Source: Roseivirga misakiensis
GTDB lineage: Bacteria > Bacteroidota > Bacteroidia > Cytophagales > Cyclobacteriaceae
Direction of reading: 5' to 3'
Assembly (NCBI RefSeq): GCF_001747105.1
Contig: NZ_MDGQ01000003.1
Location: 682,001-746,000, forward strand
Length of the DNA stretch: 64,000 nt
Part shown: positions 1 to 64,000 of the stretch, one piece after another
How the letters are laid out: each line of letters begins with the position of its first letter
Position numbering within the stretch: the first letter of the stretch is position 1
Position numbers and translations under genes: made by a program
The notes under the pieces: generated by a model
The model's database searches: none
What the model was told of the DNA's origin: nothing
Seen by the model: only the letters and a program-made list of their open reading frames with translations

Positions 1-978
1 CTCTGGATCAATCTGACCGTCATTGTTTTGATCTAAATACAAATAAACAGTTACTCCTTCGATACCACCTGCCCCATCGTCATTTAAACCATTTCTGTCC
101 GTATCATCGAATACTGTTCCCGAGATTAAGTTCGCGTCCGCTACTAGAGCTGCCAAAGATTCGACATCCGAAGCTCCTGTAAAGGTTTGGAAATTTGAAA
201 AGACTCCTGTTGCAATATCAATCTCGCCTAATCTGTTTTCTGAACCTCCATCTGATCCATAAAGTCGACCATCATTGCTGAACGATAAACCTTCAATATC
301 ATTTTCACTTAATGTTGAAATAATTTCAAAGACCCCCGTAGCGCTGTTCACCCTGAATAGTTGATCGCCAGTACCGCCACTATTCGTATTACCGTAAATC
401 TCTCCTGTTGTAGGGTCTATAGCTAAATCATCTACGTCTACATTAATTCCAGGACCCGTGATTTCTAAGTAGTCTACCCCTGTACCGAATGCGTCAGCTA
501 CAAACTGTCCAGTAGTCCTATTAATCTGAAATAATAAATCTGGATCTCCACTCCTTCGTTGAACAGCCCATAGGACTAATGACTGACCATCGAGCATCAA
601 ACCATCCACATCATTCAAAGACTGTGCTCCATCTGAGCCATTCGCAGTACCTCCTCCATCAATATCTCCAATTGTTGTAAATGCGCCAGTAGACGTATTG
701 ACTGACCCAAACGTACCACCGTTTGCGGCATACAAAGTCTGTTGACCGGGAATGGGAAAATAAGCCAATGCCTCAATATTGCTGGCGGTTGGCCCAATAT
801 CTACAACAGCCCCAGTACTTCTATTAATAGAATATAAACGATTGTTACCGTCAGATACGTAATAGAATATATCAGGATTTTGTGCATCTAGAGAAAAAGA
901 AGATAGGAATAGGATAAATAGGAATAGTGAATTACGCCATACTCTAGACGAGGCCATTGAAAGAAGGCCGATATTCAT
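1..978 (-). CDS. Secreted SdrD_B-domain protein, 3' end beyond window
   Basis: An open frame runs from an ATG at 978 to the left edge (326 codons, no stop), so only the N-terminal part is visible. Residues about 15-34 form a hydrophobic signal peptide (FLFILFLSSFSLDAQ), suggesting export. Next comes a repetitive stretch rich in TG, DG and G-x-L motifs (for example YVSDGNNRLYSINRSTG), which looks like a beta-propeller of DUF6923/NHL character. The last ~45 visible residues are an SdrD B-like fold: SGTVFDDTDRNGLNDDGAGG then GVTVYLYLDQNNDGQID, a Ca-binding, Ig-like module common in Bacteroidota adhesins and T9SS cargo. A second Met at residue 8 is an alternative start. The C-terminal sorting domain, if any, is out of view. 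The gene lies just outside the integrated element, so it is probably core or surface-variable host DNA. Family call good; function (adhesion or matrix) inferred. Confidence 0.8.
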   Translation of the reverse strand, partial: MNIGLLSMASSRVWRNSLFLFILFLSSFSLDAQNPDIFYYVSDGNNRLYSINRSTGAVVDIGPTASNIEALAYFPIPGQQTLYAANGGTFGSVNTSTGAFTTIGDIDGGGTANGSDGAQSLNDVDGLMLDGQSLVLWAVQRRSGDPDLLFQINRTTGQFVADAFGTGVDYLEITGPGINVDVDDLAIDPTTGEIYGNTNSGGTGDQLFRVNSATGVFEIISTLSENDIEGLSFSNDGRLYGSDGGSENRLGEIDIATGVFSNFQTFTGASDVESLAALVADANLISGTVFDDTDRNGLNDDGAGGIEGVTVYLYLDQNNDGQIDPE

Positions 979-1337
979 TTTTTTGTTAACAATTAAGCAT
1001 AGAAGATCTTTCAACCAAAATAAGTTGATATTTCTATTCCAATATGCTTTTAACTGTTTTATCAAAACCTCTAACCCAATGGGATAATACTACAAGATAT
1101 AATAGGCTATACCCTATACTTAAATAATAAATTGGTCAGGTTGAGGTTAAAGCACCATATGTATTTTACATACATATTATTGCATTTTGAAACACAAAAG
1201 TAGTAATACAAAACGAGCTTACCAAGTTATTCTCAACCACTTGTGTGTTAGGTTCAGAAGTTTCTCTTACTATGAAAGTACGCTTTCTTTATCTAGAACA
1301 ATCTAAAAGAATATTGCAGAGGAAAAGACAATAAGTT
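979..1337. other. Gene-free spacer left of the island
   Basis: AT-rich intergenic DNA between the divergent start of the SdrD_B gene and the left attachment repeat. I see no convincing reading frame, RNA gene or terminator. It should contain the promoter of the leftward SdrD_B gene, but no clean TTTG/TAnnTTTG pair could be picked out. Confidence 0.4.
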
Positions 1338-1355
1338 AGTAGCCTCGCTAGGAAT
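1338..1355. repeat. Left attachment site (attL)
   Basis: Perfect 18-bp copy of the 3' end of the tRNA-Arg gene at 19489-19560. After 1355 the sequence leaves the tRNA match (TCCTA here, CGAAC at the other copy), as expected when only the core is duplicated on integration. No tRNA body precedes or follows it, so this is a duplicated end and not a broken tRNA gene. Confidence 0.85.
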
Positions 1356-1652
1356 TCCTACTTCTTTGATTCCCTTACACTTACAAGTGATCTGTAAAAC
1401 ATACAGGTAAACAGTCTTGAAGAAACCCCTTAATGGTCTAGGAAAATAATAGCCGTATCCAGAAAAAGAAAAAATGAACTAAGACGCATTTCATCATGAT
1501 CATTTCCAAAATCATACTCCTATTAAGAATAAGTAGCTTCGACGGTCGGGTTAAACTGTTGTAGACATAATTACTTGTTATATTCCTAGGCAAACACTGT
1601 GGGAACAAACATCAAGGTATCTTTCTCGATACCCCATAAGAGGTAGTTCATT

Positions 1653-3107
1653 ATGAGAGACCATTCAATTACTTTTAAATACATTAAGAACAGGGTTCGT
1701 GAGTACTCCAAAGACGAAATGCTAGGTTTTTGTCTCAACCTACTCGAACAGAAGAAAAAAGAAGTTTTTCCTGTTTGGTTTGTCTTCACTTTAATGAAGT
1801 GGACCATTATATATGGCGGCCAGAACTATCCAAGTAAGAAGCTCACACCTGAGAAATTTTCAAGGCTTTTTAACAAAGTACAAGACTTTAATACGCAGCA
1901 CGTTTCAAGCTTTTTGAAAAGTAAACAAATACACAAGGCCTTTCAAATCCTCTACAATCAACAGTTCTACCTCCAGAAAACAGTCTATACAGAGATTCTT
2001 GCGACTCAATTAAAGCTTTTTGTAAGTATCACGGGCAAATACGACATTGACAAATCGTTTAAGCAAAAGACTGGACTCTCAGTTCGCGATTTTCTATTCA
2101 TCGAACAGATAATATTCATTTATATCAATATTGAGAAACTAGGGGATAAGCAATTATACTTTGATGGGAAATTAGAAGATCACTTTTTACAGTTAGTTGC
2201 AGAAATTACTGATAGGAACAAGGTGAAACACTTTCTAAATTTATTGACCCTATGCCCATCCAACGCAGAAAAAAGTATTTCGGGCTTCAAGCACAAAATT
2301 CGAAATGAGGATTTGCAAACCATGGAGATGTCATTTTTCACAATGTTCCCATTCATGTGGTATCGAGGGGAAACCCATCTTGTAGATAAGTCTGTGTTCT
2401 ATCATACTGCAAATTATTATATCTATGACTTTCTGAAGGCTAATGACGAAAAGTTCACTACGGAATTTGGTGATAGGCTTGAAAAGTATGTCGAGCTTGG
2501 ATTAAGAGAAATGCAGGCCTTATACAAGACAGAATCAGATATCAAGAAAATCCTCCAGCCACAATCCAAACTTGTTGATTTTTATGTTGAAGAAGAGAAT
2601 ATTCTAATTGAATGCAAAGCAACAGAGCTTCAAGCTTACTCATTTGTAAACCCCACTGATGAACTCCTATATAACTCTTTGAAATCATCAATCCTAAAAG
2701 CATATTTTGAGCAAATTTTAACTGTAGCAAGCCAATTAAATAACTCGAAAGAAAAATGGGGTATAATTTTAACCTATAAGGAGCTCTTCTGGAGCCACTT
2801 CATAGAACTTCATAGAATAACGAAAGAGAACTATAACGATAAAGGAGAAAACTCGTCCGTTCCACCTGAGAATGTATTTATCGTCGATTTGAATTCATGG
2901 GATAGAATAGTCGAGATAGTCAAAAGTGGCAAGGCGACAATGTCTGAAATTCTCAAATCCGCAAAAAATGACAACTCGAATTCCAATACATCAAAAATGC
3001 TGTTCAGGATGCATTTGGATCAATACAATATTGAAAAGCTTGATTTGACTTTTTTAAGAAAGGAAATAGAAGAATTCGATATTAAGAACACTTCGCAAAA
3101 TAATTAG
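1653..3107 (+). CDS. PD-(D/E)XK nuclease-like protein, island cargo
   Basis: A 484-residue protein without a recognised full-length family. Residues about 275-325 read FGDRLEKYVELGL, then KLVDFYVEE and ILIECKA, placing Asp309 and Glu320-x-Lys322 in the spacing of a PD-(D/E)XK nuclease core. A conserved-looking Glu (around 277) lies in the preceding helix. The first ~270 residues are mainly helical with aromatic-rich stretches and no clear motif; they may be a sensor or DNA-binding part. No signal peptide or membrane segment is seen, so it should be cytoplasmic. The ATG follows a weak AAGAGG purine stretch about 13 bases upstream. It is the first gene inside the left attachment site and converges on the GHKL-nuclease gene at 3183-5048. 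A defence role is inferred from motif and location only. Confidence 0.7.
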   Translation: MRDHSITFKYIKNRVREYSKDEMLGFCLNLLEQKKKEVFPVWFVFTLMKWTIIYGGQNYPSKKLTPEKFSRLFNKVQDFNTQHVSSFLKSKQIHKAFQILYNQQFYLQKTVYTEILATQLKLFVSITGKYDIDKSFKQKTGLSVRDFLFIEQIIFIYINIEKLGDKQLYFDGKLEDHFLQLVAEITDRNKVKHFLNLLTLCPSNAEKSISGFKHKIRNEDLQTMEMSFFTMFPFMWYRGETHLVDKSVFYHTANYYIYDFLKANDEKFTTEFGDRLEKYVELGLREMQALYKTESDIKKILQPQSKLVDFYVEEENILIECKATELQAYSFVNPTDELLYNSLKSSILKAYFEQILTVASQLNNSKEKWGIILTYKELFWSHFIELHRITKENYNDKGENSSVPPENVFIVDLNSWDRIVEIVKSGKATMSEILKSAKNDNSNSNTSKMLFRMHLDQYNIEKLDLTFLRKEIEEFDIKNTSQNN

Positions 3108-3182
3108 CAAACTTAACTCTGAGCGACTTTCAGTTAGAAACAGTAAGTCGAATAGGTTATAATTACTAAGGTTTTCGCAGTA

Positions 3183-5048
3183 TTATTCGGCAATCCTCTT
3201 TTTTAACAACTGCATAAAAGACGAATTTCTCGCTTCTGCATCACTAATGAGAGCATCATAGTTAAGAACGAATAGTTTGATTGGGATTTTATTAAATCTG
3301 TTATCGATATCCGGAATAATAAACTCTTCTCCGTAAAGCATTTTCCCTTTTGAGTACAAAGGAATATATCCATCCTCAAGCAATGACCTCTCAAACTCGG
3401 TATCAATCTCAGCTATCCCATAATACCAAATTCTTTGGATTTTATCTGCATACTTGTCATTCAGAACCCGAGCACGTTGCTTCAATTGACTCACTACCTC
3501 CTCTTGTTTGGCTAAATTAATTCCCTGTTTCTTAAGCTCAATAATAACTACGTCAACCTTCTCAGCCTCCTCAGGGTTATCCGAAAATATAATTGCAATA
3601 TCTGGACGTGTCCCATCCGAATTGACATTACCTTCATTCCCTGCAATTTCCCTTAACAACTCATCCATTCGTCTTTCACTTAATACAGAGGAGTATGTCA
3701 TAAACTTGTCATCAAAGACCCAAATGTTATTCTTAAAAAATGTTTCTATATCACCATCATTATGATCATAACTGCCTTTGGGAATGATAACATCATGTAT
3801 GTCATCTTCATTTGCACTCGCAGTTGCTTCTTTCAGACGTTTTAAAGAAAAATCTCGATAAAGAATATACTCCATAAGAAGCCGTGAGGATACCTCAAGA
3901 GATTTTTCATACTGCTCATCATCAAGGTGGGTCGCTTCAAGTATCTTCTTCTGATCTTGAAAAAAACGCATTTGAGCTGCCTCTAGACTCATTGCTTTAT
4001 CAGCTATACCTATGGACTCATCTTTGAAATACCCAAATAGATGTGGGTACTTACTTTCTAGGCTACTCTTAAGTTGCTCATTTCTCTCTGAAATCTCAGG
4101 AATATGCTCTTTCAATAGATCGCCTACATGCTTTTTAAAAACATTTTTTAATTGTTTTATGGTGAACTCAGGCAAGTCAAGTTGTTGCCTGGATGGATCT
4201 ACTCTACCAGTGAGGTAATCAGAAATTAACAAAAAGATAAGCTCGTATCCTTCCGGCAAGGAATCCCCTCCCGGTATTTTCATTTCTACAGTTCTGTTGT
4301 CCACGCAGACTGCAATAATACTCATGCTTTCTTCAGCTATTTGCTCCTTTTTTTCTATCGAATAGTACAAATGAAACTCATCTATCAATGAAAGAGTGTT
4401 ATCATGAAATGAACTCACTTGAAGAGTAGGCAAATCGCTCAATTTGATCGACTGAAAATCTGGGATATAATGATAACCTGGTTTGGGTGAAGTGGTTTCA
4501 AGCGAAATAGAAATTACAAGTTCTTTATTGGCTAGTTTCTTTTGATATAGTAAAGGGAAAAAATGTAGCAAAATAGACCTTTTTAAGGCTAGAGGTCTCA
4601 GGTAGTTGTATGCCTTGATTTTATCCTTCTTATAACCTGAGAATTTCAATACCGAACCTGACTGCGTCTCAGCGGTCTTTTCGATTTGAGAGTCCCCATC
4701 GAAAGAGCGGTCAAACCTGAATGATCTTTTCTTTCCATCATAGTAGCTCTCAACATCTATAGTGCTGAAGTACTTCAAAAATACTAAACGACCAACACCT
4801 TTATGGTCTTTCTCCTCCGTTTCGAGTAGTTTTTTGAACTTGTTAAAATTATCTTCCCTAAAACCTTCACCATTGTCACTTATTTCTACGGAAAACTGAT
4901 TTATGTCCTGCAAGTCATTTGCCTTAATCTTTAAGTCTATTTTAGTACTCCCGGCATCCATTGCATTGGCAATAGCTTCAAAATACACCAACTCAAGAGA
5001 TGGGTTTGGGAAGAAAAGATCTGCTGCTTTTGAAATATTTACGTCCAT
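3183..5048 (-). CDS. GHKL (HSP90-like) ATPase fused to PD-(D/E)XK nuclease
   Basis: A 621-residue two-domain protein. The N-terminal GHKL ATPase is explicit: N box EAIANAMDA (Glu24, Asn28), G1 box DNGEG (58-62) and G2 box KGVGR (83-87). A middle region (about 100-400) follows with the layout of the transducer half of HSP90/MutL-type proteins. The C-terminal part (about 435-560) holds NNIWVFDDKF, then RPDIAII (Asp483) and VIIELKK (Glu504-x-Lys506), a canonical PD-(D/E)XK pattern reminiscent of the Shedu/DUF4263 style. The fusion suggests ATP-driven dimer clamping that controls DNA cleavage. The gene is alone on its strand, tail to tail with the nuclease at 1653-3107 (75 bp apart). An anti-phage effector is the likeliest role but is inference. 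Domain calls are firm, system name unknown. Confidence 0.8.
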   Translation of the reverse strand: MDVNISKAADLFFPNPSLELVYFEAIANAMDAGSTKIDLKIKANDLQDINQFSVEISDNGEGFREDNFNKFKKLLETEEKDHKGVGRLVFLKYFSTIDVESYYDGKKRSFRFDRSFDGDSQIEKTAETQSGSVLKFSGYKKDKIKAYNYLRPLALKRSILLHFFPLLYQKKLANKELVISISLETTSPKPGYHYIPDFQSIKLSDLPTLQVSSFHDNTLSLIDEFHLYYSIEKKEQIAEESMSIIAVCVDNRTVEMKIPGGDSLPEGYELIFLLISDYLTGRVDPSRQQLDLPEFTIKQLKNVFKKHVGDLLKEHIPEISERNEQLKSSLESKYPHLFGYFKDESIGIADKAMSLEAAQMRFFQDQKKILEATHLDDEQYEKSLEVSSRLLMEYILYRDFSLKRLKEATASANEDDIHDVIIPKGSYDHNDGDIETFFKNNIWVFDDKFMTYSSVLSERRMDELLREIAGNEGNVNSDGTRPDIAIIFSDNPEEAEKVDVVIIELKKQGINLAKQEEVVSQLKQRARVLNDKYADKIQRIWYYGIAEIDTEFERSLLEDGYIPLYSKGKMLYGEEFIIPDIDNRFNKIPIKLFVLNYDALISDAEARNSSFMQLLKKRIAE

Positions 5049-5281
5049 TTATGTGCTCATTTCTTAGTTTAAATCAACTCAAAAATAAAGTACGCTAGCG
5101 AGTGATCCCTTTTGAAATAAATCATAACAGGTAACCGTTCTCATGGTCTTTATTCTTGAAACAGGGCAGTATCAGCTGTCTTTCCGAAATCTAAAAGGAA
5201 ATATGCAATAATGATTTGATATGTACAGGAAAGTTTTCCATGAACCGAATCACTTCATAAATTCAACAGAGGGTTCGAGTT

Positions 5282-5971
5282 ATGAGAAATAAGGAGATTA
5301 AGAAGTATATATCCTGGCTAAATGAGAAAAAGAATCAAGATTTGATCTTTACACGTCAAATAAGCTCTACGGTGGACGAAGGAATTGTATGGCCAAACAA
5401 TCCAGGTGATGGTGTTGTTGCGAACTTTGATCGACACCATTTTTTCTTTATTAAAAATGAAAAAGACATTTATGTAGGCGCCATTTTGGATATGGGTACA
5501 GATCTCCATTGGTACATGCTCAAAGAATACCGCAAAAAGGGGTATTTAACAAATGCACTTAGAGTGACCATTCTGCCTTATTTATTTCTGGAAAGAGAAG
5601 AGCAAAGAATATCTATCAGTGAAGGAATTGGGCCTGTAAACCATCAAAACTCTAAAAGTGTCGCAACTAAGTTAGGCTTCAGACCCATGTACGAAACTGG
5701 AAGCCAATTTGTCTTGACCAAAGAGGAGTTTATTATAGACAGGCTATTGATTGAGGAAGAGGATAACCTTATGAGTGATGAGCGATGTGAACTTCTCAAA
5801 TCCAGAGTAAATCAGGCATACCGAATTCTGTTGAAAGTCAGTGATGAACTAACTATCAGATATCTGGATGATGGAAACCTCAGCGACTTAGCAAAATCTG
5901 TTAGATCATATATGGCCAAAGTTGACCAAATTCATTGGATGGTTAAGCGCGAAGAAGGTCTCAACCCCTAA
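5282..5971 (+). CDS. GNAT-like N-acetyltransferase
   Basis: A 229-residue protein. Residues about 70-145 match the GNAT fold: WYMLKEYRKKGYLTNAL corresponds to the acetyl-CoA-binding motif A (Q/R-x-x-G-x-G/A variant), and NHQNSKSVATKLGFRPM is the usual N-x-x-S-x-x-x-A-x-x-LGF motif B. A helical C-terminal extension of about 75 residues (from DRLLIEEED on) is not part of the core fold and may be a dimer or partner surface. The substrate cannot be told. It stands alone between the GHKL-nuclease and the two-gene operon, with more than 230 bp on either side, so it has its own promoter. Possible roles are a toxin-type or protein-modifying acetyltransferase, or simple cargo. Family call good; role open. 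Confidence 0.7.
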   Translation: MRNKEIKKYISWLNEKKNQDLIFTRQISSTVDEGIVWPNNPGDGVVANFDRHHFFFIKNEKDIYVGAILDMGTDLHWYMLKEYRKKGYLTNALRVTILPYLFLEREEQRISISEGIGPVNHQNSKSVATKLGFRPMYETGSQFVLTKEEFIIDRLLIEEEDNLMSDERCELLKSRVNQAYRILLKVSDELTIRYLDDGNLSDLAKSVRSYMAKVDQIHWMVKREEGLNP

Positions 5972-6247
5972 AAAGTTCAAAAGCATGAATACAGCTAACC
6001 TTGCATATCCATGAGTATGGCTATCAATACTAAGATTGAAAATAAACCATAGGTCAATGTGCATCAATGTATCTTTTCGGTCCTAGGTTGAAAAAGAAAT
6101 CCAACTTGGTTTTTCGCAATTAGACAGAATTCCTGCAAAGAGTCAGTCTTTTCATTTAGGTTCCTGTTAGGAAAAGAGTCTTGATGTTACCTCAAACAGC
6201 AAAATTCATCGTAAGTTCATAACTTAGTTCAGCTGATAATACACACA

Positions 6248-7492
6248 ATGGAGAGAAAAAAGAAAGGTGCATGGCTCATACACCATGCAAAAAAAATTCA
6301 ACAAGCTGAAGGTGTTGGAAATTTTGAAGATGTCCTAATTGGAGGGAAAGCTGGAATCTTGTTATCGGCCCTATCACAGGATAACGAAACGGTCGTATCA
6401 AAGGACAAAGTTCATATTATTTCCAAACTCTCAAATGTTCAAACCAAAGTCGAACTTCCATTCTATTTAGAAAAGTTCGAGAATCTTGGTTACATAAAAA
6501 GAAGTCAATCCGGAGATATTGCTGTCTTAGGGGTTACTAATGAAAGCATGTTAAATGTGGCTGCAGATGTCTTCGAGTCTGAGTTGGGAGCTGACAACTA
6601 TCAATCTGCATCCATAGCGATGAGTGACCTAGTGTCTGAAACTCCCATGAAAGAAGCCCTACTTCAAGAGAAAATTGGTGACACCTTCAAGATAGATAAG
6701 AAACAAGTAAGCAGGCTGTTTATTGAAGGAGAGTCGATTGGCTTGATAGATGCAGAATCTCTTGATCCTCAAAACAAGGTTATTTTCAATGGAAATCTTT
6801 TCAGAAGAGAAGATATTAAGAAGACAGATGCTGTTTTAAGTTCATTATCAACTAACGAGAGTAAAAAAATATTAGAAATAAATCATCTATTGGACAAAGA
6901 GGGTTGTGTTTCCTTACACAAAGCAATCGAAATTTGTGGGAAAATTCTCGTTCAAAAAGTACAGAGTGTCGGAATGTTTGACATTAACGCAGTAAGTAAC
7001 AGTAGCGAGAAGGTTGAGTTTTTAACAAGACCATCAGCATTCTCAATGTTCGGTGACCCATTTGAAGATGACGCCCTGGATCATGCAAAAGCCCTTGTTT
7101 CGTCTCTTACTTACGGAATGAAGATTAGTTCAGACAAGAGGGGAAGGATTACAATGATCGGAGCACTTTTACAGAGACTTATTGATGGTCATTCAGTTGG
7201 ACCTGCCCCTGCAATAGGACAGGATTACAAGTATCTCGAATCTAAAGGTGTTGTGAAGATAACACAGACAAGTCAAACTCACTTTTCTATGGTACTTTTG
7301 AAAAAAGAGGTGGGTAGAATTGCCAAATCTGTACTAGAGAAAGGTGAGGCTTACGAAACAGCAATTTCAAAGTTCTTCGGCTCAAGTGTGACTGCATATA
7401 CAGAACCAGAAATAGCCAGAACAAAATTAAGAAAAGGACCGGACCGAAGAGTCATTGACGATATGATTGAAGCACTAAGAACTTATGACTGA
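6248..7492 (+). CDS. Unknown protein, partner of Mrr-like nuclease
   Basis: A 414-residue cytoplasmic protein I do not recognise. It begins with a lysine-rich segment (MERKKKGAWLIHHAKK) and shows several helix-helix-strand blocks resembling winged-helix domains, for example the block ending FENLGYIKRSQSGDIAVLGV (about 72-95) and one in the C-terminal third ending YLESKGVVKITQTSQ. Serial winged helices would fit DNA binding or regulation. It lacks Walker motifs and catalytic signatures. Its stop overlaps the next gene by 8 bp, so the two are surely co-translated. The pair sits between other nuclease genes in the island cargo zone. A regulator or DNA-recognition subunit for the downstream nuclease is the best guess. 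Confidence 0.6.
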   Translation: MERKKKGAWLIHHAKKIQQAEGVGNFEDVLIGGKAGILLSALSQDNETVVSKDKVHIISKLSNVQTKVELPFYLEKFENLGYIKRSQSGDIAVLGVTNESMLNVAADVFESELGADNYQSASIAMSDLVSETPMKEALLQEKIGDTFKIDKKQVSRLFIEGESIGLIDAESLDPQNKVIFNGNLFRREDIKKTDAVLSSLSTNESKKILEINHLLDKEGCVSLHKAIEICGKILVQKVQSVGMFDINAVSNSSEKVEFLTRPSAFSMFGDPFEDDALDHAKALVSSLTYGMKISSDKRGRITMIGALLQRLIDGHSVGPAPAIGQDYKYLESKGVVKITQTSQTHFSMVLLKKEVGRIAKSVLEKGEAYETAISKFFGSSVTAYTEPEIARTKLRKGPDRRVIDDMIEALRTYD

Positions 7493-8495
7493 TAAATCAC
7501 TAAATAAAGGATATAAGACTGAGGAACTTCTAAGAAGTTATTTTCAGGAGATTGGTTATTACGTCGTTAGAGGATGTATTTTTTGGTTTAAAGAAAAAAA
7601 TGTAACCGATGTTGATCTATGGCTTTACAATCGTCCAAGTGTATTGGAAAGAAAACGAATTATTGTTGATTCAAAGAGGGGTGCATCTCCAAAAGCTTTA
7701 CAAAGAATTTTATGGACCCTTGGAATGAAGGAAATCTTGGGTGCTGACGACTGTATAGTCGCAACTAATGATAGAAGTCGTGATATCAAAGATTTTGGAG
7801 AACTACATCAAGTTGGAGTTTTAGATGGCTCTTTTATACAGAGACTCAAACTTGACCCAACTCGGTTTACTGAGGAAGAATTTCTGAAGCTGACCAATAA
7901 TCAATCAGAAATCAAACAACCTGACAACTGGAATAGAAGATATCAAAATTCAAAAAGTCGCCTTTTATCCAAACTCAATTTTTCTGGATGTATTCAATGC
8001 CTCAATGACATTAAATACTTTTTAGAGCAAGTGGTTCATAATCCAAGTGAGCGAGAAAAAGCATTGAGACTATCCTATGCAATCACTTCACACTTTCTGA
8101 TAATAGTCGACTTCATTTTGAAGAATCTGCCTTTTCTTGACAAAGAGGAAAAAAGTCAAAGGCTAATTAATGGGCTTAGATATGGAACAAAAGGAAAAGA
8201 CTTTATGGAATTGACTTTAAAGATTTCTAAAGGAGATACAGGGACACGAAAGTGGCTTGACCAAAGTCTAAAAGATATACCTGTCAAAGATCTTGCTGAC
8301 TTTTTACTGAGGCCCGAAATTTCAAAATCCTTGTTTCAGCAAGCGGTCGATCTCGAATCATTGGCTTATTCCAAACATTTAGTAGGTCTAAAGGATATGG
8401 AAATACTTCCACTAAGTACTCTTTATGTGCTGGCAGATTACTTCGGTATTAAAAGAGTTGACTTTAAAGAAAGTGCCTCATCTGTTCTAACATAG
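7485..8495 (+). CDS. Mrr-like PD-(D/E)XK endonuclease
   Basis: A 336-residue protein whose first 100 residues fit the Mrr/restriction-endonuclease-like fold. A helix KTEELLRSYFQEIGYYVV carries the usual Glu (13/14), then TDVDLWLY supplies Asp44, and IIVDSKRG gives Asp62-x-Lys64. The next helix (ALQRILWTLGMKEILGAD) and the strand DDCIVATN complete the alpha/beta core. The remaining ~230 residues are helical and unrecognised; they may bind the partner or sense a signal. It starts inside the 3' end of the 6248-7492 gene (8 bp overlap), defining a two-gene operon. DNA cleavage is inferred from motif; target and trigger are unknown. Confidence 0.7.
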   Translation: MTDKSLNKGYKTEELLRSYFQEIGYYVVRGCIFWFKEKNVTDVDLWLYNRPSVLERKRIIVDSKRGASPKALQRILWTLGMKEILGADDCIVATNDRSRDIKDFGELHQVGVLDGSFIQRLKLDPTRFTEEEFLKLTNNQSEIKQPDNWNRRYQNSKSRLLSKLNFSGCIQCLNDIKYFLEQVVHNPSEREKALRLSYAITSHFLIIVDFILKNLPFLDKEEKSQRLINGLRYGTKGKDFMELTLKISKGDTGTRKWLDQSLKDIPVKDLADFLLRPEISKSLFQQAVDLESLAYSKHLVGLKDMEILPLSTLYVLADYFGIKRVDFKESASSVLT

Positions 8496-8647
8496 AGACT
8501 CAAAGACACATTCTTAAAAATCGTGTGCAGACGACCACTCAAATATGATCATTTATGAAGGTCATAATGGTCTAAAGTAGCAGCCGATTGAATTGGCATA
8601 ATCTTAGCGTACGTCCTCCCGAACATAACCGAACACATTCGCGAACG

Positions 8648-9337
8648 ATGGCCGAACCAAAAGCTAGAACCCTTATTCAACAGCTCGGATTCTTTGATAA
8701 AGACTTAAAGACGAGTAGCCATGATGAAATCATGATATGGCTTCAAGAAAACGCACATTCTGCTATTAACCGATTATTCTACACCCCCTGGTCTGACGGA
8801 TATCTGGATCTACTAATAAGACAGACCAAACAACAGTTAAAAGATTGTATTCCCGAACTCGAAAAGCGTATGAGCTCTAAAAAACGAACGGAAGCAGACT
8901 ATGAGTTACTTGGGGAATTAAAAAAGTGGAATGGCTTAAAGGAACAACTTGAGAGAAAACCTTTCCAAATACAAAAAATAGAATGGGAGAAAGCCATTGA
9001 TCAGCTAGGCCACAACTCTAAAAAGTTCACTATTGGATTTATTGACATGGCAATCACGTACAGCTATCAGGACATTTGGATAAATGGAATACCTTACAAT
9101 CGGAATGATCAATTTGACATATCAAATTACTCAATACCCCAGTGGGCAACCGATCTATCAACAGAGACTATCTATGTAGAAGTAAAAACCAAAATACCAT
9201 CGGCCGGAGAGCTAATGCGTCAATTAAATCTTTACAGAAACTACCGACCAGGCACATATGTAGTTGTATCCCCAGATAAAAGGTTCAAGGATATCCTATC
9301 AAATCAAGGCATTAGCTTTCTAGCTCCTTTTACATAG
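8648..9337 (+). CDS. Small PD-(D/E)XK nuclease-like protein
   Basis: A 229-residue protein from ATG at 8648; a longer frame from TTG at 8588 exists, but its extra 20 residues have low-complexity basic character and no ribosome site. A helical N-terminal part of ~100 residues includes QQLGFFDKDLKTSSHDEIM. It is followed by GFIDMAITY (Asp about 133) and ETIYVEVKTK (Glu178-x-Lys180), a PD-(D/E)XK pair. The following GELMRQLNLYRNYRPGTYVV resembles the helix-strand after the active site in this superfamily. It lies downstream of the two-gene nuclease operon but 152 bp away. It is the fourth nuclease-type gene of the island and the last before the repeat array. Function inferred as DNA cleavage or repair. 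Confidence 0.6.
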   Translation: MAEPKARTLIQQLGFFDKDLKTSSHDEIMIWLQENAHSAINRLFYTPWSDGYLDLLIRQTKQQLKDCIPELEKRMSSKKRTEADYELLGELKKWNGLKEQLERKPFQIQKIEWEKAIDQLGHNSKKFTIGFIDMAITYSYQDIWINGIPYNRNDQFDISNYSIPQWATDLSTETIYVEVKTKIPSAGELMRQLNLYRNYRPGTYVVVSPDKRFKDILSNQGISFLAPFT

Positions 9338-9602
9338 TAATTTTCAACTCTTGTCATAAGTCAACTAATGGCCTTGAAAAAATCAAGAAGTTTCAATTGG
9401 AGCCTTTAAACACAATTAGAAGGTTACAGTATGTTAAACCTTGGTTTTTAGATGATTTCAGGGTAACTCTGGTGCGGCTTAGGTGCGGTAAAAAGCATAT
9501 AACGGATGAGAATCTATAAATTATTTCACAGTATGATCAATAAATATTAGAATCAGAGGATCTGTCTATTGTTTATGATGTTCAAGAACCCAAGAATTAG
9601 CA
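9338..9602. other. Gene-free stretch before repeat array
   Basis: No plausible frame on either strand. There is a short internal duplication of GGTGCGG around 9471-9487, but no RNA or terminator could be assigned. It leads directly into the tandem repeat array. Confidence 0.35.
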
Positions 9603-10272
9603 TTGCAAACGCAACATAATTGGCGTTCGCTATCCTCAAACACTAAAAGCAAACTCAAGCTCAACCCCAATATATAATTAGGCAATAAAGTCTGTGATTT
9701 CAATGGTGAACCCTATACTATTCATCGATGAATTAACGGTACTTTCAGCGTAAAAGCCAGTAAATGACTACATAGAGCCAATGGAATAGTCAGGCATTCA
9801 CAAAAAAAATTATTGCAAACGCAAACTAAACGGAAAGCGAACGCCGTATACATGGCGTTTTCAATCCTCTAAACGTAAAAGCAAACGGTAACCAAACGCC
9901 TATAAAGTATTAGACAATAAAATCAATGCTTTCAATGGTAAACTCTCTCCCATTCATCGGTGAATCAACTGTGCCTTCAGCATAATATCCAGTAAATGGC
10001 TACCTAGAGCGAATAGAATAGTAAGGTATTCACGAAAAAACTGTTGTTGCAAACGCAAACTAAACGGAAAACGAACGAGTATCCATATTTTTTGTAATGC
10101 TCTACACGCTAAAAGCAAACGGTAACCAAACACCCAAACAGAATTAGATATTAAAGCCATTGCTTTCAATGGTGAACCCTCTCCCTTTCACCGGTTATTT
10201 GTTGGTACTTTCATCGTTTTAATTGGTAAAACGAGTATGTAGAACATTCAAGAATTTATGTAAGAATGGTTC
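9603..10272. repeat. Tandem repeat array A (three diverged units)
   Basis: Units start with TTGCAAACGCAA at about 9603, 9813 and 10047, giving lengths of 210, 234 and about 226 bp. A decayed fourth start (TTCAAACAGGAAGTAAAC) lies near 10273 and fades out before the next gene at 10479. Each unit shares, in order, an A/C-rich block (GCAAACTAAACGGAAA), a block AAAAGCAAACGGTAACCAAAC, a hairpin-like CATTGCTTTCAATG, and a tail resembling ATTCATCGGTGAATCAAC plus CAGTAAATGGCTAC. Unit 2 also contains AACGCC-8nt-GGCGTT (9840-9859). Apparent small frames in this interval are not conserved between units, so it is non-coding. A near-copy of the last one and a half units recurs at 11745-12107, beyond a two-gene cassette. 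Confidence 0.8.
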
Positions 10273-10478
10273 ATTCAAACAGGAAGTAAACTTCAGTATA
10301 TTCTACAATCTCAATCACTGGAAAGAATGCGCAACACAATATGAAGATTCTGATGTCAGGCCATAAAAAGTTCAAGCAGAAAAGTAGTGAGTAATAATAA
10401 TTCAAAATAAAATCGATCAGTTTTGTATATTCACAATAGGAAAAACCATAAATCAAAATTGAAAATCAATATAACTAA

Positions 10479-11132
10479 ATGAATTTTGTCGAAATATATA
10501 AAGTATTAGTAGCCATAGATTCAAATATTGTTGAGGAAAGCCGTAAGAAAATAATAGACTATATAGCATCAATATTAACCGACTTACGTGCTGATGTTAA
10601 TCATAAAGACGAGTTTTTATTTAAGATGGAGGGGCTTACCGTTCCTCTAGACTCTTCTGCACTACAGAGCAAATTATTAGTCTATATATCTTCTCAAACA
10701 TTAGATCCTGTTGCAACTTCATTGATTTTACGAAGAGAAAGAGGCACGTTCATAATCCCTTTTAGTGAAGAAAATGTTAAAACTAACCCTTCAGAATTTT
10801 ATCCTTCTGAACTAAGAAATAAACGGGCTGTGGAAATATCAAGGACCAATATAATGATGAAATCCAATGGTATTATTCAAACTTCACCTCATCTCAATAG
10901 GGATTTAGGTAATTTTATTATGAGAAATATAATACCTGCTTCATCTTTTCCGTCTGGTGACAAAAACTTGACATTGACAATAGATCCAGAATTGGTTTCC
11001 AGAGATGAAACTTTAGAATTGATTCATACGCTTAACAAAATCTATCAATCCATTGGCGGAGATGCGTTAATCATTAGAGAAGGAAGAGTCACTTCCAGTC
11101 AAATTGTTGAACAACCTGTTATGGACGAGTAG
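10479..11132 (+). CDS. Unknown protein, first gene of repeat-flanked cassette
   Basis: A 217-residue protein without an assigned family. The N-terminal ~75 residues are helical (EIYKVLVAIDSN... IIDYIASILTDLRADV). A middle region includes an ERGTFIIPFSEENV strand block. The C-terminal ~50 residues read LTIDPELVSRDETLELI then LNKIYQSIGGDALIIREG. That helix followed by a GG-D-x-L-x-I strand is a pattern I associate with small partner or adaptor domains in bacterial conflict systems, though I cannot name a family. No membrane segment or signal peptide. Two bases separate its stop from the next start, so the pair is an operon. A promoter must lie in the AT-rich 10300-10478 stretch. Confidence 0.5.
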   Translation: MNFVEIYKVLVAIDSNIVEESRKKIIDYIASILTDLRADVNHKDEFLFKMEGLTVPLDSSALQSKLLVYISSQTLDPVATSLILRRERGTFIIPFSEENVKTNPSEFYPSELRNKRAVEISRTNIMMKSNGIIQTSPHLNRDLGNFIMRNIIPASSFPSGDKNLTLTIDPELVSRDETLELIHTLNKIYQSIGGDALIIREGRVTSSQIVEQPVMDE

Positions 11133-11134
11133 AA

Positions 11135-11623
11135 ATGGGAGGTTCTGAGAAAAAGGAGTTTATCCAGTTTGATATTACAGGTAAAAATGAGGCACTTTGG
11201 CATAGCCTTTCAAAGCGACTTGAGACTATTGTACAAGACATTGTGGCAAAAGTCTCCAATAACAGTGCGAGCCCGGCTATAACAAAAGAAATCCTTGCAT
11301 TGGGCGTAGATTTTGTGAAAGCAAAGGCCCAAAAACCTACACTAGAAAATGAAAAGTTAAAGGCTGAAATTACTGAACGGTATAGCCAAGTTCATAAGAA
11401 CATGGCTGAAACAGAATTGCATACGGAAGAAGCCTTATCTAAAAAGATTGATAACTTGGAGAAAATGATACGCTTGATGTTTCTCCTGAAAGGCGGGCCC
11501 ACACATTTCTTACAAGATAATAACGAAGCAAACTTGCTATTTGGAGTGGATCTAAATCAACTCACGGACAAACGTCCTGACTATTCTGATGAAGATCCAC
11601 ACACTAGTGAAGGTAAAGACTAA
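11135..11623 (+). CDS. Unknown coiled-coil protein, second cassette gene
   Basis: A 162-residue protein beginning two bases after the preceding stop. Residues about 18-125 are strongly helical and heptad-like (LWHSLSKRLETIVQDIVAKV... KNMAETELHTEEALSKKI), followed by MIRLMFLLKGG and an acidic, probably disordered tail (DKRPDYSDEDPHTSEGKD). No catalytic motif, HTH or membrane span of normal length is seen. Tight linkage to the 10479-11132 gene argues that the two products act together. Toxin-antitoxin or defence functions are possible but unsupported. Confidence 0.5.
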   Translation: MGGSEKKEFIQFDITGKNEALWHSLSKRLETIVQDIVAKVSNNSASPAITKEILALGVDFVKAKAQKPTLENEKLKAEITERYSQVHKNMAETELHTEEALSKKIDNLEKMIRLMFLLKGGPTHFLQDNNEANLLFGVDLNQLTDKRPDYSDEDPHTSEGKD

Positions 11624-11744
11624 CTAGCAGGGGTAAGGATCCAAGATAACTTTACGGATGGATTAGCTTTGCTTTACGATTATTAGAAACGCCACCAAGT
11701 TTTAAAATAATGTAGTCCGAACTTGGCGAAAAACTAGTATAACA

Positions 11745-12180
11745 AAGAGCCATTGCTTTCAATGGTAAACTCTCTACCATTCATCGGTGAATCAACGGTG
11801 CCTTCAGCATAATAACCAGTAAATGGCTACCTAGAGCGAATGGAATAGTCAGCCATTCACGAAAAAACGGTTGTTGCAAACGCAAACTAAACGGAAAACG
11901 AACGCCGTATACATATCTTTTGCAATGCTCTACACGCTAAAAGCAAACCGTAACAAAACACCCAAACGGAATTAGATAATAAAGCCATTGCTTTCAATGG
12001 TGAACCCTCTCCCTTTCACCGGTTATTTGTTGGTACTTTCATCGTTTTAATTGGTAGAACGACTATATAGAACATTCAGGAATTCACGTAACCACGGTTC
12101 TTTCAAACGGAAGTCAAACAGATCTTTCCTAGCGTTAGTTATCCCTAGAGGCTAGAAGCAAACGGAAAACACAATAGGTA
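11745..12180. repeat. Repeat array B, copy of array A
   Basis: 11745-11873 matches the second half of unit 2 of array A (about 9919-10046). 11874-12107 matches unit 3 (10047-10272) over most of its length, including CCTCTCCCTTTCACCGGTTA and GTACTTTCATCGTTTTAATT. 12108-12180 is a decayed next unit (TTTCAAACGGAAGTCAAAC... AGAAGCAAACGGAAAAC). The unit starting at 11874 begins like unit 2 (CGAACGCCGTATACAT) but ends like unit 3, as if recombined. The offset between arrays is 1,827 bp, so a segment carrying the two-gene cassette is bracketed by direct repeats. The 11624-11744 stretch before it holds nothing recognisable. Confidence 0.8.
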
Positions 12181-12260
12181 GATCGTCATTATTAATGTAT
12201 TATTTAGCTTCACACTTATGCTCCTTAAGAAAGGAACAATCAAATAAACTTGATAATGAT

Positions 12261-12292
12261 AAAACAAAAAAGCCGTTGTCTTGACAACGGCT
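12261..12292 (-). terminator. Rho-independent terminator of leftward operon
   Basis: On the plus strand, AGCCGTTGTC-TT-GACAACGGCT (12271-12292) forms a near-perfect stem. On the minus strand it is followed by a T-rich run (complement of AAAACAAAAA, 12261-12270). It lies 26 bp after the stop of the 12318-12710 gene and would end the leftward transcript. Confidence 0.85.
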
Positions 12293-12317
12293 TAGATAAC
12301 ATAAGAATAGAATCCCT

Positions 12318-12710
12318 TTATTCCAATGTCTCCAATAATCCATTTAAGGACTTCTCTTTAGGCTTACTCAAGCCTACCGCGACTGCCGTACCGACTGCCA
12401 GGAGCAAAACGCCACCTACAATTAAACTTGTATTGGTGCCTTCATATTTAGTATTAACATTCATCTGTGAATTTTTCATTTGATTTTGTGCAGCCAGGTT
12501 CTGAAACTTTAATTGCTCAAGTTTAAAAGCCGCTTCATTATTCTGACCTACTATTTGTTGTTGTAAAAGAAGGTTATTCCTATCCCTCTCTGCCTGCTTC
12601 TTAGCCTGACTACCTCCAATCAGGTTGGTGATCGTGCTGAAGCCTCCGGTTATCCACTCAGGAGCTAGCCCTAGCCCCTGATCAGCATGATTTTGATCAA
12701 CTGGATACAT
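12318..12710 (-). CDS. Small membrane protein with coiled coil
   Basis: A 130-residue protein. It has a glycine-rich N-terminal segment (EWITGGFSTITNLIGGSQ), then a Q/N-rich amphipathic coiled coil (about 35-80, KKQAERDRNNLLLQQQIVGQ). One transmembrane helix near residues 93-112 (SLIVGGVLLLAVGTAVAVGL) is followed by a short charged tail. The layout, a hydrophobic glycine-rich start followed by a long helix, loosely recalls minor virion or DNA-pilot proteins of small phages, but I cannot show homology. It is the last gene of a run with 12714-13379 (3 bp apart) and precedes the terminator. Function unknown. Confidence 0.55.
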   Translation of the reverse strand: MYPVDQNHADQGLGLAPEWITGGFSTITNLIGGSQAKKQAERDRNNLLLQQQIVGQNNEAAFKLEQLKFQNLAAQNQMKNSQMNVNTKYEGTNTSLIVGGVLLLAVGTAVAVGLSKPKEKSLNGLLETLE

Positions 12711-12713
12711 GGT

Positions 12714-13379
12714 TCAATATTTTTTTGGAGAAAACTCCTCCTCTAATATACCATCGAGGCTTTCTTCCTCCACTTGCTCCTCATCAATCTCTTGATCGAA
12801 CTCATTGATCTCCAAAGCCTCTTCTATATATAGCACATCGTTTTCATCAAAGTTCAATTTGATGGTATCTCCTTCTTCTTTGTCAAGAACCAATTGCTCT
12901 AAGTGCTCAATCAAACCCTCAATGCGATTCCAGATAAACAGTTTTTGGAAGACTTCTGAATCATGTTGACAAATAGCTTCTGATCTTGATAATAAAGTTT
13001 TAAGTTTCTTAATGTAAAGAATCACTTCTCCATATTGCCACTTGAAACCTTGACTATGGTTCTTAAGAAAGGTCAAGAGTTTTTTGAATGTGATAAGGAG
13101 CGATCTCTTTTCCTTGAGTTCAGATTCTTCCTTTTCCCTTTTAAAAAGGTCTAACTCCTCTCTTTTTAATCCATTGAATTCCTTAATTGCATCAAGTAAA
13201 CCTTTAGCTAGCTCTGGATCGTCTTGTAACTCTCCCAGCCCTTTTTCTATGTTGTACTCATAGTACCATACTTCCGACAAGGATTCCTCTAACCCCAATT
13301 GATTAGCAACAGTCTTATTGTCCCAACCTTCATCAAAGAGCTCGATAGCCCTTTGTTTTGCATTAAATTGTTCTTTCAT
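12714..13379 (-). CDS. Acidic helical protein with N-terminal HTH-like segment
   Basis: A 221-residue protein. Residues about 8-35 (QRAIELFDEGWDNKTVANQLGL) resemble the helix-turn-helix of small terminase-type or resolvase-type proteins. The rest is charged coiled coil (KREELDLFKREKEESELKEK) with a strongly acidic C-terminus (EEEQ/DEEQVEEESLDGILEEE type). This could be a DNA-packaging or regulatory protein, but the match is only general. It is followed after 3 bp by the membrane protein gene, so the two are co-transcribed. Confidence 0.5.
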   Translation of the reverse strand: MKEQFNAKQRAIELFDEGWDNKTVANQLGLEESLSEVWYYEYNIEKGLGELQDDPELAKGLLDAIKEFNGLKREELDLFKREKEESELKEKRSLLITFKKLLTFLKNHSQGFKWQYGEVILYIKKLKTLLSRSEAICQHDSEVFQKLFIWNRIEGLIEHLEQLVLDKEEGDTIKLNFDENDVLYIEEALEINEFDQEIDEEQVEEESLDGILEEEFSPKKY

Positions 13380-13466
13380 ACTTTAATTTTTTTAATGTCG
13401 GAACAAGGTAAGTGGTGGTGGAAGCTTGAAATTGAGTTACCGTGAATTATCAGGAAATAAGATGAA

Positions 13467-13742
13467 TTAATGTGAATTACGATTGTAAAAGTCATTGGGA
13501 ACACCCAATTGATCAGCTATCCTCATAATTTGGCCTGTCGTGAAGGTTCGCTTTTTCAATAAATTAAAGTTCAGTTCAGTCTGAATCTCTTTAAGTTCTT
13601 GGCGTAGCTTATTGAGTGACCAACCATAATATTCAGCCAATTGAGATTTATTGGTGACTTTATGAAGTTCTGGATCACTTAGATGATCACTGCCTATTCT
13701 CTGGGGCTGGAAACCCCTAAGCTGAGGGTCAAGAGGTTTCAT
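13467..13742 (-). CDS. Small HTH-like protein
   Basis: A 91-residue protein with a proline-rich start, then KSQLAEYYGWSLNKLRQELKEI (about 31-52) and TGQIMRIADQLGVP (about 69-82). Both segments have the helix-turn-helix spacing of small phage-type DNA-binding proteins. It is the first gene downstream of the inverted-repeat array and starts only 39 bp from it, so it may bind or regulate that array. No family assigned. Confidence 0.5.
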   Translation of the reverse strand: MKPLDPQLRGFQPQRIGSDHLSDPELHKVTNKSQLAEYYGWSLNKLRQELKEIQTELNFNLLKKRTFTTGQIMRIADQLGVPNDFYNRNSH

Positions 13743-13780
13743 TTATAGTATAATGGATTGGTAAACCTACAACTCAGGTA

Positions 13781-14093
13781 TAATGTCCCGTCACAAAATC
13801 TATTTTTGACCCATAAACAATTGATAACAAGCATATTACGATTAATATTATCGGGACATAAATGGGACATTTCAATATCCAAACGCCTTATTATCAAGTG
13901 CTTAAAGGCATATCGATTGGGACACTTTTTGTCGCGCTTCCGGGACAAAAAGTGTCCCGTTTTTAAAGTCTTTATAACATTGATTATCAAATAGATATAA
14001 ATATCAATGTCCCATTTATGTCCCGAATTTATATTCATTATACTATTGATTATCAGTCAGTTACAATATAAAAAAGTCCTTAGATCGGGACAT
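13781..14093. other. Nested inverted-repeat array, candidate replication origin
   Basis: Non-coding AT-rich DNA with at least nine GGGAC/GTCCC half-sites in both orientations. An outer perfect 21-bp inverted repeat pairs 13851-13871 with 14006-14026, and each arm itself has two GGGACA copies 11 bp apart. An inner perfect 15-bp inverted repeat (GGGACACTTTTTGTC) pairs 13919-13933 with 13944-13958 around a 10-nt spacer. Single sites lie at 13784-13789 and 14087-14092. Repeated half-sites, nested palindromes, flanking AT-rich DNA and adjacency to the DUF3987/DnaB-N genes fit an origin with initiator sites. A regulatory hub or phage-type packaging site are alternatives. Mirror-image short frames here are produced by the repeat. 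Confidence 0.7.
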
Positions 14094-15496
14094 CATTTTG
14101 TAACTGCATTAAAAATCTTTGGATAGTCTTTTATCATCTTTTTAATCGTTCTCTCTGCCAATTTTTTTCGTGAAGCAGCAGTTGATGAATTTTTGCTGAA
14201 CTCAAGGTCACCGATTTTTTGAAAGCTGAAACCAGCCTTAGAATAGCTGGCGAACCTCAACACATCAACAGGAGCAGTAACTGAATTGGAAACCCTCTCA
14301 CTAACATTAATTGCGCTTTCAAAGAAGTATTCTGACAATTCGATTGCCCTTTCCATTGTTGAGCCCTCAACCTCCTCTAATACACCAAACCTTAAACCTG
14401 GTGTGTAGCTTATATCTGCAAGGTGAAGTAATGCACTGAAGCGAAGACAATACTCCTTAATCTTCCCATGAATGCCCGCTTGTATTTCTTTGTCAGAAGA
14501 GTCTTGAAGCCTATTGACCATTCTCTGTTTGTTCCTAGACCATTGACTGTAAATCCTTACAGCTGAACTGGAGAGTTTAACTTTCTTACTGTACTCATCA
14601 ACATCAGAACCAACCTCTAATTCATCAAGTAAACGATTAATTGAAGATTTATGAATTGATTCAAACTCTTCAGGCATATCAAATTCAAGGTTAACCTCTG
14701 CAATTTTAATCACCTCAGGAACCGCAAAGAGTAACCGAAAGACGAACCCAGTCTTATCTCTATCATTCTTGAATATCTTATGGAGAACAGAAGGTTGAAT
14801 ACCTCCAAAAACGTTAACAAAGGGTCTTGAAAGATGAAATTTTTGATTTCGAGCTCTTATGGCAGTATAGGCCTTACAATTCCAAGCTGACATCCAGAAT
14901 TGTTCATCTGTACCTTCTTTTCTTGAAAGTTGATTCATCCCGTTAATCCACTCCAAAATTTCATCTGCATCCTTGAGAATTCCCTTTGGGTTTGATGGCA
15001 TAACATATCGTATTAGTGTCTGAACATGAGAGTCTCGGTAGATTAACTGCTTTAAGTCGGGAGTATCTGCCTCAGAACTTTCTGAATCTAGATTTTCTGT
15101 TTTCCAGGCATCATCATATTCCTTTTGCCTATCTAAATGCGGCTTGAAGACTTGATTCATAACAAGTGATTTCCCTGACGAACTAATACCTTCTAGACAT
15201 GCCCAAATTGGCAAGAAAATTTTACCAATTTTTTGAATTTCAACATGATACCCAGTACCAATTGCAGTGCTGTAAGCACATAACAGCCCTAAGCCTATAT
15301 AAGATCTTGGAAGATCATATTCCTTGTGAAGGGCATCTAAGTAAGGCTTGATTTTATCATTAAAAACATGGAGCGGAAAAGGTTTTTTAAGATTTCGGGA
15401 TTCTAGCTCCTCTCTCAATTCGTCTTCACTAGCTGTAGCTAACTTTCTATTCTCGGAGAGGAATTGTTCAAAATCTGGAAGGTCCTGATTATTCAT
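14093..15496 (-). CDS. DUF3987 replication-type P-loop protein
   Basis: A 467-residue protein resembling the DUF3987 family, which in Bacteroidota mobile elements and satellites sits with primase or DnaB-like genes. GISSSGKS (103-110) is a Walker A motif, preceded by an IFLPIWACLE strand. DADEILEWI (about 164-172) is in the place of Walker B or sensor. A helical C-terminal half continues to FSKNSSTAASRKKLAERTIK. An ATPase or helicase-like step in element replication is the expected role; no primase catalytic domain is visible in this chain. Its start overlaps the upstream DnaB-N-like gene by 8 bp. It ends against the inverted-repeat array, with the last GGGACA site touching its stop codon. 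Confidence 0.75.
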   Translation of the reverse strand: MNNQDLPDFEQFLSENRKLATASEDELREELESRNLKKPFPLHVFNDKIKPYLDALHKEYDLPRSYIGLGLLCAYSTAIGTGYHVEIQKIGKIFLPIWACLEGISSSGKSLVMNQVFKPHLDRQKEYDDAWKTENLDSESSEADTPDLKQLIYRDSHVQTLIRYVMPSNPKGILKDADEILEWINGMNQLSRKEGTDEQFWMSAWNCKAYTAIRARNQKFHLSRPFVNVFGGIQPSVLHKIFKNDRDKTGFVFRLLFAVPEVIKIAEVNLEFDMPEEFESIHKSSINRLLDELEVGSDVDEYSKKVKLSSSAVRIYSQWSRNKQRMVNRLQDSSDKEIQAGIHGKIKEYCLRFSALLHLADISYTPGLRFGVLEEVEGSTMERAIELSEYFFESAINVSERVSNSVTAPVDVLRFASYSKAGFSFQKIGDLEFSKNSSTAASRKKLAERTIKKMIKDYPKIFNAVTK

Positions 15497-16160
15497 CTAA
15501 TGCTCGATTTAAATGATCAACTGTTTGATTTAGTTCTGTTATCAGTGAGCCGACCCTCTGATCACTTGGGATCTCCAGGTTACATAATTCTCTAAGCAGA
15601 CACCTCAGTTTATTTGCGCTTTTTATCTCACGAATCTTCTCGGGTAAAGAATTTAATAGATCAACTACACTTGTAGGAATTTTTGATTCGAAATGCCGCT
15701 CCAAGTAATTTCTTATTGAATCGGTGAGATCAAAAAGGTCTCGATCATAATCACGAACCATTTGACCCATTGACTTAAACAGCGAACCAACTTGAAAGTC
15801 TTGTTCACTAATAGCTTTAGCTTCCTCAATTGACAAGACACTGGATAACTTCTCTCTTATGTCTAACTCTAAAAGTTGTAAAGAGTAATACTCAATATTG
15901 TCACTTACTACGAAATTTGTCAGGCTTGAAAGATAGCGGTGATATGTCCGCTCTCCCTTTTTCAATAAAAAGCTCGCAACTGATATGGTATCAATAGGCT
16001 CTGTTGGATAGAGTTGCTCCATTGCCTTCCATATTGCTTGGTGATTATACTCTCGATTCACTGAAAAGTTCTTAGTGGATAGAATGTGATTTACCCTACC
16101 AAACTTTTTTTCCAAAGCCATACCAAGTACTGTACTCTCTAAAAGCAGGCGATCAATCAT
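15489..16160 (-). CDS. DnaB N-terminal-domain-like protein
   Basis: A 223-residue protein. Its first ~115 residues follow the DnaB N-domain pattern: LLLESTVLGMALEKKFGRV, then FSVNREYNHQAIWKAMEQLY, then IDTISVASFLLKKG and NIEYYSLQLLELDIREKL. The RecA-like helicase domain is absent, so the chain is far shorter than a full DnaB (about 450). Such stand-alone N-domains paired with a P-loop protein suggest a split helicase or loader that may recruit host replication proteins. It overlaps the DUF3987 gene by 8 bp, indicating translational coupling. Family resemblance is clear; exact role inferred. Confidence 0.7.
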   Translation of the reverse strand: MIDRLLLESTVLGMALEKKFGRVNHILSTKNFSVNREYNHQAIWKAMEQLYPTEPIDTISVASFLLKKGERTYHRYLSSLTNFVVSDNIEYYSLQLLELDIREKLSSVLSIEEAKAISEQDFQVGSLFKSMGQMVRDYDRDLFDLTDSIRNYLERHFESKIPTSVVDLLNSLPEKIREIKSANKLRCLLRELCNLEIPSDQRVGSLITELNQTVDHLNRALDE

Positions 16161-16202
16161 AAGATGTGTTGATTAAAAAAAGGGGCTGTGTGCCCCTAGG
16201 CT

Positions 16203-16739
16203 TCAAATTGAAATTCTACTCTTAATGAATTCAATTTCGTTCAGGTCTCTGGGAATTCGATCCAAAAGCTTGACATAAGATCCATCTGCTCTTTTTGAGA
16301 TAAGATGGAAATTAGTGTACTTCCAAATTAGTCCATCTGCATCTTCCGTGTCAGCTCCTCCATGTAGTAGAGCGTGCCTCCTAAACTCTTCAATACTAAA
16401 AGAAAAAGGCGCGTTGTTATAGACATCTACATCATTTTGCTCGAAAGTATACTTATCAAAACCTTCAAACTCTCTGTCAGATCTATCCAGTTTTTCACGT
16501 TGCTCTCTAAGCAATGATTTATACAAAAAGACTTCTAACTTTTGATTAATTATTTCATTCATTTGGTTGTGAATGATAGCATCTTTCTCCTTCAATTCTG
16601 CTCGGCTTTGACCAATGAATTTTAGTACTTCGGCTTTAAACTTCCAGTAAGCGTCATGCGCTGCATCACTGTCTACTTTTAGTGTTTTCCAAAAAACGCC
16701 GTTGAAATTATCGAATAATTTGTCTAATTTAGTTTTCAT
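16203..16739 (-). CDS. Unknown helical protein in replication operon
   Basis: A 178-residue protein with a coiled-coil middle (RAELKEKDAIIHNQMNEI then LYKSLLREQREKLDRSD). The C-terminal half ends FHLISKRADGSYVKLLDRIP, which looks like a small alpha/beta module. No motif gives a function. It lies between the HTH gene (16789-17082, 49 bp) and the DnaB-N-like gene (42 bp) on the same strand, so it is part of the replication transcript. Confidence 0.5.
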   Translation of the reverse strand: MKTKLDKLFDNFNGVFWKTLKVDSDAAHDAYWKFKAEVLKFIGQSRAELKEKDAIIHNQMNEIINQKLEVFLYKSLLREQREKLDRSDREFEGFDKYTFEQNDVDVYNNAPFSFSIEEFRRHALLHGGADTEDADGLIWKYTNFHLISKRADGSYVKLLDRIPRDLNEIEFIKSRISI

Positions 16740-16788
16740 AATGAACTATTTTATAAATGATTAGGCAAAGCTGGCAGGCTTTGCTTTT

Positions 16789-17082
16789 TTATTTAATTCC
16801 GAAATATTGCTTGATTGAAGCTTCAGGAACGTATATTTTTCTCCCCTTCCTGATATACTCCAATTCACCATCGGCAATGAGTTGATCAAATTTCCACCGT
16901 TTGATATTCAAGGCTTCCATAACTTGATCCGATGTCAACATATTAGGAATTACGCTTGCTTTGTTTATATGCTTTACGAATTCTAAAAGTTCACTGAGAG
17001 TCCCTTCTATTTTATCAATTCTGGAATTGAATTGTTCCTCTGGAATAATTTGAAGATTGAGGTTTGAATTATGTTTACTCAT
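16789..17082 (-). CDS. HTH excisionase/MerR-like regulator
   Basis: A 97-residue protein. The C-terminal half is the helix-turn-helix typical of excisionase-family (HTH_17) proteins in Bacteroidota: MLTSDQVMEALNIKRWKFDQ followed by the wing LEYIRKGRKIYVPEASI. The N-terminal half is a short coiled coil (RIDKIEGTLSELLEFVKHI). These proteins act as directionality factors or as transcription switches (compare AlpA in P4-like satellites). It is the first gene after a well-formed promoter (17134-17165), and TGTGGTTTA repeats overlap that promoter, so autoregulation is likely. Confidence in the fold is high; the choice between excisionase and regulator is open. Confidence 0.8.
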   Translation of the reverse strand: MSKHNSNLNLQIIPEEQFNSRIDKIEGTLSELLEFVKHINKASVIPNMLTSDQVMEALNIKRWKFDQLIADGELEYIRKGRKIYVPEASIKQYFGIK

Positions 17083-17103
17083 GTTCTTTACTGTTTATAG
17101 TTA

Positions 17104-17199
17104 AGCGTTAACACAACGCTTCCTTAACAGTAGCAAACATATATATTTGTGGTTTAAAAAACAAAATAAACCACATTATTAATTTATTTGTGTGGTTTA
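17104..17199. promoter_or_regulatory. Operator cluster upstream of HTH gene
   Basis: Three TGTGGTTTA sites lie at 17148-17156 (direct), 17167-17175 (inverted) and 17191-17199 (direct). The first two form a 9-bp perfect inverted repeat around a 10-nt spacer. A separate dyad AGCGTT-5nt-AACGCT lies at 17104-17120, in the expected 5' leader. The sites straddle the promoter at 17134-17165, so a bound protein would block or reshape transcription of the replication operon. The HTH protein or the 268-residue neighbour are the candidates. Confidence 0.6.
17134..17165 (-). promoter_or_regulatory. Bacteroidota-type promoter of replication operon
   Basis: On the minus strand TTTG (17165-17162), a 20-nt spacer and TATGTTTG (17141-17134) match the Bacteroidota consensus TTTG / TAnnTTTG with ideal spacing. 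Transcription would start near 17127, about 45 nt before the HTH gene's ATG. Confidence 0.65.
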
Positions 17200-17209
17200 A
17201 TTTTTGTTA

Positions 17210-18016
17210 TTAACCATACATTTTATCTAAAATTCTACTAGACTGGCCAGCTAAAATAGCTGCATGAAATTTGTGAAGTGCCTTTTTAGTGTAATAACCT
17301 AGCTCAATTCCATGTTTTAGCTTTTCTTCTAAGTCATTCTGACTAAAGAGGCTCTGATTCCATTGAAATGACCACAAAAGTCTATCCTCAAGTAGCTGAT
17401 TAAGGTATACGCAAAGATTATGGGATTCTTTTAAACCGGATAAAATTTGGCCTACATCTCCCTCTTTAGGAAAAATATTCTCTAGAAACCCAAACAAATC
17501 CCAATACTTGATATCCCAACGTAATATTTCAGTCAAATCATTCTGCCTGTTGGCATTCAATGCATTAATCAATTCTTCCTGATAGTGGTAATGCATTATC
17601 TCTTGTACAGGAATTAGAAATCGTGAAAGGCTCTTAACAAGATTACTTAAGTCAAAATCAATACTAAAGAGTTCAACAGTCAGCTTGGTGATTGATTTGA
17701 CGAAGTCTTTCTCAGATTGTAATAAATAATTTAAATCACCTCCCTCTTTAAACCTTTTTTTGTAATCAAGTTCTGACCAATAAACATTATCGTTTTCTAT
17801 TTCAGTATCTCTATAGCGCATTAAGTTTTCTAGTTGATCAACTGTATTAAACTGAAATAACCAGAATAGACTTTTGTATTGAGTTTGGCTTTTACCGAAC
17901 CTTACTTTAACATATATCGGATATACTTCCTTAGTTTGACCATCCTTTTCAATGATCTTAGGCTTAAGTCTTGTGTTTAAAAAATGATTTACTGTAGCTT
18001 TCTTTTCGTGAGCCAT
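17210..18016 (-). CDS. Arm-domain-like protein without recombinase catalytic part
   Basis: A 268-residue protein. The first ~55 residues (VNHFLNTRLKPKII, then VYPIYVKVRFGKSQTQYKS) resemble the N-terminal Arm DNA-binding domain of Bacteroidota tyrosine recombinases. The rest is helical with no R-K-H-R-H-Y residues. It could be a DNA-binding accessory factor for integration or excision that recognises arm sites. It starts 42 bp downstream of a remnant of a second integrase 3' end. The intergenic operator cluster follows its stop. Function not established. Confidence 0.5.
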   Translation of the reverse strand: MAHEKKATVNHFLNTRLKPKIIEKDGQTKEVYPIYVKVRFGKSQTQYKSLFWLFQFNTVDQLENLMRYRDTEIENDNVYWSELDYKKRFKEGGDLNYLLQSEKDFVKSITKLTVELFSIDFDLSNLVKSLSRFLIPVQEIMHYHYQEELINALNANRQNDLTEILRWDIKYWDLFGFLENIFPKEGDVGQILSGLKESHNLCVYLNQLLEDRLLWSFQWNQSLFSQNDLEEKLKHGIELGYYTKKALHKFHAAILAGQSSRILDKMYG

Positions 18017-18057
18017 GATGCAAGATAGTTTACAACAACGTTTTTCTTAATAATTAA

Positions 18058-18129
18058 TCAAAAAAGCACATCACCAAAATCATTAGGCCTATCTACCATG
18101 TGGTAATTGTTCATTTCATATTCATATCG
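18058..18129 (-). pseudogene. Remnant of a second integrase C-terminus
   Basis: The minus strand from 18129 reads RYEYEMNNYHM... then DFGDVLF and TGA at 18060-18058. It aligns with the last residues of the intact integrase (YYEMNAYHMAGG... SFEDIEF, stop) including near-equal length to the stop. An in-frame stop lies just upstream (18142-18144), so only about 22 codons survive. DNA similarity is visible too (GTTCATTTCATA shared). It marks a past duplication, or replacement of an older integrase by recombination. Confidence 0.6.
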
Positions 18130-18175
18130 AATCGCACAATATCAGCAATTAAGAATCATGATGTTTTTCAAAAAA

Positions 18176-19351
18176 TTAGAACTCTATATCTTCAAAACTA
18201 CTTAACCCTCCAGCCATATGATAGGCGTTCATTTCATAATAAATCTGAGTGGTTTGTTCCTTTTTATGGCCCAGCATTTTTGAAACGAATTGTCGTGGAA
18301 ATCCTTTGGAGATCATCAGATCGGTAAAAGTATGCCTACCCACTTTATTGGTAATATTCTTATCAATACCGGCCAAAGCAGCAATCTCTTTAAGAGCCCG
18401 ATTATAAGCAGGTTCCTCTATAGTTGGGAAAATTGGGTTATTACCCATATCCATATACTGTTTCAGTATCGCTATCCCATATGGAAGTTTATAGATAGGG
18501 ATTATAAACTTGTTGTTATTCTTGAACCGGTTGCTTTCAATCATCAGTCCGGCTTCAGTTTCAATGACTTGATCAGGGCTCAATTGTTTCACATCGTTAT
18601 AATACAAACCAGACCTGCACTGAAAAGAGAAAACGTCTCGATGTTTAACCAAATGTTGTTTGTCTTCAGGTAATTTTAAGTTATACCAGGCTGTAAGCTC
18701 TTCAGTATTCAACGCCGTTCGTTTTGCTGGAGCTAATGATATTTCCAGCTTCACTTCAAAGAAAGGGTCACGCATAAGATAATCATGCTTTAGGGCGTCT
18801 CTAACTATCTTCTTAAAGGGGCTAAAGTATTTATCAACCGTAGATCCCGAATGTCCCTTAGACAATAAAAAGTCTCTGAATTCAAGAATTAGTGATTCCT
18901 CTAAATGATTGAACCTAATTTTAGGGTTGAAATTATCAAGATGCTTTTGGAAGGTGATAAACTTCTTTCGGGTATTCAAGGAAACAAATCTGGCAGTTTT
19001 GATATAATGCACTACGTAATCATTAAATGAATTCTTATCGCCCTTCCTTTCAAAGAAAGTCTTCAATTTGTCAAACGTCACTGGCCGGTTCATGAACATC
19101 AAATTATTTTGATACTCTTGCAGCTCCCGCAATCGATCCATCAAAGCAGTGTTAAACATATAGTGCTGATGGTGAGAATCCTTTACCCATTTATTCTCTT
19201 TCCCAGACCAATACTTCAAAGGCAGTTTAGGTAGATCCGGGTCGAAGTATCTGGTCTCACGATCTACAGTAACACGGATATGAATAGAATATAAACCACT
19301 CTTGTTCTTGGCGTTAGTTCGGTTGTGAACTGGTTTGAATGTAACTCCCAT
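18176..19351 (-). CDS. Tyrosine recombinase (integrase)
   Basis: A 391-residue phage-integrase-family protein with the Bacteroidota layout: Arm domain (about 1-90), core-binding SAM-like domain (about 105-200) and catalytic domain (about 210-380). The C-terminal box KMLGHKKEQTTQIYYE gives His362 and the nucleophile Tyr371 with the normal 9-residue spacing. Arg339 lies in NKVGRHTF. Two usual residues differ: the Arg I position in the T-G-L-R-x-S-D motif reads SGLYYND (Tyr250, with Arg246 nearby), and the residue three before Arg339, usually His, is Lys336. IntDOT of CTnDOT also lacks Arg I, so activity is still plausible. It sits 135 bp from the attachment core at the tRNA-Arg 3' end. It should catalyse integration and excision of the island. 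Confidence 0.9.
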   Translation of the reverse strand: MGVTFKPVHNRTNAKNKSGLYSIHIRVTVDRETRYFDPDLPKLPLKYWSGKENKWVKDSHHQHYMFNTALMDRLRELQEYQNNLMFMNRPVTFDKLKTFFERKGDKNSFNDYVVHYIKTARFVSLNTRKKFITFQKHLDNFNPKIRFNHLEESLILEFRDFLLSKGHSGSTVDKYFSPFKKIVRDALKHDYLMRDPFFEVKLEISLAPAKRTALNTEELTAWYNLKLPEDKQHLVKHRDVFSFQCRSGLYYNDVKQLSPDQVIETEAGLMIESNRFKNNNKFIIPIYKLPYGIAILKQYMDMGNNPIFPTIEEPAYNRALKEIAALAGIDKNITNKVGRHTFTDLMISKGFPRQFVSKMLGHKKEQTTQIYYEMNAYHMAGGLSSFEDIEF

Positions 19352-19486
19352 AACTGTAAAACAATTTGGTCAACAAGTTACGGGTACTATCAGGTTTTGA
19401 CAAGATAACAAACAGGACTAAACACAAATAAAACTACTGATTATCAGCATTTTAAAGCTTGTTAGTTCTTGTTAATTATTGGTAAA

Positions 19487-19504
19487 AGTAGCCTCGCTAG
19501 GAAT
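19487..19504. repeat. Right attachment site (attR) at tRNA-Arg 3' end
   Basis: Perfect 18-bp match to 1338-1355. It covers the acceptor-stem 3' strand and part of the T stem of tRNA-Arg plus two bases beyond the discriminator, so the tRNA stays functional after integration. Confidence 0.85.
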
Positions 19505-19560
19505 CGAACCTAGATCTAAAGTTTAGGAAACTTCTATTCTATCCATTGAACTACGAGGCC
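19489..19560 (-). tRNA. tRNA-Arg (anticodon CCT)
   Basis: A 72-nt cloverleaf on the minus strand. Acceptor GGCCTCG pairs with CGAGGCT, the D arm is GTTC...GAAT, anticodon stem GAAGT/ACTTT holds loop TTCCTAA (CCT, reading AGG), and T arm CTAGG-TTCGATT-CCTAG is intact. Discriminator is A; CCA is not encoded. It lies 30 bp downstream of hflX on the same strand and is the integration target of the island. Confidence 0.95.
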
Positions 19561-19590
19561 AAGAATAATCCAAAAGGAATTTAAAGGTAA

Positions 19591-20787
19591 TTAATAATGA
19601 GAATCCTTCAAGTAATTTGGGAAGATGGTGTAGTACCTTTTTTTAACCTTCTTCATCAAAACGGCTTTGAACTCATCAATATTTTCTTTGCGTGTGGCAG
19701 ACATGAATACTGACGCCTCTGAACCTTTTCCCAAATATGTATTCTTTAATTCTTCAAGTGTCGGGGGAGGATTGTCCATTTCTTCAGACACATCATCATC
19801 CAATGACTTGATCTGGTCTATTTTATTGAATACAAGAATTGTAGGTTTATCCTTTGCTCCAATGTCAGCCAAGGTTTCATTCACGACAGCCATTTGGTCC
19901 TCAAAATACGGATGTGAAACATCTACGACATGAAGTAGCACATCAGCTTCTACCACCTCAGCCAAAGTAGACTTGAACGACTCTATCAAGTGAGTGGGAA
20001 GTTTTCTAATAAAACCAACCGTATCCGACAGCAAAAACGGAATGGTATCTAGTACTACTTTTCTGACCGTCGAGTCAACTGTAGCAAACAATTTATCTTC
20101 CGCTAAGACATCTGCTTTGGTCATCATACGCATGATGGTAGACTTACCGACATTGGTATAGCCCACCAAAGCCACTCTCACTACATTATGTCTGGACTTT
20201 CGCTGTACGGCATTTTGTTTCTCAATCTTCTCCAGCTTTTTCTTCAAAACAGTGATTTCATTGCGAATCATCCGTCTATCTGTCTCAATTTCTTTCTCAC
20301 CGGCTCCTCCCCTAGTTGCAGTACCTCCTCTTTGTCGCTCCAGGTGAGTCCACATTCGAGTAAGTCTAGGTAAAAGGTAAGTTGATCGCGCTAGCTCCAC
20401 TTGTGTTTTTGCCTGTGCTGTTTGAGCCCTGCTTAAGAATATGTCTAGGATCAATAAACTTCGGTCATATATCTTGACATTCAGTACTTTCTCCAAGTTC
20501 CGCAATTGAGATGGCGAAAGGTCATCGTCAAAAATGATTACGTCAACGCCTTCATACTTGATGTAGGTCTGAATTTCTTCGAGCTTACCCTTCCCAACAA
20601 AAGATCTCTTATCAGGCTTTTCTAACCTTTGGGTGAAAGACTTTACCACGTCTAAATCCAATGTGCTGGCCAGAAATGATAACTCATCTAAATATTCTAG
20701 CACACGTTGCTCTGGCTGCTGTTGGTTAATTAGTGCCACCAACACAGCGGTATATTTCTCGTAAGATTTAGTCTCGAATCCTCCCAT
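19591..20787 (-). CDS. hflX: Ribosome-associated GTPase HflX
   Basis: HflX binds the 50S subunit and splits stalled ribosomes under stress. From ATG at 20787 the protein has 398 residues; the longer frame from TTG at 20835 adds 16 residues lacking similarity to the family start. The HflX N-domain is followed by the glycine-rich linker RGGTATRGGAGEKEIE. The G domain has G1 GYTNVGKST (about 209-217), G3 DTVGF and G4 NKID. A Bacteroidota-style C-terminal extension ends the chain. It is divergent from rfbC and upstream of tRNA-Arg, with no hfq nearby. All catalytic motifs are intact. Confidence 0.95.
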   Translation of the reverse strand: MGGFETKSYEKYTAVLVALINQQQPEQRVLEYLDELSFLASTLDLDVVKSFTQRLEKPDKRSFVGKGKLEEIQTYIKYEGVDVIIFDDDLSPSQLRNLEKVLNVKIYDRSLLILDIFLSRAQTAQAKTQVELARSTYLLPRLTRMWTHLERQRGGTATRGGAGEKEIETDRRMIRNEITVLKKKLEKIEKQNAVQRKSRHNVVRVALVGYTNVGKSTIMRMMTKADVLAEDKLFATVDSTVRKVVLDTIPFLLSDTVGFIRKLPTHLIESFKSTLAEVVEADVLLHVVDVSHPYFEDQMAVVNETLADIGAKDKPTILVFNKIDQIKSLDDDVSEEMDNPPPTLEELKNTYLGKGSEASVFMSATRKENIDEFKAVLMKKVKKRYYTIFPNYLKDSHY

Positions 20788-20915
20788 AAATAAAGTGCCG
20801 AAATTACAATTAAACGAAGGATTTAGGAAATTCAACGCTTATTTCCGTTGGTTGACCAAAAGGAATGGAGTTTTGAAAAAAAGTCTCAATCTTTGGTCTG
20901 CATATACAGTAAGCT

Positions 20916-21461
20916 ATGAAGGTAATAGAAACAGGGTTTGAAGGTTTATTTGAATTGGAACCAATCGTTTTTGGAGATGAAAGAGGCTATTTTTTTGAGT
21001 CTTTTCGAAAGGATTTTTCCGAGCGTTTGGGTATCAAAGAAGAATTTATTCAAGACAACCAGTCATTTTCTGTAAAGGGCACCTTACGCGGACTACATTT
21101 TCAAAAGAATCCTTCTGCTCAAGCAAAACTAGTGAGGGTAACGGCTGGAAGAGTTCTAGATGTTGCATTGGATATTCGGAAAGATTCAAAGACTTATGGT
21201 CAACACCATCGCGTGATTTTAGATGCCAAAAAACATAACATGTTTCTTATACCTGCAGGCTTTGCTCATGGATTCTTAGCGCTAGAGGATAGCATCTTTA
21301 CCTACAAATGTTCCAGCTATTATGACAAAGCGTCTGAAGGAGGAATTCTCTGGAATGATCCTCTGTTGAATATCGACTGGCAGGTTGAAAACCCAATCGT
21401 ATCAGAAAAAGATCAAGATTTGCCTAACTTTGCTACATATTCAGAGCACCCCTCATTTTGA
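20916..21461 (+). CDS. rfbC: dTDP-4-dehydrorhamnose 3,5-epimerase
   Basis: A 181-residue cupin enzyme of the dTDP-L-rhamnose route that epimerises C3 and C5 of dTDP-4-keto-6-deoxyglucose. The start region ELEPIVFGDERGYFFESF, TLRGLHFQ with catalytic His61, and the later IFTYKCSSYYD with Tyr130 match the active family; length is typical. rfbA, rfbB and rfbD are not in this window, so the pathway must be completed elsewhere. The stop overlaps the TTG start of the next gene (TTGA), suggesting coupled translation with the PHP phosphatase. Confidence 0.95.
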   Translation: MKVIETGFEGLFELEPIVFGDERGYFFESFRKDFSERLGIKEEFIQDNQSFSVKGTLRGLHFQKNPSAQAKLVRVTAGRVLDVALDIRKDSKTYGQHHRVILDAKKHNMFLIPAGFAHGFLALEDSIFTYKCSSYYDKASEGGILWNDPLLNIDWQVENPIVSEKDQDLPNFATYSEHPSF

Positions 21462-22198
21462 GCATATTTTCATTCTTAAAAAGTAACAAAGCCACCAAAC
21501 CAGATTTAGGAGGTCTAAAAGTAGATATTCACTCCCATCTCATCCCTGGAATTGATGATGGTGTTCAAAATATGGACGAATGTCTTACCATTCTTAAAGA
21601 AATGGAGCATTTGGGCTACCAAAAGGTTATCACAACACCACATACAATGGTGGGCTCCTACGATAATACACCAGAAATTATCTACTCTGGGTTAGAAAAG
21701 GTTAAAACCGCTGTACAAAAAGAGGGCCTTAACATTGAAATAGAGGCCGCTACGGAGTATTTCTTAGACGAATCCTTTATGGAAAAACTTGACTCTGGAG
21801 AAAAACTTATGACGTTCAGCGGTAATCATGTATTAGTAGAGACCTCATTTATCAGCCCTCCACCTCAATTAAAAGAGGCCTCATTTCAACTTACTATGAA
21901 GGGCTATAAAATGGTTTTTGCACACCCAGAACGGTACCTTTATCTTATTGAAGATAAGGTGCTTCTAGAAGAGTTGATCGACCGAGATATTATTTTTCAG
22001 CTTAATGCTGTGGCACTCACTGGGTGCTACTCCAAACCGATTCAAAAATTTGCTGAAAAACTAATCGATATGAAGATTCCTCGTTTAGTAGGAACTGATT
22101 GTCATCACATGAGGCATATTGATCTTTTAAAAGAAGCAACAATGACCAAACATTGGAAGAGGTTATTGGATTTAGACTTATTAAATAACTCCCTGTAA
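21458..22198 (+). CDS. CpsB/YwqE-type tyrosine-protein phosphatase (PHP)
   Basis: A 246-residue PHP-fold metal phosphatase of the CpsB/CapC/YwqE type, which dephosphorylates the tyrosine kinases that control polysaccharide export. Metal-binding motifs are present in order: VDIHSHLIPGIDDG (Asp23, His25, His27), TTPHT, the Glu in EAATEYF, AHPERY and GTDCHH. The start is TTG at 21458, overlapping the rfbC stop; no in-frame ATG occurs before the first essential motif. The gene lies 22 kb from the polysaccharide locus, and no BY-kinase or Wzc is seen in the window. Confidence 0.85.
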   Translation: MSIFSFLKSNKATKPDLGGLKVDIHSHLIPGIDDGVQNMDECLTILKEMEHLGYQKVITTPHTMVGSYDNTPEIIYSGLEKVKTAVQKEGLNIEIEAATEYFLDESFMEKLDSGEKLMTFSGNHVLVETSFISPPPQLKEASFQLTMKGYKMVFAHPERYLYLIEDKVLLEELIDRDIIFQLNAVALTGCYSKPIQKFAEKLIDMKIPRLVGTDCHHMRHIDLLKEATMTKHWKRLLDLDLLNNSL

Positions 22199-22217
22199 TC
22201 AAATTAAGTAGCGATTG

Positions 22218-23204
22218 ATGAAAGTTTTTATAACAGGTGCAACAGGCCTATTGGGCAGCTTCATTTGTAGACAACTGCTAGCAGAAGGCCACGAAATAAG
22301 AGCGGTTAAAAGAAATACTAGCAAAATGACGCTCTTGGAAGATATTGCGGACAAAATAGAATGGGTAATTGGTGATATGAACGATACCGTATTTCTTGAA
22401 GAAGCACTTTCAGATATAGATGGGGTAATTCATGCCGCGGCGATCATTTCCTTTGACAAGCGCTGGGAAGACAAAATGTACCACACCAATGTATTGGGCA
22501 CTGCGGATATCGTGAATGCATCACTCAAATGTGGAGTGCAAAAATTTCTTCATATCAGCTCTGTTGCCGCTATTGGAAGAAAAGCTGGAGAGAAATATTT
22601 AGATGAAAATAATAGATGGGAAGAAGGAGAATTTGACTCCATTTATGCCCGATCTAAATACTATCAAGAGTTAGAAGTTTGGCGCGGAGCACAAGAAGGG
22701 TTGCAAGTAAAAATCGTCAATCCGTCGATCGTTTTAGGCCCTGGGCTTTGGGGTGCGGGCGGGAGCACATCCGTCTTTAATTATGCTTATGATGAAAAGA
22801 AATTTCACCCAGAAGGTACCGTTAACTATGTAGATGTAAGAGATGTATCTGAGATCGTGGTAAAACTTTTGGACTCCGATATACACGACGAAAGATTCAT
22901 TCTAAACGCAGATACTATAGACTATAAGTCCTTTTTCGGAAAAATTGCGAAGGCATTTGGAAAGAAAGCACCAAGCAAACAAGTAAAACCATGGATGCTA
23001 AAGGTAGCGGTAGCTTTAGAGTTTGTCAGATCGAGAATTACTGGTAAAGAGGCTATGATTACGAAAGACACTGCCATCTTATCAAGAGCTCAATTTCATT
23101 TCAAAAATGAAAAGATCAAAGAAGCGTTAAACTTTGAATTCAAGTCATTAGATGAAAGTATCGAATGGACGGTTAAAGAGCTCAAAGCAAACAACAATCT
23201 CTAA
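22218..23204 (+). CDS. NAD-dependent epimerase/dehydratase (extended SDR)
   Basis: A 328-residue extended short-chain dehydrogenase. The nucleotide-binding motif GATGLLG is at 7-13 and the catalytic YARSK at 143-147 with SSVAA before it. It resembles dihydroflavonol-4-reductase/NAD-epimerase-like SDRs of Bacteroidota with unknown substrate. ATG at 22218 was chosen over the TTG three bases earlier. It follows the PHP phosphatase by 19 bp on the same strand, so it may be co-transcribed with rfbC; a role in nucleotide-sugar metabolism is possible but not shown. Confidence 0.8.
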   Translation: MKVFITGATGLLGSFICRQLLAEGHEIRAVKRNTSKMTLLEDIADKIEWVIGDMNDTVFLEEALSDIDGVIHAAAIISFDKRWEDKMYHTNVLGTADIVNASLKCGVQKFLHISSVAAIGRKAGEKYLDENNRWEEGEFDSIYARSKYYQELEVWRGAQEGLQVKIVNPSIVLGPGLWGAGGSTSVFNYAYDEKKFHPEGTVNYVDVRDVSEIVVKLLDSDIHDERFILNADTIDYKSFFGKIAKAFGKKAPSKQVKPWMLKVAVALEFVRSRITGKEAMITKDTAILSRAQFHFKNEKIKEALNFEFKSLDESIEWTVKELKANNNL

Positions 23205-23301
23205 GGGCTAAATATTATTTTAAGCACTTCAACACTTTTTACAAAGACAGAGTGGTTTTAAAGATAGGTTTTAAGTATTTTGAATAAACCAATTAACATC
23301 G

Positions 23302-24705
23302 ATGCAGGAAGACTATCCGAGTAGAGAAGAGGAACGTGGGCTGATCAATAAATTCGAGGAACAACTCAAAAACCAAACTTTCAATTTTTTCGACGCAGCG
23401 GAATACGAAACGATTATTCAGTACTATTTAGATCGTTTGAAGTTCGGCCGTGGCTTGAAAGCTTCAATTATAGCACTAGAGCAGTATCCATTTAGTATGG
23501 AAATCAGCATGTTATCCGCACAATGCTATTTAGGAAAAGAACAATTTGAGGAAGCGTTAAAGGTGATTGAGAATGCTGAAAACCTTCATCCCAACGATCC
23601 TGAATTACTCACTGTAAAGGGCAATATTCTCTCTATTATTGGAGAATTTGACAAAGCCATTGAAGTATTGCTGAGCACCTTAGACCTAGCCGAAGATAAA
23701 TCAGAGGTTTATTATAATGTAGGACTCACCTATCAAACCAATGGTCGATATCAAGAAGCCATTGATTATTACAAGCAGTCTATTGAAATAAATATCAATC
23801 ATGAAAGCGCACTCTACGAATTAGCCTACTGCCTTGACGTAACAGGCAAATTGGAAGATAGCGTTTCCTATTACAAAGCCTTTATCGATAAAGATCCGTA
23901 CTCGGCTTATGCATGGTACAACCTTGGGATCGTTTATAATAAGCTCGAAAAGTTTGAGGAGGCGGTAAAAGCCTACGACTACGCATTGGTAATCGACGAT
24001 ACCTTTGCCTCTGCCTGGTTCAATCTAGGTAATTCTTACATGAACCTTGAAAGGTTTAGCGATGCGATGGAGGCATACAAGAACACCTTAACCAATGAAG
24101 GGCCCTCATCTGAAGTTTATTGCTGTATTGGTGCTTCTTATGAAAAACAAGGTTCGTATGAATATGCGATCAAATATTATAGAAAGGCTTCTAAGCTAGA
24201 CCAGTTTTATGAAGATGCATGGTATGGCATTGGTTGTTGTCTGGCAGCTCAAGACAAATATTACGAAGCGATACATTTTCTGAATAAAGCACTAAAACTT
24301 GATCCAGAAAACGCCAATTATTGGATTTCAGTAGCCGATGCTGAGTATCATATCGGAAATATCGTCTCCGCTGCCGAAGCGTATCAAGAGGCGGCACTAT
24401 TAGAACCCAACAATAATGAAATTTGGCTCGATTGGTCATTTATTTACCATGACCAAGGAGAACATCAAAAAGCTATTGAGCTGATAGAAAGGGCTTTAGA
24501 CGAATCTCCTGACGAATCTGACCTGCTTTATCGCATGGTAGTTTATCAAATCAACGCCGGCCTTTACAAAGAGGCCTTTACTTATCTGGAAAATGCATTA
24601 ATTTTGAATTTTGAAAATCACGAAGTGCTCTTTGAATTCTTTCCAAAAATAGAAACCCAAAAAGCACTTTATAAGATCATTGACCAGTATAGAGACAAAG
24701 AATAA
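23302..24705 (+). CDS. TPR-repeat protein
   Basis: A 467-residue protein made almost wholly of about ten tetratricopeptide repeats, each with the W/Y-LG-Y-A-P spacing (for example AWYNLGIVYNKLEKFEEAVK and AWFNLGNSYMNLERFSDAM). No signal peptide or membrane segment, so it is a cytoplasmic scaffold. Such TPR proteins upstream of ComA and DUF368 are common in Cytophagales, but the partner is unknown. The stop TAA is directly followed by the ATG of the next gene, pointing to an operon running to aroE. Confidence 0.9.
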   Translation: MQEDYPSREEERGLINKFEEQLKNQTFNFFDAAEYETIIQYYLDRLKFGRGLKASIIALEQYPFSMEISMLSAQCYLGKEQFEEALKVIENAENLHPNDPELLTVKGNILSIIGEFDKAIEVLLSTLDLAEDKSEVYYNVGLTYQTNGRYQEAIDYYKQSIEININHESALYELAYCLDVTGKLEDSVSYYKAFIDKDPYSAYAWYNLGIVYNKLEKFEEAVKAYDYALVIDDTFASAWFNLGNSYMNLERFSDAMEAYKNTLTNEGPSSEVYCCIGASYEKQGSYEYAIKYYRKASKLDQFYEDAWYGIGCCLAAQDKYYEAIHFLNKALKLDPENANYWISVADAEYHIGNIVSAAEAYQEAALLEPNNNEIWLDWSFIYHDQGEHQKAIELIERALDESPDESDLLYRMVVYQINAGLYKEAFTYLENALILNFENHEVLFEFFPKIETQKALYKIIDQYRDKE

Positions 24706-25473
24706 ATGCATTATTTTCTGAAGAATGTGCCCGAAAGGACGCAAAAACCTCGTGATAAAGGTTTTACAATGGCCATGGACAAAGGACTAAGTGTTCGCCA
24801 GGCTGAAGACTTTTTAAGCGCAAGCCAAGATTACGTGGATATAGTAAAACTTGGATGGGCCACCTCTTATGTAACACCAAACCTTGAGGAAAAACTGGAG
24901 GTGTACAGAAATGCAAACATTCCATACTATTTCGGCGGAACACTTTTCGAAGCGTTTATAGTAAGAAATCAATTCGACGATTACCGTAAGCTTCTTGATA
25001 AATATAAAGTACCGTTTGCCGAAGTTTCAGATGGGTCTATAGAAATGGACCATGACGAAAAGTGTGGTTACATCCAGAAACTGAAAGAACAGGTTACAGT
25101 ACTTTCAGAAGTTGGTTCAAAGGATGAGGAAAAAATCATTCCTCCTTATCAGTGGATCGAATTAATGCAGAAAGAATTAGATGCTGGTGCTTGGAAAGTG
25201 ATCGGTGAAGCTAGAGAAAGCGGCAATGTTGGTCTTTTTAGATCTACTGGCGAAGTTAGATCTGGTCTAGTTCAAGAAATATTGACAAAAATCCCTTATG
25301 AGAAGATCATTTGGGAAGCACCTCAAAAGACACAACAGGTTTATTTTATCAAGTTAATGGGGGCCAATGTAAACCTTGGAAATATCGCTCCAGCAGATTT
25401 GATTCCATTGGAGACCATTCGATTAGGGCTTAGAGGAGATACTTTCAGTCATTTCCTTGATATGAACAAATAA
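24706..25473 (+). CDS. comA: Phosphosulfolactate synthase (ComA family)
   Basis: A 255-residue TIM-barrel enzyme that adds sulfite to phosphoenolpyruvate to give phosphosulfolactate. Family marks include GFTMAMDKGLS near the N-terminus, DYVDIVKLGWATS, YFGGTLFEAF, FAEVSDGSIEM, VIGEARESGNVGLF and IWEAPQKTQQVYFI. In methanogens it starts coenzyme M synthesis; in Bacillus YitD makes sulfolactate. In Bacteroidota the product might feed sulfonate or sulfonolipid (capnine) metabolism, which is inference. It starts immediately after the TPR stop and is followed at once by the DUF368 ATG, so it is in a tight operon. Confidence 0.85.
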   Translation: MHYFLKNVPERTQKPRDKGFTMAMDKGLSVRQAEDFLSASQDYVDIVKLGWATSYVTPNLEEKLEVYRNANIPYYFGGTLFEAFIVRNQFDDYRKLLDKYKVPFAEVSDGSIEMDHDEKCGYIQKLKEQVTVLSEVGSKDEEKIIPPYQWIELMQKELDAGAWKVIGEARESGNVGLFRSTGEVRSGLVQEILTKIPYEKIIWEAPQKTQQVYFIKLMGANVNLGNIAPADLIPLETIRLGLRGDTFSHFLDMNK

Positions 25474-26409
25474 ATGAGTCGACTCGTCAGTTACTTTGTC
25501 CTATTCCTGAAAGGAATTGCCATGGGTGGTGCCGATGTAGTTCCTGGCGTATCGGGGGGGACTATCGCATTCATTACAGGTATTTATGAAAAGCTTCTAG
25601 ACTCCATCAAGAGTGTGGACCTCACTGCTTTGAATCTGCTTAAAAAGTTCGAAATCAAAGCCCTTTGGGAGCACATAAACGGGACATTCCTTTTAGTCCT
25701 TTTTGCTGGAATTGTGACTAGTTTTTTATCACTATCCAAACTGATAACTTTCTTACTGGAAAACTACCCGATTCAGTTGTGGTCTTTCTTTTTTGGTCTG
25801 ATCGTCATATCAGCCTTAATGGTGCTAAGAGAGATAAAACAATGGAACGTTGGTGTCTTTATTGCCATATTTATCGGTGCTGTAATTGCCTATGTCATTA
25901 CATCCGCCGTACCATCTGAAACACCAGATTCACCTTGGTTTCTATTCATAGTTGGTGCTGTAGCCATTTGTGCCATGATCTTACCGGGTATCTCAGGGTC
26001 ATTTATCGTGCTGCTTTTCGGTAAGTATGAGTACATGATGAGCGCTCTGAAAGAGCGAAGTATTGTAGATATCTTAATCTTTATGGCTGGTTGCCTGGTA
26101 GGAATTTTAAGTTTTGCCCGAGTGATCAGTTGGTTATTCAAGAAGTATCACAATATAACCATCGGTGTTTTAAGCGGATTTATGATTGGCGCTTTAAATA
26201 AAGTCTGGCCTTGGAAAGAAACTATTGAAACATATACCGATCGTCACGGTGAAATTAAGCCACTTTACGAGGTTAATATTTTACCCAATGAATATTTAGC
26301 TAAAACTGGTATTGAACCACACTTTATTGAAGCTATAGGTTTTGCCGCAGCTGGATTCTTCATTGTTCTTTTTATTGAACGATTGGGAACTTGGTTAACC
26401 AAAGACTAA
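25474..26409 (+). CDS. DUF368 integral membrane protein
   Basis: A 311-residue inner-membrane protein with about eight hydrophobic segments. It carries the DUF368 hallmark near the start (GGADVVPGVSGGTIAFITGI) and its pseudo-repeat later (CAMILPGISGSFIVLLFGKY), an inverted-duplicate transporter architecture. DUF368 proteins have been linked to C55-isoprenoid (undecaprenyl phosphate) translocation together with DedA proteins, so a lipid-carrier recycling role is plausible. It abuts ComA upstream and aroE one base downstream. Confidence 0.9.
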   Translation: MSRLVSYFVLFLKGIAMGGADVVPGVSGGTIAFITGIYEKLLDSIKSVDLTALNLLKKFEIKALWEHINGTFLLVLFAGIVTSFLSLSKLITFLLENYPIQLWSFFFGLIVISALMVLREIKQWNVGVFIAIFIGAVIAYVITSAVPSETPDSPWFLFIVGAVAICAMILPGISGSFIVLLFGKYEYMMSALKERSIVDILIFMAGCLVGILSFARVISWLFKKYHNITIGVLSGFMIGALNKVWPWKETIETYTDRHGEIKPLYEVNILPNEYLAKTGIEPHFIEAIGFAAAGFFIVLFIERLGTWLTKD

Positions 26410-26410
26410 C

Positions 26411-27154
26411 ATGCGAAAGTTTGGATTGATCGGTTACCCATTAAGTCATTCCTTTTCTAAAAAGTACTTTACCGATAAGTTTCTTCAAGAAGGTATAGAG
26501 AATTCAGTCTATGATCTTTACCCACTCAAATCGATCGGCGAGTTGGACCAACTCATTCAGGATAACCCAGAACTGGTCGGTCTTAATGTGACAATTCCGT
26601 ATAAAGAAGCGGTATTCCCTTATTTGGATGAAATCGATCCACATGCCCAGAAAATCGGGGCAGTCAACACCATAAAAATTGTAGACAAGAAAAGAATAGG
26701 CTACAATAGTGACTATTATGGCTTTCAGGACTCACTAACTAAATTTTTTGGGGCTAATCCGACGCCTGAAAAAGCACTAATTCTAGGAACTGGTGGGGCA
26801 TCAAAAGCGGTAAAAGTGGTCTTAGAAGATTTAGGCATAGATTACCAGTTGGTTTCTCGAAAATCGCATCCAGATTGCTTGACTTATACAGCACTGGTCG
26901 AATCACCTGAACTAATCAGTGAAGCACATTTAATCGTCAACACCACACCGTTAGGTATGTCACCGAATATTGATGAGCTACCAGAAATTGCATATGACAG
27001 ACTAACCGAGAATCACTTTCTTTACGATTTAGTCTACAACCCTTTGAAGACAGCATTTATGCAAAAAGGAATTGAAGCGAAGTGTTGGGTGAAAAATGGT
27101 TTAGAAATGCTTCACGGCCAAGCCGAAAAATCTTGGGAGCTCTGGAATAAATAA
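26411..27154 (+). CDS. aroE: Shikimate dehydrogenase
   Basis: A 247-residue NADP-dependent enzyme converting 3-dehydroshikimate to shikimate in aromatic amino acid synthesis. Substrate motif LIGYPLSHSFSKKYF, catalytic NVTIPYKEAV (Lys and following Asp region), nucleotide motif LGTGGASKAV and NTTPLGM are all present. It is short compared with E. coli AroE (272), as is usual in Bacteroidota. It begins one base after the DUF368 stop and is the last gene of the TPR-comA-DUF368 run. Confidence 0.95.
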   Translation: MRKFGLIGYPLSHSFSKKYFTDKFLQEGIENSVYDLYPLKSIGELDQLIQDNPELVGLNVTIPYKEAVFPYLDEIDPHAQKIGAVNTIKIVDKKRIGYNSDYYGFQDSLTKFFGANPTPEKALILGTGGASKAVKVVLEDLGIDYQLVSRKSHPDCLTYTALVESPELISEAHLIVNTTPLGMSPNIDELPEIAYDRLTENHFLYDLVYNPLKTAFMQKGIEAKCWVKNGLEMLHGQAEKSWELWNK

Positions 27155-27202
27155 GCGCAAGTTTAGCTTTCTCTAGTGCTTACTTACTATTAGTTTTATT
27201 CC

Positions 27203-29227
27203 ATGGACTTCAAACTAACCTCCGACTTTGAACCTACGGGTGACCAACCAAAAGCAATTGAAGGCTTAGTGAAAGGTTTAGCAGCCGGAGAACCTGCACA
27301 AGTACTCTTGGGTGCCACCGGGTCGGGCAAGACTTTTACCATGGCTAACGTGGTGCAACAGTCGCAAAGACCAGCGTTAGTTCTGTGCCATAATAAGACA
27401 TTGGCTGCTCAGTTATATGGAGAGTTCAAGACCTTTTTCCCAGAAAATGCTGTAGAATACTTCATCTCCTATTACGATTATTATCAACCTGAAGCATTTA
27501 TTCCCAACAGCAATCTTTATATAGAAAAGGACCTTTCGATTAACGAAGAAATCGAAAAGTTACGATTGAGTGCCACCTCTTCCCTTTTAACCGGTAGAAG
27601 AGATGTAATCGTGATTGCCTCAGTTTCATGTATCTACGGTATTGGTAACCCAGATGAGTTCGGAAAAAATGTGGTTAGACTTCAAGTGGGTGATATCGTT
27701 CCTAGAAACCAGCTACTTTTTGCCCTTGTCGATATACTTTATAGCCGTACCGAAGCAGAATTTAAACGAGGAAATTTCCGAGTAAAAGGAGATACCGTCG
27801 ATATATACATTGCTTATGGCGATTTTGCCTATCGTATTTATTTCTGGGGAGATGAGATAGAATCGATCCAAATGATCGATCCATCGACTGGAAAGAAAAT
27901 CTCGGACGAAAAAATCATTACTATTTTCCCAGCCAATCTTTTCGTTACGGGAAAGGATGTGCTCCAAACGGCCATAAAGGAAATCCAAGACGACATGGTC
28001 GAACGCGTAACTCAGTTCGAAGATGATCGAAGATTCTTGGAAGCCAAACGCTTGAAAGAGCGTACAGAATTCGACCTAGAAATGATGAGAGAACTAGGCT
28101 ACTGTTCTGGTGTTGAAAACTATTCGCGGTATTTCGATAGGCGACAAAAAGGACAAAGACCATTCTGCCTTTTAGACTATTTTCCTGATGATTACCTCCT
28201 TATTATTGATGAGAGCCACGTGACTGTTTCGCAAGTTCGTGCTATGTGGGGTGGCGATCGGTCTAGGAAAGAAAACCTTGTGGAATACGGATTCAGGCTG
28301 CCTTCGGCACTTGACAATAGACCCCTTAAGTTCGACGAATTTGAAGCATTGACAAATCAAGTAATCTATGTTAGCGCTACCCCTGCCGACTATGAACTGA
28401 CCCGTACTGAAGGTGAGGTTGTGGAGCAGATTATCCGTCCTACGGGCTTATTGGATCCAAAAATAGAGGTGCGACCGTCCATCAATCAAATAGACGATCT
28501 GTTAGAAGAGATCGATATTAGGGTTAAAAAAGAAGAACGGGTTCTCATAACCACACTCACAAAACGGATGTCCGAAGAGTTGACGAAATATTTAGAGCGG
28601 GCAAATATTAAAGTAAGATACATTCATTCAGAAGTTAGTTCACTTGATCGGGTTGAAATATTGAGAGAACTGCGTTTGGGAATTTTTGATGTGCTTGTAG
28701 GCGTTAACCTATTAAGAGAAGGCCTAGATTTACCTGAAGTCTCTTTGGTGGCCATTTTAGATGCAGACAAAGAGGGATTTCTCAGGAATCAACGATCCCT
28801 AATCCAAACAATTGGTCGTGCTGCGAGAAATGAGAACGGACACGTAATTATGTATGCAGATGTGACGACGGATTCTATGCAGCAAGCCATAGATGAGACC
28901 AATAGACGTAGAAGCATACAAATGGCCTATAATGAAAAACACGGTATTACTCCGACTACTGTGAAAAAGTCGAAAGAGGCTATTATGAGTCAAACAGGAA
29001 TCGCAGATTCCAAGAAAGGTCACAAATCCTATTATGTTGAAAGCGAAGAACATTCAATTGCAGCGGATCCAGTGGTAGCTTATATGGATAAAAATGCGCT
29101 TGAGAAGATGATACAAAAGACTCAAAAATCTATGGAAAAAGCCGCGCGTGAGTTAGACTTTATGGAAGCCGCCAAGTTACGTGATGAGCTAACTGAGTTG
29201 AAAGAATTACTCAAAACCAAAAAGTAG
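27203..29227 (+). CDS. uvrB: Excinuclease ABC subunit B
   Basis: A 674-residue damage-verification helicase of nucleotide excision repair. Walker A GATGSGKT is at 37-44, the beta-hairpin region [11 protein letters not shown] follows, and DESH is the DEAD-box-like motif. Helicase motifs V and VI appear as [15 protein letters not shown] and QTIGRAARN, and the C-terminal UVR motif [13 protein letters not shown] is intact. Full family length. 48 bp after aroE; may be co-transcribed or use its own promoter. No uvrA or uvrC in view. Confidence 0.97.
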
Positions 29228-29361
29228 GAAATCGATGATTTCAAACGATTTCATGTAATTTTTAATTTTTAACCTCGTTCCGAGACCTATAATTCATTAA
29301 TTTACTGTATCTAAAGTATTTAAGGTTCATTTTTGAGCCTAATCTGACTAAATTTACAGAA

Positions 29362-30705
29362 ATGAGAAAAGAATGGATTCCTGGATTTGCCCTACTCATT
29401 ATAGTGGCATGTGTTTGTTTATTAGATTTTTCATCAGGTGAGTCCATTGTGCCTGAAACAAATATAGACGCCGGAGATACTGCGTGGATGTTAGCAGCGA
29501 CTGCGCTCGTCTTACTGATGACTCCAGGCCTTTCGTTCTTTTATGGTGGAATGGTAAGTAGAAAAAACATCATTTCTACCATGCTACAAAGCTTTATATG
29601 TATGGGGGTGATTACACTTGTGTGGGTACTTGGTGGATTCAGTTTAGCCTTTGGTGATTCTATCGGAGGTTTTATTGGAGACCCAAGGACTTATGCATTC
29701 TTTAAGGGTGTTGGTGGTAGCACTCAAGCGGATCTTTCGCCCACAATCCCATTCATTCTTTTTGCCCTTTTCCAAATGAAGTTTGCAGTGATTACCCCAG
29801 CATTAATTACGGGTAGCTTTGCTGAACGTGTCAGATTCTCAAGTTTTATGTTATTCATCGTGTTGTTTAGTATTGTAGTTTATAGTCCACTCGCCCATAT
29901 GACGTGGCATCCAGAAGGCTTTCTAAGAACTTGGGGAGTTTTAGACTTCGCTGGAGGAACGGTTGTACACATGTCAGCTGGTTTTGCGGCCATAGCTGCG
30001 GCAATAATTTTAGGAAGAAGAAAAAATCATGGCAGACTTCATAAGCCTGCCAACATCCCTTTTGTACTGTTAGGCACTGGACTTTTATGGTTCGGTTGGT
30101 TTGGGTTTAATGCCGGTTCGGCACTTGGCGCAAATTCTGATGCCGCCTTAGCATTTGCTACCACTACTGTAGCTTCAGCTGCCGCCATGCTCGCATGGGT
30201 AATGTACGATGCCTTAATGGGAAGAAAAATATCCGGACTTGGGGCAGCTATTGGGGCAGTCGTTGGGCTGGTCGCCATAACGCCAGCTGCTGGCTTCGTA
30301 ACAACAGGCCAAAGTGTATTTATAGGTGTTGCAGGAGCGATTATCTCAAATATTGTAGTGTATTACAAAAACAAGACAGGCATAGACGATACACTAGACG
30401 TTTTTCCATGCCACGGCGTAGGAGGTATAGTCGGCATGATTTTAACAGGTGTATTTGCTAAGGATGTAGGACTAATCTATGGGGACCCTTCAACATTTTG
30501 GAAGCACATGGCCGCTGTATTCTTAGTTGGTGGTTATACTTTCGGTGCATCTTATGCATTATTTAAAATCACTGATCTGATTATTCCTATGAGAGTCAAC
30601 GAAGTTTCTGAGGAATTAGGCCTAGATATCAGTCAACATGGAGAGAGCATGTCAAAAAGTAAAACACCAGAAGAAATCTCTGAAATGATGAAGAAGGCTT
30701 CTTAA
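29362..30705 (+). CDS. amtB: Ammonium transporter AmtB
   Basis: A 447-residue Amt/Rh channel with about 11 transmembrane helices and an N-terminal signal-like segment. The pore twin histidines are His203 (VVHMSAGFAA) and His351 (CHGVGG). The aromatic gate region follows LSFFYGGM. It imports ammonium across the inner membrane. No glnK/P-II gene is adjacent, unlike in proteobacteria, so regulation is not visible here. A cytoplasmic tail of ~45 residues rich in Lys and Ser follows the last helix. It is followed by a bidirectional hairpin terminator shared with the sod gene. Confidence 0.95.
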   Translation: MRKEWIPGFALLIIVACVCLLDFSSGESIVPETNIDAGDTAWMLAATALVLLMTPGLSFFYGGMVSRKNIISTMLQSFICMGVITLVWVLGGFSLAFGDSIGGFIGDPRTYAFFKGVGGSTQADLSPTIPFILFALFQMKFAVITPALITGSFAERVRFSSFMLFIVLFSIVVYSPLAHMTWHPEGFLRTWGVLDFAGGTVVHMSAGFAAIAAAIILGRRKNHGRLHKPANIPFVLLGTGLLWFGWFGFNAGSALGANSDAALAFATTTVASAAAMLAWVMYDALMGRKISGLGAAIGAVVGLVAITPAAGFVTTGQSVFIGVAGAIISNIVVYYKNKTGIDDTLDVFPCHGVGGIVGMILTGVFAKDVGLIYGDPSTFWKHMAAVFLVGGYTFGASYALFKITDLIIPMRVNEVSEELGLDISQHGESMSKSKTPEEISEMMKKAS

Positions 30706-30707
30706 AT

Positions 30708-30740
30708 AAAAAGGCCAACTCTTACGAGTTAGCCTTTTTA
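30708..30740. terminator. Bidirectional terminator between amtB and sod
   Basis: AAAAAGGCCAACTC-TTAC-GAGTTAGCCTTTTT forms an 11-bp stem with one mismatch, flanked by an A run on one side and a T run on the other. It can end the rightward amtB transcript and the leftward sod transcript. Confidence 0.85.
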
Positions 30741-30760
30741 TTGTTGAAATCTAGATTTTT

Positions 30761-31366
30761 CTATTTGCCTGCGGCGTATCTTCGACTTACTTCATCCCAA
30801 TTGATCACGTTGAAAAACGCGTTGATGTAGTCAGGTCTTCTGTTTTGATAGTTCAGGTAATAAGCGTGCTCCCAAACATCTAAGCCCAAAATCGGAGTTC
30901 CACCACAGCCCACATTAGGCATTAAAGAGTTATCTTGATTTGGTGTAGAGCATACTTCTACCTTACCGCCTGAGTGAACACAAAGCCATGCCCAACCAGA
31001 ACCAAATCTTGTAGCCGCAGCTTTCGCAAAAGCATCTTTAAATCCTTCAAAAGAGCCACAAGCCTCATTAATCGCATTGGCCAAATCTCCAGAAGGTTCT
31101 CCTCCTCCATTTGGAGACATAACAGACCAAAAAAGGCTATGGTTATAGAAACCACCACCGTTATTTCTAACTGCACCGTTATCGCTGTGATCAGCCAAAA
31201 GCTCTTCAATGCTCTTGCTTTCCATTTCAGTTCCAGCGATAGCATTATTTAAATTATTTGTATATCCAGCATGGTGCTTACCATGATGAATCTCCATTGT
31301 TCTTGCGTCAATATGCGGTTCCAAAGCGTCTGTTGCGTATGGAAGTTGAGGTAGTTCGAATGCCAT
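30761..31366 (-). CDS. sodA: Superoxide dismutase, Mn/Fe family (Mn-type marks)
   Basis: A 201-residue enzyme converting superoxide to peroxide and oxygen. Metal ligands are His27 (MEIHHGKHH), His76 ([10 protein letters not shown]), Asp163 and His167 (DVWEHAYY). The Gly before YNH, together with NQD at 143-145, follows the Mn-SOD pattern (the active-site Gln sits in the NQD segment), whereas Fe-SOD has its Gln near the YNH position. So Mn or cambialistic use is predicted. No signal peptide: cytoplasmic. Monocistronic, ended by the shared terminator; 36 bp upstream of it ends tadA on the same strand. Confidence 0.93.
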
Positions 31367-31402
31367 AATTGATTTGATTTATTTTATCTAAAAATTGTAA
31401 TT

Positions 31403-31849
31403 CTATCTAAGTCTTGCAAAAAACTCTTTCAATAGCTTTTCACTGTTTTCTTTTAACAATCCAGAAGTCATTTCTGTTCTGGGATGAAGCAAATTTTTAT
31501 CGTGCCGGCTAAAACCTCGCTTCTCATCTGCTGCTCCGTAAACTAATTTACCTAGTTGAGCCCAATAAAGTGCCCCTGCACACATCACACAAGGTTCTAA
31601 AGTTACATAAAGCGTACACTCATTTAAATACTTTGCTCCTATTGCGTTAAATGCCGAAGTAATCGCCAGCATTTCTGCATGCGCTGTTACATCGGTGAGC
31701 ATTTCTGTTTGATTGTGAGCTCTAGCAATTATCCGCTTTTCAGCCACTACTACAGCACCGACAGGAACTTCTCCTTCTCGAGCAGCGAGTTCAGCCTGCT
31801 TGAGCGCTTCCCCCATAAAATACTCGTCTTTGTGTACACTCAGCTTCAT
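31403..31849 (-). CDS. tadA: tRNA-specific adenosine deaminase TadA-like
   Basis: A 148-residue cytidine/adenosine deaminase-fold enzyme. The zinc site is complete: AHAEMLAI (His and catalytic Glu) and EPCVMCAGAL (two Cys). The C-terminal region GAADEKRGFSR fits TadA, which makes inosine 34 in tRNA-Arg(ACG), more than guanine deaminases. ATG at 31849 (MKLSVHKDEYFMGEAL) is preferred; the longer frame from GTG at 31912 adds 21 hydrophobic residues not in the family. It is divergent from aspS with 84 bp between the starts. Confidence 0.85.
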   Translation of the reverse strand: MKLSVHKDEYFMGEALKQAELAAREGEVPVGAVVVAEKRIIARAHNQTEMLTDVTAHAEMLAITSAFNAIGAKYLNECTLYVTLEPCVMCAGALYWAQLGKLVYGAADEKRGFSRHDKNLLHPRTEMTSGLLKENSEKLLKEFFARLR

Positions 31850-31933
31850 TTTAGCTTCTGTTTTCAATGTAATATTAAACCCAATTGCTAAAACAATTAC
31901 TAAATTTGCCACTCATTTTTAAAAGCTGTAGAA

Positions 31934-33679
31934 ATGTTAAGATCACATACTTGTGGAGAATTAAGAAAAGCGCATGTAGGTACGGAAGTCGTCCTAAGTG
32001 GATGGGTGCAACGCTCACGTGATAAAGGTGGCCTTTTGTGGATTGACTTACGAGATCGCTATGGCATAACACAACTGACTTTCGACGAAAGTAAAAGTGA
32101 TGCCAAAGTTCTTGAAACAGCTAGAAAACTAGGGCGGGAATTTGTTGTACAGGCAAAAGGATTAGTAGTAGAGCGATATTCTAAAAATGACAAACTCCCT
32201 ACAGGCGAAATAGAATTAGAAGTTACGGCATTAGAAATTTTAAATGCTGCTAAAACTCCCCCATTTATTATAGAAGACGACACCGATGGTGGAGAAGATT
32301 TAAGAATGAAATATAGATACCTCGACTTAAGAAGAAACGAGGTAAGAAGTAAACTCGAAGTAAGAAGTAAACTCGCGATCGCAGTGAGAAATTATCTTGC
32401 CGATCTTGAGTTTATTGAGGTAGAAACACCCGTCTTAATCAAATCCACTCCAGAAGGAGCGCGTGACTTTGTGGTGCCATCTAGGATAAATCAAGGTCAA
32501 TTTTATGCTCTACCTCAGTCTCCTCAGACTTTCAAACAGCTATTGATGGTTTCTGGGTTTGACCGATACTTTCAAATAGTCAAATGTTTTAGAGATGAAG
32601 ATTTGAGAGCAGATCGGCAACCTGAATTTACCCAAATAGATTGCGAGATGTCATTCGTAAATCGAGACGATGTTTTAGGTGTCTTCGAGGGAATGACTCG
32701 ACACCTTTTCAAAACAATAAAAGGGGTTGAATTGGATAAATTCCCGCACATGACTTATGCCGACGCCATGGAAAAGTATGGTAGTGATAAACCAGACGTT
32801 AGATTCGGAATGGAGTTCATCAACCTAAATGAACAAACCCAACAAAAAGGATTCAATGTTTTTGACCAAGCTGAATTGGTCGTCGGTATTTGTGCCAAAG
32901 GTTGCGCTGACTATACTCGCAAGCAACTAGATGCACTTACGGACTTTGTAAGAAGGCCTCAGATTGGTGCAAAAGGCATGGTTTATATGAAATGTAATGC
33001 CGATGGCTCCTATAAGTCATCTGTCGATAAATTTTATAGCCAAGATGATTTAAAAGGATGGGCAGCAAAAGCAAATGCTGAAGCTGGAGACTTAGTGCTT
33101 GTGCTGTCGGGCGACAAGAACACCGTTCGTAAGCAAATGAACGAACTAAGATTATACATGGGCGATGCTCTTGGTTTAAGAAACCCAAATGAGTTCAGTC
33201 CGCTGTGGGTAGTTGACTTTCCATTGTTAGAATGGGATGAGGAAACCGAACGGTACCACGCCATGCACCACCCTTTCACATCTCCTTTATTAGAAGACAT
33301 AGAAAAGCTAGATGCCGAACCTGGAGAAGTAAGGGCGAATGCTTATGATATGGTGATCAACGGAGTGGAAATTGGCGGCGGTTCTATAAGAATTCACGAT
33401 AAGGAGATGCAAAAACTCATGTTCAAACACCTAGGTTTTACTGATGAAGAGGCAAAAGCTCAGTTTGGTTTCCTTATGGATGCATTTGAGTATGGTGCCC
33501 CTCCACATGGTGGTATCGCCTTTGGCTTTGACCGACTATGCGCGATGTTCGGAGGTTCTGAAACCATCAGAGACTACATAGCATTTCCTAAAAACACTTC
33601 TGGAAGAGATGTAATGATAGATTCGCCATCTCCGGTAGACGAAAACCAGTTAAAGGAGCTTGGAATTGGACTATCTTGA
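31934..33679 (+). CDS. aspS: Aspartate--tRNA ligase
   Basis: A 581-residue class II synthetase of the bacterial type. An N-terminal OB fold ([20 protein letters not shown]) is followed by motif 1, then motif 2 with the [18 protein letters not shown] signature. A GAD insertion (about 290-420) comes next, and motif 3 is [13 protein letters not shown]. The RxxQ-type anticodon features suit a discriminating AspRS, but indirect Asn-tRNA synthesis cannot be judged here. A TAAATTTG -7-like element lies at 31901-31908 with no clear partner at -33. It is divergent from tadA. Confidence 0.97.
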
Positions 33680-33750
33680 ACAATGATTATTTAAAACTCT
33701 TCGTTTTATAGAATCAACCAATACCTTATTTTGTAGCTTCGGAAGAATTT

Positions 33751-35820
33751 ATGTCTTTGAAAATCCATTTTACACCGAAGTTCTACATGCGTGCAAGCAT
33801 GACAATGGCCGTTTTGATGTGGGTCATTGCTACGCTTATACAAATTTTAGAGGTGTTGGCGGCAAAGAGCTCTCTTGACTTAGAGATTTCAAAGTACATT
33901 CCAATCCTTCTTGAAGACTTATTCTACATCTTCATTATAGTTTATTATCGTTTTAAAATCCTTTCCGTAGAAAGCGGGGGCTTTGTAGATCTTTTATGGC
34001 GTGTATTTGCCATCGGACTCGTCACTACGGTAATCTCGCTATCAATTATGCTATTCAATTCCGAAATAGCTGATAGTAAGTTGGGTGAAAACGAGTTTTT
34101 GAACCTACTCCTTTTCAATACAAATAGAGCTTTAATCTCAGTTTTCCTGATTAGTACTTTAACCGTTTGGAAGAAGTTAATACTCTATCAGAAATCGAGA
34201 AGTTTAGTCGTTTACTGGAATATTTTCGAATCAGTACTTCTGATTTCTATATTCTTTAACCTGACAGAATTCACCCTTCAGAACAACGTACTTTTTCAAG
34301 TGCTATTTGCCATTATGGCTGTCATGGCAATCATTCTATCAGGGAATTTGAAATGGGTTGCTTACCTCAACTTCAAGCAAAAATGGAAGAGTGTTCTAAT
34401 CATTCTACTCATTACCATTTACATATTCTATTTCTTTAATTACCTCTATGTAGCTTCTAACGATGCACTAGAACGACTCAATACGATCGATAATTTATTC
34501 ATCATCGTAGTCTTTACCTTCTTACTCTTTTATAGTGTGTTTTCTGTTCTGGTGATACTCTTCAACCTACCGACATCTTCGGTTTTTGAAAAGAAAATGG
34601 AAGAAGCCATTAACTTTCAACGGTTAAGTCAGTCGATCCAACAAGGAGAAAACGAGGACCAAATCTTCGATGTATTACTTAACTCATCCATGAACGCCGT
34701 TTATGCAGATGCAGGTTGGATCGAAGTCACCTTGGATAACGCCGAGTCTAAAATTATTTCCAAGCATATCAGCCGAGAAAATCTTAATAGGGTAAAAGAG
34801 CAAATTCTTACCAGCAAGAATAGAACGGTTATAAAAAACCCTCTGGCAGTAAATTCTGATTCGGATAGAGTATTGGTCAACCTCAAAAAATCTAATTATA
34901 AATCTGTTTTCGTAGTGCCTCTCATTATTCAAAATGAGGTAAAAGGATTTATGTACCTGCTCAATGAAGTATCAGACAGCTTCAATAAAGAGATGATTTC
35001 TATCATTAACACTTTTGCAAGTCAGGCGAGTGTATCGATAGAAAACTTCAGGTTAATGGGTGATGCCCTATTAAATGAAAGATATAAGGAAGAGTTAAAC
35101 ATTGCCAAAAGTGTTCAAAGGGCCCTTCTTCCAAAAAAGTTAGATCACGACAGCGCATTTTCTATTCATGCATTCACTGAAGCTGCGGCCGAAGTTGGAG
35201 GTGATTACTATGACACCTATCAACTGAGCGAACATAGGTTTGTCATAGTCATTGGTGACGTGTCAGGAAAAGGAACCTCGGCGGCTTTTCACATGTCGCA
35301 AATGAAAGGAATCTTCCAAAGCCTAGTTCAGCTAGATCTTTCGGCGGAAGAATTTCTATTCCATGCCAATACCGCCTTGAGCAAGTGTTTAGAGAGAACT
35401 TCCTTTATCACACTGACCTACTTTATAATTGATACACAAGAAAGGACTATCGAGTTTTCAAGAGCTGGACACTGCCCTACTTTATACTATGAAAAGAAAA
35501 AGAAAGAGACCAGGTTCCTGGAAAACAAGGGACTAGGCCTTGGAATTATTCGTAACTCGACTTACAAAAACTTTATTCAGGTGAATAAAATGTCTTTCGG
35601 CAAAGATGATATCATCGTATTGTATACCGATGGAATTTCGGAAGCATCGAATGCCGATCATGACGAGTTTGGTTACGATCGTATGAAAAACTTATTAAAT
35701 CAAAATGCGCATTACGATCCAACTATGATTCAAAAAGTCTTTATCAGCAAGCTCTACGAGTTCTGTGGCGGCAAAGACCTAGATGATGATTATACCATGT
35801 TGGTGATCAAGTTTAACTAA
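33751..35820 (+). CDS. Membrane PP2C-type (SpoIIE/RsbU) serine phosphatase with GAF
   Basis: A 689-residue signalling phosphatase. The N-terminal ~275 residues hold seven to eight hydrophobic helices, a GAF-like domain covers about 285-430, and a linker helix (ERYKEELNIAKSVQRALLPK) introduces the SpoIIE/RsbU phosphatase. Metal-site motifs are GGDYYDTY, VVIGDVSGKG, YTDGISEA and the terminal DDDYTMLVI. It would dephosphorylate the STAS protein encoded 23 bp downstream. The membrane part is likely the sensor; the stimulus is unknown. With the next two genes it forms a partner-switching operon. Confidence 0.9.
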   Translation: MSLKIHFTPKFYMRASMTMAVLMWVIATLIQILEVLAAKSSLDLEISKYIPILLEDLFYIFIIVYYRFKILSVESGGFVDLLWRVFAIGLVTTVISLSIMLFNSEIADSKLGENEFLNLLLFNTNRALISVFLISTLTVWKKLILYQKSRSLVVYWNIFESVLLISIFFNLTEFTLQNNVLFQVLFAIMAVMAIILSGNLKWVAYLNFKQKWKSVLIILLITIYIFYFFNYLYVASNDALERLNTIDNLFIIVVFTFLLFYSVFSVLVILFNLPTSSVFEKKMEEAINFQRLSQSIQQGENEDQIFDVLLNSSMNAVYADAGWIEVTLDNAESKIISKHISRENLNRVKEQILTSKNRTVIKNPLAVNSDSDRVLVNLKKSNYKSVFVVPLIIQNEVKGFMYLLNEVSDSFNKEMISIINTFASQASVSIENFRLMGDALLNERYKEELNIAKSVQRALLPKKLDHDSAFSIHAFTEAAAEVGGDYYDTYQLSEHRFVIVIGDVSGKGTSAAFHMSQMKGIFQSLVQLDLSAEEFLFHANTALSKCLERTSFITLTYFIIDTQERTIEFSRAGHCPTLYYEKKKKETRFLENKGLGLGIIRNSTYKNFIQVNKMSFGKDDIIVLYTDGISEASNADHDEFGYDRMKNLLNQNAHYDPTMIQKVFISKLYEFCGGKDLDDDYTMLVIKFN

Positions 35821-35843
35821 TTATCGTAGAAGAGATTAAGACT

Positions 35844-36188
35844 ATGATTGATATAAAAACAGAGACGGAAAACAATTATCTAATTATCTGCGTAGAAGGA
35901 GAAGCAGACGCAAGTTCTTCAATTCATTTGGACAAGGCCATTAGAGATGCTATTGACCAAGAGAACAAACATTTACTTGTCGACTGTACCAAACTTAACT
36001 ATATCTCTTCCGCAGGTTTAGGTGTTTTTATGTCCTACATTGAGGAGATATCAGAAAAATCAATCCACTTCGTGTTGTTCGGGCTATCCGAAAAGGTGTT
36101 TAAAGTTTTTGGCATCTTAGGATTAGACCAACTTTTGACAATTAAAGAGAATAAGGAAGAAGCAGTTTCTGTGTTCAATGGCATATAG
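35844..36188 (+). CDS. STAS-domain anti-sigma factor antagonist
   Basis: A 114-residue single STAS domain (RsbV/SpoIIAA type). The phosphorylation loop reads LNYISSAGLGVFM, with Ser56 equivalent to the regulatory serine of RsbV, and LLVDCTKL as the preceding strand. In the dephosphorylated state it should bind the HATPase partner. Its end overlaps the next start by 11 bp, so the two are translationally coupled. Confidence 0.92.
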   Translation: MIDIKTETENNYLIICVEGEADASSSIHLDKAIRDAIDQENKHLLVDCTKLNYISSAGLGVFMSYIEEISEKSIHFVLFGLSEKVFKVFGILGLDQLLTIKENKEEAVSVFNGI

Positions 36189-36600
36189 TTTCGACATACC
36201 GAGTAGCAAGAATAAATTGAGGCAAATGCGTCAGTTTGTGACTGATGTGCTAAATAAGCATCATGTATCTGATATTGAAGTCAATATGATGGTGCTAGCT
36301 GTGGATGAGGTTTGTGCCAATATTATCATTCACGGGCACCCTACCGATGATGAGAGTAAAGTAAAACTTTTGATTGATTTCAAAGCCGACGGTATTTGGT
36401 TTAAAATTATCGATCATGGAAATGCTTTTGACATTATGAGTTATGAAACGCCTTCTTTAGAAGACCTTATCAGAAGAAAGAATAAAGGAGGAATTGGCAT
36501 TATGCTGGTTAAGAAAATCATGGACGATATCCAATTCAAAACAAGCCCGTCTAAGAATACACTCGCTCTCTACAAAAAAGTAGCTTTTACCAACCCATAG
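36178..36600 (+). CDS. RsbW-like anti-sigma/serine kinase (HATPase_c)
   Basis: A 140-residue GHKL serine kinase of the RsbW type. The N box is AVDEVCANIIIHG, G1 is IIDHGNAFD, and G2 is KGGIGIMLVKKIMD, all intact. It would phosphorylate the STAS protein and sequester an output factor. Bacteroidota lack a sigma-B homologue in the usual place, and none is encoded nearby, so the controlled target is unknown. Start ATG at 36178 lies inside the STAS gene. Confidence 0.9.
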   Translation: MAYSFDIPSSKNKLRQMRQFVTDVLNKHHVSDIEVNMMVLAVDEVCANIIIHGHPTDDESKVKLLIDFKADGIWFKIIDHGNAFDIMSYETPSLEDLIRRKNKGGIGIMLVKKIMDDIQFKTSPSKNTLALYKKVAFTNP

Positions 36601-36605
36601 TAACA

Positions 36606-38519
36606 ATGAGAGTTTTTTGCTCATTTTTATTGTGCCTCATAAGCATAAGTCAAACCCTCGGCTTCCAGTCTAAAGATGTAGTTCTGGCTACAGTAAACCA
36701 AGTCGAAATTTCTTCAGGAGAATTGCTCTATGCTTTTGAAAAAACTAATAGCTCTGGCGAAAACTTATCTTATGACTCCTTAAGTGCTTATTTAAATCGC
36801 TACATCGATTTTAAACTCAAGGTTTTAGAAGCTCGCCGACAAGGTTATGATACGCTTGCAGCATTAAAAACTGAGTTGCAGGGCTATGTTTCGCAAATCC
36901 CAAAGCCTTATTTGGTGAGTAAAGTCGATGAAGACTCACTGGTGAATGAAATTTACAAGAGAATGCATACTGAAATTGATGCCTCTCATATTTTGATCCC
37001 CTTGGCCCCTGAAGCTACCCCAGAAGATACTCTAAAAGCTTATATGCTCATAGATAGCCTCAGAGTAGCTGCTGATAGTAAAAATACATTTGAAGAACTA
37101 GCAAGGCAGTATTCAAAAGACGGTTCTGCTCTTCAAGGAGGTAATCTTGGCTGGTTTACAGCTATGGATATGGTCGGCCCGTTTGAAGATGTGGCCTATT
37201 CTACCCCTGTGGATCAAGTATCGACAATAGCTAAAACGAGATTTGGCTACCACATTATTTATGTAAACCGAAAGAGAAAGTCGAAAGGTAAGCTTAAAAC
37301 GTCGCACATCTTCTTTAACAACAAGATTCAGAATGATGATGAAGCCAAAAAATCAGCTGCCAGCATTTATGATTCATTAAAAAATGGAGCGGATTGGAAT
37401 ACGATGGCAAGACTCTATTCTCAAGACAATAACACAAAAATGAAGGGTGGTGAACTCCCTTTGGCCAGAATAAAGCAATTACCAGATGATTTTATGGATA
37501 TTGCCTACTCCTTGGATAAAATCGGTGACTTTTCAGCACCGCAGAAGACCAGTTTCGGTTGGCATATCGTAAAACTTGATGGTCAACAGGAGATACCTCC
37601 GCTTTCTTTAATTAAGTCAGAAATAACCCGAGTAATAGAGAAGTCAGGTAAAAAAAGTCTTGATCACGAAACACTATTCAAAAAGCTTAAAAACGAAAAT
37701 CGTTATCAAAAGGCCGAGCAAACCTATAATGAGCTAGTCAACGCCCTTTCAAACAAAAACCTAGAAAAGATCCAAAAGTTGGGCTCTGAAACACTGTTTA
37801 CGATCGGCGCGAAGAATGTTTTAGCACAAGGCTTTATAAATTTTTTACCCTCAAGAAATATCGCTCTGGACCCAATTGTTTTAGAATCTTTTTATCAGGA
37901 TTATGAAGAACAGGTTATTATCGGTTATGAAGACTCTATCGCCACACAGAAATACCCAGAGTATGGATTTTTATTGAAGGAATACGAGGAAGGGCTTTTA
38001 CTTTTTGAAATTATGCAAAATGAAGTCTGGAATAAAGCGATAACTGATTCTATACAGAATCGAAATTTCTACGAAAGTAATATTCAAAACTATGCGGTAG
38101 GTGTAAGGCTTCACGTTCAAGCAGTTTCGGGATTGGATGAAAAAAGCTTGGATCAACTCATTAAAATTCAAAAAAAGTCAAAGAATAAAAGCGATCTAAA
38201 ACAAATTGCTGATGAGCATTTGGGGCGCTCAAAACGATCGCTGTTAAAAATTGTAAAAAGAACAATTAAGGTATCCGAAATACCTAATTTCGAGCCAGTT
38301 GGAGTAAAATCTGGCTCATGGGTATACAATTCAGCGACTGGTGAACATTATTTGGTCGAAGAATTTATACCTGCTGGAACCTATAAGTTCGAGGAAATTA
38401 AAGGTTTAGTAATCTCTGATTATCAGGATTACTTGGATGAACAATGGATTCAATCGCTTAGAGAAAGAGCAGACATTAAGATTTATAAAAAAGCGTTAAA
38501 GAGTATTAGCACGAATTGA
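36606..38519 (+). CDS. Periplasmic peptidyl-prolyl isomerase, two parvulin domains
   Basis: A 637-residue exported protein with a signal peptide (MRVFCSFLLCLISISQTLGF). An N-terminal SurA-like helical region precedes two PpiC domains. The first covers about 118-225 (ASHILIPL... GGNLGWFTAMDM... GYHIIYV), the second about 232-330 (TSHIFFNN... GGELPLARIKQLP... FGWHIVKLDG). The C-terminal half is helical with no clear family. It should act as an outer-membrane protein chaperone in the periplasm. The stop overlaps the TTG start of the lipoprotein (TTGA). Confidence 0.88.
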   Translation: MRVFCSFLLCLISISQTLGFQSKDVVLATVNQVEISSGELLYAFEKTNSSGENLSYDSLSAYLNRYIDFKLKVLEARRQGYDTLAALKTELQGYVSQIPKPYLVSKVDEDSLVNEIYKRMHTEIDASHILIPLAPEATPEDTLKAYMLIDSLRVAADSKNTFEELARQYSKDGSALQGGNLGWFTAMDMVGPFEDVAYSTPVDQVSTIAKTRFGYHIIYVNRKRKSKGKLKTSHIFFNNKIQNDDEAKKSAASIYDSLKNGADWNTMARLYSQDNNTKMKGGELPLARIKQLPDDFMDIAYSLDKIGDFSAPQKTSFGWHIVKLDGQQEIPPLSLIKSEITRVIEKSGKKSLDHETLFKKLKNENRYQKAEQTYNELVNALSNKNLEKIQKLGSETLFTIGAKNVLAQGFINFLPSRNIALDPIVLESFYQDYEEQVIIGYEDSIATQKYPEYGFLLKEYEEGLLLFEIMQNEVWNKAITDSIQNRNFYESNIQNYAVGVRLHVQAVSGLDEKSLDQLIKIQKKSKNKSDLKQIADEHLGRSKRSLLKIVKRTIKVSEIPNFEPVGVKSGSWVYNSATGEHYLVEEFIPAGTYKFEEIKGLVISDYQDYLDEQWIQSLRERADIKIYKKALKSISTN

Positions 38520-39388
38520 ATTACAAGCCGTTTACGATATTAGCATTTTCACTATTCATAACCTCCTGCGACTATTTATCTAAGTCGAATGAGAGTGGGA
38601 CCGCTAATGGCCGAAACATAGTCGCTAATGTGGGCAATGCTTACCTTTATAAATCTGATATCTCTTCCTTGGTTTCGCCGAACGCAACCGAAAAAGACAG
38701 CCTGAGGATAACAGAACTATTTGTAAAAAACTGGATTAAAAAGGAGCTGCTTGTCAAAGAAGCTGCAAATAATGTCCGAATAGATCAGTCAGAAATCGAT
38801 CGTAAAGCCTCTGATTACAGATATGCCTTAATTGCTTATGAGTACCAAAAATTGATTGTCCAAAACTCCTTAGACACACTGGTGACCGAGGATGAAATCA
38901 ATGCCTATTATGAAGAAAACAAGGACAATTTCACTTTGAGGCAAAATATTTTGAGAGGGCGTTTTCTAAAAGTAAATAAAGATGCCCCTAAGAAAAATGA
39001 CATCAGAAGGTGGCTCAAATCAAATCGACCACAAGACATAGAGTCGTTAAGATCATACGCTTTCCAGTTCGCAGACAACTACTCGCTAGAAGATTCGGTT
39101 TGGTTGAAACTTGATGATATTATTAAAAACTCACCCTTTTCGACCATTTCTAACAAGGTTCAATTTCTTAGAAGAAACAGGTATGTAGAAGAGGCGGATT
39201 CTACCTACCTTTACCTACTCAAAATTGACGAGTATAAAATTTCTAAGGAAGCATCGCCATTAGAGTTTGTGCAGGAAGAGATCAAGGATATAATAATCAA
39301 TAAGAGGAAGGTAGCCTTGGCTAAAAGTTTGGAGAATGATATTTATGAACGTGCAAAGGAAAATGAAGACTACAAGATTTATCGTTAA
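38516..39388 (+). CDS. SurA-like lipoprotein lacking a recognisable PPIase core
   Basis: A 290-residue lipoprotein. The start is TTG at 38516 overlapping the previous stop. The signal peptide ILAFSLFITSC ends in lipobox ITSC, so Cys is lipidated. The following ANVGNAYLYKSDI... ITELFVKNWIKKELLVKEA matches the SurA N-terminal chaperone segment. The expected PpiC core is degenerate: FTLRQNILRGRFLKV is the first strand, but no GGxLGW motif follows. It therefore probably works as a chaperone partner without isomerase activity. Located between two PpiC genes in one operon. Confidence 0.75.
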   Translation: MNYKPFTILAFSLFITSCDYLSKSNESGTANGRNIVANVGNAYLYKSDISSLVSPNATEKDSLRITELFVKNWIKKELLVKEAANNVRIDQSEIDRKASDYRYALIAYEYQKLIVQNSLDTLVTEDEINAYYEENKDNFTLRQNILRGRFLKVNKDAPKKNDIRRWLKSNRPQDIESLRSYAFQFADNYSLEDSVWLKLDDIIKNSPFSTISNKVQFLRRNRYVEEADSTYLYLLKIDEYKISKEASPLEFVQEEIKDIIINKRKVALAKSLENDIYERAKENEDYKIYR

Positions 39389-40706
39389 AACAGCTTTAAT
39401 CATCTTGCTTCTTACACCATTTACTGTTTTGGCACAGGAAGGTGAAGTAGTGGATAAAATTATTGCTAAAGTTGATGACAAGATCATTTTGAAGAGTGAG
39501 TTAGAATCGGCTTACATTCAATTTTTAACAAGTCCTGATGCACAGAATTTTCAAGGAGATGCTAGATGCGCACTGCTCCAAAACTTCGTTGAAGGTAGAG
39601 TGCTCCTTATCATGGCCGATATTGATTCCACGTTTGTTGAACCTGCCAGATTGGATTATGAAATGCAAAGTAGAGGTCAGTCAATTATTCAGCGCTTTGG
39701 CTCAGAAGAGGCTATACTCCAAAACTACGGAAAGACTTTAGATCAGATTCTGAACGAGCTAAAACCTACTATCGAGGATCAAGTACGAATGGAAATGCAG
39801 GAAAGCAATATTCTAAAAGATGTTGTGGTAACACCAAAAGAGGTCCGAAAATTTTTCCAAAGATTCCCTAAGGATAGTCTTCCTTTATACCCTGTAGAAT
39901 ATGAAGTTGGAGTCATTATAAAAGAGCCAGAAGTAAGTGAAGAAGAGAAGGAAAAGGTTAGAAAAGAGCTCATTGCGCTTAGAAACAAGGCACTTAATGG
40001 TGAAAGCTTCGAGATTCTAGCCACATTTAACTCTGAGGGCCCATCAGGACAAAATGGTGGAAACCTAGGGTTTATGGCTCGTGGAGCGCTAGACCCCGCA
40101 TACGAAGCAGGCGCTTTAGCCTTGAAACCGGGTGAAATTTCGATGCCCGTTGAATCGGACTTTGGTATCCACATTATTCAATTGGTAGAAAAACGTGGAA
40201 ATGAATTTCAAACGCGTCATATTCTAAAAACACCGAAGCCAAACGCTCAAGATATTCTCGATGCCGATGAGTTTCTGAAAGACCTTAGAAAACAAATTTT
40301 GGCCGATAGTATAACTTTCGAAGAGGCAGCGAAACTTTATTCAGACGACAACAGTACTAAGATTAATGGTGGTTTTTATACCGATCAATTTGGTTCGATT
40401 AGAATATCGGCGGGGAGTCTAGACCCAGATTTATTCTTTGAAATTGATAAACTGAAAGACGGTGAAATCTCAATGCCAGAAAAAATACAGGTTGGACAAG
40501 ACGCTCAAGTTTCAAGAATAATCTTCCGCAAAAAGAGATATGCTCCTCATAGGGCTAACTTAAAAGACGATTACGAAAAGCTAAAAGCGGCTACCACCCA
40601 AATGAAAAAAGCCCAGAAACGTGCCGAATATCTTCAAGAAAAGATGAAAGAGGTTTATCTTGACATTGATCCTGAATATGATCGCTGTGGCATTATCAAC
40701 AAATAA
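39363..40706 (+). CDS. SurA-like periplasmic chaperone/peptidyl-prolyl isomerase
   Basis: About 447 residues from the Met chosen at 39363, which gives the best signal peptide (MKTTRFIVKTALIILLLTPF). Upstream in-frame ATGs at 39336 and 39345 are possible, the latter with a GGAG 10 bases before it. The SurA N-domain is followed by two PpiC domains (about 168-270, GGNLGFMARGAL... FGIHIIQLV, and about 280-380, TRHILKTP... GGFYTDQFGSI). Overall length and order equal SurA of Gram-negatives, so outer-membrane protein folding is the expected role. It overlaps the lipoprotein gene and is followed by moxR after 6 bp. Confidence 0.88.
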   Translation: MKTTRFIVKTALIILLLTPFTVLAQEGEVVDKIIAKVDDKIILKSELESAYIQFLTSPDAQNFQGDARCALLQNFVEGRVLLIMADIDSTFVEPARLDYEMQSRGQSIIQRFGSEEAILQNYGKTLDQILNELKPTIEDQVRMEMQESNILKDVVVTPKEVRKFFQRFPKDSLPLYPVEYEVGVIIKEPEVSEEEKEKVRKELIALRNKALNGESFEILATFNSEGPSGQNGGNLGFMARGALDPAYEAGALALKPGEISMPVESDFGIHIIQLVEKRGNEFQTRHILKTPKPNAQDILDADEFLKDLRKQILADSITFEEAAKLYSDDNSTKINGGFYTDQFGSIRISAGSLDPDLFFEIDKLKDGEISMPEKIQVGQDAQVSRIIFRKKRYAPHRANLKDDYEKLKAATTQMKKAQKRAEYLQEKMKEVYLDIDPEYDRCGIINK

Positions 40707-40712
40707 TAAATA

Positions 40713-41678
40713 ATGAGTGATTCTACATCTGATGTCGCACTAGCCGACAAGTTCTTTGAAGATTTCAAAAAGTTAAAAGCAGAAGTTTCCAAAGTTATAA
40801 TAGGTCAAGATGAGGTAGTGAACCTCTTGTTGACATCCATTTTCTGCCAAGGCCATAGCTTATTAGTTGGAGTACCAGGACTCGCGAAGACATTACTCAT
40901 TCAAACCATATCGCAAGCGCTCGATTTGAGCTTCAAAAGAATTCAGTTTACTCCAGATTTGATGCCATCAGACATCCTTGGAGCAGAAACTATTGATAAG
41001 GATCGTAATTTTAAATTCATCAAAGGACCAATCTTTGCCAACATTATCCTGGCTGATGAGATTAACCGTACGCCCCCTAAAACGCAGGCAGCCCTTTTAG
41101 AATCGATGCAAGAATATTCGGTAACAGTCGCCGGACAACATTTCGATCTAGATAAACCATTCTTCGTATTGGCAACACAAAACCCGATTGAGCAAGAAGG
41201 AACTTACCCCTTACCCGAGGCCCAATTAGACCGTTTCCTGTTTAATATAACACTTACTTACCCTTCATTTCAGGCAGAAGTTGATATTGTAAAGAACACT
41301 ACTTCAGAAGTGAAAAATGAGGTTGCTCACGTTTTAGATGCAAAAGAGGTCATCGATTATCAACAATTGGTAAGAAGAGTTCCTGTTTCTGATAATGTGG
41401 TGGAATACGCGGTTGGATTAGTCCACAAGACAAGAGTTGCCAGTGATGCGGCCCCTGAAATTACCAAGGAATATGTGGAGTGGGGTGCTGGTCCGCGAGC
41501 TTCTCAAAGCTTAGTAATTGCAGCAAAATGCCATGCCTTAATCAGCGGCAAATACTCCCCAGATATTGAGGATGTTCAAGCAGTTGCCAAACCTATTTTA
41601 AGACACAGAATTGTCAGAAACTTCAAAGCTGAAGCTGAAGGTATTACTATCGATAAACTTATAGAAAAACTGCTTTAA
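40713..41678 (+). CDS. MoxR-family AAA+ ATPase
   Basis: A 321-residue AAA+ protein. Walker A is GVPGLAKTL, Walker B LADEINRTPPKTQAALLESM, sensor 1 ATQNPIEQEGTYPLPEAQLD, and sensor 2 lies in the RASQSL region. MoxR ATPases act as metal-insertion or maturation chaperones, normally with VWA and DUF58 partners; none follows here because the next gene converges. It overlaps the end of the dehydrogenase gene by 4 bp tail to tail. It begins six bases after the SurA-like gene, hinting at a link with envelope protein folding. Confidence 0.93.
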   Translation: MSDSTSDVALADKFFEDFKKLKAEVSKVIIGQDEVVNLLLTSIFCQGHSLLVGVPGLAKTLLIQTISQALDLSFKRIQFTPDLMPSDILGAETIDKDRNFKFIKGPIFANIILADEINRTPPKTQAALLESMQEYSVTVAGQHFDLDKPFFVLATQNPIEQEGTYPLPEAQLDRFLFNITLTYPSFQAEVDIVKNTTSEVKNEVAHVLDAKEVIDYQQLVRRVPVSDNVVEYAVGLVHKTRVASDAAPEITKEYVEWGAGPRASQSLVIAAKCHALISGKYSPDIEDVQAVAKPILRHRIVRNFKAEAEGITIDKLIEKLL

Positions 41679-42535
41679 TCGTAGTTATAGAATCCTTTTT
41701 TACTCTTTCTACCGTGATGACCAGCGTCTACCTTCTGCTGCTGAATTCGTGATGGCCTAAATTTAGAGTCTTGATGAAAAGCATTAAACATGGACTCTGT
41801 GACAGAGTAATTCGTATCAACGCCGATCAAATCCATCAAACGGAAAGGCCCCATCTTAAAACCAGAGCTTTCCACTAACCGATCTATTCCTTCCACATCA
41901 CAAACATCTTCTTCAAGGACTCTTAGGCCCTCTACATAGAAATGTCTCGCCACACGATTCACAATAAAACCAGGGGCATCTTTAGCCATTACCGGAACTT
42001 TACCAAGTTTCTTCGCAAGTTCATAGACAGTATTTGCCACAGCTAAACTTGTAGCGGCTCCAGATATAACTTCCACCAACTTCATAATATGCGCTGGGTT
42101 GAAAAAGTGCATACCTACAAAACGTTCCGGATGATTTAGACTCGCTGCTATTCTAGTAATAGGAATAGAAGAGGTATTTGTCGCCAAAATTGTCTCTTCT
42201 TTATTGAGTTCCTCAAGTCTTTGGAAAAGCTTTCGCTTTACGTCTAACTTCTCTACAATAGCTTCAATCACTAAATCAGCAACAAGAGAGTTTTCATCTA
42301 CGGAGAAAGAAATTCTATTCAGTGTTTCCTCTTTTTGCTCATTAGTTAACTTACCTCTTTCAATTCCCTTAGTTAGGTTTGATGCTATTATCGCTTCAGC
42401 CTTTTTCAGAACATCTCCATTGAGGTCATATAGAACCACATCATATCCGGCAAATGCACTAATCTGAGCAATTCCTTGTCCCATTGTTCCGGCGCCAACA
42501 ATTGCTATTGAAGAAATATCGGTAAAAGCCATCAT
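41675..42535 (-). CDS. 3-hydroxybutyryl-CoA dehydrogenase
   Basis: A 286-residue 3-hydroxyacyl-CoA dehydrogenase oxidising 3-hydroxybutyryl-CoA with NAD. The NAD motif VGAGTMGQGIA is at about 14-24, and active-site segments NTSSIPIT, GMHFFNPAHIMKLVEV (catalytic His and Asn region) and KDAPGFIVNRV are intact; the chain ends with the family's KSKKGFY. Length fits the short Hbd/PaaH type. Its start overlaps the pheS stop (ATGA), so it is translated from the pheS transcript. Confidence 0.93.
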   Translation of the reverse strand: MMAFTDISSIAIVGAGTMGQGIAQISAFAGYDVVLYDLNGDVLKKAEAIIASNLTKGIERGKLTNEQKEETLNRISFSVDENSLVADLVIEAIVEKLDVKRKLFQRLEELNKEETILATNTSSIPITRIAASLNHPERFVGMHFFNPAHIMKLVEVISGAATSLAVANTVYELAKKLGKVPVMAKDAPGFIVNRVARHFYVEGLRVLEEDVCDVEGIDRLVESSGFKMGPFRLMDLIGVDTNYSVTESMFNAFHQDSKFRPSRIQQQKVDAGHHGRKSKKGFYNYD

Positions 42536-43551
42536 AAGGAATTAAACTGCTTAAGGAAACGAACATCATTTTCGGTAAAAAGCCTGAGATCTTTAACACC
42601 ATATCTCAACATGGTTATCCTTTCAATCCCCATCCCAAATGCAAAACCAGAATATATTGATGAATCAATATTGCAGTTTTCAAGTACATTTGGATCTACC
42701 ATTCCAGCACCTCCAATTTCAACCCAACCTGTATATTTGCAGATATTGCATCCTTCGCCATGGCAAATTTGACATGATATATCAATTTCTGCACTTGGTT
42801 CAGTAAAAGGAAAATAAGAAGGCCTAAATCGAATCTGTGTCTTTTTAGAAAACATCTCTTTAGCAAAATGGTAAAGCGTCTGTTTTAAATCAGAGAAGGA
42901 GACTCCTTTATCCACGTAAAGTCCCTCCATTTGGTGGAACACACAGTGTGCCCTCGCCGAAATTGCTTCGTTCCTAAATACTCTTCCTGGTGATAAAGTA
43001 CGAATAGGTGGTTCTTCGTTTTCTAAAACTCTGATTTGCACACTAGAAGTGTGAGTTCTTAAGGCAATATCAGGGTCTTTTTCTATGAAGAAGGTATCCT
43101 GCATTTCTCTTGCCGGATGGTTTTCAGGGAAATTAAGCGCTGTGAAATTATGCCAATCATCTTCTATTTCAGGACCAGAAGAAACATTGAATCCAATCCG
43201 TTCAAAAATTTGAATGAATCGCTGACGAGTCGCCGTTAGCGGGTGAATAGATCCAAAAGATGACTTAGCAGATGGTAGTGTCAGGTCGGCATGTGACTCG
43301 TCTCTAACATTATCAGAATTTAACGACTCAATAAGTTCTTGAAATTTGCTTTGTGCTAAGTTCTTTAATTCATTGACCTTTTGTCCGAATGCCTTTTTCT
43401 GATCATTGGGCACATCCCTCATTTGAGAAAAGAGATCGCCAATTATATTCTTCCTACCTATAAACCTCAATCTATATGATTCTAGGTCATCGGCATTACT
43501 TACTTTAAATGAATTAATCTCTTCTGAAATAGACTTAAACTGGTCGGCCAT
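42532..43551 (-). CDS. pheS: Phenylalanine--tRNA ligase alpha subunit
   Basis: A 339-residue class II synthetase subunit. An N-terminal coiled coil is followed by motif 1. Motif 2 region is FRNEAISARAHCVFHQMEG and motif 3 is GFAFGMGIERITML. The Cys-rich zinc-type insert CQICHGEGCNICKYTGW, usual in this branch, is present. The beta subunit pheT is not adjacent. It is divergent from galE; a TATTTTTG -7-like element on the minus strand (43581-43574) lies 22 bp before its ATG. Confidence 0.97.
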   Translation of the reverse strand: MADQFKSISEEINSFKVSNADDLESYRLRFIGRKNIIGDLFSQMRDVPNDQKKAFGQKVNELKNLAQSKFQELIESLNSDNVRDESHADLTLPSAKSSFGSIHPLTATRQRFIQIFERIGFNVSSGPEIEDDWHNFTALNFPENHPAREMQDTFFIEKDPDIALRTHTSSVQIRVLENEEPPIRTLSPGRVFRNEAISARAHCVFHQMEGLYVDKGVSFSDLKQTLYHFAKEMFSKKTQIRFRPSYFPFTEPSAEIDISCQICHGEGCNICKYTGWVEIGGAGMVDPNVLENCNIDSSIYSGFAFGMGIERITMLRYGVKDLRLFTENDVRFLKQFNSL

Positions 43552-43573
43552 AAATAACTCCCTTATTAAGCAA

Positions 43574-43622
43574 CAAAAATAACAGTAGTTAGGGATTAAA
43601 TGAGCCTATACTCCTATTTTTG
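43574..43622. promoter_or_regulatory. Divergent -7-like elements between pheS and galE
   Basis: Two TAnnTTTG matches face away from each other: TATTTTTG on the minus strand at 43581-43574 (toward pheS) and on the plus strand at 43615-43622 (toward galE). Neither has a clear TTTG at the right distance upstream, so they are only candidate promoters. The galE one would leave a leader of a few bases. Confidence 0.35.
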
Positions 43623-43628
43623 AGTCGT

Positions 43629-44666
43629 ATGAAAAATATTCTCGTTACTGGCGGAGCTGGGTATATAGGATCCCATGTTGTAGTAAAACTTCATGAGCAC
43701 GGATACAATCCCATCATAATGGACGACTTTTCCAACTCACGGCATTCGGTTCTTGAGGGCATAAAGAACATTACTGGTAAATCATTCAAAGTTTACGAAG
43801 GTGATATCCTTGATCAAAAGTTGCTGAAGGAGGTTTTCAGTAGTCAGAAAATTGACGGGGTCATTCATTTCGCCGCAAAGAAGGCAGTCGGAGAATCGGT
43901 TGATAAACCTCTTTACTATTATAAAAACAATGTCTCGGGTCTTGTGTCCATACTTGAAGTGGTTCAAGAGTATAAAGTTAAGAATCTCATTTTCTCTTCT
44001 TCCTGTACAGTTTATGGCCAACCCGATAGTTTACCAGTAACAGAAGAGACGCCAAAAAAACCAGCCAATTCGCCATATGGCAATACAAAACAAATTGGTG
44101 AGGAAATATTAGAAGATACGATCAATTCTGGAATAGACTTAAAAGCAATCGCATTAAGATATTTCAATCCAATCGGTGCTCATCCATCCGCTGAAATAGG
44201 AGAACTTCCACTTGGAGTTCCAAATAATCTTGTTCCCTTCATTACCCAAACAGCTGCGGGTTTGCGTGAATCACTGACTGTATTCGGGGGCGATTATAAT
44301 ACACAAGACGGTACTTGCATACGTGACTATATACATGTCATGGATTTAGCCGATGCACACGTGAGGTCTATAGAGTATCTTGAAACGGAGTATGACTTAA
44401 ACTTTGATGTGATAAACGTTGGTACTGGAAGTGGCAATACTGTTTTAGAAGTCATTAAGGCTTTTGAAGAAACAAGTAAAGAAAAACTTAACTTCAAAAT
44501 AGGCCCAAGGCGTCCGGGAGATGTAGAAAAGATTTACGCACAGGTGGATAAGTCTAAAAGACTTCTCAAGTGGCAAACCCAGTATTCTCTCGAACAAGCG
44601 ATGAGTGACTCATGGAAGTGGCAGCAAAAATTAGCCAACAACTCATCGACAGATTCTGTCAGTTAA
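43629..44666 (+). CDS. galE: UDP-glucose 4-epimerase
   Basis: A 345-residue extended SDR that interconverts UDP-glucose and UDP-galactose. The NAD motif GGAGYIG is at 8-14, followed by the GalE-specific MDDFSNS, FSSSCTVYG and the catalytic SPYGNTK. ATG at 43629 was chosen over the TTG three codons earlier. It opens the polysaccharide locus: ugd and UDP-xylose synthase follow on the same strand, so a UDP-sugar pool is supplied for the glycosyltransferases downstream. Confidence 0.95.
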   Translation: MKNILVTGGAGYIGSHVVVKLHEHGYNPIIMDDFSNSRHSVLEGIKNITGKSFKVYEGDILDQKLLKEVFSSQKIDGVIHFAAKKAVGESVDKPLYYYKNNVSGLVSILEVVQEYKVKNLIFSSSCTVYGQPDSLPVTEETPKKPANSPYGNTKQIGEEILEDTINSGIDLKAIALRYFNPIGAHPSAEIGELPLGVPNNLVPFITQTAAGLRESLTVFGGDYNTQDGTCIRDYIHVMDLADAHVRSIEYLETEYDLNFDVINVGTGSGNTVLEVIKAFEETSKEKLNFKIGPRRPGDVEKIYAQVDKSKRLLKWQTQYSLEQAMSDSWKWQQKLANNSSTDSVS

Positions 44667-44743
44667 CGAATGAATGTTAACTTTGAACGATCAATAATTA
44701 ATAAGAAATCACACAGGATACATTTGTATCAAACTTTAACATT

Positions 44744-46069
44744 ATGAAAATTACAATCGTTGGAACTGGATATGTAGGCCTTGTTACAGGTACATGTTTT
44801 TCTGAAGTAGGTATAGACGTTACGTGTGTTGATATTGATCAAAAAAAGATCGACGGCCTTAAGGAGGGCATCATGCCAATATATGAACCTGGTCTAGAAA
44901 CCATGGTACTGAGAAATGTTGAAAAGGGCAGACTACACTTTTCTACCAGCCTCAAAGATAGTATTCAAGGCTCAGAAGCTGTTTTTATAGCAGTTGGAAC
45001 TCCTCCGGGAGAGGATGGTAGTGCGGATTTGAAATATGTTCTAGCAGTTGCTGATGAAGTCGGCCAACATATGAACGATTACATAGTAGTAGTTACTAAG
45101 AGTACAGTACCAGTAGGCACTGCTCGCAAGGTCAAGAACACAGTAAATAAAGCACTTGAGAAAAGAAAATCCGAGTTAGCATTCGACGTGGCCTCAAATC
45201 CAGAATTTCTTAAAGAGGGAGCGGCAATCCAAGATTTCCTTAAGCCAGACAGAATAGTCGTTGGAGTAGAAACTGACCGCGCGAAAAAGATTATGGAGAA
45301 ATTGTATAAGCCATTTCTTCTTAATGGACACCCGACTATTTTCATGGATGTCCCATCTGCCGAAATGACTAAATACGCAGCTAATTCCATGCTAGCAACT
45401 AAAATTAGTTTCATGAATGACATTGCGAATCTCTGCGAAATAATGGGCGCTGATGTAAATATGGTTAGACGCGGAATCGGTAGTGACTCAAGAATAGGTA
45501 CCAAGTTCATTTATCCTGGAGTTGGCTATGGTGGCTCTTGTTTTCCGAAAGATGTAAAAGCCCTTATAAAAACAGCCGAAGAAAATGGATACCCTATGAG
45601 GGTTCTTAAGTCTGTCGAAGATGTTAACGAACATCAAAAATCTGTTTTAGTCAACAAAGTCAAAAAGCATTTCGGTGACAATCTAACGGGGATGACTTTT
45701 GCTGTTTGGGGGTTATCCTTCAAACCTAAAACAGACGATATGAGGGAAGCCCCATCCATAGTGATCATAAATCAACTCATTGAATTAGGGGCAGAGATTA
45801 AGGCTTTTGATCCAGTAGCAATGGAAGAAGCGAAAAGAGATCTGCATGACACAATTACTTACTGTAAGGATGAGTATGAGGCTTTGGTTGACGCTGATGC
45901 ACTTCTTTTAGTTACAGAATGGCCCGAGTTTAGAGTACCTAACTTCACTGTTGTAAGCAAACTTCTTAAAAACAAAGTTATTTTCGATGGTCGTAATATT
46001 TATGACCCTGCTGAAGTTAAAGAACTGGGTTATGTTTACTACGGTATCGGCTTAAGTCAAGAGCAATGA
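44744..46069 (+). CDS. ugd: UDP-glucose 6-dehydrogenase
   Basis: A 441-residue enzyme oxidising UDP-glucose to UDP-glucuronate with two NAD. Family marks: [14 protein letters not shown] at the N-terminus, [19 protein letters not shown], and the catalytic cysteine Cys266 in [16 protein letters not shown] -7-like TACATTTG lies at 44719-44726, 17 bp before the ATG. Its stop overlaps the ATG of the UDP-xylose synthase gene (ATGA), so product and next enzyme are coupled: UDP-Glc to UDP-GlcA to UDP-Xyl. Confidence 0.96.
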
Positions 46070-47052
46070 AAAAGAGAGTTCTAATTACAGGGGCTGCAGG
46101 ATTCTTGGGTTCTCACCTTTCTGATCGTTTTATAAAAGAGGGCTTTCATGTTATCGGAATGGATAACCTCATCACGGGAAGTTTAGATAATATTGAACAC
46201 TTGATGCCACTTGAAAACTTTGAGTTTCATCATCATGACGTCTCTTCGTTCGTTCATATAGCTGGCGATCTAGATTATATTCTACATTTCGCTTCTCCCG
46301 CTAGCCCGATAGATTATTTAAAAATACCCATTCAAACCTTAAAAGTAGGTTCTTTAGGCACGCACAATTTGTTAGGCTTAGCAAGAGCTAAAAATGCCCG
46401 GATGCTTATTGCCTCTACTTCCGAAGTCTATGGAGACCCCTTGGTACACCCACAAGTTGAGGAATACTATGGAAATGTAAATCCAGTGGGTCCGAGAGGT
46501 GTTTATGATGAAGCAAAGCGTTTTCAGGAAGCTATTACAATGGCCTACCATACCTATCACAACCTAGAAACTAGGATAGTGAGAATTTTTAATACTTATG
46601 GGCCAAGAATGCGATTAAATGACGGCCGGGTACTACCTGCCTTTATTGGACAAGCGCTCCGCGGAGAGGACTTAACTATTTTCGGTGATGGTAGCCAGAC
46701 CAGGTCTTTTTGCTATGTTGATGATCAGGTTGAGGGTATATTTCAACTACTCATGTCCGATTACGCTTACCCAATTAATATTGGAAATCCTGACGAAATC
46801 ACCATTTCTCAATTTGCTGAAGAAATCATAAAGTTAACTGGAACTCAACAGAAAGTTATTTACATGGATCTTCCGAAAGATGATCCTATGCAAAGACAGC
46901 CAGATATTACTAAAGCAAATGAGGTTTTAGGCTGGTCGCCTAAAGTAGATAGATCAAAAGGTTTAAAAATAACCTACGACTATTTCAAATCCCTTCCAAA
47001 AGACAGGCTTAACAAGACAGAGCATAAAAACTTTTCTTCTTTTATTAAGTAG
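46066..47052 (+). CDS. UDP-glucuronate decarboxylase (UDP-xylose synthase)
   Basis: A 328-residue SDR that decarboxylates UDP-glucuronate to UDP-xylose. The NAD motif GAAGFLG is at 9-15. [34 protein letters not shown] (catalytic Tyr and Lys) and [10 protein letters not shown] are hallmarks separating UXS from other epimerases. It overlaps ugd by 4 bp. Xylose or a derivative is therefore a likely sugar in the polysaccharide. Confidence 0.94.
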
Positions 47053-47084
47053 CCTTACAACCTTTTTACCGTTAAGATAGTCTA

Positions 47085-48515
47085 ATGCATATGGTCAAGT
47101 TTAGGCTTATTATAATATTGATTATTGGGTATTCAAGTATTTATGCTCAAGAAACTGTACATGACAGTATCAATTCCGTCACTCACAGCCTAAATATAGA
47201 AAGTGGTGTGCTTATAAGCGCTAAAAGTGAATTGCCCTTTTGGGTAAGAGGAAACAATTCCCAGCGTTTCAAGCAGGGCTCGGCCAATTCCGTTTATCAA
47301 ATACTTCATTATAACGGCAACTATCAACCCATAAAAAATATTGCACTAAAATGGGAGTTGGAATCATTGTTAAATATCCGTGAACGGATTGATGGCAGGA
47401 TTATTCAAGCAAACTTGAGTATAGAATCAAAATTAATTAGAATAAGGGGGGGATATGATGAAGAGTTCTTTGGACTTAATGACAGTACCCTCTCCATTGG
47501 AAACTTAGTATATGGAAATAATGCCAGCCCGATCCCAAAGGTATCTATTTCAACAAATGGGTGGCAAAGAAGCCCTCTGTTTGGCAATCATCTATCATTT
47601 CAAGCCTATTTAGCCCATGGTTGGTTTGAGCAGAACAGGTTCCAAAGTGGAGCTTTTCTTCATCAAAAGTACCTGTACCTCAGGGTTAAGGCTTTTAATA
47701 GTCGCTTATCCATAATTGGGGGCTTAAACCATAATGCACAATGGGGTGGAGCAAATGCTACTAACGAATCATCTCAACCTACTGGTATTAAAAACTATCT
47801 ACGCATTTTGATGGGTTCTTCAGGTGGATCCGATGCTAATCTAAGTGATCAAAATAATGCTTTAGGGAATCACCTTGGAAGTTATGACTTGCGAGGTACA
47901 CATGAATTTCGGCACTTTTTTCTCTCAAGTTATTGGCAGTTTTTATGGGAGGATAAATCCGGTCTAACACCCTTCAATTGGAGAGATGGACTCATGGGAG
48001 CTTCCATTGATTTCAAAAACAATGGACTAATCAACAAGGTGGTCATAGAAATCATTAGAACTAATGATCAAGACGCAGATAAAGTTAGTGATGATGGATT
48101 ATCATTCCTTGAGCCGGATAACTTCTTGAACAACAACACTTACCAAAGCGGTTGGACATATTTGGATAATGTTATTGGCAACCCTGTTTTTCTACTTATT
48201 CATCCTGATTCAGATGATTTTAGGTCAAGAGTAAAAAATATGGTCAATGGGCTGAATGTATCTATTGGCGGAAACTTGAAGGGCTTGTCTTACAGTATAA
48301 CTTACAGAAAGTTTAAAAACGCTGGGACTCGTTACGAATCAATAGAACCAGGTTTAGACGTCAGGTCTGCCATTATCTATCTTTCAATACCGACAATTCA
48401 TGGCTCCTTTGGTATTCGAGGAGAATACGACTGGAGCAATTGGTTAGGTAAAAATTTCGGTTTTCAATGTCAGTACAGAGTAGATCTGTCAAGCATCTTC
48501 AGAAAAGGTAATTAG
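47085..48515 (+). CDS. Capsule-assembly Wzi-like outer-membrane protein
   Basis: A 476-residue exported protein: signal peptide FRLIIILIIGYSSIYAQ, then a beta-barrel-like chain of alternating polar and hydrophobic strands. The stretches YGNNASPIPKVSIS, FQAYLAHGWFEQ and NTYQSGWTYLDNVIGNPVFL are shared in position with the neighbouring 48522-50048 protein, showing paralogy. Family resemblance to Caps_assemb_Wzi suggests an outer-membrane beta-barrel that anchors or displays capsule. It begins 32 bp after UXS. It ends 6 bp before the stop of the convergent paralogue. Confidence 0.75.
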   Translation: MHMVKFRLIIILIIGYSSIYAQETVHDSINSVTHSLNIESGVLISAKSELPFWVRGNNSQRFKQGSANSVYQILHYNGNYQPIKNIALKWELESLLNIRERIDGRIIQANLSIESKLIRIRGGYDEEFFGLNDSTLSIGNLVYGNNASPIPKVSISTNGWQRSPLFGNHLSFQAYLAHGWFEQNRFQSGAFLHQKYLYLRVKAFNSRLSIIGGLNHNAQWGGANATNESSQPTGIKNYLRILMGSSGGSDANLSDQNNALGNHLGSYDLRGTHEFRHFFLSSYWQFLWEDKSGLTPFNWRDGLMGASIDFKNNGLINKVVIEIIRTNDQDADKVSDDGLSFLEPDNFLNNNTYQSGWTYLDNVIGNPVFLLIHPDSDDFRSRVKNMVNGLNVSIGGNLKGLSYSITYRKFKNAGTRYESIEPGLDVRSAIIYLSIPTIHGSFGIRGEYDWSNWLGKNFGFQCQYRVDLSSIFRKGN

Positions 48516-48521
48516 CCTTTA

Positions 48522-50048
48522 TCAATATATTCGGTGGTTATAACTCAATTCTAATCCAAAGAGGTCATACATGTCTCCAAAGTCTTGGGCAATTTTGATA
48601 TTCAAAATACCACGTTGAGTTGGGCCAATGTTTTTAATTCCTAGTTCGATCACACTATAAAACTGTGTTTGTTCTGGTCTGAACGGATAGTCAAAATCTG
48701 GATCACTCAATATTCCGTTCCACGAAAAACGGCCATCATACAAGCCAGCATATGAACCGAAATTCCTTGAATAAGTAAACAACCACTTAAGGTCTATCGA
48801 TTTTGTCAAAGCTCCACTCACTCCCAAATTAAGGGCCCATAGTCTGTTATTTGCTATGGCCACCCCATGGTTGGAATACACTTCGAAAAAGTTCAAAGTT
48901 CTTGCATAAGTGAGAAACAGTGGGTTTCCAATAACCATTCCATTATAAGTCCAGCCTGATCTGTATAAATAGTTATTGTAATAATCATCCCTTTGTCCAA
49001 AATCATAGCCTTGATTGTCTTCAATTGTCTGAATATTTCTCGTAGGATCTGGTATACCAGGTCCTCCTTGCCATTTAGACTGTACCATTTCCAATTGAAC
49101 TCGTCTGATTCCTATATCTTTTGCTGGAAGCTCCCAATTCAAACTGATCATATAATCCGTCAAACTTATGTATTGGATTCCGCCTTCATCTTCAAAGGGT
49201 TTTTGATAATTCAACGTCAAATTGTGACTACCAAATTCTTTCTCCAGGGTGATTTCGGTGATACCAAGGTGGTTACCAACAGCATTGCTCTCCCCGGCCA
49301 TTGTCCCATCGGGGTTAGGTATGCCCTCACCAAGAAATACTTTTAAATAGTCATCAAAAGAACTTGGTTGCTTAACACCATTCGGATCATATCCTCCAAA
49401 TTGAGCGAAATGTATTATGCCTGAAGAAACTTTTAAGCCAAGTTCTCTACTCAAATCAACTTGGGCATGGAAAGACTTATAGTGTAGTTGGGCTTTGGAT
49501 ATATATCTGGCACTTTCAAGCCATCCATGAGCGAGATTTCCCTTTAACTTAAAATAATCATGCGTAAATGGAACACTAAAGTAATCATCATTGCCTAAAA
49601 TCAACATAGGCACTGGGGTGGCATTATTACTAATTGCCAATGAGCCAGTACCAAGCCCGCTGGACGTTCCCCCTACCTCTCTCTGAACTCTGCCTATTTC
49701 TAATCTCCAATTTCTGTACTTCGCTCTAAAATAGGCCGAAGAGAGTACGTCATTTCGGAAAGACACACCTAAGCTTATATCGAATGATTTGGATAATTTA
49801 TTTTGATAAAAAGCATCCCCTTTTACGAACAAAACATCGGTTGCATCTACCTCTCCATAACTACCGAATTGAATGTAGTGCGGCAAAAACGCGTTGTCAC
49901 CAGAAAAATAGAAGCCCGTTCCGACCGAGAGACTTAGAGAGTCTGAACTAACTTGTGATAATGCCTGACTAGTTGATAACTTTAAGGCCAGACAAGTCAG
50001 CAATAAGGCTCTTAATACTGTTGATTTCCATTGATCTATCGAAAACAT
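48522..50048 (-). CDS. Capsule-assembly Wzi-like outer-membrane protein
   Basis: A 508-residue exported protein; the ATG at 50048 replaces a TTG four codons upstream. After the N-terminal signal (VLRALLLTCLALKLSTSQ) come barrel-type strands. ISNNATPVPMLILGNDDYF, KGNLAHGWLESARYISKAQL, and NYLYRSGWTYNGMVIGNPLF are the segments aligned with the 47085-48515 paralogue. Convergent orientation argues for an ancient duplication with inversion. Outer-membrane location and capsule handling are inferred from the family. Confidence 0.75.
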   Translation of the reverse strand: MFSIDQWKSTVLRALLLTCLALKLSTSQALSQVSSDSLSLSVGTGFYFSGDNAFLPHYIQFGSYGEVDATDVLFVKGDAFYQNKLSKSFDISLGVSFRNDVLSSAYFRAKYRNWRLEIGRVQREVGGTSSGLGTGSLAISNNATPVPMLILGNDDYFSVPFTHDYFKLKGNLAHGWLESARYISKAQLHYKSFHAQVDLSRELGLKVSSGIIHFAQFGGYDPNGVKQPSSFDDYLKVFLGEGIPNPDGTMAGESNAVGNHLGITEITLEKEFGSHNLTLNYQKPFEDEGGIQYISLTDYMISLNWELPAKDIGIRRVQLEMVQSKWQGGPGIPDPTRNIQTIEDNQGYDFGQRDDYYNNYLYRSGWTYNGMVIGNPLFLTYARTLNFFEVYSNHGVAIANNRLWALNLGVSGALTKSIDLKWLFTYSRNFGSYAGLYDGRFSWNGILSDPDFDYPFRPEQTQFYSVIELGIKNIGPTQRGILNIKIAQDFGDMYDLFGLELSYNHRIY

Positions 50049-50130
50049 ATTAAAATACAAAAAAACATCAAGGACAATTTTACTAATAAAATATCACACC
50101 CTAAGATGCCTCGGTAAAGAGAAACAGAGC

Positions 50131-51507
50131 TTAATAGGCATTCCCTCTATCTTTAACCACTGAAATTATTGTTTGAAAAATAATTTTCACATCTAAGAAG
50201 AAAGACCAATTTTGGAGATAGAAGCGATCCAATCTTACTCTTGAACTCATCTGATAAAAACACTCAATTTCACCTCTATATCCTTTTGCCTGTGCCAAAC
50301 CAGTAACTCCTGGCTTTGAAGAATGTCTTTGAAGGAACTTTTGAACGCGATTCTGGTAAGATTCATTCATTGCAATTGCATGAGGTCGAGGTCCTACTAT
50401 AGACATGTCACCCTTGATAACATTAAAAAATTGGGGGAATTCGTCTAGACTGGTTTTCCGAAGAAACATCCCAAAACGGGTAACTCGTGAATCGTTTTTA
50501 GACGCCCATTTTGAATCAGCCTCATTATTTAAAATCATCGATCTGAATTTGTAGCACCAAAAGGTCTTGTTATTTTTCCCATTCCTCTCCTGTTTAAAGA
50601 CAACAGGCCCGCGTGATTCGATTTTAATAATAAGTGCAACAATTGGAAATAACCAGCTTATTATCGTCACTATGACGATGGTGGAAAAAACAATATCAAA
50701 GGCCCTCTTGACTACACGATTCACCAAAGAATCTAAAGGTAGATCATTGATATCGACAATCGGCATACCTTCATACTTTCTAAAGCTGAATATCTTCAGA
50801 GAGTCTAAATCCACGGATGGTATTAGCTTAACTTTAATGAGTCTGGAGTCTGCCAAATCAACAATCCTATTGATTTTATAGCGCGAAACTTTCTCACTCA
50901 CGTAGATATAATCCAGATTGTCTAAGTCTGATTTGAAAAAATCATCCAGTGTTCCCAGAATTTCCTCATTTGAACCATTAACCTTATCATTGGAATAAAA
51001 GCCTTCACAGCGAATACCATAGCTCTTCTTACGTTTCAGTAATGAAAATAGTCGAACTCCAAGCTCATCAAAGCCAATGATGACAGCCCTCCTAAAATTG
51101 TAACCGAGCTCACGATAACGCGCAAGAGTGGCATGAATGGTGAGTCTTAACAAGGTATTCGAAAGAAAAATCGATGAAATAAGAACAATTATGACATTCC
51201 TTGAGTAAGTATCAATCCTTAAAATGAAGAGTGTGAAGAAGAAAACTGAAATGAATATGAAGCTATTGTAGAGACTACTTTTTAGTGTTTCTGAATAAGT
51301 GCTCTGTCTTTTAGACTTGAAACTTCTGGTCGCTAGGCCAATTATCAGCCAAATTATGTTTCCTACAAATAAGTGATTAATGAAAGTCCCAAAATCACCC
51401 CAATGATCTTTTTTTAGATGAAAGATCATAACAAAACATACACATAGCACAATCAATTCCGAAAAAAGGAATAAAAAGGGAAATAACTGGTCAAATCTTT
51501 TCCTCAT
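50131..51507 (-). CDS. Exopolysaccharide polyprenyl-phosphate sugar-1-P transferase (WcaJ-like)
   Basis: A 458-residue initiating phosphoglycosyltransferase. Four to five N-terminal membrane helices precede a Rossmann-like CoA-binding-type domain (about 135-250). One further helix (VFSTIVIVTIISWLFPIVALII) leads into the bacterial sugar transferase domain with FKQERNGKNNKTFWCYKFRSM, RKTSLDEFPQFFNVIKGDMSIVGPRPH and the C-terminal KPGVTGLAQAKGYRG. It transfers a hexose-1-phosphate from UDP to undecaprenyl phosphate and thus starts the repeat unit. It is a single gene on its strand; the downstream 362 bp are gene-free. Confidence 0.93.
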   Translation of the reverse strand: MRKRFDQLFPFLFLFSELIVLCVCFVMIFHLKKDHWGDFGTFINHLFVGNIIWLIIGLATRSFKSKRQSTYSETLKSSLYNSFIFISVFFFTLFILRIDTYSRNVIIVLISSIFLSNTLLRLTIHATLARYRELGYNFRRAVIIGFDELGVRLFSLLKRKKSYGIRCEGFYSNDKVNGSNEEILGTLDDFFKSDLDNLDYIYVSEKVSRYKINRIVDLADSRLIKVKLIPSVDLDSLKIFSFRKYEGMPIVDINDLPLDSLVNRVVKRAFDIVFSTIVIVTIISWLFPIVALIIKIESRGPVVFKQERNGKNNKTFWCYKFRSMILNNEADSKWASKNDSRVTRFGMFLRKTSLDEFPQFFNVIKGDMSIVGPRPHAIAMNESYQNRVQKFLQRHSSKPGVTGLAQAKGYRGEIECFYQMSSRVRLDRFYLQNWSFFLDVKIIFQTIISVVKDRGNAY

Positions 51508-51869
51508 CGAATTATTTCATTCGTTCCGAATTATACGAAACATTAAGCACTAATCCAGTTTATCATTTGTTTATTACAACTGACTACCCTGAATAAACAG
51601 ATAAGGAAGATTTCGCTAAAGAGTATCAAAACTACATTGGCAAAACTCAAGCACAGTTGGATGTTACAAATTGTTTCATTAAAAATGATTATATGCTTGT
51701 GTCTAAAAGCTACCCAGTAGTTTTTCATCATTCACAAGCTCATTTATCTTCCAAAATTGTGATCTACCTCCCTTGAGATAATTTTTAGGGTACACAACAT
51801 AAATTTCCATACCCTTCATTATCTTTAGTTTTTCGATTATTGTTAGTATCACTAAACTTAAAGAATCAT
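51508..51869. other. Gene-free intergenic stretch
   Basis: AT-rich DNA between two divergently transcribed genes. I found no RNA, terminator or supported frame. It should hold promoters for both neighbours; TATCTTTAG near 51822 is close to a -7 element but has no partner. Confidence 0.4.
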
Positions 51870-52523
51870 ATGAGGATCAATATTATCCTGCTATATATAT
51901 ATATATTTACATTATTATCTTGCGAACGAAAAATTGAAAAAGAAACAGTCATATATTTTAATGATTTTGAAGGTACCCTGACGGGAGAACTCACTGGGGC
52001 GGTTCAACATGTTTTCAACGGAGAGCAAATGTTAGGTAACTATAATGGTGGTGGCTTTAGTCTACACCTCTCCAGCGTACCAGAACACAGATATATGTTG
52101 ATATCGTTTGATCTATATATTCATGACTCTTGGGATGGAAACTCAATTAGTCCGAATGGTCCAGATTTATGGACATTACAATTGAATGCGCTTCTTCACA
52201 AATCAAATCCAGCATTCAAGTTTGAGACCTCTTTCTCAAATAGCCCATGTGTAAGCAGTCTCTGTTATGAGCAGTCATTTCCTGATGAGTTCCCATTCAT
52301 CCATAGTCCCAGGTTCATGTCTGACACGGAAACCAGAGGGCTATGTCATTTGGCTGGCTCACCCACTGGAACAACAATCTACCATATAGAGAAAGGCTTT
52401 AGAAGCAGCGATCAAGTTATCTTTTTGGATTTCTATGATCGGTTGGTTCAGACCAATGTGGCTAATCCGGTTTGTGACGAGAGTTGGTCACTCGATAACC
52501 TTAGAATCTCTGTTTTAAATTAA
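51870..52523 (+). CDS. Unknown lipoprotein, upstream of wzi pair
   Basis: A 217-residue protein from ATG at 51870 (a TTG frame starts ten codons earlier). The signal INIILLYIYIFTLLSC ends in lipobox LLSC, so it is probably a lipoprotein. The mature part has the strand-rich look of a jelly-roll or lectin-like domain: YFNDFEGTL near the start and WSLDNLRISVL at the end, a pair often framing LamG or carbohydrate-binding folds. Six cysteines may form disulphides. Its stop is directly followed by the ATG of the Wzi-like gene, so the two are one operon. Polysaccharide binding is inferred. Confidence 0.6.
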   Translation: MRINIILLYIYIFTLLSCERKIEKETVIYFNDFEGTLTGELTGAVQHVFNGEQMLGNYNGGGFSLHLSSVPEHRYMLISFDLYIHDSWDGNSISPNGPDLWTLQLNALLHKSNPAFKFETSFSNSPCVSSLCYEQSFPDEFPFIHSPRFMSDTETRGLCHLAGSPTGTTIYHIEKGFRSSDQVIFLDFYDRLVQTNVANPVCDESWSLDNLRISVLN

Positions 52524-54209
52524 ATGGCGGGTTTAAGATTTTCCTTGATCGCATTTTTCTGCTTGATCCTCACATCTTGGAACGCGATGAGCCAACACAT
52601 AAGTGTTAATTCGGCCATTGTCGAAAACTTTGTAAGAAGAACTCTTATTTCTGACTCAACTGCTTTTCAATCTAATTCCTTGATGGCAAGACCTATTCTC
52701 CTACAATCTGTATTAGGTGAAAATAAGACTCAAATGAACGAACTGAGTGGCTTAGCCCGCCCTAGTTTAAATCTTGGAGGAATCATCAAACTTGGCATTC
52801 TAGCACCTGAAACTTACACTAAAACCACCAGTCATCGCCCTCACACATATAATCAAGGAAGCCTTATTTCAGCAAAAGGTCAACAGTCCATCTTCTCATT
52901 CGGGATTTACGGAAAATCCAAATACGTAGAACTACAGATAAAGCCAGAATTCCTCATAGCCCAAAACCCCAGTTTTGATGGCTTTGCCGATGACCATGCA
53001 GAAATTGTATGGCATAGACGGTTTTTATGGTGGAATAGGATTGATACTCCAGAGAGATTTGGCCAACCAAGCATATCTGAACTTTTGCCTGGTCAATCGT
53101 ATCTAAAGTTCACTTACGATCATATGTCGTTAGCCTTTTCTACCGAAAACTTGTGGTGGGGGCCAGGCAGACGGAACAGTTTAATAATGAGCAACAATGC
53201 TCGGGGTTTTCCTCACTTAAGATTAATGACTTCCAAACCGATCGAAACGATTATTGGTGATTTTGAAGGGACCTTGATAATGGGTCGTCTTTCTTCATCT
53301 GGCTTTGACCCGCCTCAAGTATCAAGAACCTATTTAAACAACCTGAGCTTTATTCCAAAAAATGAAGATGACAGAGCCATTAGTGGTTTTACTATCAACT
53401 ACAAACCTAAATGGTTGAAGGGCTTATGGCTAGGATACTCCCAAACCACCTATCGCTACTTGGAAAGGAGTCATGAGGGTAATCCATATCTAGCCATATT
53501 TCGGAACGTATTTTCAGGAGGAAACCAGATTGACTTTTTCAGTTTACCTCAAAACCACTCTTCCTTCTTCTTTCGATTGGCACTTCCCAAGGCCATGGGA
53601 GAAATCTATGCTGAATATGGCTTGAAAGATCAGTCTTGGAACCTCAGAAGGTTATTCTCTTCTATAGACAATCCTAATGCTGTGACCTTTGGATTTTCCA
53701 AGTACATTAAAACCAGATGGGAAAAATGGCCTCTCCTTGAAATTTCAGCTGAATTAACCTCTCTTCAACAATATCCTTTCAGTTCTATAGTTCAGGCAAA
53801 TAGTTGGTATTTGGATGGAGAAGTGAGACAGGGTTATACGAATAGAGGAGAAGTGCTAGGAGCAGCCATCGGACCAGGAAGCAATTCACAATTCATTCAA
53901 TTGTCAATTTTCAAGGGATTGAAATCACTAAGTCTGAATGTAGAACGAGTCGTTCACAACAACGACTACTTCTATTACACATTTGGTCCGTCTCAAGATA
54001 ACAGAAGGTTTTGGGTTGATCTGAACCTTGGAATCAATCTAGACTTGCAGAAAGGACCAATTCTAATATCCTCTCAGTTTAATTGGATACGATCATTCAA
54101 TTATCAGTGGCAGCTGACACAATTTGAAGGTCAACCTTATTACATCGGTGGCAAGGATGTAAACAATGCTCACTTGTCCCTTAAACTAACTTGGTTGCTA
54201 TGCGATTAA
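52524..54209 (+). CDS. Capsule-assembly Wzi-like outer-membrane protein
   Basis: A 561-residue exported protein with signal LIAFFCLILTSWNAMSQ. The region around 195-250 carries the Wzi signature LAFSTENLWWGPGRRNSLIM followed by SNNARGFPHLRLMT. Later, GEVLGAAIGPGSNSQFIQL and FNYQWQLTQFEGQP mark the C-terminal strands. A beta-barrel that binds capsule at the cell surface is the family role. It starts with no gap after the lipoprotein, and its 3' end overlaps the next paralogue by 10 bp. Confidence 0.85.
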   Translation: MAGLRFSLIAFFCLILTSWNAMSQHISVNSAIVENFVRRTLISDSTAFQSNSLMARPILLQSVLGENKTQMNELSGLARPSLNLGGIIKLGILAPETYTKTTSHRPHTYNQGSLISAKGQQSIFSFGIYGKSKYVELQIKPEFLIAQNPSFDGFADDHAEIVWHRRFLWWNRIDTPERFGQPSISELLPGQSYLKFTYDHMSLAFSTENLWWGPGRRNSLIMSNNARGFPHLRLMTSKPIETIIGDFEGTLIMGRLSSSGFDPPQVSRTYLNNLSFIPKNEDDRAISGFTINYKPKWLKGLWLGYSQTTYRYLERSHEGNPYLAIFRNVFSGGNQIDFFSLPQNHSSFFFRLALPKAMGEIYAEYGLKDQSWNLRRLFSSIDNPNAVTFGFSKYIKTRWEKWPLLEISAELTSLQQYPFSSIVQANSWYLDGEVRQGYTNRGEVLGAAIGPGSNSQFIQLSIFKGLKSLSLNVERVVHNNDYFYYTFGPSQDNRRFWVDLNLGINLDLQKGPILISSQFNWIRSFNYQWQLTQFEGQPYYIGGKDVNNAHLSLKLTWLLCD

Positions 54210-55927
54210 GGACATCAATAGCAAGTCATCTTTACCTGAGCATTCTCATGCTTTTGTTTGGCTGCCTATCAGTCAATGCGCAGACCTTGCCCATTGGATT
54301 TCCAGTCTTAGAGGATTATGCCAGGCGAAGTCATATTCAGGGTGAGTTCGCCACCGCGTCATCGTTTGTCCATAGACCTAACTTGTATTTCAATGATAGT
54401 CTATTCCATGAATTTCAAGGAACTCTTGGCAAGTCAGGAGGAATTTTTAGCAAGAAAAGACAAAAGCTAGAGATCAGCCTTTTCCCATTACAGCTCAGGA
54501 CAGAATTTAACAGCCACCACCCATATGGTAGAAACAATGGCCTTATGATAAGGTCAAAAGGACTACAGACATTAATATCTACCGGAGTTTTGCTTAAATG
54601 GAAATTCCTCAGAGTAGAATTAAGACCAGAATTTCTGTATGCCCAAAACTCTTCCTTCGAGACCTTAAGTCAGTCGTTGTCAGAAAATGCTTACAACTTT
54701 TACTACCAGTTTTACCACAACGTTACGGACCTCCCTGAAAGGTATGGTGAAGGCAACTATACTAAATTCTTTGCCGGTCAATCTGGTATTTTCGTTGATT
54801 GGAAAAAGGTAACATTCGGCCTCAGTTCAAACAATCAATGGAAAGGGCCGGGTATTAGAAATTCTCTTCTCCAAAGCAATAATGCGAGGGGTATTCCACA
54901 GTTGAGTATTTTTTCAAACAGACCTATTGACATTAAAATTGGCAAGCTAGAATTTCATTTACTAGGAGGTAGGTTAGATAATTCTGGAATAACTCCTCCC
55001 GTACATGCTATCACAGGTGTGAGACCTACCACCTATATTCCCAAGGCATCGGATTGGCGCTATATATCAGCATTGCATTTGACCTATCAACCAAAATGGA
55101 TAAATGGGCTTTACCTTGGTTTTCAAAGGAATGTGACCATCAACAGTGGCACTATCAATGACTTCATTGATTATGTTCCCTTTATTGACAACTTTTTCAA
55201 AGTAAAGGATCCAGGTAGGATTAATGAAGAAGAGCGTGATGAAGTTGCTTCAGTCTACTTAAAGTGGAATTGGTTTAAAGCGAATACCGAGTTTTACTTC
55301 GAAATTGGTAAAAATGATCACTCGATTGATCTTAGAGACTTTTTTCTTTCGCCAAACCATTCTTGGGCTTATACCGCAGGACTTACCAAAATCTTTGATC
55401 TGCCCGACAATGAGTCTAAAATTGTTACGGAACTTGAAGTTTCAGATATCTCAAGGAGTGGTACAGGACAACTCCGCTCCGAGGCTTCCTGGTATGTACA
55501 TAGCTTTGTCAGAGACGGATATACCCATTATGGAGAGGTTATCGGTGCGGGGATAGGACCGGGTTCCACATACCAGTACTTTAATATGGCTTGGACTCGG
55601 GGCCTTAAACAAGTTGGTTTGTTCTTCGAAAGAACTATCAATAACAGAGACTTTGCTATAATAACTTTTGAAGAGGACAATTTACCTTCTAGAAGGGCTC
55701 AAGGAATTTCTGAAAATACCAATAATCACAATTGGGTAGATTTAAGTTTAGGAACAAAGATCAATTGGCAAAAGGGTAAGCTCTTGATAAATGCAAACCT
55801 TCAATATGTCCGTTCATTTAATTATCAATGGCAAAACTCCATAATTGACCCCCTAAGGCCTTTTACCAGGAATTCAGCCATCAGAGGAAATCTATATGTT
55901 TTTTGGAACCTTGCTTACTTTCTCTGA
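54200..55927 (+). CDS. Capsule-assembly Wzi-like outer-membrane protein
   Basis: A 575-residue paralogue of the preceding gene; ATG at 54200 is used although a TTG at 54191 is also in frame. The signal LYLSILMLLFGCLSVNAQ is followed by the same landmarks: FGLSSNNQWKGPGIRNSLLQ, SNNARGIPQLSIFS, GEVIGAGIGPGSTYQYFN and FNYQWQN near the end. Conservation over the whole length shows a tandem duplication. It overlaps the upstream gene by 10 bp and is followed after 3 bp by a methyltransferase gene. Confidence 0.85.
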   Translation: MRLRTSIASHLYLSILMLLFGCLSVNAQTLPIGFPVLEDYARRSHIQGEFATASSFVHRPNLYFNDSLFHEFQGTLGKSGGIFSKKRQKLEISLFPLQLRTEFNSHHPYGRNNGLMIRSKGLQTLISTGVLLKWKFLRVELRPEFLYAQNSSFETLSQSLSENAYNFYYQFYHNVTDLPERYGEGNYTKFFAGQSGIFVDWKKVTFGLSSNNQWKGPGIRNSLLQSNNARGIPQLSIFSNRPIDIKIGKLEFHLLGGRLDNSGITPPVHAITGVRPTTYIPKASDWRYISALHLTYQPKWINGLYLGFQRNVTINSGTINDFIDYVPFIDNFFKVKDPGRINEEERDEVASVYLKWNWFKANTEFYFEIGKNDHSIDLRDFFLSPNHSWAYTAGLTKIFDLPDNESKIVTELEVSDISRSGTGQLRSEASWYVHSFVRDGYTHYGEVIGAGIGPGSTYQYFNMAWTRGLKQVGLFFERTINNRDFAIITFEEDNLPSRRAQGISENTNNHNWVDLSLGTKINWQKGKLLINANLQYVRSFNYQWQNSIIDPLRPFTRNSAIRGNLYVFWNLAYFL

Positions 55928-55930
55928 TCT

Positions 55931-56623
55931 ATGGGTGTAAAGAACCTATTCGCAATTTCGGAAAATAAGAATTCACTTGGCAGTAAGTTCCGGCAGAAGA
56001 GATTTCGCTATTTTCTAAAGCTTCTTTCTTCGGTAGAGTCCGACCCGATTCGGATATTGGATGTTGGCGGTAAGGAGTCATTCTGGGTGCTCAACCAATT
56101 TCATCAGCGTAAGGATGTTCAGATAACCCTTTTGAATTTAGAGGCTTCAGACCTGAAATATGATAACTTTTCAAGTGTTCGTGGAGATGCCACAGACCTA
56201 AGTGAATATGCAGAGAACTCATTCGACCTGGTTTTTTCCAATTCTGTAATCGAGCACCTTCATAGCTTTGAAAACCAGATCAAGATGGCAAAAGAATGCC
56301 AAAGAGTGGGAATAAAACATTTCATTCAGACTCCTAATCGATATTTCTTCATGGAGCCACATTATTTACTTCCGTTCTTTCAGTTCTTGCCGAAAAAGTT
56401 GCAGTACTTCATTCTTACAAAGACTAAAGTTAGCCGTCTTAAAAAATGGAATGCGAGTTTTGCCAGACAATATATCGATGAAATCAGACTGATGTCAAAA
56501 TCGGAGATGTCAAAGCTTTTCCCTGGATCGATTCTTTATAGGGAAAAGTTCCTTTGGATGTCCAAGTCATTTACTGCCCACAACCTGGAATCTCCTCAGT
56601 CCAAAGGCGAACCAGGCTCATGA
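55931..56623 (+). CDS. Class I SAM-dependent methyltransferase
   Basis: A 230-residue enzyme. Motif I is IRILDVGGKESFW, and LVFSNSVIEHLHSFENQ is motif IV with the usual N-S-x-I-E-H-L of glycan-modifying Methyltransf_11-type proteins. The later FIQTPNRYFFMEPH fits this class as well. The substrate is probably a sugar hydroxyl or lipid carrier-linked glycan. It lies three bases after the wzi paralogue and overlaps the convergent acyltransferase gene by 28 bp. Confidence 0.82.
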   Translation: MGVKNLFAISENKNSLGSKFRQKRFRYFLKLLSSVESDPIRILDVGGKESFWVLNQFHQRKDVQITLLNLEASDLKYDNFSSVRGDATDLSEYAENSFDLVFSNSVIEHLHSFENQIKMAKECQRVGIKHFIQTPNRYFFMEPHYLLPFFQFLPKKLQYFILTKTKVSRLKKWNASFARQYIDEIRLMSKSEMSKLFPGSILYREKFLWMSKSFTAHNLESPQSKGEPGS

Positions 56624-57684
56624 CGAAAGGCTTTCTTCAGTCCCAAGAATCTCTTTTCTACAAAGTGATATGACAAGGTGGCCACACCAAAAACTAACGT
56701 GCAACAAACTGCATAAAAAGCAAGTAGTCCAAAGAGGTTCAATTCTACGTTCAGTTTGGACAAGACCACCACGACTGCCGAAATAATAATCATATGGTAC
56801 ATATAAATACCATAAGATACTTTACCCAGATGATTGACATACTTGTTATTGATCTTAAAGAGAGGGTTTGTACTCAAAGTAGCCACCAGAAAACCAGACA
56901 ACACCATCCTTACCATATGGCGTAGAAAGTAGTCATCTATTTCAAAGAGGCTGGTCGTAAAATTCAAAAGGAATAGTAAAAGCACAAGTAGCTGAAAGGC
57001 CTTATTGCCAAAAACTTGCTTAAGCTTGCCAGATTCGAGGAGAATGGCCAGCAAGCCACTAAAAAGAAAATAGAAGTAATACATATAGTAGAAGTCCATT
57101 TTGCTGAAATACCAGAAGCAGCTAATCACAACAACTAGTGAAAGCAACAAAGTAGGACGAATCCATCGGCTGGTGCCAAGAAACAGAATTAAGGGAATGA
57201 ACAAATAGAACTGTTCTTCAATGCCAATGGACCAAAGCACATCAAGTATCGGACCTACCTCAGGAAATTCAGCCTTAAAGACATTTGGCAACATAAATAA
57301 GTAATGAAATATAAGGTCACCGAAGCTATAACTCCGTTCGATAGATATTTCTGGAATCAGCGATGGCATAATCCATTCGTAGGCCAGAATGCCAACAAGC
57401 AATACAATAAAGTAGAGAGGAAGAATTCTTAGAATCCTCCTCATATAAAAATTGCCAATGTTGATCTGCCCAAAGGTGGTTTTCTCTTTCCAAAGCAATC
57501 GGATTATCAGAAATCCACTAAGTGAAAAAAAGTAATTGACAGCCAGAGGGCCCTTAAAAAGAAAATCGAGGTTATAGGATGAAGCCAAACCAAATTTGGG
57601 CAGCAAGTCATTGATGTGATAAATCACTACTGACATGGCCAAAAAAAGCCTCAAAGCATCTAGGTTTGGAAGTTTATTGTTCAA
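56596..57684 (-). CDS. Acyltransferase 3 (OafA/YrhL family)
   Basis: A 362-residue membrane O-acyltransferase with about ten helices. NLDALRLFLAMSVVIYHI at the start has the catalytic-type His, LSGFLI and WSIGIEEQFYLFIP are the other family marks. It probably acetylates sugars of the polysaccharide. The start is TTG at 57684, overlapping the glycosyltransferase stop as TTGA; no in-frame ATG occurs before the conserved first helix. A C-terminal SGNH domain is absent. Confidence 0.88.
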   Translation of the reverse strand: MNNKLPNLDALRLFLAMSVVIYHINDLLPKFGLASSYNLDFLFKGPLAVNYFFSLSGFLIIRLLWKEKTTFGQINIGNFYMRRILRILPLYFIVLLVGILAYEWIMPSLIPEISIERSYSFGDLIFHYLFMLPNVFKAEFPEVGPILDVLWSIGIEEQFYLFIPLILFLGTSRWIRPTLLLSLVVVISCFWYFSKMDFYYMYYFYFLFSGLLAILLESGKLKQVFGNKAFQLLVLLLFLLNFTTSLFEIDDYFLRHMVRMVLSGFLVATLSTNPLFKINNKYVNHLGKVSYGIYMYHMIIISAVVVVLSKLNVELNLFGLLAFYAVCCTLVFGVATLSYHFVEKRFLGLKKAFRHEPGSPLD

Positions 57685-58802
57685 GTCTTTCCCTTTGATT
57701 TCAACAAGTTTTCAAAGACCTCAATGTAGCGGTCAGTAATATGTTCCCAATCATAGCGTTGACCCAAGCCCTCTCTAGCCTTTGACTTCAGATCGGTTAC
57801 TGTCTCAGGTTCAGCTTCCACTCTGTTGACCAGTTCGGTCACCGCTTGTTGTTGCTTCTCAAATAGGATCCCATAGCGACCATCTTGTAGTACTTCTTTG
57901 TTGAAAACCGTCCCCAGTGCCAGAATAGCACATCCCGATCCAAGTGCCTGTAAAATAGTAGGGTTGGTACCCCCATATTCGTGTCCATGAAAGTAGCAAT
58001 AGGAATTCAGAAATAGTTCTGCCAATGTCTGGCGATCTTTGACAAAGCCTGTGAATACAAGACGCTCCTCCGTTTCAGACATCTTTTTGATTCTGGAAGC
58101 ATACTCATCCTTGTAAGTTACATCTCCCACAATTACCAGTTTACGTTGAGAATGGGACTTAAGAAAACCTTCAATAATCAGATCACTATTATTATCTGGG
58201 ATGAGCCGACCAACAATCACGTAATAGTCATCTTTTTTTAGACCCCATTGTTCAATCATCTCTGGCCGTTGAGAATACTCTGGTGTTGAACCATATGCGA
58301 TCACTTCACTGTCGCGATTGAATAGTTCCAGATAAACCTCTCTCATCGCTTCTGCATCATTCACTAATTGATCGTAAAAACGAGTCGCCATCTTAGATGC
58401 CCAATAAAAGTATTTTGCTCCAAAGCCTTTCCACTTAGGCCTTTCCCATTCCAAACCATCCACATTGATCACTGTAGGTTTGCCAGCGACTTTGGGAAGA
58501 ATTCCGAAAGGACCATTGGCCGAATTGACTACGAGTAGTAAATCGGATTTGCCTGCACTCGCATGAATAAAGGAGAAAAAAGAGTGTGTGATTTGGCTCA
58601 GGGATTTAGACTCAATAGCTGGCATATAAACCAGGTCAATTCCGTTTACCCGTCTTGGTTTCTCCTTGAACAAAGCGCTGTGGCAATAGATGGTGACATC
58701 TACTCCCCTTTTGACCAGTCTTTCTGCCAACTCTCTTACAAAAGTGTCAAAGCCACCGTAGACGATGGGGTATCCCTTCACTCCAATGATCGCTACTCTC
58801 AT
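57681..58802 (-). CDS. DUF1972/GT4-family glycosyltransferase
   Basis: A 373-residue GT-B enzyme. The N-domain has the DUF1972 pattern VAIIGVKGYPIVYGGFDTFV, and DGLEWERPKW lies in the first domain. The C-domain holds IVGRLIPDNNSDLIIEGF and a catalytic-site segment EYGGTNPTILQALGSG, the E-x-x-x-x-x-x-x-x-E region of GT4 (second Glu replaced by Gln/Ala context). Rhamnosyltransferases of O-antigen loci share this pattern. It overlaps the acyltransferase by 4 bp and is divergent from the 58914 methyltransferase. Confidence 0.88.
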   Translation of the reverse strand: MRVAIIGVKGYPIVYGGFDTFVRELAERLVKRGVDVTIYCHSALFKEKPRRVNGIDLVYMPAIESKSLSQITHSFFSFIHASAGKSDLLLVVNSANGPFGILPKVAGKPTVINVDGLEWERPKWKGFGAKYFYWASKMATRFYDQLVNDAEAMREVYLELFNRDSEVIAYGSTPEYSQRPEMIEQWGLKKDDYYVIVGRLIPDNNSDLIIEGFLKSHSQRKLVIVGDVTYKDEYASRIKKMSETEERLVFTGFVKDRQTLAELFLNSYCYFHGHEYGGTNPTILQALGSGCAILALGTVFNKEVLQDGRYGILFEKQQQAVTELVNRVEAEPETVTDLKSKAREGLGQRYDWEHITDRYIEVFENLLKSKGKT

Positions 58803-58913
58803 TTACTCATTCAATTAACGGAACAAACCTTGGCAATGAAATAGACTATTTGCCTCAGGCCATGCAAACATAGCAAATCATTGGCTTTATTTGCAGGAGA
58901 AGAAATTGCTAAA

Positions 58914-59792
58914 ATGAAAATAGAGGATTTCCCTTTTCTGGATGAATATGCCAATCTCACGGGTTATGATAAACAGACCCTTTTAGACGCTTATTCTATA
59001 GAGTCTCACTATCACAAGCTCTTGTTGGAAGAGACCTCCGCAGTGAAAAGGAAGGGGCTTTATAATGAACTCTACAACCAGATTTTACCCCTCTATGCAA
59101 AAGGCAAAAAGGACAAGAAAAGTCATCTGGTAGATAAGGCGCATATGGTTGCCATGTTTAACAAAGAGATAAAGGTTGGCTCTGTCATAGACCTTGGCTG
59201 TGGAAACGGCTCGTTTTTAAAAAATATTCACCAGCGTTACCCCGAAAAGCGTCTGGTGGGAGTAGATGTTTACAGACCCGAGGCTCCCATTGAAGGGGTG
59301 GAGTTTATTGCGGGAGATGTAGTTAGCTTCAGAATGAAAGAAAACTTTGACACTGTTATTTCTGATAATGTCATAGAACACTTGGTACCTGAAGATTTTG
59401 AAGTTTATCTGAAATCCGTGAATGAACTGCTCAATGCAAAAGGTAAGCTGATTATCATTTTGCCCAACCGTCTTTTTGGCCCATCTGACATCACACGTAT
59501 TATTGACTTCACTTACTCAGGTAAGGTAGAGGCCAATGGAGGCCATGTCAACGAATCGACTTATACAGATATTATCAGCGTATTGCGAAGACAAGGATTT
59601 GACAACATCAAGACGGTCTTACCTATACCAAAATTAAAGTATGGTTTACTGAAAAATGTAAGGGTATCACCCTCTCCTTTTGTGGCTATGGAAAACAGTA
59701 AATTCTGGTTATGGCTCTTCAGGAGGATCAAAGTAAAGGGCAAATGCCCAATTCGATTCACCGTTACCCTGGTGTGTGAAAAAACGAGTTAG
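58914..59792 (+). CDS. Class I SAM-dependent methyltransferase
   Basis: About 292 residues from the ATG at 58914, preceded by GGAGAAG at a suitable distance; a TTG frame extends 11 codons further upstream. The methyltransferase core starts near residue 90 with VGSVIDLGCGNGSFLKNI (motif I), followed by VISDNVIEHLVPEDFE and KGKLIIILPNRLFGPSD. An N-terminal helical extension of ~80 residues is not typical and might bind the acceptor. It lies between two leftward GT genes, and its 3' end overlaps the next convergent gene by 4 bp. Confidence 0.8.
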   Translation: MKIEDFPFLDEYANLTGYDKQTLLDAYSIESHYHKLLLEETSAVKRKGLYNELYNQILPLYAKGKKDKKSHLVDKAHMVAMFNKEIKVGSVIDLGCGNGSFLKNIHQRYPEKRLVGVDVYRPEAPIEGVEFIAGDVVSFRMKENFDTVISDNVIEHLVPEDFEVYLKSVNELLNAKGKLIIILPNRLFGPSDITRIIDFTYSGKVEANGGHVNESTYTDIISVLRRQGFDNIKTVLPIPKLKYGLLKNVRVSPSPFVAMENSKFWLWLFRRIKVKGKCPIRFTVTLVCEKTS

Positions 59793-60931
59793 TCCTCTAA
59801 TACTTTCACCATCTCACTTTGATAGGCCTCTACGGTAAACATATCCAGCACACGCTGCCGTCCTGCCTGACCCATTTCCGTTCTCAACGCTTCATCTCTT
59901 AAAATCACAGCTATTTTGGCGGCTGCATCAGAAGCATTGTCCCAAGGTATGTGTTCCCCGGTAACCCCTGCTTCGATCATCTCTAAAGCACCACCATGTG
60001 CTGTACCACATACTGCTAAAGAGGAAGCCATTCCCTCAAGCACCGTATTAGGTAATGGGTCGGGTAAAATAGAAGGCAAAACAAAAAGGTCGAGGCCGGA
60101 CAGAATTTTATTGATGTCTGTTCGATAGCCCAGATCATGTACATTGGTGGTCAAATCATTTTCAGAGACGAACTTATTGATCTCATCATAAATATATTCG
60201 TAACCTGGATAGGCGTCTCCCACCATTACGGCATGTAGTTGGGGAAATTCCTGCCTGAGAATATTGAAAATCTCAAGAAAATAGACATGTCCTTTCCAAA
60301 AGTTGACTCGGGCCACCATACCCAGAAGTAATACGTCCTCATCAAGGCCCAACTCACGCTTTAATGGGTAATTGATTCCATCATAGCCATCAGGGTTGAG
60401 ACCATTATATATGAGCTTAATCTTTTCTTTACTGACTTGGTTGCCCCAATGGTCTCTTACTGGTCCGGAGACAACAATGACCAGACTGCTGAGTCTGTTG
60501 AGCAGGAAGCCAATAGCAGACTTAAACCATTTTGGAGAAAGCGTGATCTCCCGAACATGCCAGATATGTCTTACACCCAAATATTTTGCTACAAAACCCG
60601 CAATCAGAACCCCAATAGTATTGGAATAAACCACATCAATGGAGTTTTTCTTAATAAGCTTCTTTAGTTTCCAGAAGGCAGAGTACATTCGACTTCCTCT
60701 GTTGAAGAGCCCGCTAATGTTCATGTATTTCCTTCGTATGATACCCAATGACATAAACTCCACTTCGATACCATTTTCCACAAGATGATCGCTCAAAGGG
60801 CCAGGTTCGGAAATCACAACCATCACCCGGTGACCTGCAGCCTTCCAGCCCAGTACGCTACGTACAAAACTCTTACTAGCTCCATACAAATCGGAAGAAC
60901 TATGAAGTGCCAGGATATTCTTAGGCTGCAT
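59789..60931 (-). CDS. GT4-family glycosyltransferase
   Basis: A 380-residue GT-B enzyme. The N-terminal domain starts ILALHSSSDLYGASKSFV, with HIWHVREI mid-domain. The C-domain contains VARVNFWKGHVYFLEIF and the donor-binding FVLPSILPDPLPNTVLEGM, matching the E-x7-E motif of GT4. It would transfer a sugar onto the lipid-linked unit in the cytoplasm. It overlaps the start-side neighbour at 60921 by 11 bp, so both GT genes share a transcript. Confidence 0.9.
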   Translation of the reverse strand: MQPKNILALHSSSDLYGASKSFVRSVLGWKAAGHRVMVVISEPGPLSDHLVENGIEVEFMSLGIIRRKYMNISGLFNRGSRMYSAFWKLKKLIKKNSIDVVYSNTIGVLIAGFVAKYLGVRHIWHVREITLSPKWFKSAIGFLLNRLSSLVIVVSGPVRDHWGNQVSKEKIKLIYNGLNPDGYDGINYPLKRELGLDEDVLLLGMVARVNFWKGHVYFLEIFNILRQEFPQLHAVMVGDAYPGYEYIYDEINKFVSENDLTTNVHDLGYRTDINKILSGLDLFVLPSILPDPLPNTVLEGMASSLAVCGTAHGGALEMIEAGVTGEHIPWDNASDAAAKIAVILRDEALRTEMGQAGRQRVLDMFTVEAYQSEMVKVLED

Positions 60932-62051
60932 TTTCTTTTATTAGTTTATCGATTCGGCTCATTAGCTTCTCTTTTGTGAACTGGCCAAGCCGTTTCTTCC
61001 CCTTTTCCACCAAGTTATGATTTAGAATATTGTCGCTCAAGACACGCTCCATTTTGCCAGCCAGGTCTTCTGCATTGAACGTAGAAAATGACACTACCGC
61101 ATCATCGCCTATTTCCATCAGAGAACCACAGTCTGAAACGATTACTGGTACATCAGCCGACATGGCCTCCAGAATTGGGATACCGAAACCCTCATTGTAT
61201 GATGGAAAAACATAGAGTTTGGACTCAGCATAGAGCCAGGCCAATTCCTCTTCATCAACGAAACCCGGCAGAACTATCTGTTCTGCTAGTCCAAGCTCGT
61301 CAACCAATTCCTCAACCTCAGTAAAGGCATCATTCTTTTTGCCAATTCCTCTTCCACCAGCTAACACCAATTTATATTCAGAGTAATTCGTGTGCTTCCT
61401 AAGAATATCAAACGCACGAACCAATATTGGCAGGTTTTTGCGCTGATCAAAATAACCCACATGTAATATGAATGCGGAGCCTTTGATCATTTGCGTAAGT
61501 CTGGATGGAGAGCCCGATGGCGAAATACTCAATGGTTTACTCAGCTGATACACCACTTCCAGAGGTTGATCCAGATACTCATCCATTGCCTTTTTTACAT
61601 AATGACTCGTAGTAAGCCCTAATGACCTGCCTCTAAATCCCTTCTTAATCAGCCATTTCTGGTATTTGAGCCAAAGGTTGCTATAGTTCTCAGGGTGTTG
61701 CCAAAAGAATGGTGAATGAATCACTTGCATCTTAAGGCATGGGAGTTTCCACATGGGAGACACATAATCAGGGCAAATTAGTACGTCCGCTCTCCTCAGC
61801 AAAGTGATTATGGGCAGTACAAATTGCTTCCAGAACAGATAAAGCAATTGAAATAACCAACGTTTAAACCTATTTGGATTATGTCTGAAAAACTTAGTCC
61901 GATTTACCAGCTGAATAGACGGCACACTTTGATAGTGATTTTCACTTACTCCTTCATCGACTGCCGCCTTTACAAGTAAATCAGTGTAGGTCCTGATGCC
62001 GGTATCCGCATAAAGCTGAAAAAAAGTATCAATGATTACTTTTTGACTCAT
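60921..62051 (-). CDS. GT4-family glycosyltransferase
   Basis: A 376-residue GT-B enzyme of the GT4 type. HVGYFDQRKNLPILVRAF and LVLAGGRG mark the C-domain, and YVFPSYNEGFGIPILEAMS is the E-x7-E donor-site motif with both Glu present. Mannosyl- or glucosyltransferases of exopolysaccharide loci show this arrangement; the sugar cannot be told. The 3' end overlaps the next GT by 11 bp; the polymerase gene lies 48 bp upstream on the same strand. Confidence 0.92.
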   Translation of the reverse strand: MSQKVIIDTFFQLYADTGIRTYTDLLVKAAVDEGVSENHYQSVPSIQLVNRTKFFRHNPNRFKRWLFQLLYLFWKQFVLPIITLLRRADVLICPDYVSPMWKLPCLKMQVIHSPFFWQHPENYSNLWLKYQKWLIKKGFRGRSLGLTTSHYVKKAMDEYLDQPLEVVYQLSKPLSISPSGSPSRLTQMIKGSAFILHVGYFDQRKNLPILVRAFDILRKHTNYSEYKLVLAGGRGIGKKNDAFTEVEELVDELGLAEQIVLPGFVDEEELAWLYAESKLYVFPSYNEGFGIPILEAMSADVPVIVSDCGSLMEIGDDAVVSFSTFNAEDLAGKMERVLSDNILNHNLVEKGKKRLGQFTKEKLMSRIDKLIKENAA

Positions 62052-62099
62052 TGAACGAAGTTGTTAACTGGTTTTTCAGAAGACCAACGCAATACCAAG

Positions 62100-63524
62100 T
62101 CAGTTGGTAGCATACTTAAACTTTAAAGAAGAGTCATACTTTGCCGTTGAGTAGATCGCCACGGATGTCCCTGCAAACCACCAAATGAGATAAGAAATAT
62201 TGCCATAGTTTTCAGTATTCGAAAACATCATTAAAAATAGCAGACCAAACTTAAATGAAGCCGTAATCAGGGGAATTAGTTTATCCTGACGGGTATCAGA
62301 CATTCTATATGCTCTGAGACTAACTGAGATGGTGAGAAAAATCACAGACAAGTATACGATTAGACCTGGAATGCCTAACTGTACAGCAAAGATAATGTAC
62401 TGATTTTCACCACCTACCTGAAGGTCTTCATCAACCCCCCCGACATTGCCACTAGTGGCCAAACCATAACCCAGAGGATTTTGCGTGGCAGTCTCGATAC
62501 CTTCAATCCATTCAGCAATATGACCCAGGCTTGAACTGTCTGAAAAACTAATGGTATCAAACACATAGTAGCGAACATCCTCGGGCGCTAGAAAAACAAC
62601 ATACAACCAAAAAACTAAAAGGCTAAGTAAGCCTGTATAAATCAGCTTCCTGTAACCAAAAGTAAAAGCCAGAAACACTCCAGCCAGAAAAATCCCCCCA
62701 ATGGCTGCCCTGGAATAGGCGAAAATCAAGCACATCACGGCAAGCAACATCAAGAGCAGATACTTGAGTTTATTCAGCCTATACTTGACGGATGTAAATA
62801 GCGCGAATGCCACAATCAAGGTAAGCAACATACTAGAGGCAAGTGCAAGAGGGCTATGAAAAAAGGCAGCGAACCGCTTGACTCCTCCTGCGGCCTCGAA
62901 GGTCCATTGCAAACCATAATTGCCAGTTGGTTCAATGTCCATTATGTCCTGATTGTAGGCACTATACCCAATGATCGACTGAAAATGAGTATTTGTCAAC
63001 TTTTCAAAGCCTGTGACAATAAATGCGAGTACAAGGGTAGCCAGAATGGCATTAAAAATCTTTTTCTGAAAGTCATAAGAGAGCTTTATGTTTCTGCCCA
63101 AAAAATACATGATGCCCAGCAAAAGTAAGTTTTTGAAGTAAACGGCTTTGTTTACAAAACTAGAAGGGCCAATAGGCATCAGGGCGAAGACCAGGGCTAA
63201 GGCCAAAAAGACCATTATGGCATAATCGAGCGAATACATGCGCACACCATAATCAAGTGGCTTTCGCCTTCCGAAAACGAATACGGCCAATGCTCCAAGC
63301 GTCAGCACTTCCTTAGCATATTTAAAGAAGGCCACCAGCAAAGGAGTTCCCGAAAGTTGGTAGGCAAGACTTAAGATGGTAGTGTAGGCAGGAGCAAAAA
63401 GGCAAAAGAATAATAGTAGATACTCTGGTTTTCCCTGAACTACAATTTTGTTAAAACAATATAAGATTACACCCACACCATAAGTGAGAACCAGTATTTG
63501 TAGGACGAATAACGTGAGTACCAC
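62100..63524 (-). CDS. O-antigen polymerase/ligase-type membrane protein
   Basis: A 474-residue inner-membrane protein with about eleven hydrophobic helices and one large periplasmic loop (about 320-390, FSDSSSLGHIAEWIEGIETA then QNPLGYGLATSGNVG). The loop's RxxxxG/GxG character is that of the Wzy_C/WaaL superfamily, which polymerises or ligates undecaprenyl-linked glycans. The start is GTG at 63524; no ATG precedes the first helix. It likely heads the leftward transcript with the two GT4 genes. Confidence 0.83.
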   Translation of the reverse strand: MVLTLFVLQILVLTYGVGVILYCFNKIVVQGKPEYLLLFFCLFAPAYTTILSLAYQLSGTPLLVAFFKYAKEVLTLGALAVFVFGRRKPLDYGVRMYSLDYAIMVFLALALVFALMPIGPSSFVNKAVYFKNLLLLGIMYFLGRNIKLSYDFQKKIFNAILATLVLAFIVTGFEKLTNTHFQSIIGYSAYNQDIMDIEPTGNYGLQWTFEAAGGVKRFAAFFHSPLALASSMLLTLIVAFALFTSVKYRLNKLKYLLLMLLAVMCLIFAYSRAAIGGIFLAGVFLAFTFGYRKLIYTGLLSLLVFWLYVVFLAPEDVRYYVFDTISFSDSSSLGHIAEWIEGIETATQNPLGYGLATSGNVGGVDEDLQVGGENQYIIFAVQLGIPGLIVYLSVIFLTISVSLRAYRMSDTRQDKLIPLITASFKFGLLFLMMFSNTENYGNISYLIWWFAGTSVAIYSTAKYDSSLKFKYATN

Positions 63525-63651
63525 TGACCTTAGAAATTTCTATTATGTAAAATATCTCATCTTTTGATCAATTTACCTTACTATCAGCGTAGAAGGTTCA
63601 ACGATTAGTCGCATCTTTGAAGTCATTTGCGAAATGTAAATTTAGCAATAC

Positions 63652-64000
63652 ATGAACATTAATATACCACCTGCCTGTTTCCCTTATATTCTCTACCAGA
63701 GAACTGCTTACATCAGAGGTCTTTCAATAGACCGTATGGCAAAAAAGACGCTGGAGAAAGCTGGCCTGATCAAAGCCGGCTCTACCTTTAAAAAATTGGT
63801 TCATCTGAACGCAAGATTGAGCCCTACCAGAATCGCCAAGCGTTACACTGATGACATCTTGCGTGATTTTAATTCAATTAAACCGCATCTACCTGCAACT
63901 GCCTCCAATATTCTTGATATAGGTTGTGGTATTGCGGGCATAGACTTATTCCTTTCTCAGACCTACCAACATGAAGTGAACCTCCATCTAATAGACAAAA
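63652..64000 (+). CDS. SAM-dependent methyltransferase, 3' end beyond window
   Basis: An ATG at 63652 opens a frame to the right edge (116 codons, no stop). An N-terminal helical part of ~85 residues includes KRYTDDILRDFNSI. It is followed by NILDIGCGIAGIDLFLSQ, a class I SAM-binding motif I. The rest is out of view, so the substrate cannot be judged. It is divergent from the polymerase gene with 127 bp between starts and continues the polysaccharide locus. Confidence 0.75.
   Translation, partial: MNINIPPACFPYILYQRTAYIRGLSIDRMAKKTLEKAGLIKAGSTFKKLVHLNARLSPTRIAKRYTDDILRDFNSIKPHLPATASNILDIGCGIAGIDLFLSQTYQHEVNLHLIDK

Follow-up and report, generated by a model that had tools for sequence, protein, structure and literature searches.

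Does the tRNA-Arg(CCT) gene in this stretch of the Roseivirga misakiensis genome (64,000 nucleotides, hereafter the window) mark the insertion site of a mobile element, and, if so, how would such an element persist and move? A sequence-only reading had outlined an island at positions 1338–19504, bounded by a perfect 18-bp direct repeat of which one copy forms the 3′ end of the intact tRNA gene. We find that this interval is very probably an integrated mobile element that combines tRNA-end integration, putative excision and replication functions, probable defence cargo and presumably helper-dependent transfer.

Boundaries of the island and an empty site

The sequence AGTAGCCTCGCTAGGAAT occurs as an exact 18-mer at 1338–1355, the distal attachment-site copy at the left junction, and again at 19487–19504, the tRNA-side copy at the right junction; both copies lie where they had been placed. 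The right copy comprises one base plus the last 17 nt of an intact tRNA-Arg(CCT) gene (19488–19560, minus strand; found by ARAGORN and by the Rfam tRNA model, 66.9 bits), which is the integration target. The tRNA 3′ end is thus duplicated at both ends, and the tyrosine integrase that had been noted beside the tRNA (18176–19351, minus strand) is separated from it by 136 bp. Both features are those of a tRNA-targeting integrative element. The possibility that the 18-mer recurs by chance was not borne out: across the whole genome (4,449,419 bases on five contigs) it was found at two places with up to two mismatches, both of them exact and both at the island ends. The reversed pattern, searched as a control, gave one match at the same tolerance. 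Within the window there are 12 maximal exact direct repeats of at least 16 bp spaced by at least 1 kb, 11 of which form an internal array at 9.7–12.1 kb, the other being the island-end pair. The GC content of the island is 36.3%, below that of each of 53 overlapping 18.1-kb intervals to its right (38.1 to 39.8%).

The predicted excised circle measures 18,149 bp (19487 minus 1338). Because the crossover could take place anywhere within the 18 bp, it is the repeat, rather than a single base, that sets the resolution of the junctions. The earlier claim of exact boundaries therefore stands insofar as the repeat delimits the island, but does not extend to a base-for-base definition of the left end.

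On the right side of the island, the tRNA-Arg(CCT) gene adjoins hflX, and we compared the hflX loci of 17 relatives from the same genus (hflX had no match in one more relative, G017). Of the 17 stretches, 14 have the tRNA gene close to hflX. It was located separately in G001, whose stretch ends before the tRNA, and was not found in the stretches of G002 or G008. Homologues of the left-flank gene (window 1–1065, minus strand) occur in 7 of 19 genus genomes, that of the window included. Only in G015 do the left-flank gene, the tRNA and hflX share a contig (G015:C346, locus L049, 6,980 bp). Its left-flank gene is 59% identical to that of the window, and neither island DNA nor island protein has a match on the contig, which bears out the insertion at the level of genes. 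The intergenic DNA of G015 has diverged and is not alignable with window positions 782–1337; the empty site is thus one at gene level only, and the left junction is not confirmed to the base. The uninterrupted tRNA-Arg locus that was expected among relatives accordingly exists as a gene order, in one genome of 17 same-genus loci, but not as a base-level match.

Gene content of the island

We scanned 18 island open reading frames (ORFs), named here by their first coordinate, with Pfam and PHROGs, and 10 with NCBIfam. Those recognised encode the integrase, an HTH_17 protein, a DnaB N-terminal domain, a DUF3987 protein and a HATPase, to which NCBIfam adds a GapS1-family match. No capsid, portal, terminase or packaging gene was recognised in the 18 ORFs with Pfam and PHROGs. 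Likewise, Pfam identified no relaxase, coupling or mating-pair gene among them, such as an ICE or a relaxase-bearing IME would carry, and PHROGs no virion structural gene, such as a prophage would carry. PADLOC gave no match at 0.01 for 10 window proteins, and none for the product of 16203.

The integrase has arm, SAM-like and catalytic domains (Pfam PF13102, E = 4.7e-15; PF00589, E = 9.4e-13; PF17293, E = 4.9e-6). Among the 19 genus genomes it has two carriers, the window's own and G005, and a profile scan of viral contigs found no relative; the closest integrases outside the genus lie beside tRNA-Met (G426) and tRNA-Asp (G545). Between the integrase gene and the tRNA is the integrase-side attachment arm (19352–19486). 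The 140 bp beside the tRNA are alike in the window, G005 and G003 (0 of 300 shuffles reached each score), with no likeness in seven other relatives tested. The left end of the window element showed no likeness to six other left-end candidates, those of G005 and G006 included (25 to 297 of 300 shuffles reached the score), and a left arm common to the elements was rejected for the window on these counts. The HTH_17 protein (16789–17082, minus strand; PF12728, E = 2.3e-7) is excisionase-like, matching PHROG excisionase families at E = 8e-4 and weaker. The protein encoded between it and the integrase (17210–18016, minus strand) has no match in Pfam, PHROGs or NCBIfam. Its fold model was discarded (pLDDT 37), and a proposed likeness to a 311–amino acid protein that follows the integrase of G545 was not upheld (BLASTP E = 0.20).

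The replication module comprises a helicase/primase-type DUF3987 protein (14093–15496, minus strand; PF13148, E = 5.5e-33; phrog_2373 DNA helicase, E = 2.1e-28) and a DnaB N-terminal-domain protein (15489–16160, minus strand; PF00772, E = 3.1e-9), followed by an ORF negative in Pfam, PHROGs and PADLOC (16203–16739, minus strand). Relatives of the DUF3987 protein at 44 to 46% identity occur in four MAG loci labelled Cytophagales (Flammeovirgaceae and Cyclobacteriaceae), all of which also carry a DnaB-N homologue (27 to 32%). Three of these loci (L003, L004 and L006), which were aligned, have a small protein resembling that of 12318 (23 to 30%). The DUF3987 protein is also 46 to 49% identical to proteins in three IMG/VR contigs; a scan of 10 proteins from these contigs gave a tape-measure match and an integrase in one (L068) and a lysis amidase in another (L069). 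Four GenBank phage records match at 22 to 25% and 26 plasmid records at about 26% in the best rows, so a phage affinity is no better supported than a plasmid one in the annotated collections. At 1e-40, the DUF3987 profile was found in 1 of 395 phylum genomes, a draw outside which G005 fell.

The left half of the island holds candidate cargo. The protein encoded at 1653–3107 (plus strand) matches NCBIfam NF047931 (antiphage_GapS1) along its full length (residues 11–454 of 484; E = 1.1e-80), but its 271.7 bits fall under the curated cut-off of 320, and we therefore label it GapS1-like. It also matches phrog_14259 (E = 1.8e-11) and 13 phage records at about 24%. Judged by its sequence, it is a probable antiphage protein; the Klebsiella pneumoniae GAPS1 system is described as protecting against many phages (PMC12908700). 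A second putative cargo protein has a HATPase domain (3183–5048, minus strand; Pfam HATPase_c_3, E = 5.3e-9; phrog_6203, E = 1.5e-16) and a MutL/PMS2-like ATPase match (E = 0.0025). Next to it is a possible GNAT acetyltransferase (5282–5971, plus strand; Pfam Acetyltransf_3, E = 0.0087, 17.2 bits, under the cut-off of 25.4). The following ORF (6248–7492, plus strand), negative in Pfam, PADLOC, NCBIfam and PHROGs, overlaps by 8 bp with one (7485–8495, plus strand) whose sole Pfam row is DUF5985 (E = 0.063). We take motifs in 7485, and in 1653, 8588 and the C-terminal stretch of 3183, to be nuclease-like, as read by eye.

Two ORFs (10479–11132 and 11135–11623, plus strand) with no family match below E = 0.05 lie between blocks of a non-coding 234-bp repeat. 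The left block (9672–10291) contains 2.2 copies according to TRF, with 80% matches, and the right block (11731–12119) is about 90% identical to 9904–10291. Among the 19 genus genomes the repeat occurs only in this island. Rfam found no structured RNA in it, the tRNA being the only hit, and its fold z scores are −2.57 on the minus strand and −1.25 on the plus strand. A small ORF at 13467–13742 (minus strand) matches phrog_10027 at E = 0.0075.

Three further proteins are retained, together with the integrase and the HTH_17 protein, in a related element in G005, and we refer to them as core proteins. The 8588 protein (8588–9337, plus strand; 40% identical in G005) appears PD-(D/E)xK-like by eye, with D153, E198 and K200 invariant in an alignment of three sequences (A1). 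Searched at 1e-6, its profile was found in only 1 of 390 order genomes, G005 lying outside the draw, and 8588 was dropped as a marker for further elements. The product of 12318 (12318–12710, minus strand; 42% in G005) is small and helical, with a C-terminal hydrophobic segment seen by eye, and is aligned with its counterparts from L003, L004 and L006 (A2). It and two relatives match phrog_6529, a phage family of unassigned function, weakly (E = 0.0015, 0.00089 and 0.0012). The 12714 protein (12714–13379, minus strand; 49% in G005) has HTH-like helices at its N terminus as well as a long helix. It is carried by 2 of 19 genus genomes. In two wider draws, both without G005, it was found in 1 of 196 family genomes and, at 1e-3, had hits in 6 of 390 order genomes, five of these being weak (E = 9.8e-6 to 8.9e-4) and left uncounted. 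Its predicted model (pLDDT 69.7, from a two-row alignment) had no Foldseek match at E ≤ 0.001 in the viral library (394 rows up to E = 10) or in PDB (72 rows). The top viral row, a terminase small subunit, stood at E = 0.34 and was not used as evidence. Viral scans with profiles A1, A2, A4 and A6, and with the 12714 sequence by itself, gave no relative; in viral contigs, none was found for two of the three core proteins. No named satellite family in the libraries that were searched matches any of the three.

A sister element and probable reuse of the tRNA site

The related element in G005 occupies the same tRNA-Arg(CCT) site and has a similar integrase-side arm. Besides the three core proteins, it shares with the window element the integrase (57% identical) and the HTH_17 protein (37%). 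In contrast, its replication module consists of a DUF6371 protein and a DUF3987 protein that cannot be aligned with the one in the window, and its cargo includes QatABCD (E = 1.2e-104, 2e-8, 2.3e-88 and 1.8e-61) and AbiH. No structural, relaxase, coupling or mating-pair gene was found among the 10 G005 ORFs scanned. We considered dnaE and dinB as additional cargo of this element and dropped them, because in G014 the two genes also lie between this left flank and the tRNA. The unique 18-mer, the G015 locus and the G005 element together support the earlier reading of an integrated element with a duplicated tRNA end at either side. A sister with swapped cargo at the same tRNA also allows the constant parts (integrase, HTH_17, 12714, 12318 and 8588) to be separated from the changing ones (replication module and defence genes).

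Relatives show possible traces of other insertions at this locus. A second core sequence, exact over 15 bp, lies in G005 at C22:10148. To its left are the same arm and an integrase fragment, and it has the look of an older copy at this site. The integrase gene is absent from G003; its first 13 codons are kept and then followed by stops, which suggests a decayed copy. In G006, the end of the tRNA gene is repeated over 27 bp (one mismatch) 2 kb away, with AbiE-type genes in between. G013 carries an exact window-type 18-mer 1.4 kb from the tRNA, a further partial copy, and 62 bp that match the 8588 gene at 82% identity, while the partial tRNA-end copy in G012 is weak; neither genome has a recognisable element alongside its partial copies. 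The tRNA-Arg(CCT) locus thus reads as a repeatedly used site in the genus, the cases of G013, G012 and G006 being partial.

Mode of life and comparison with known systems

There is good support for integration at the tRNA end by a tyrosine recombinase. The tRNA end would serve the integrase as attB, and an identical stretch of the circular element as attP; recombination between the two would leave the tRNA with a complete 3′ end. Excision, replication as a circle and a defence benefit to the host are established features of such element families. By analogy, the HTH_17 protein may aid excision, the DnaB-N and DUF3987 pair may replicate the excised circle, and the element may persist because the GapS1-like protein and other cargo protect its host from phages.

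Since no particle or conjugation-machine genes were recognised, movement should need a helper. Packaging by a helper phage is the route that we favour, at somewhat short of even likelihood; immobility or some other route is possible but clearly less probable, and mobilisation by a conjugative element slightly less so again. In that last case the island would be an integrative mobilisable element, moving through an origin of transfer only and borrowing its relaxase and channel from another element. The G545 integrase, among the next-closest (E = 1.4e-87), sits at a tRNA-Asp site with an HTH_17 relative, and the same stretch carries genes for a relaxase (PF03432, E = 9.3e-29), for a NikA-like protein (E = 3.6e-6) and for type I restriction. 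That relaxase keeps the conjugative explanation alive as a minority reading, against which stands the lack of any relaxase, coupling or mating-pair match in the window and G005 ORFs scanned. Less probable still, the island could be a prophage that has lost its structural genes. Its replication protein is common to contigs with tail and lysis genes, but no structural PHROG match exists in the window ORFs, and the same core in G005, likewise without a structural gene among those scanned, makes the small form look conserved rather than decayed. That the repeat is fortuitous or a tRNA fragment, and the interval ordinary variable chromosome, is very improbable: the left end has no sequence in common with other left ends, and partial tRNA-end copies exist without an element in G013 and G012, but the exact and unique 18-mer, the adjoining integrase, the gene-level empty site in G015 and the GC shift all speak against it.

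We return, then, to an integrated and presumably helper-dependent element. A more far-reaching reading, which we offer tentatively and consider unlikely, is that the elements of the window and of G005 both belong to an undescribed helper-dependent family, defined by the integrase, HTH_17, 12714, 12318 and the nuclease-like 8588, which would swap entire replication modules, along with defence cargo, at a single tRNA-Arg site while 12714 and 12318 would divert the packaging or entry of the helper. As a well-delimited, tRNA-integrating, defence-carrying island, the element is ordinary in kind, and its delimitation by itself establishes no new mechanism. The useful part is the set of core genes lacking library names and the repeatedly occupied site: with constant and variable parts split, the movement of islands that have neither capsid nor relaxase becomes a testable question.

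Among titles and abstracts on Bacteroidota satellites, QatABCD and tRNA-Arg islands, with subscription papers mostly outside the scope, we recognised nothing as this element, which is no proof of absence; the marine elements described in PMC12324425 are unrelated to the island. Phage satellites are defined as including PICI, cfPICI, P4-like elements, PLE, VEIMEs and tycheposons, many of which carry antiphage defence (PMC11389934). Like them, the island is integrated, small and integrase-bearing, with its own replication proteins and antiphage cargo; it differs in having no recognised terminase, capsid-remodelling or packaging gene. The G545 integrative mobilisable element differs through its relaxase and NikA-like protein, neither of which the window element has, and through its tRNA-Asp target in place of tRNA-Arg(CCT). 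The two nevertheless have in common an integrase (37.9% identical), an HTH_17 protein, a tRNA as target and restriction or defence cargo.

Related tRNA-Arg(CCT) loci

Contig C22 of G005, the same-genus genome carrying a sister of the island, holds at 9814-10350 (locus L105) a contiguous run of integrase fragment, integrase-side attachment arm, core sequence and opposite arm, all left of dnaE and dinB. This arrangement resembles a junction between two tandem elements.

At the tRNA-Arg site of a second genome, G006 (locus L065, oriented 8043-8221 and 9438-11480), we observed two left-end-like sequences, both resembling the left end of G005, together with AbiE-type genes, which are enclosed by a tRNA-end repeat and the tRNA. 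An AbiE-type region is also present in G016 (locus L054, oriented 17577-19265); it is about 71% identical to that of G005 and ends about 130 bp from tRNA-Arg(CCT).

A non-coding repeat within the island

The island contains a non-coding 234-bp repeat in two blocks (9672-10291 and 11731-12119), about 90% identical to each other, with a segment of two ORFs (10479-11623) between them. The minus strand of the repeat gave a fold z of -2.57. Among the 19 genomes of the genus, the repeat was absent from every other one.

Distant relatives of two island proteins

Distant homologues (about 24-25%) of the core protein at 8588-9337 (+) occur on plasmids of Rhodanobacter and Azospirillum (L072, L073); in the Azospirillum record, genes annotated as phage tail and lysozyme lie close to the homologue. 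A search of phage records matched the GapS1-like cargo protein (1653-3107, +) to similar proteins, at about 24%, in 13 of them, of which 12 are labeled Klebsiella; among the eight matches listed, the position is 220-1596 of a 35.6-kb record.
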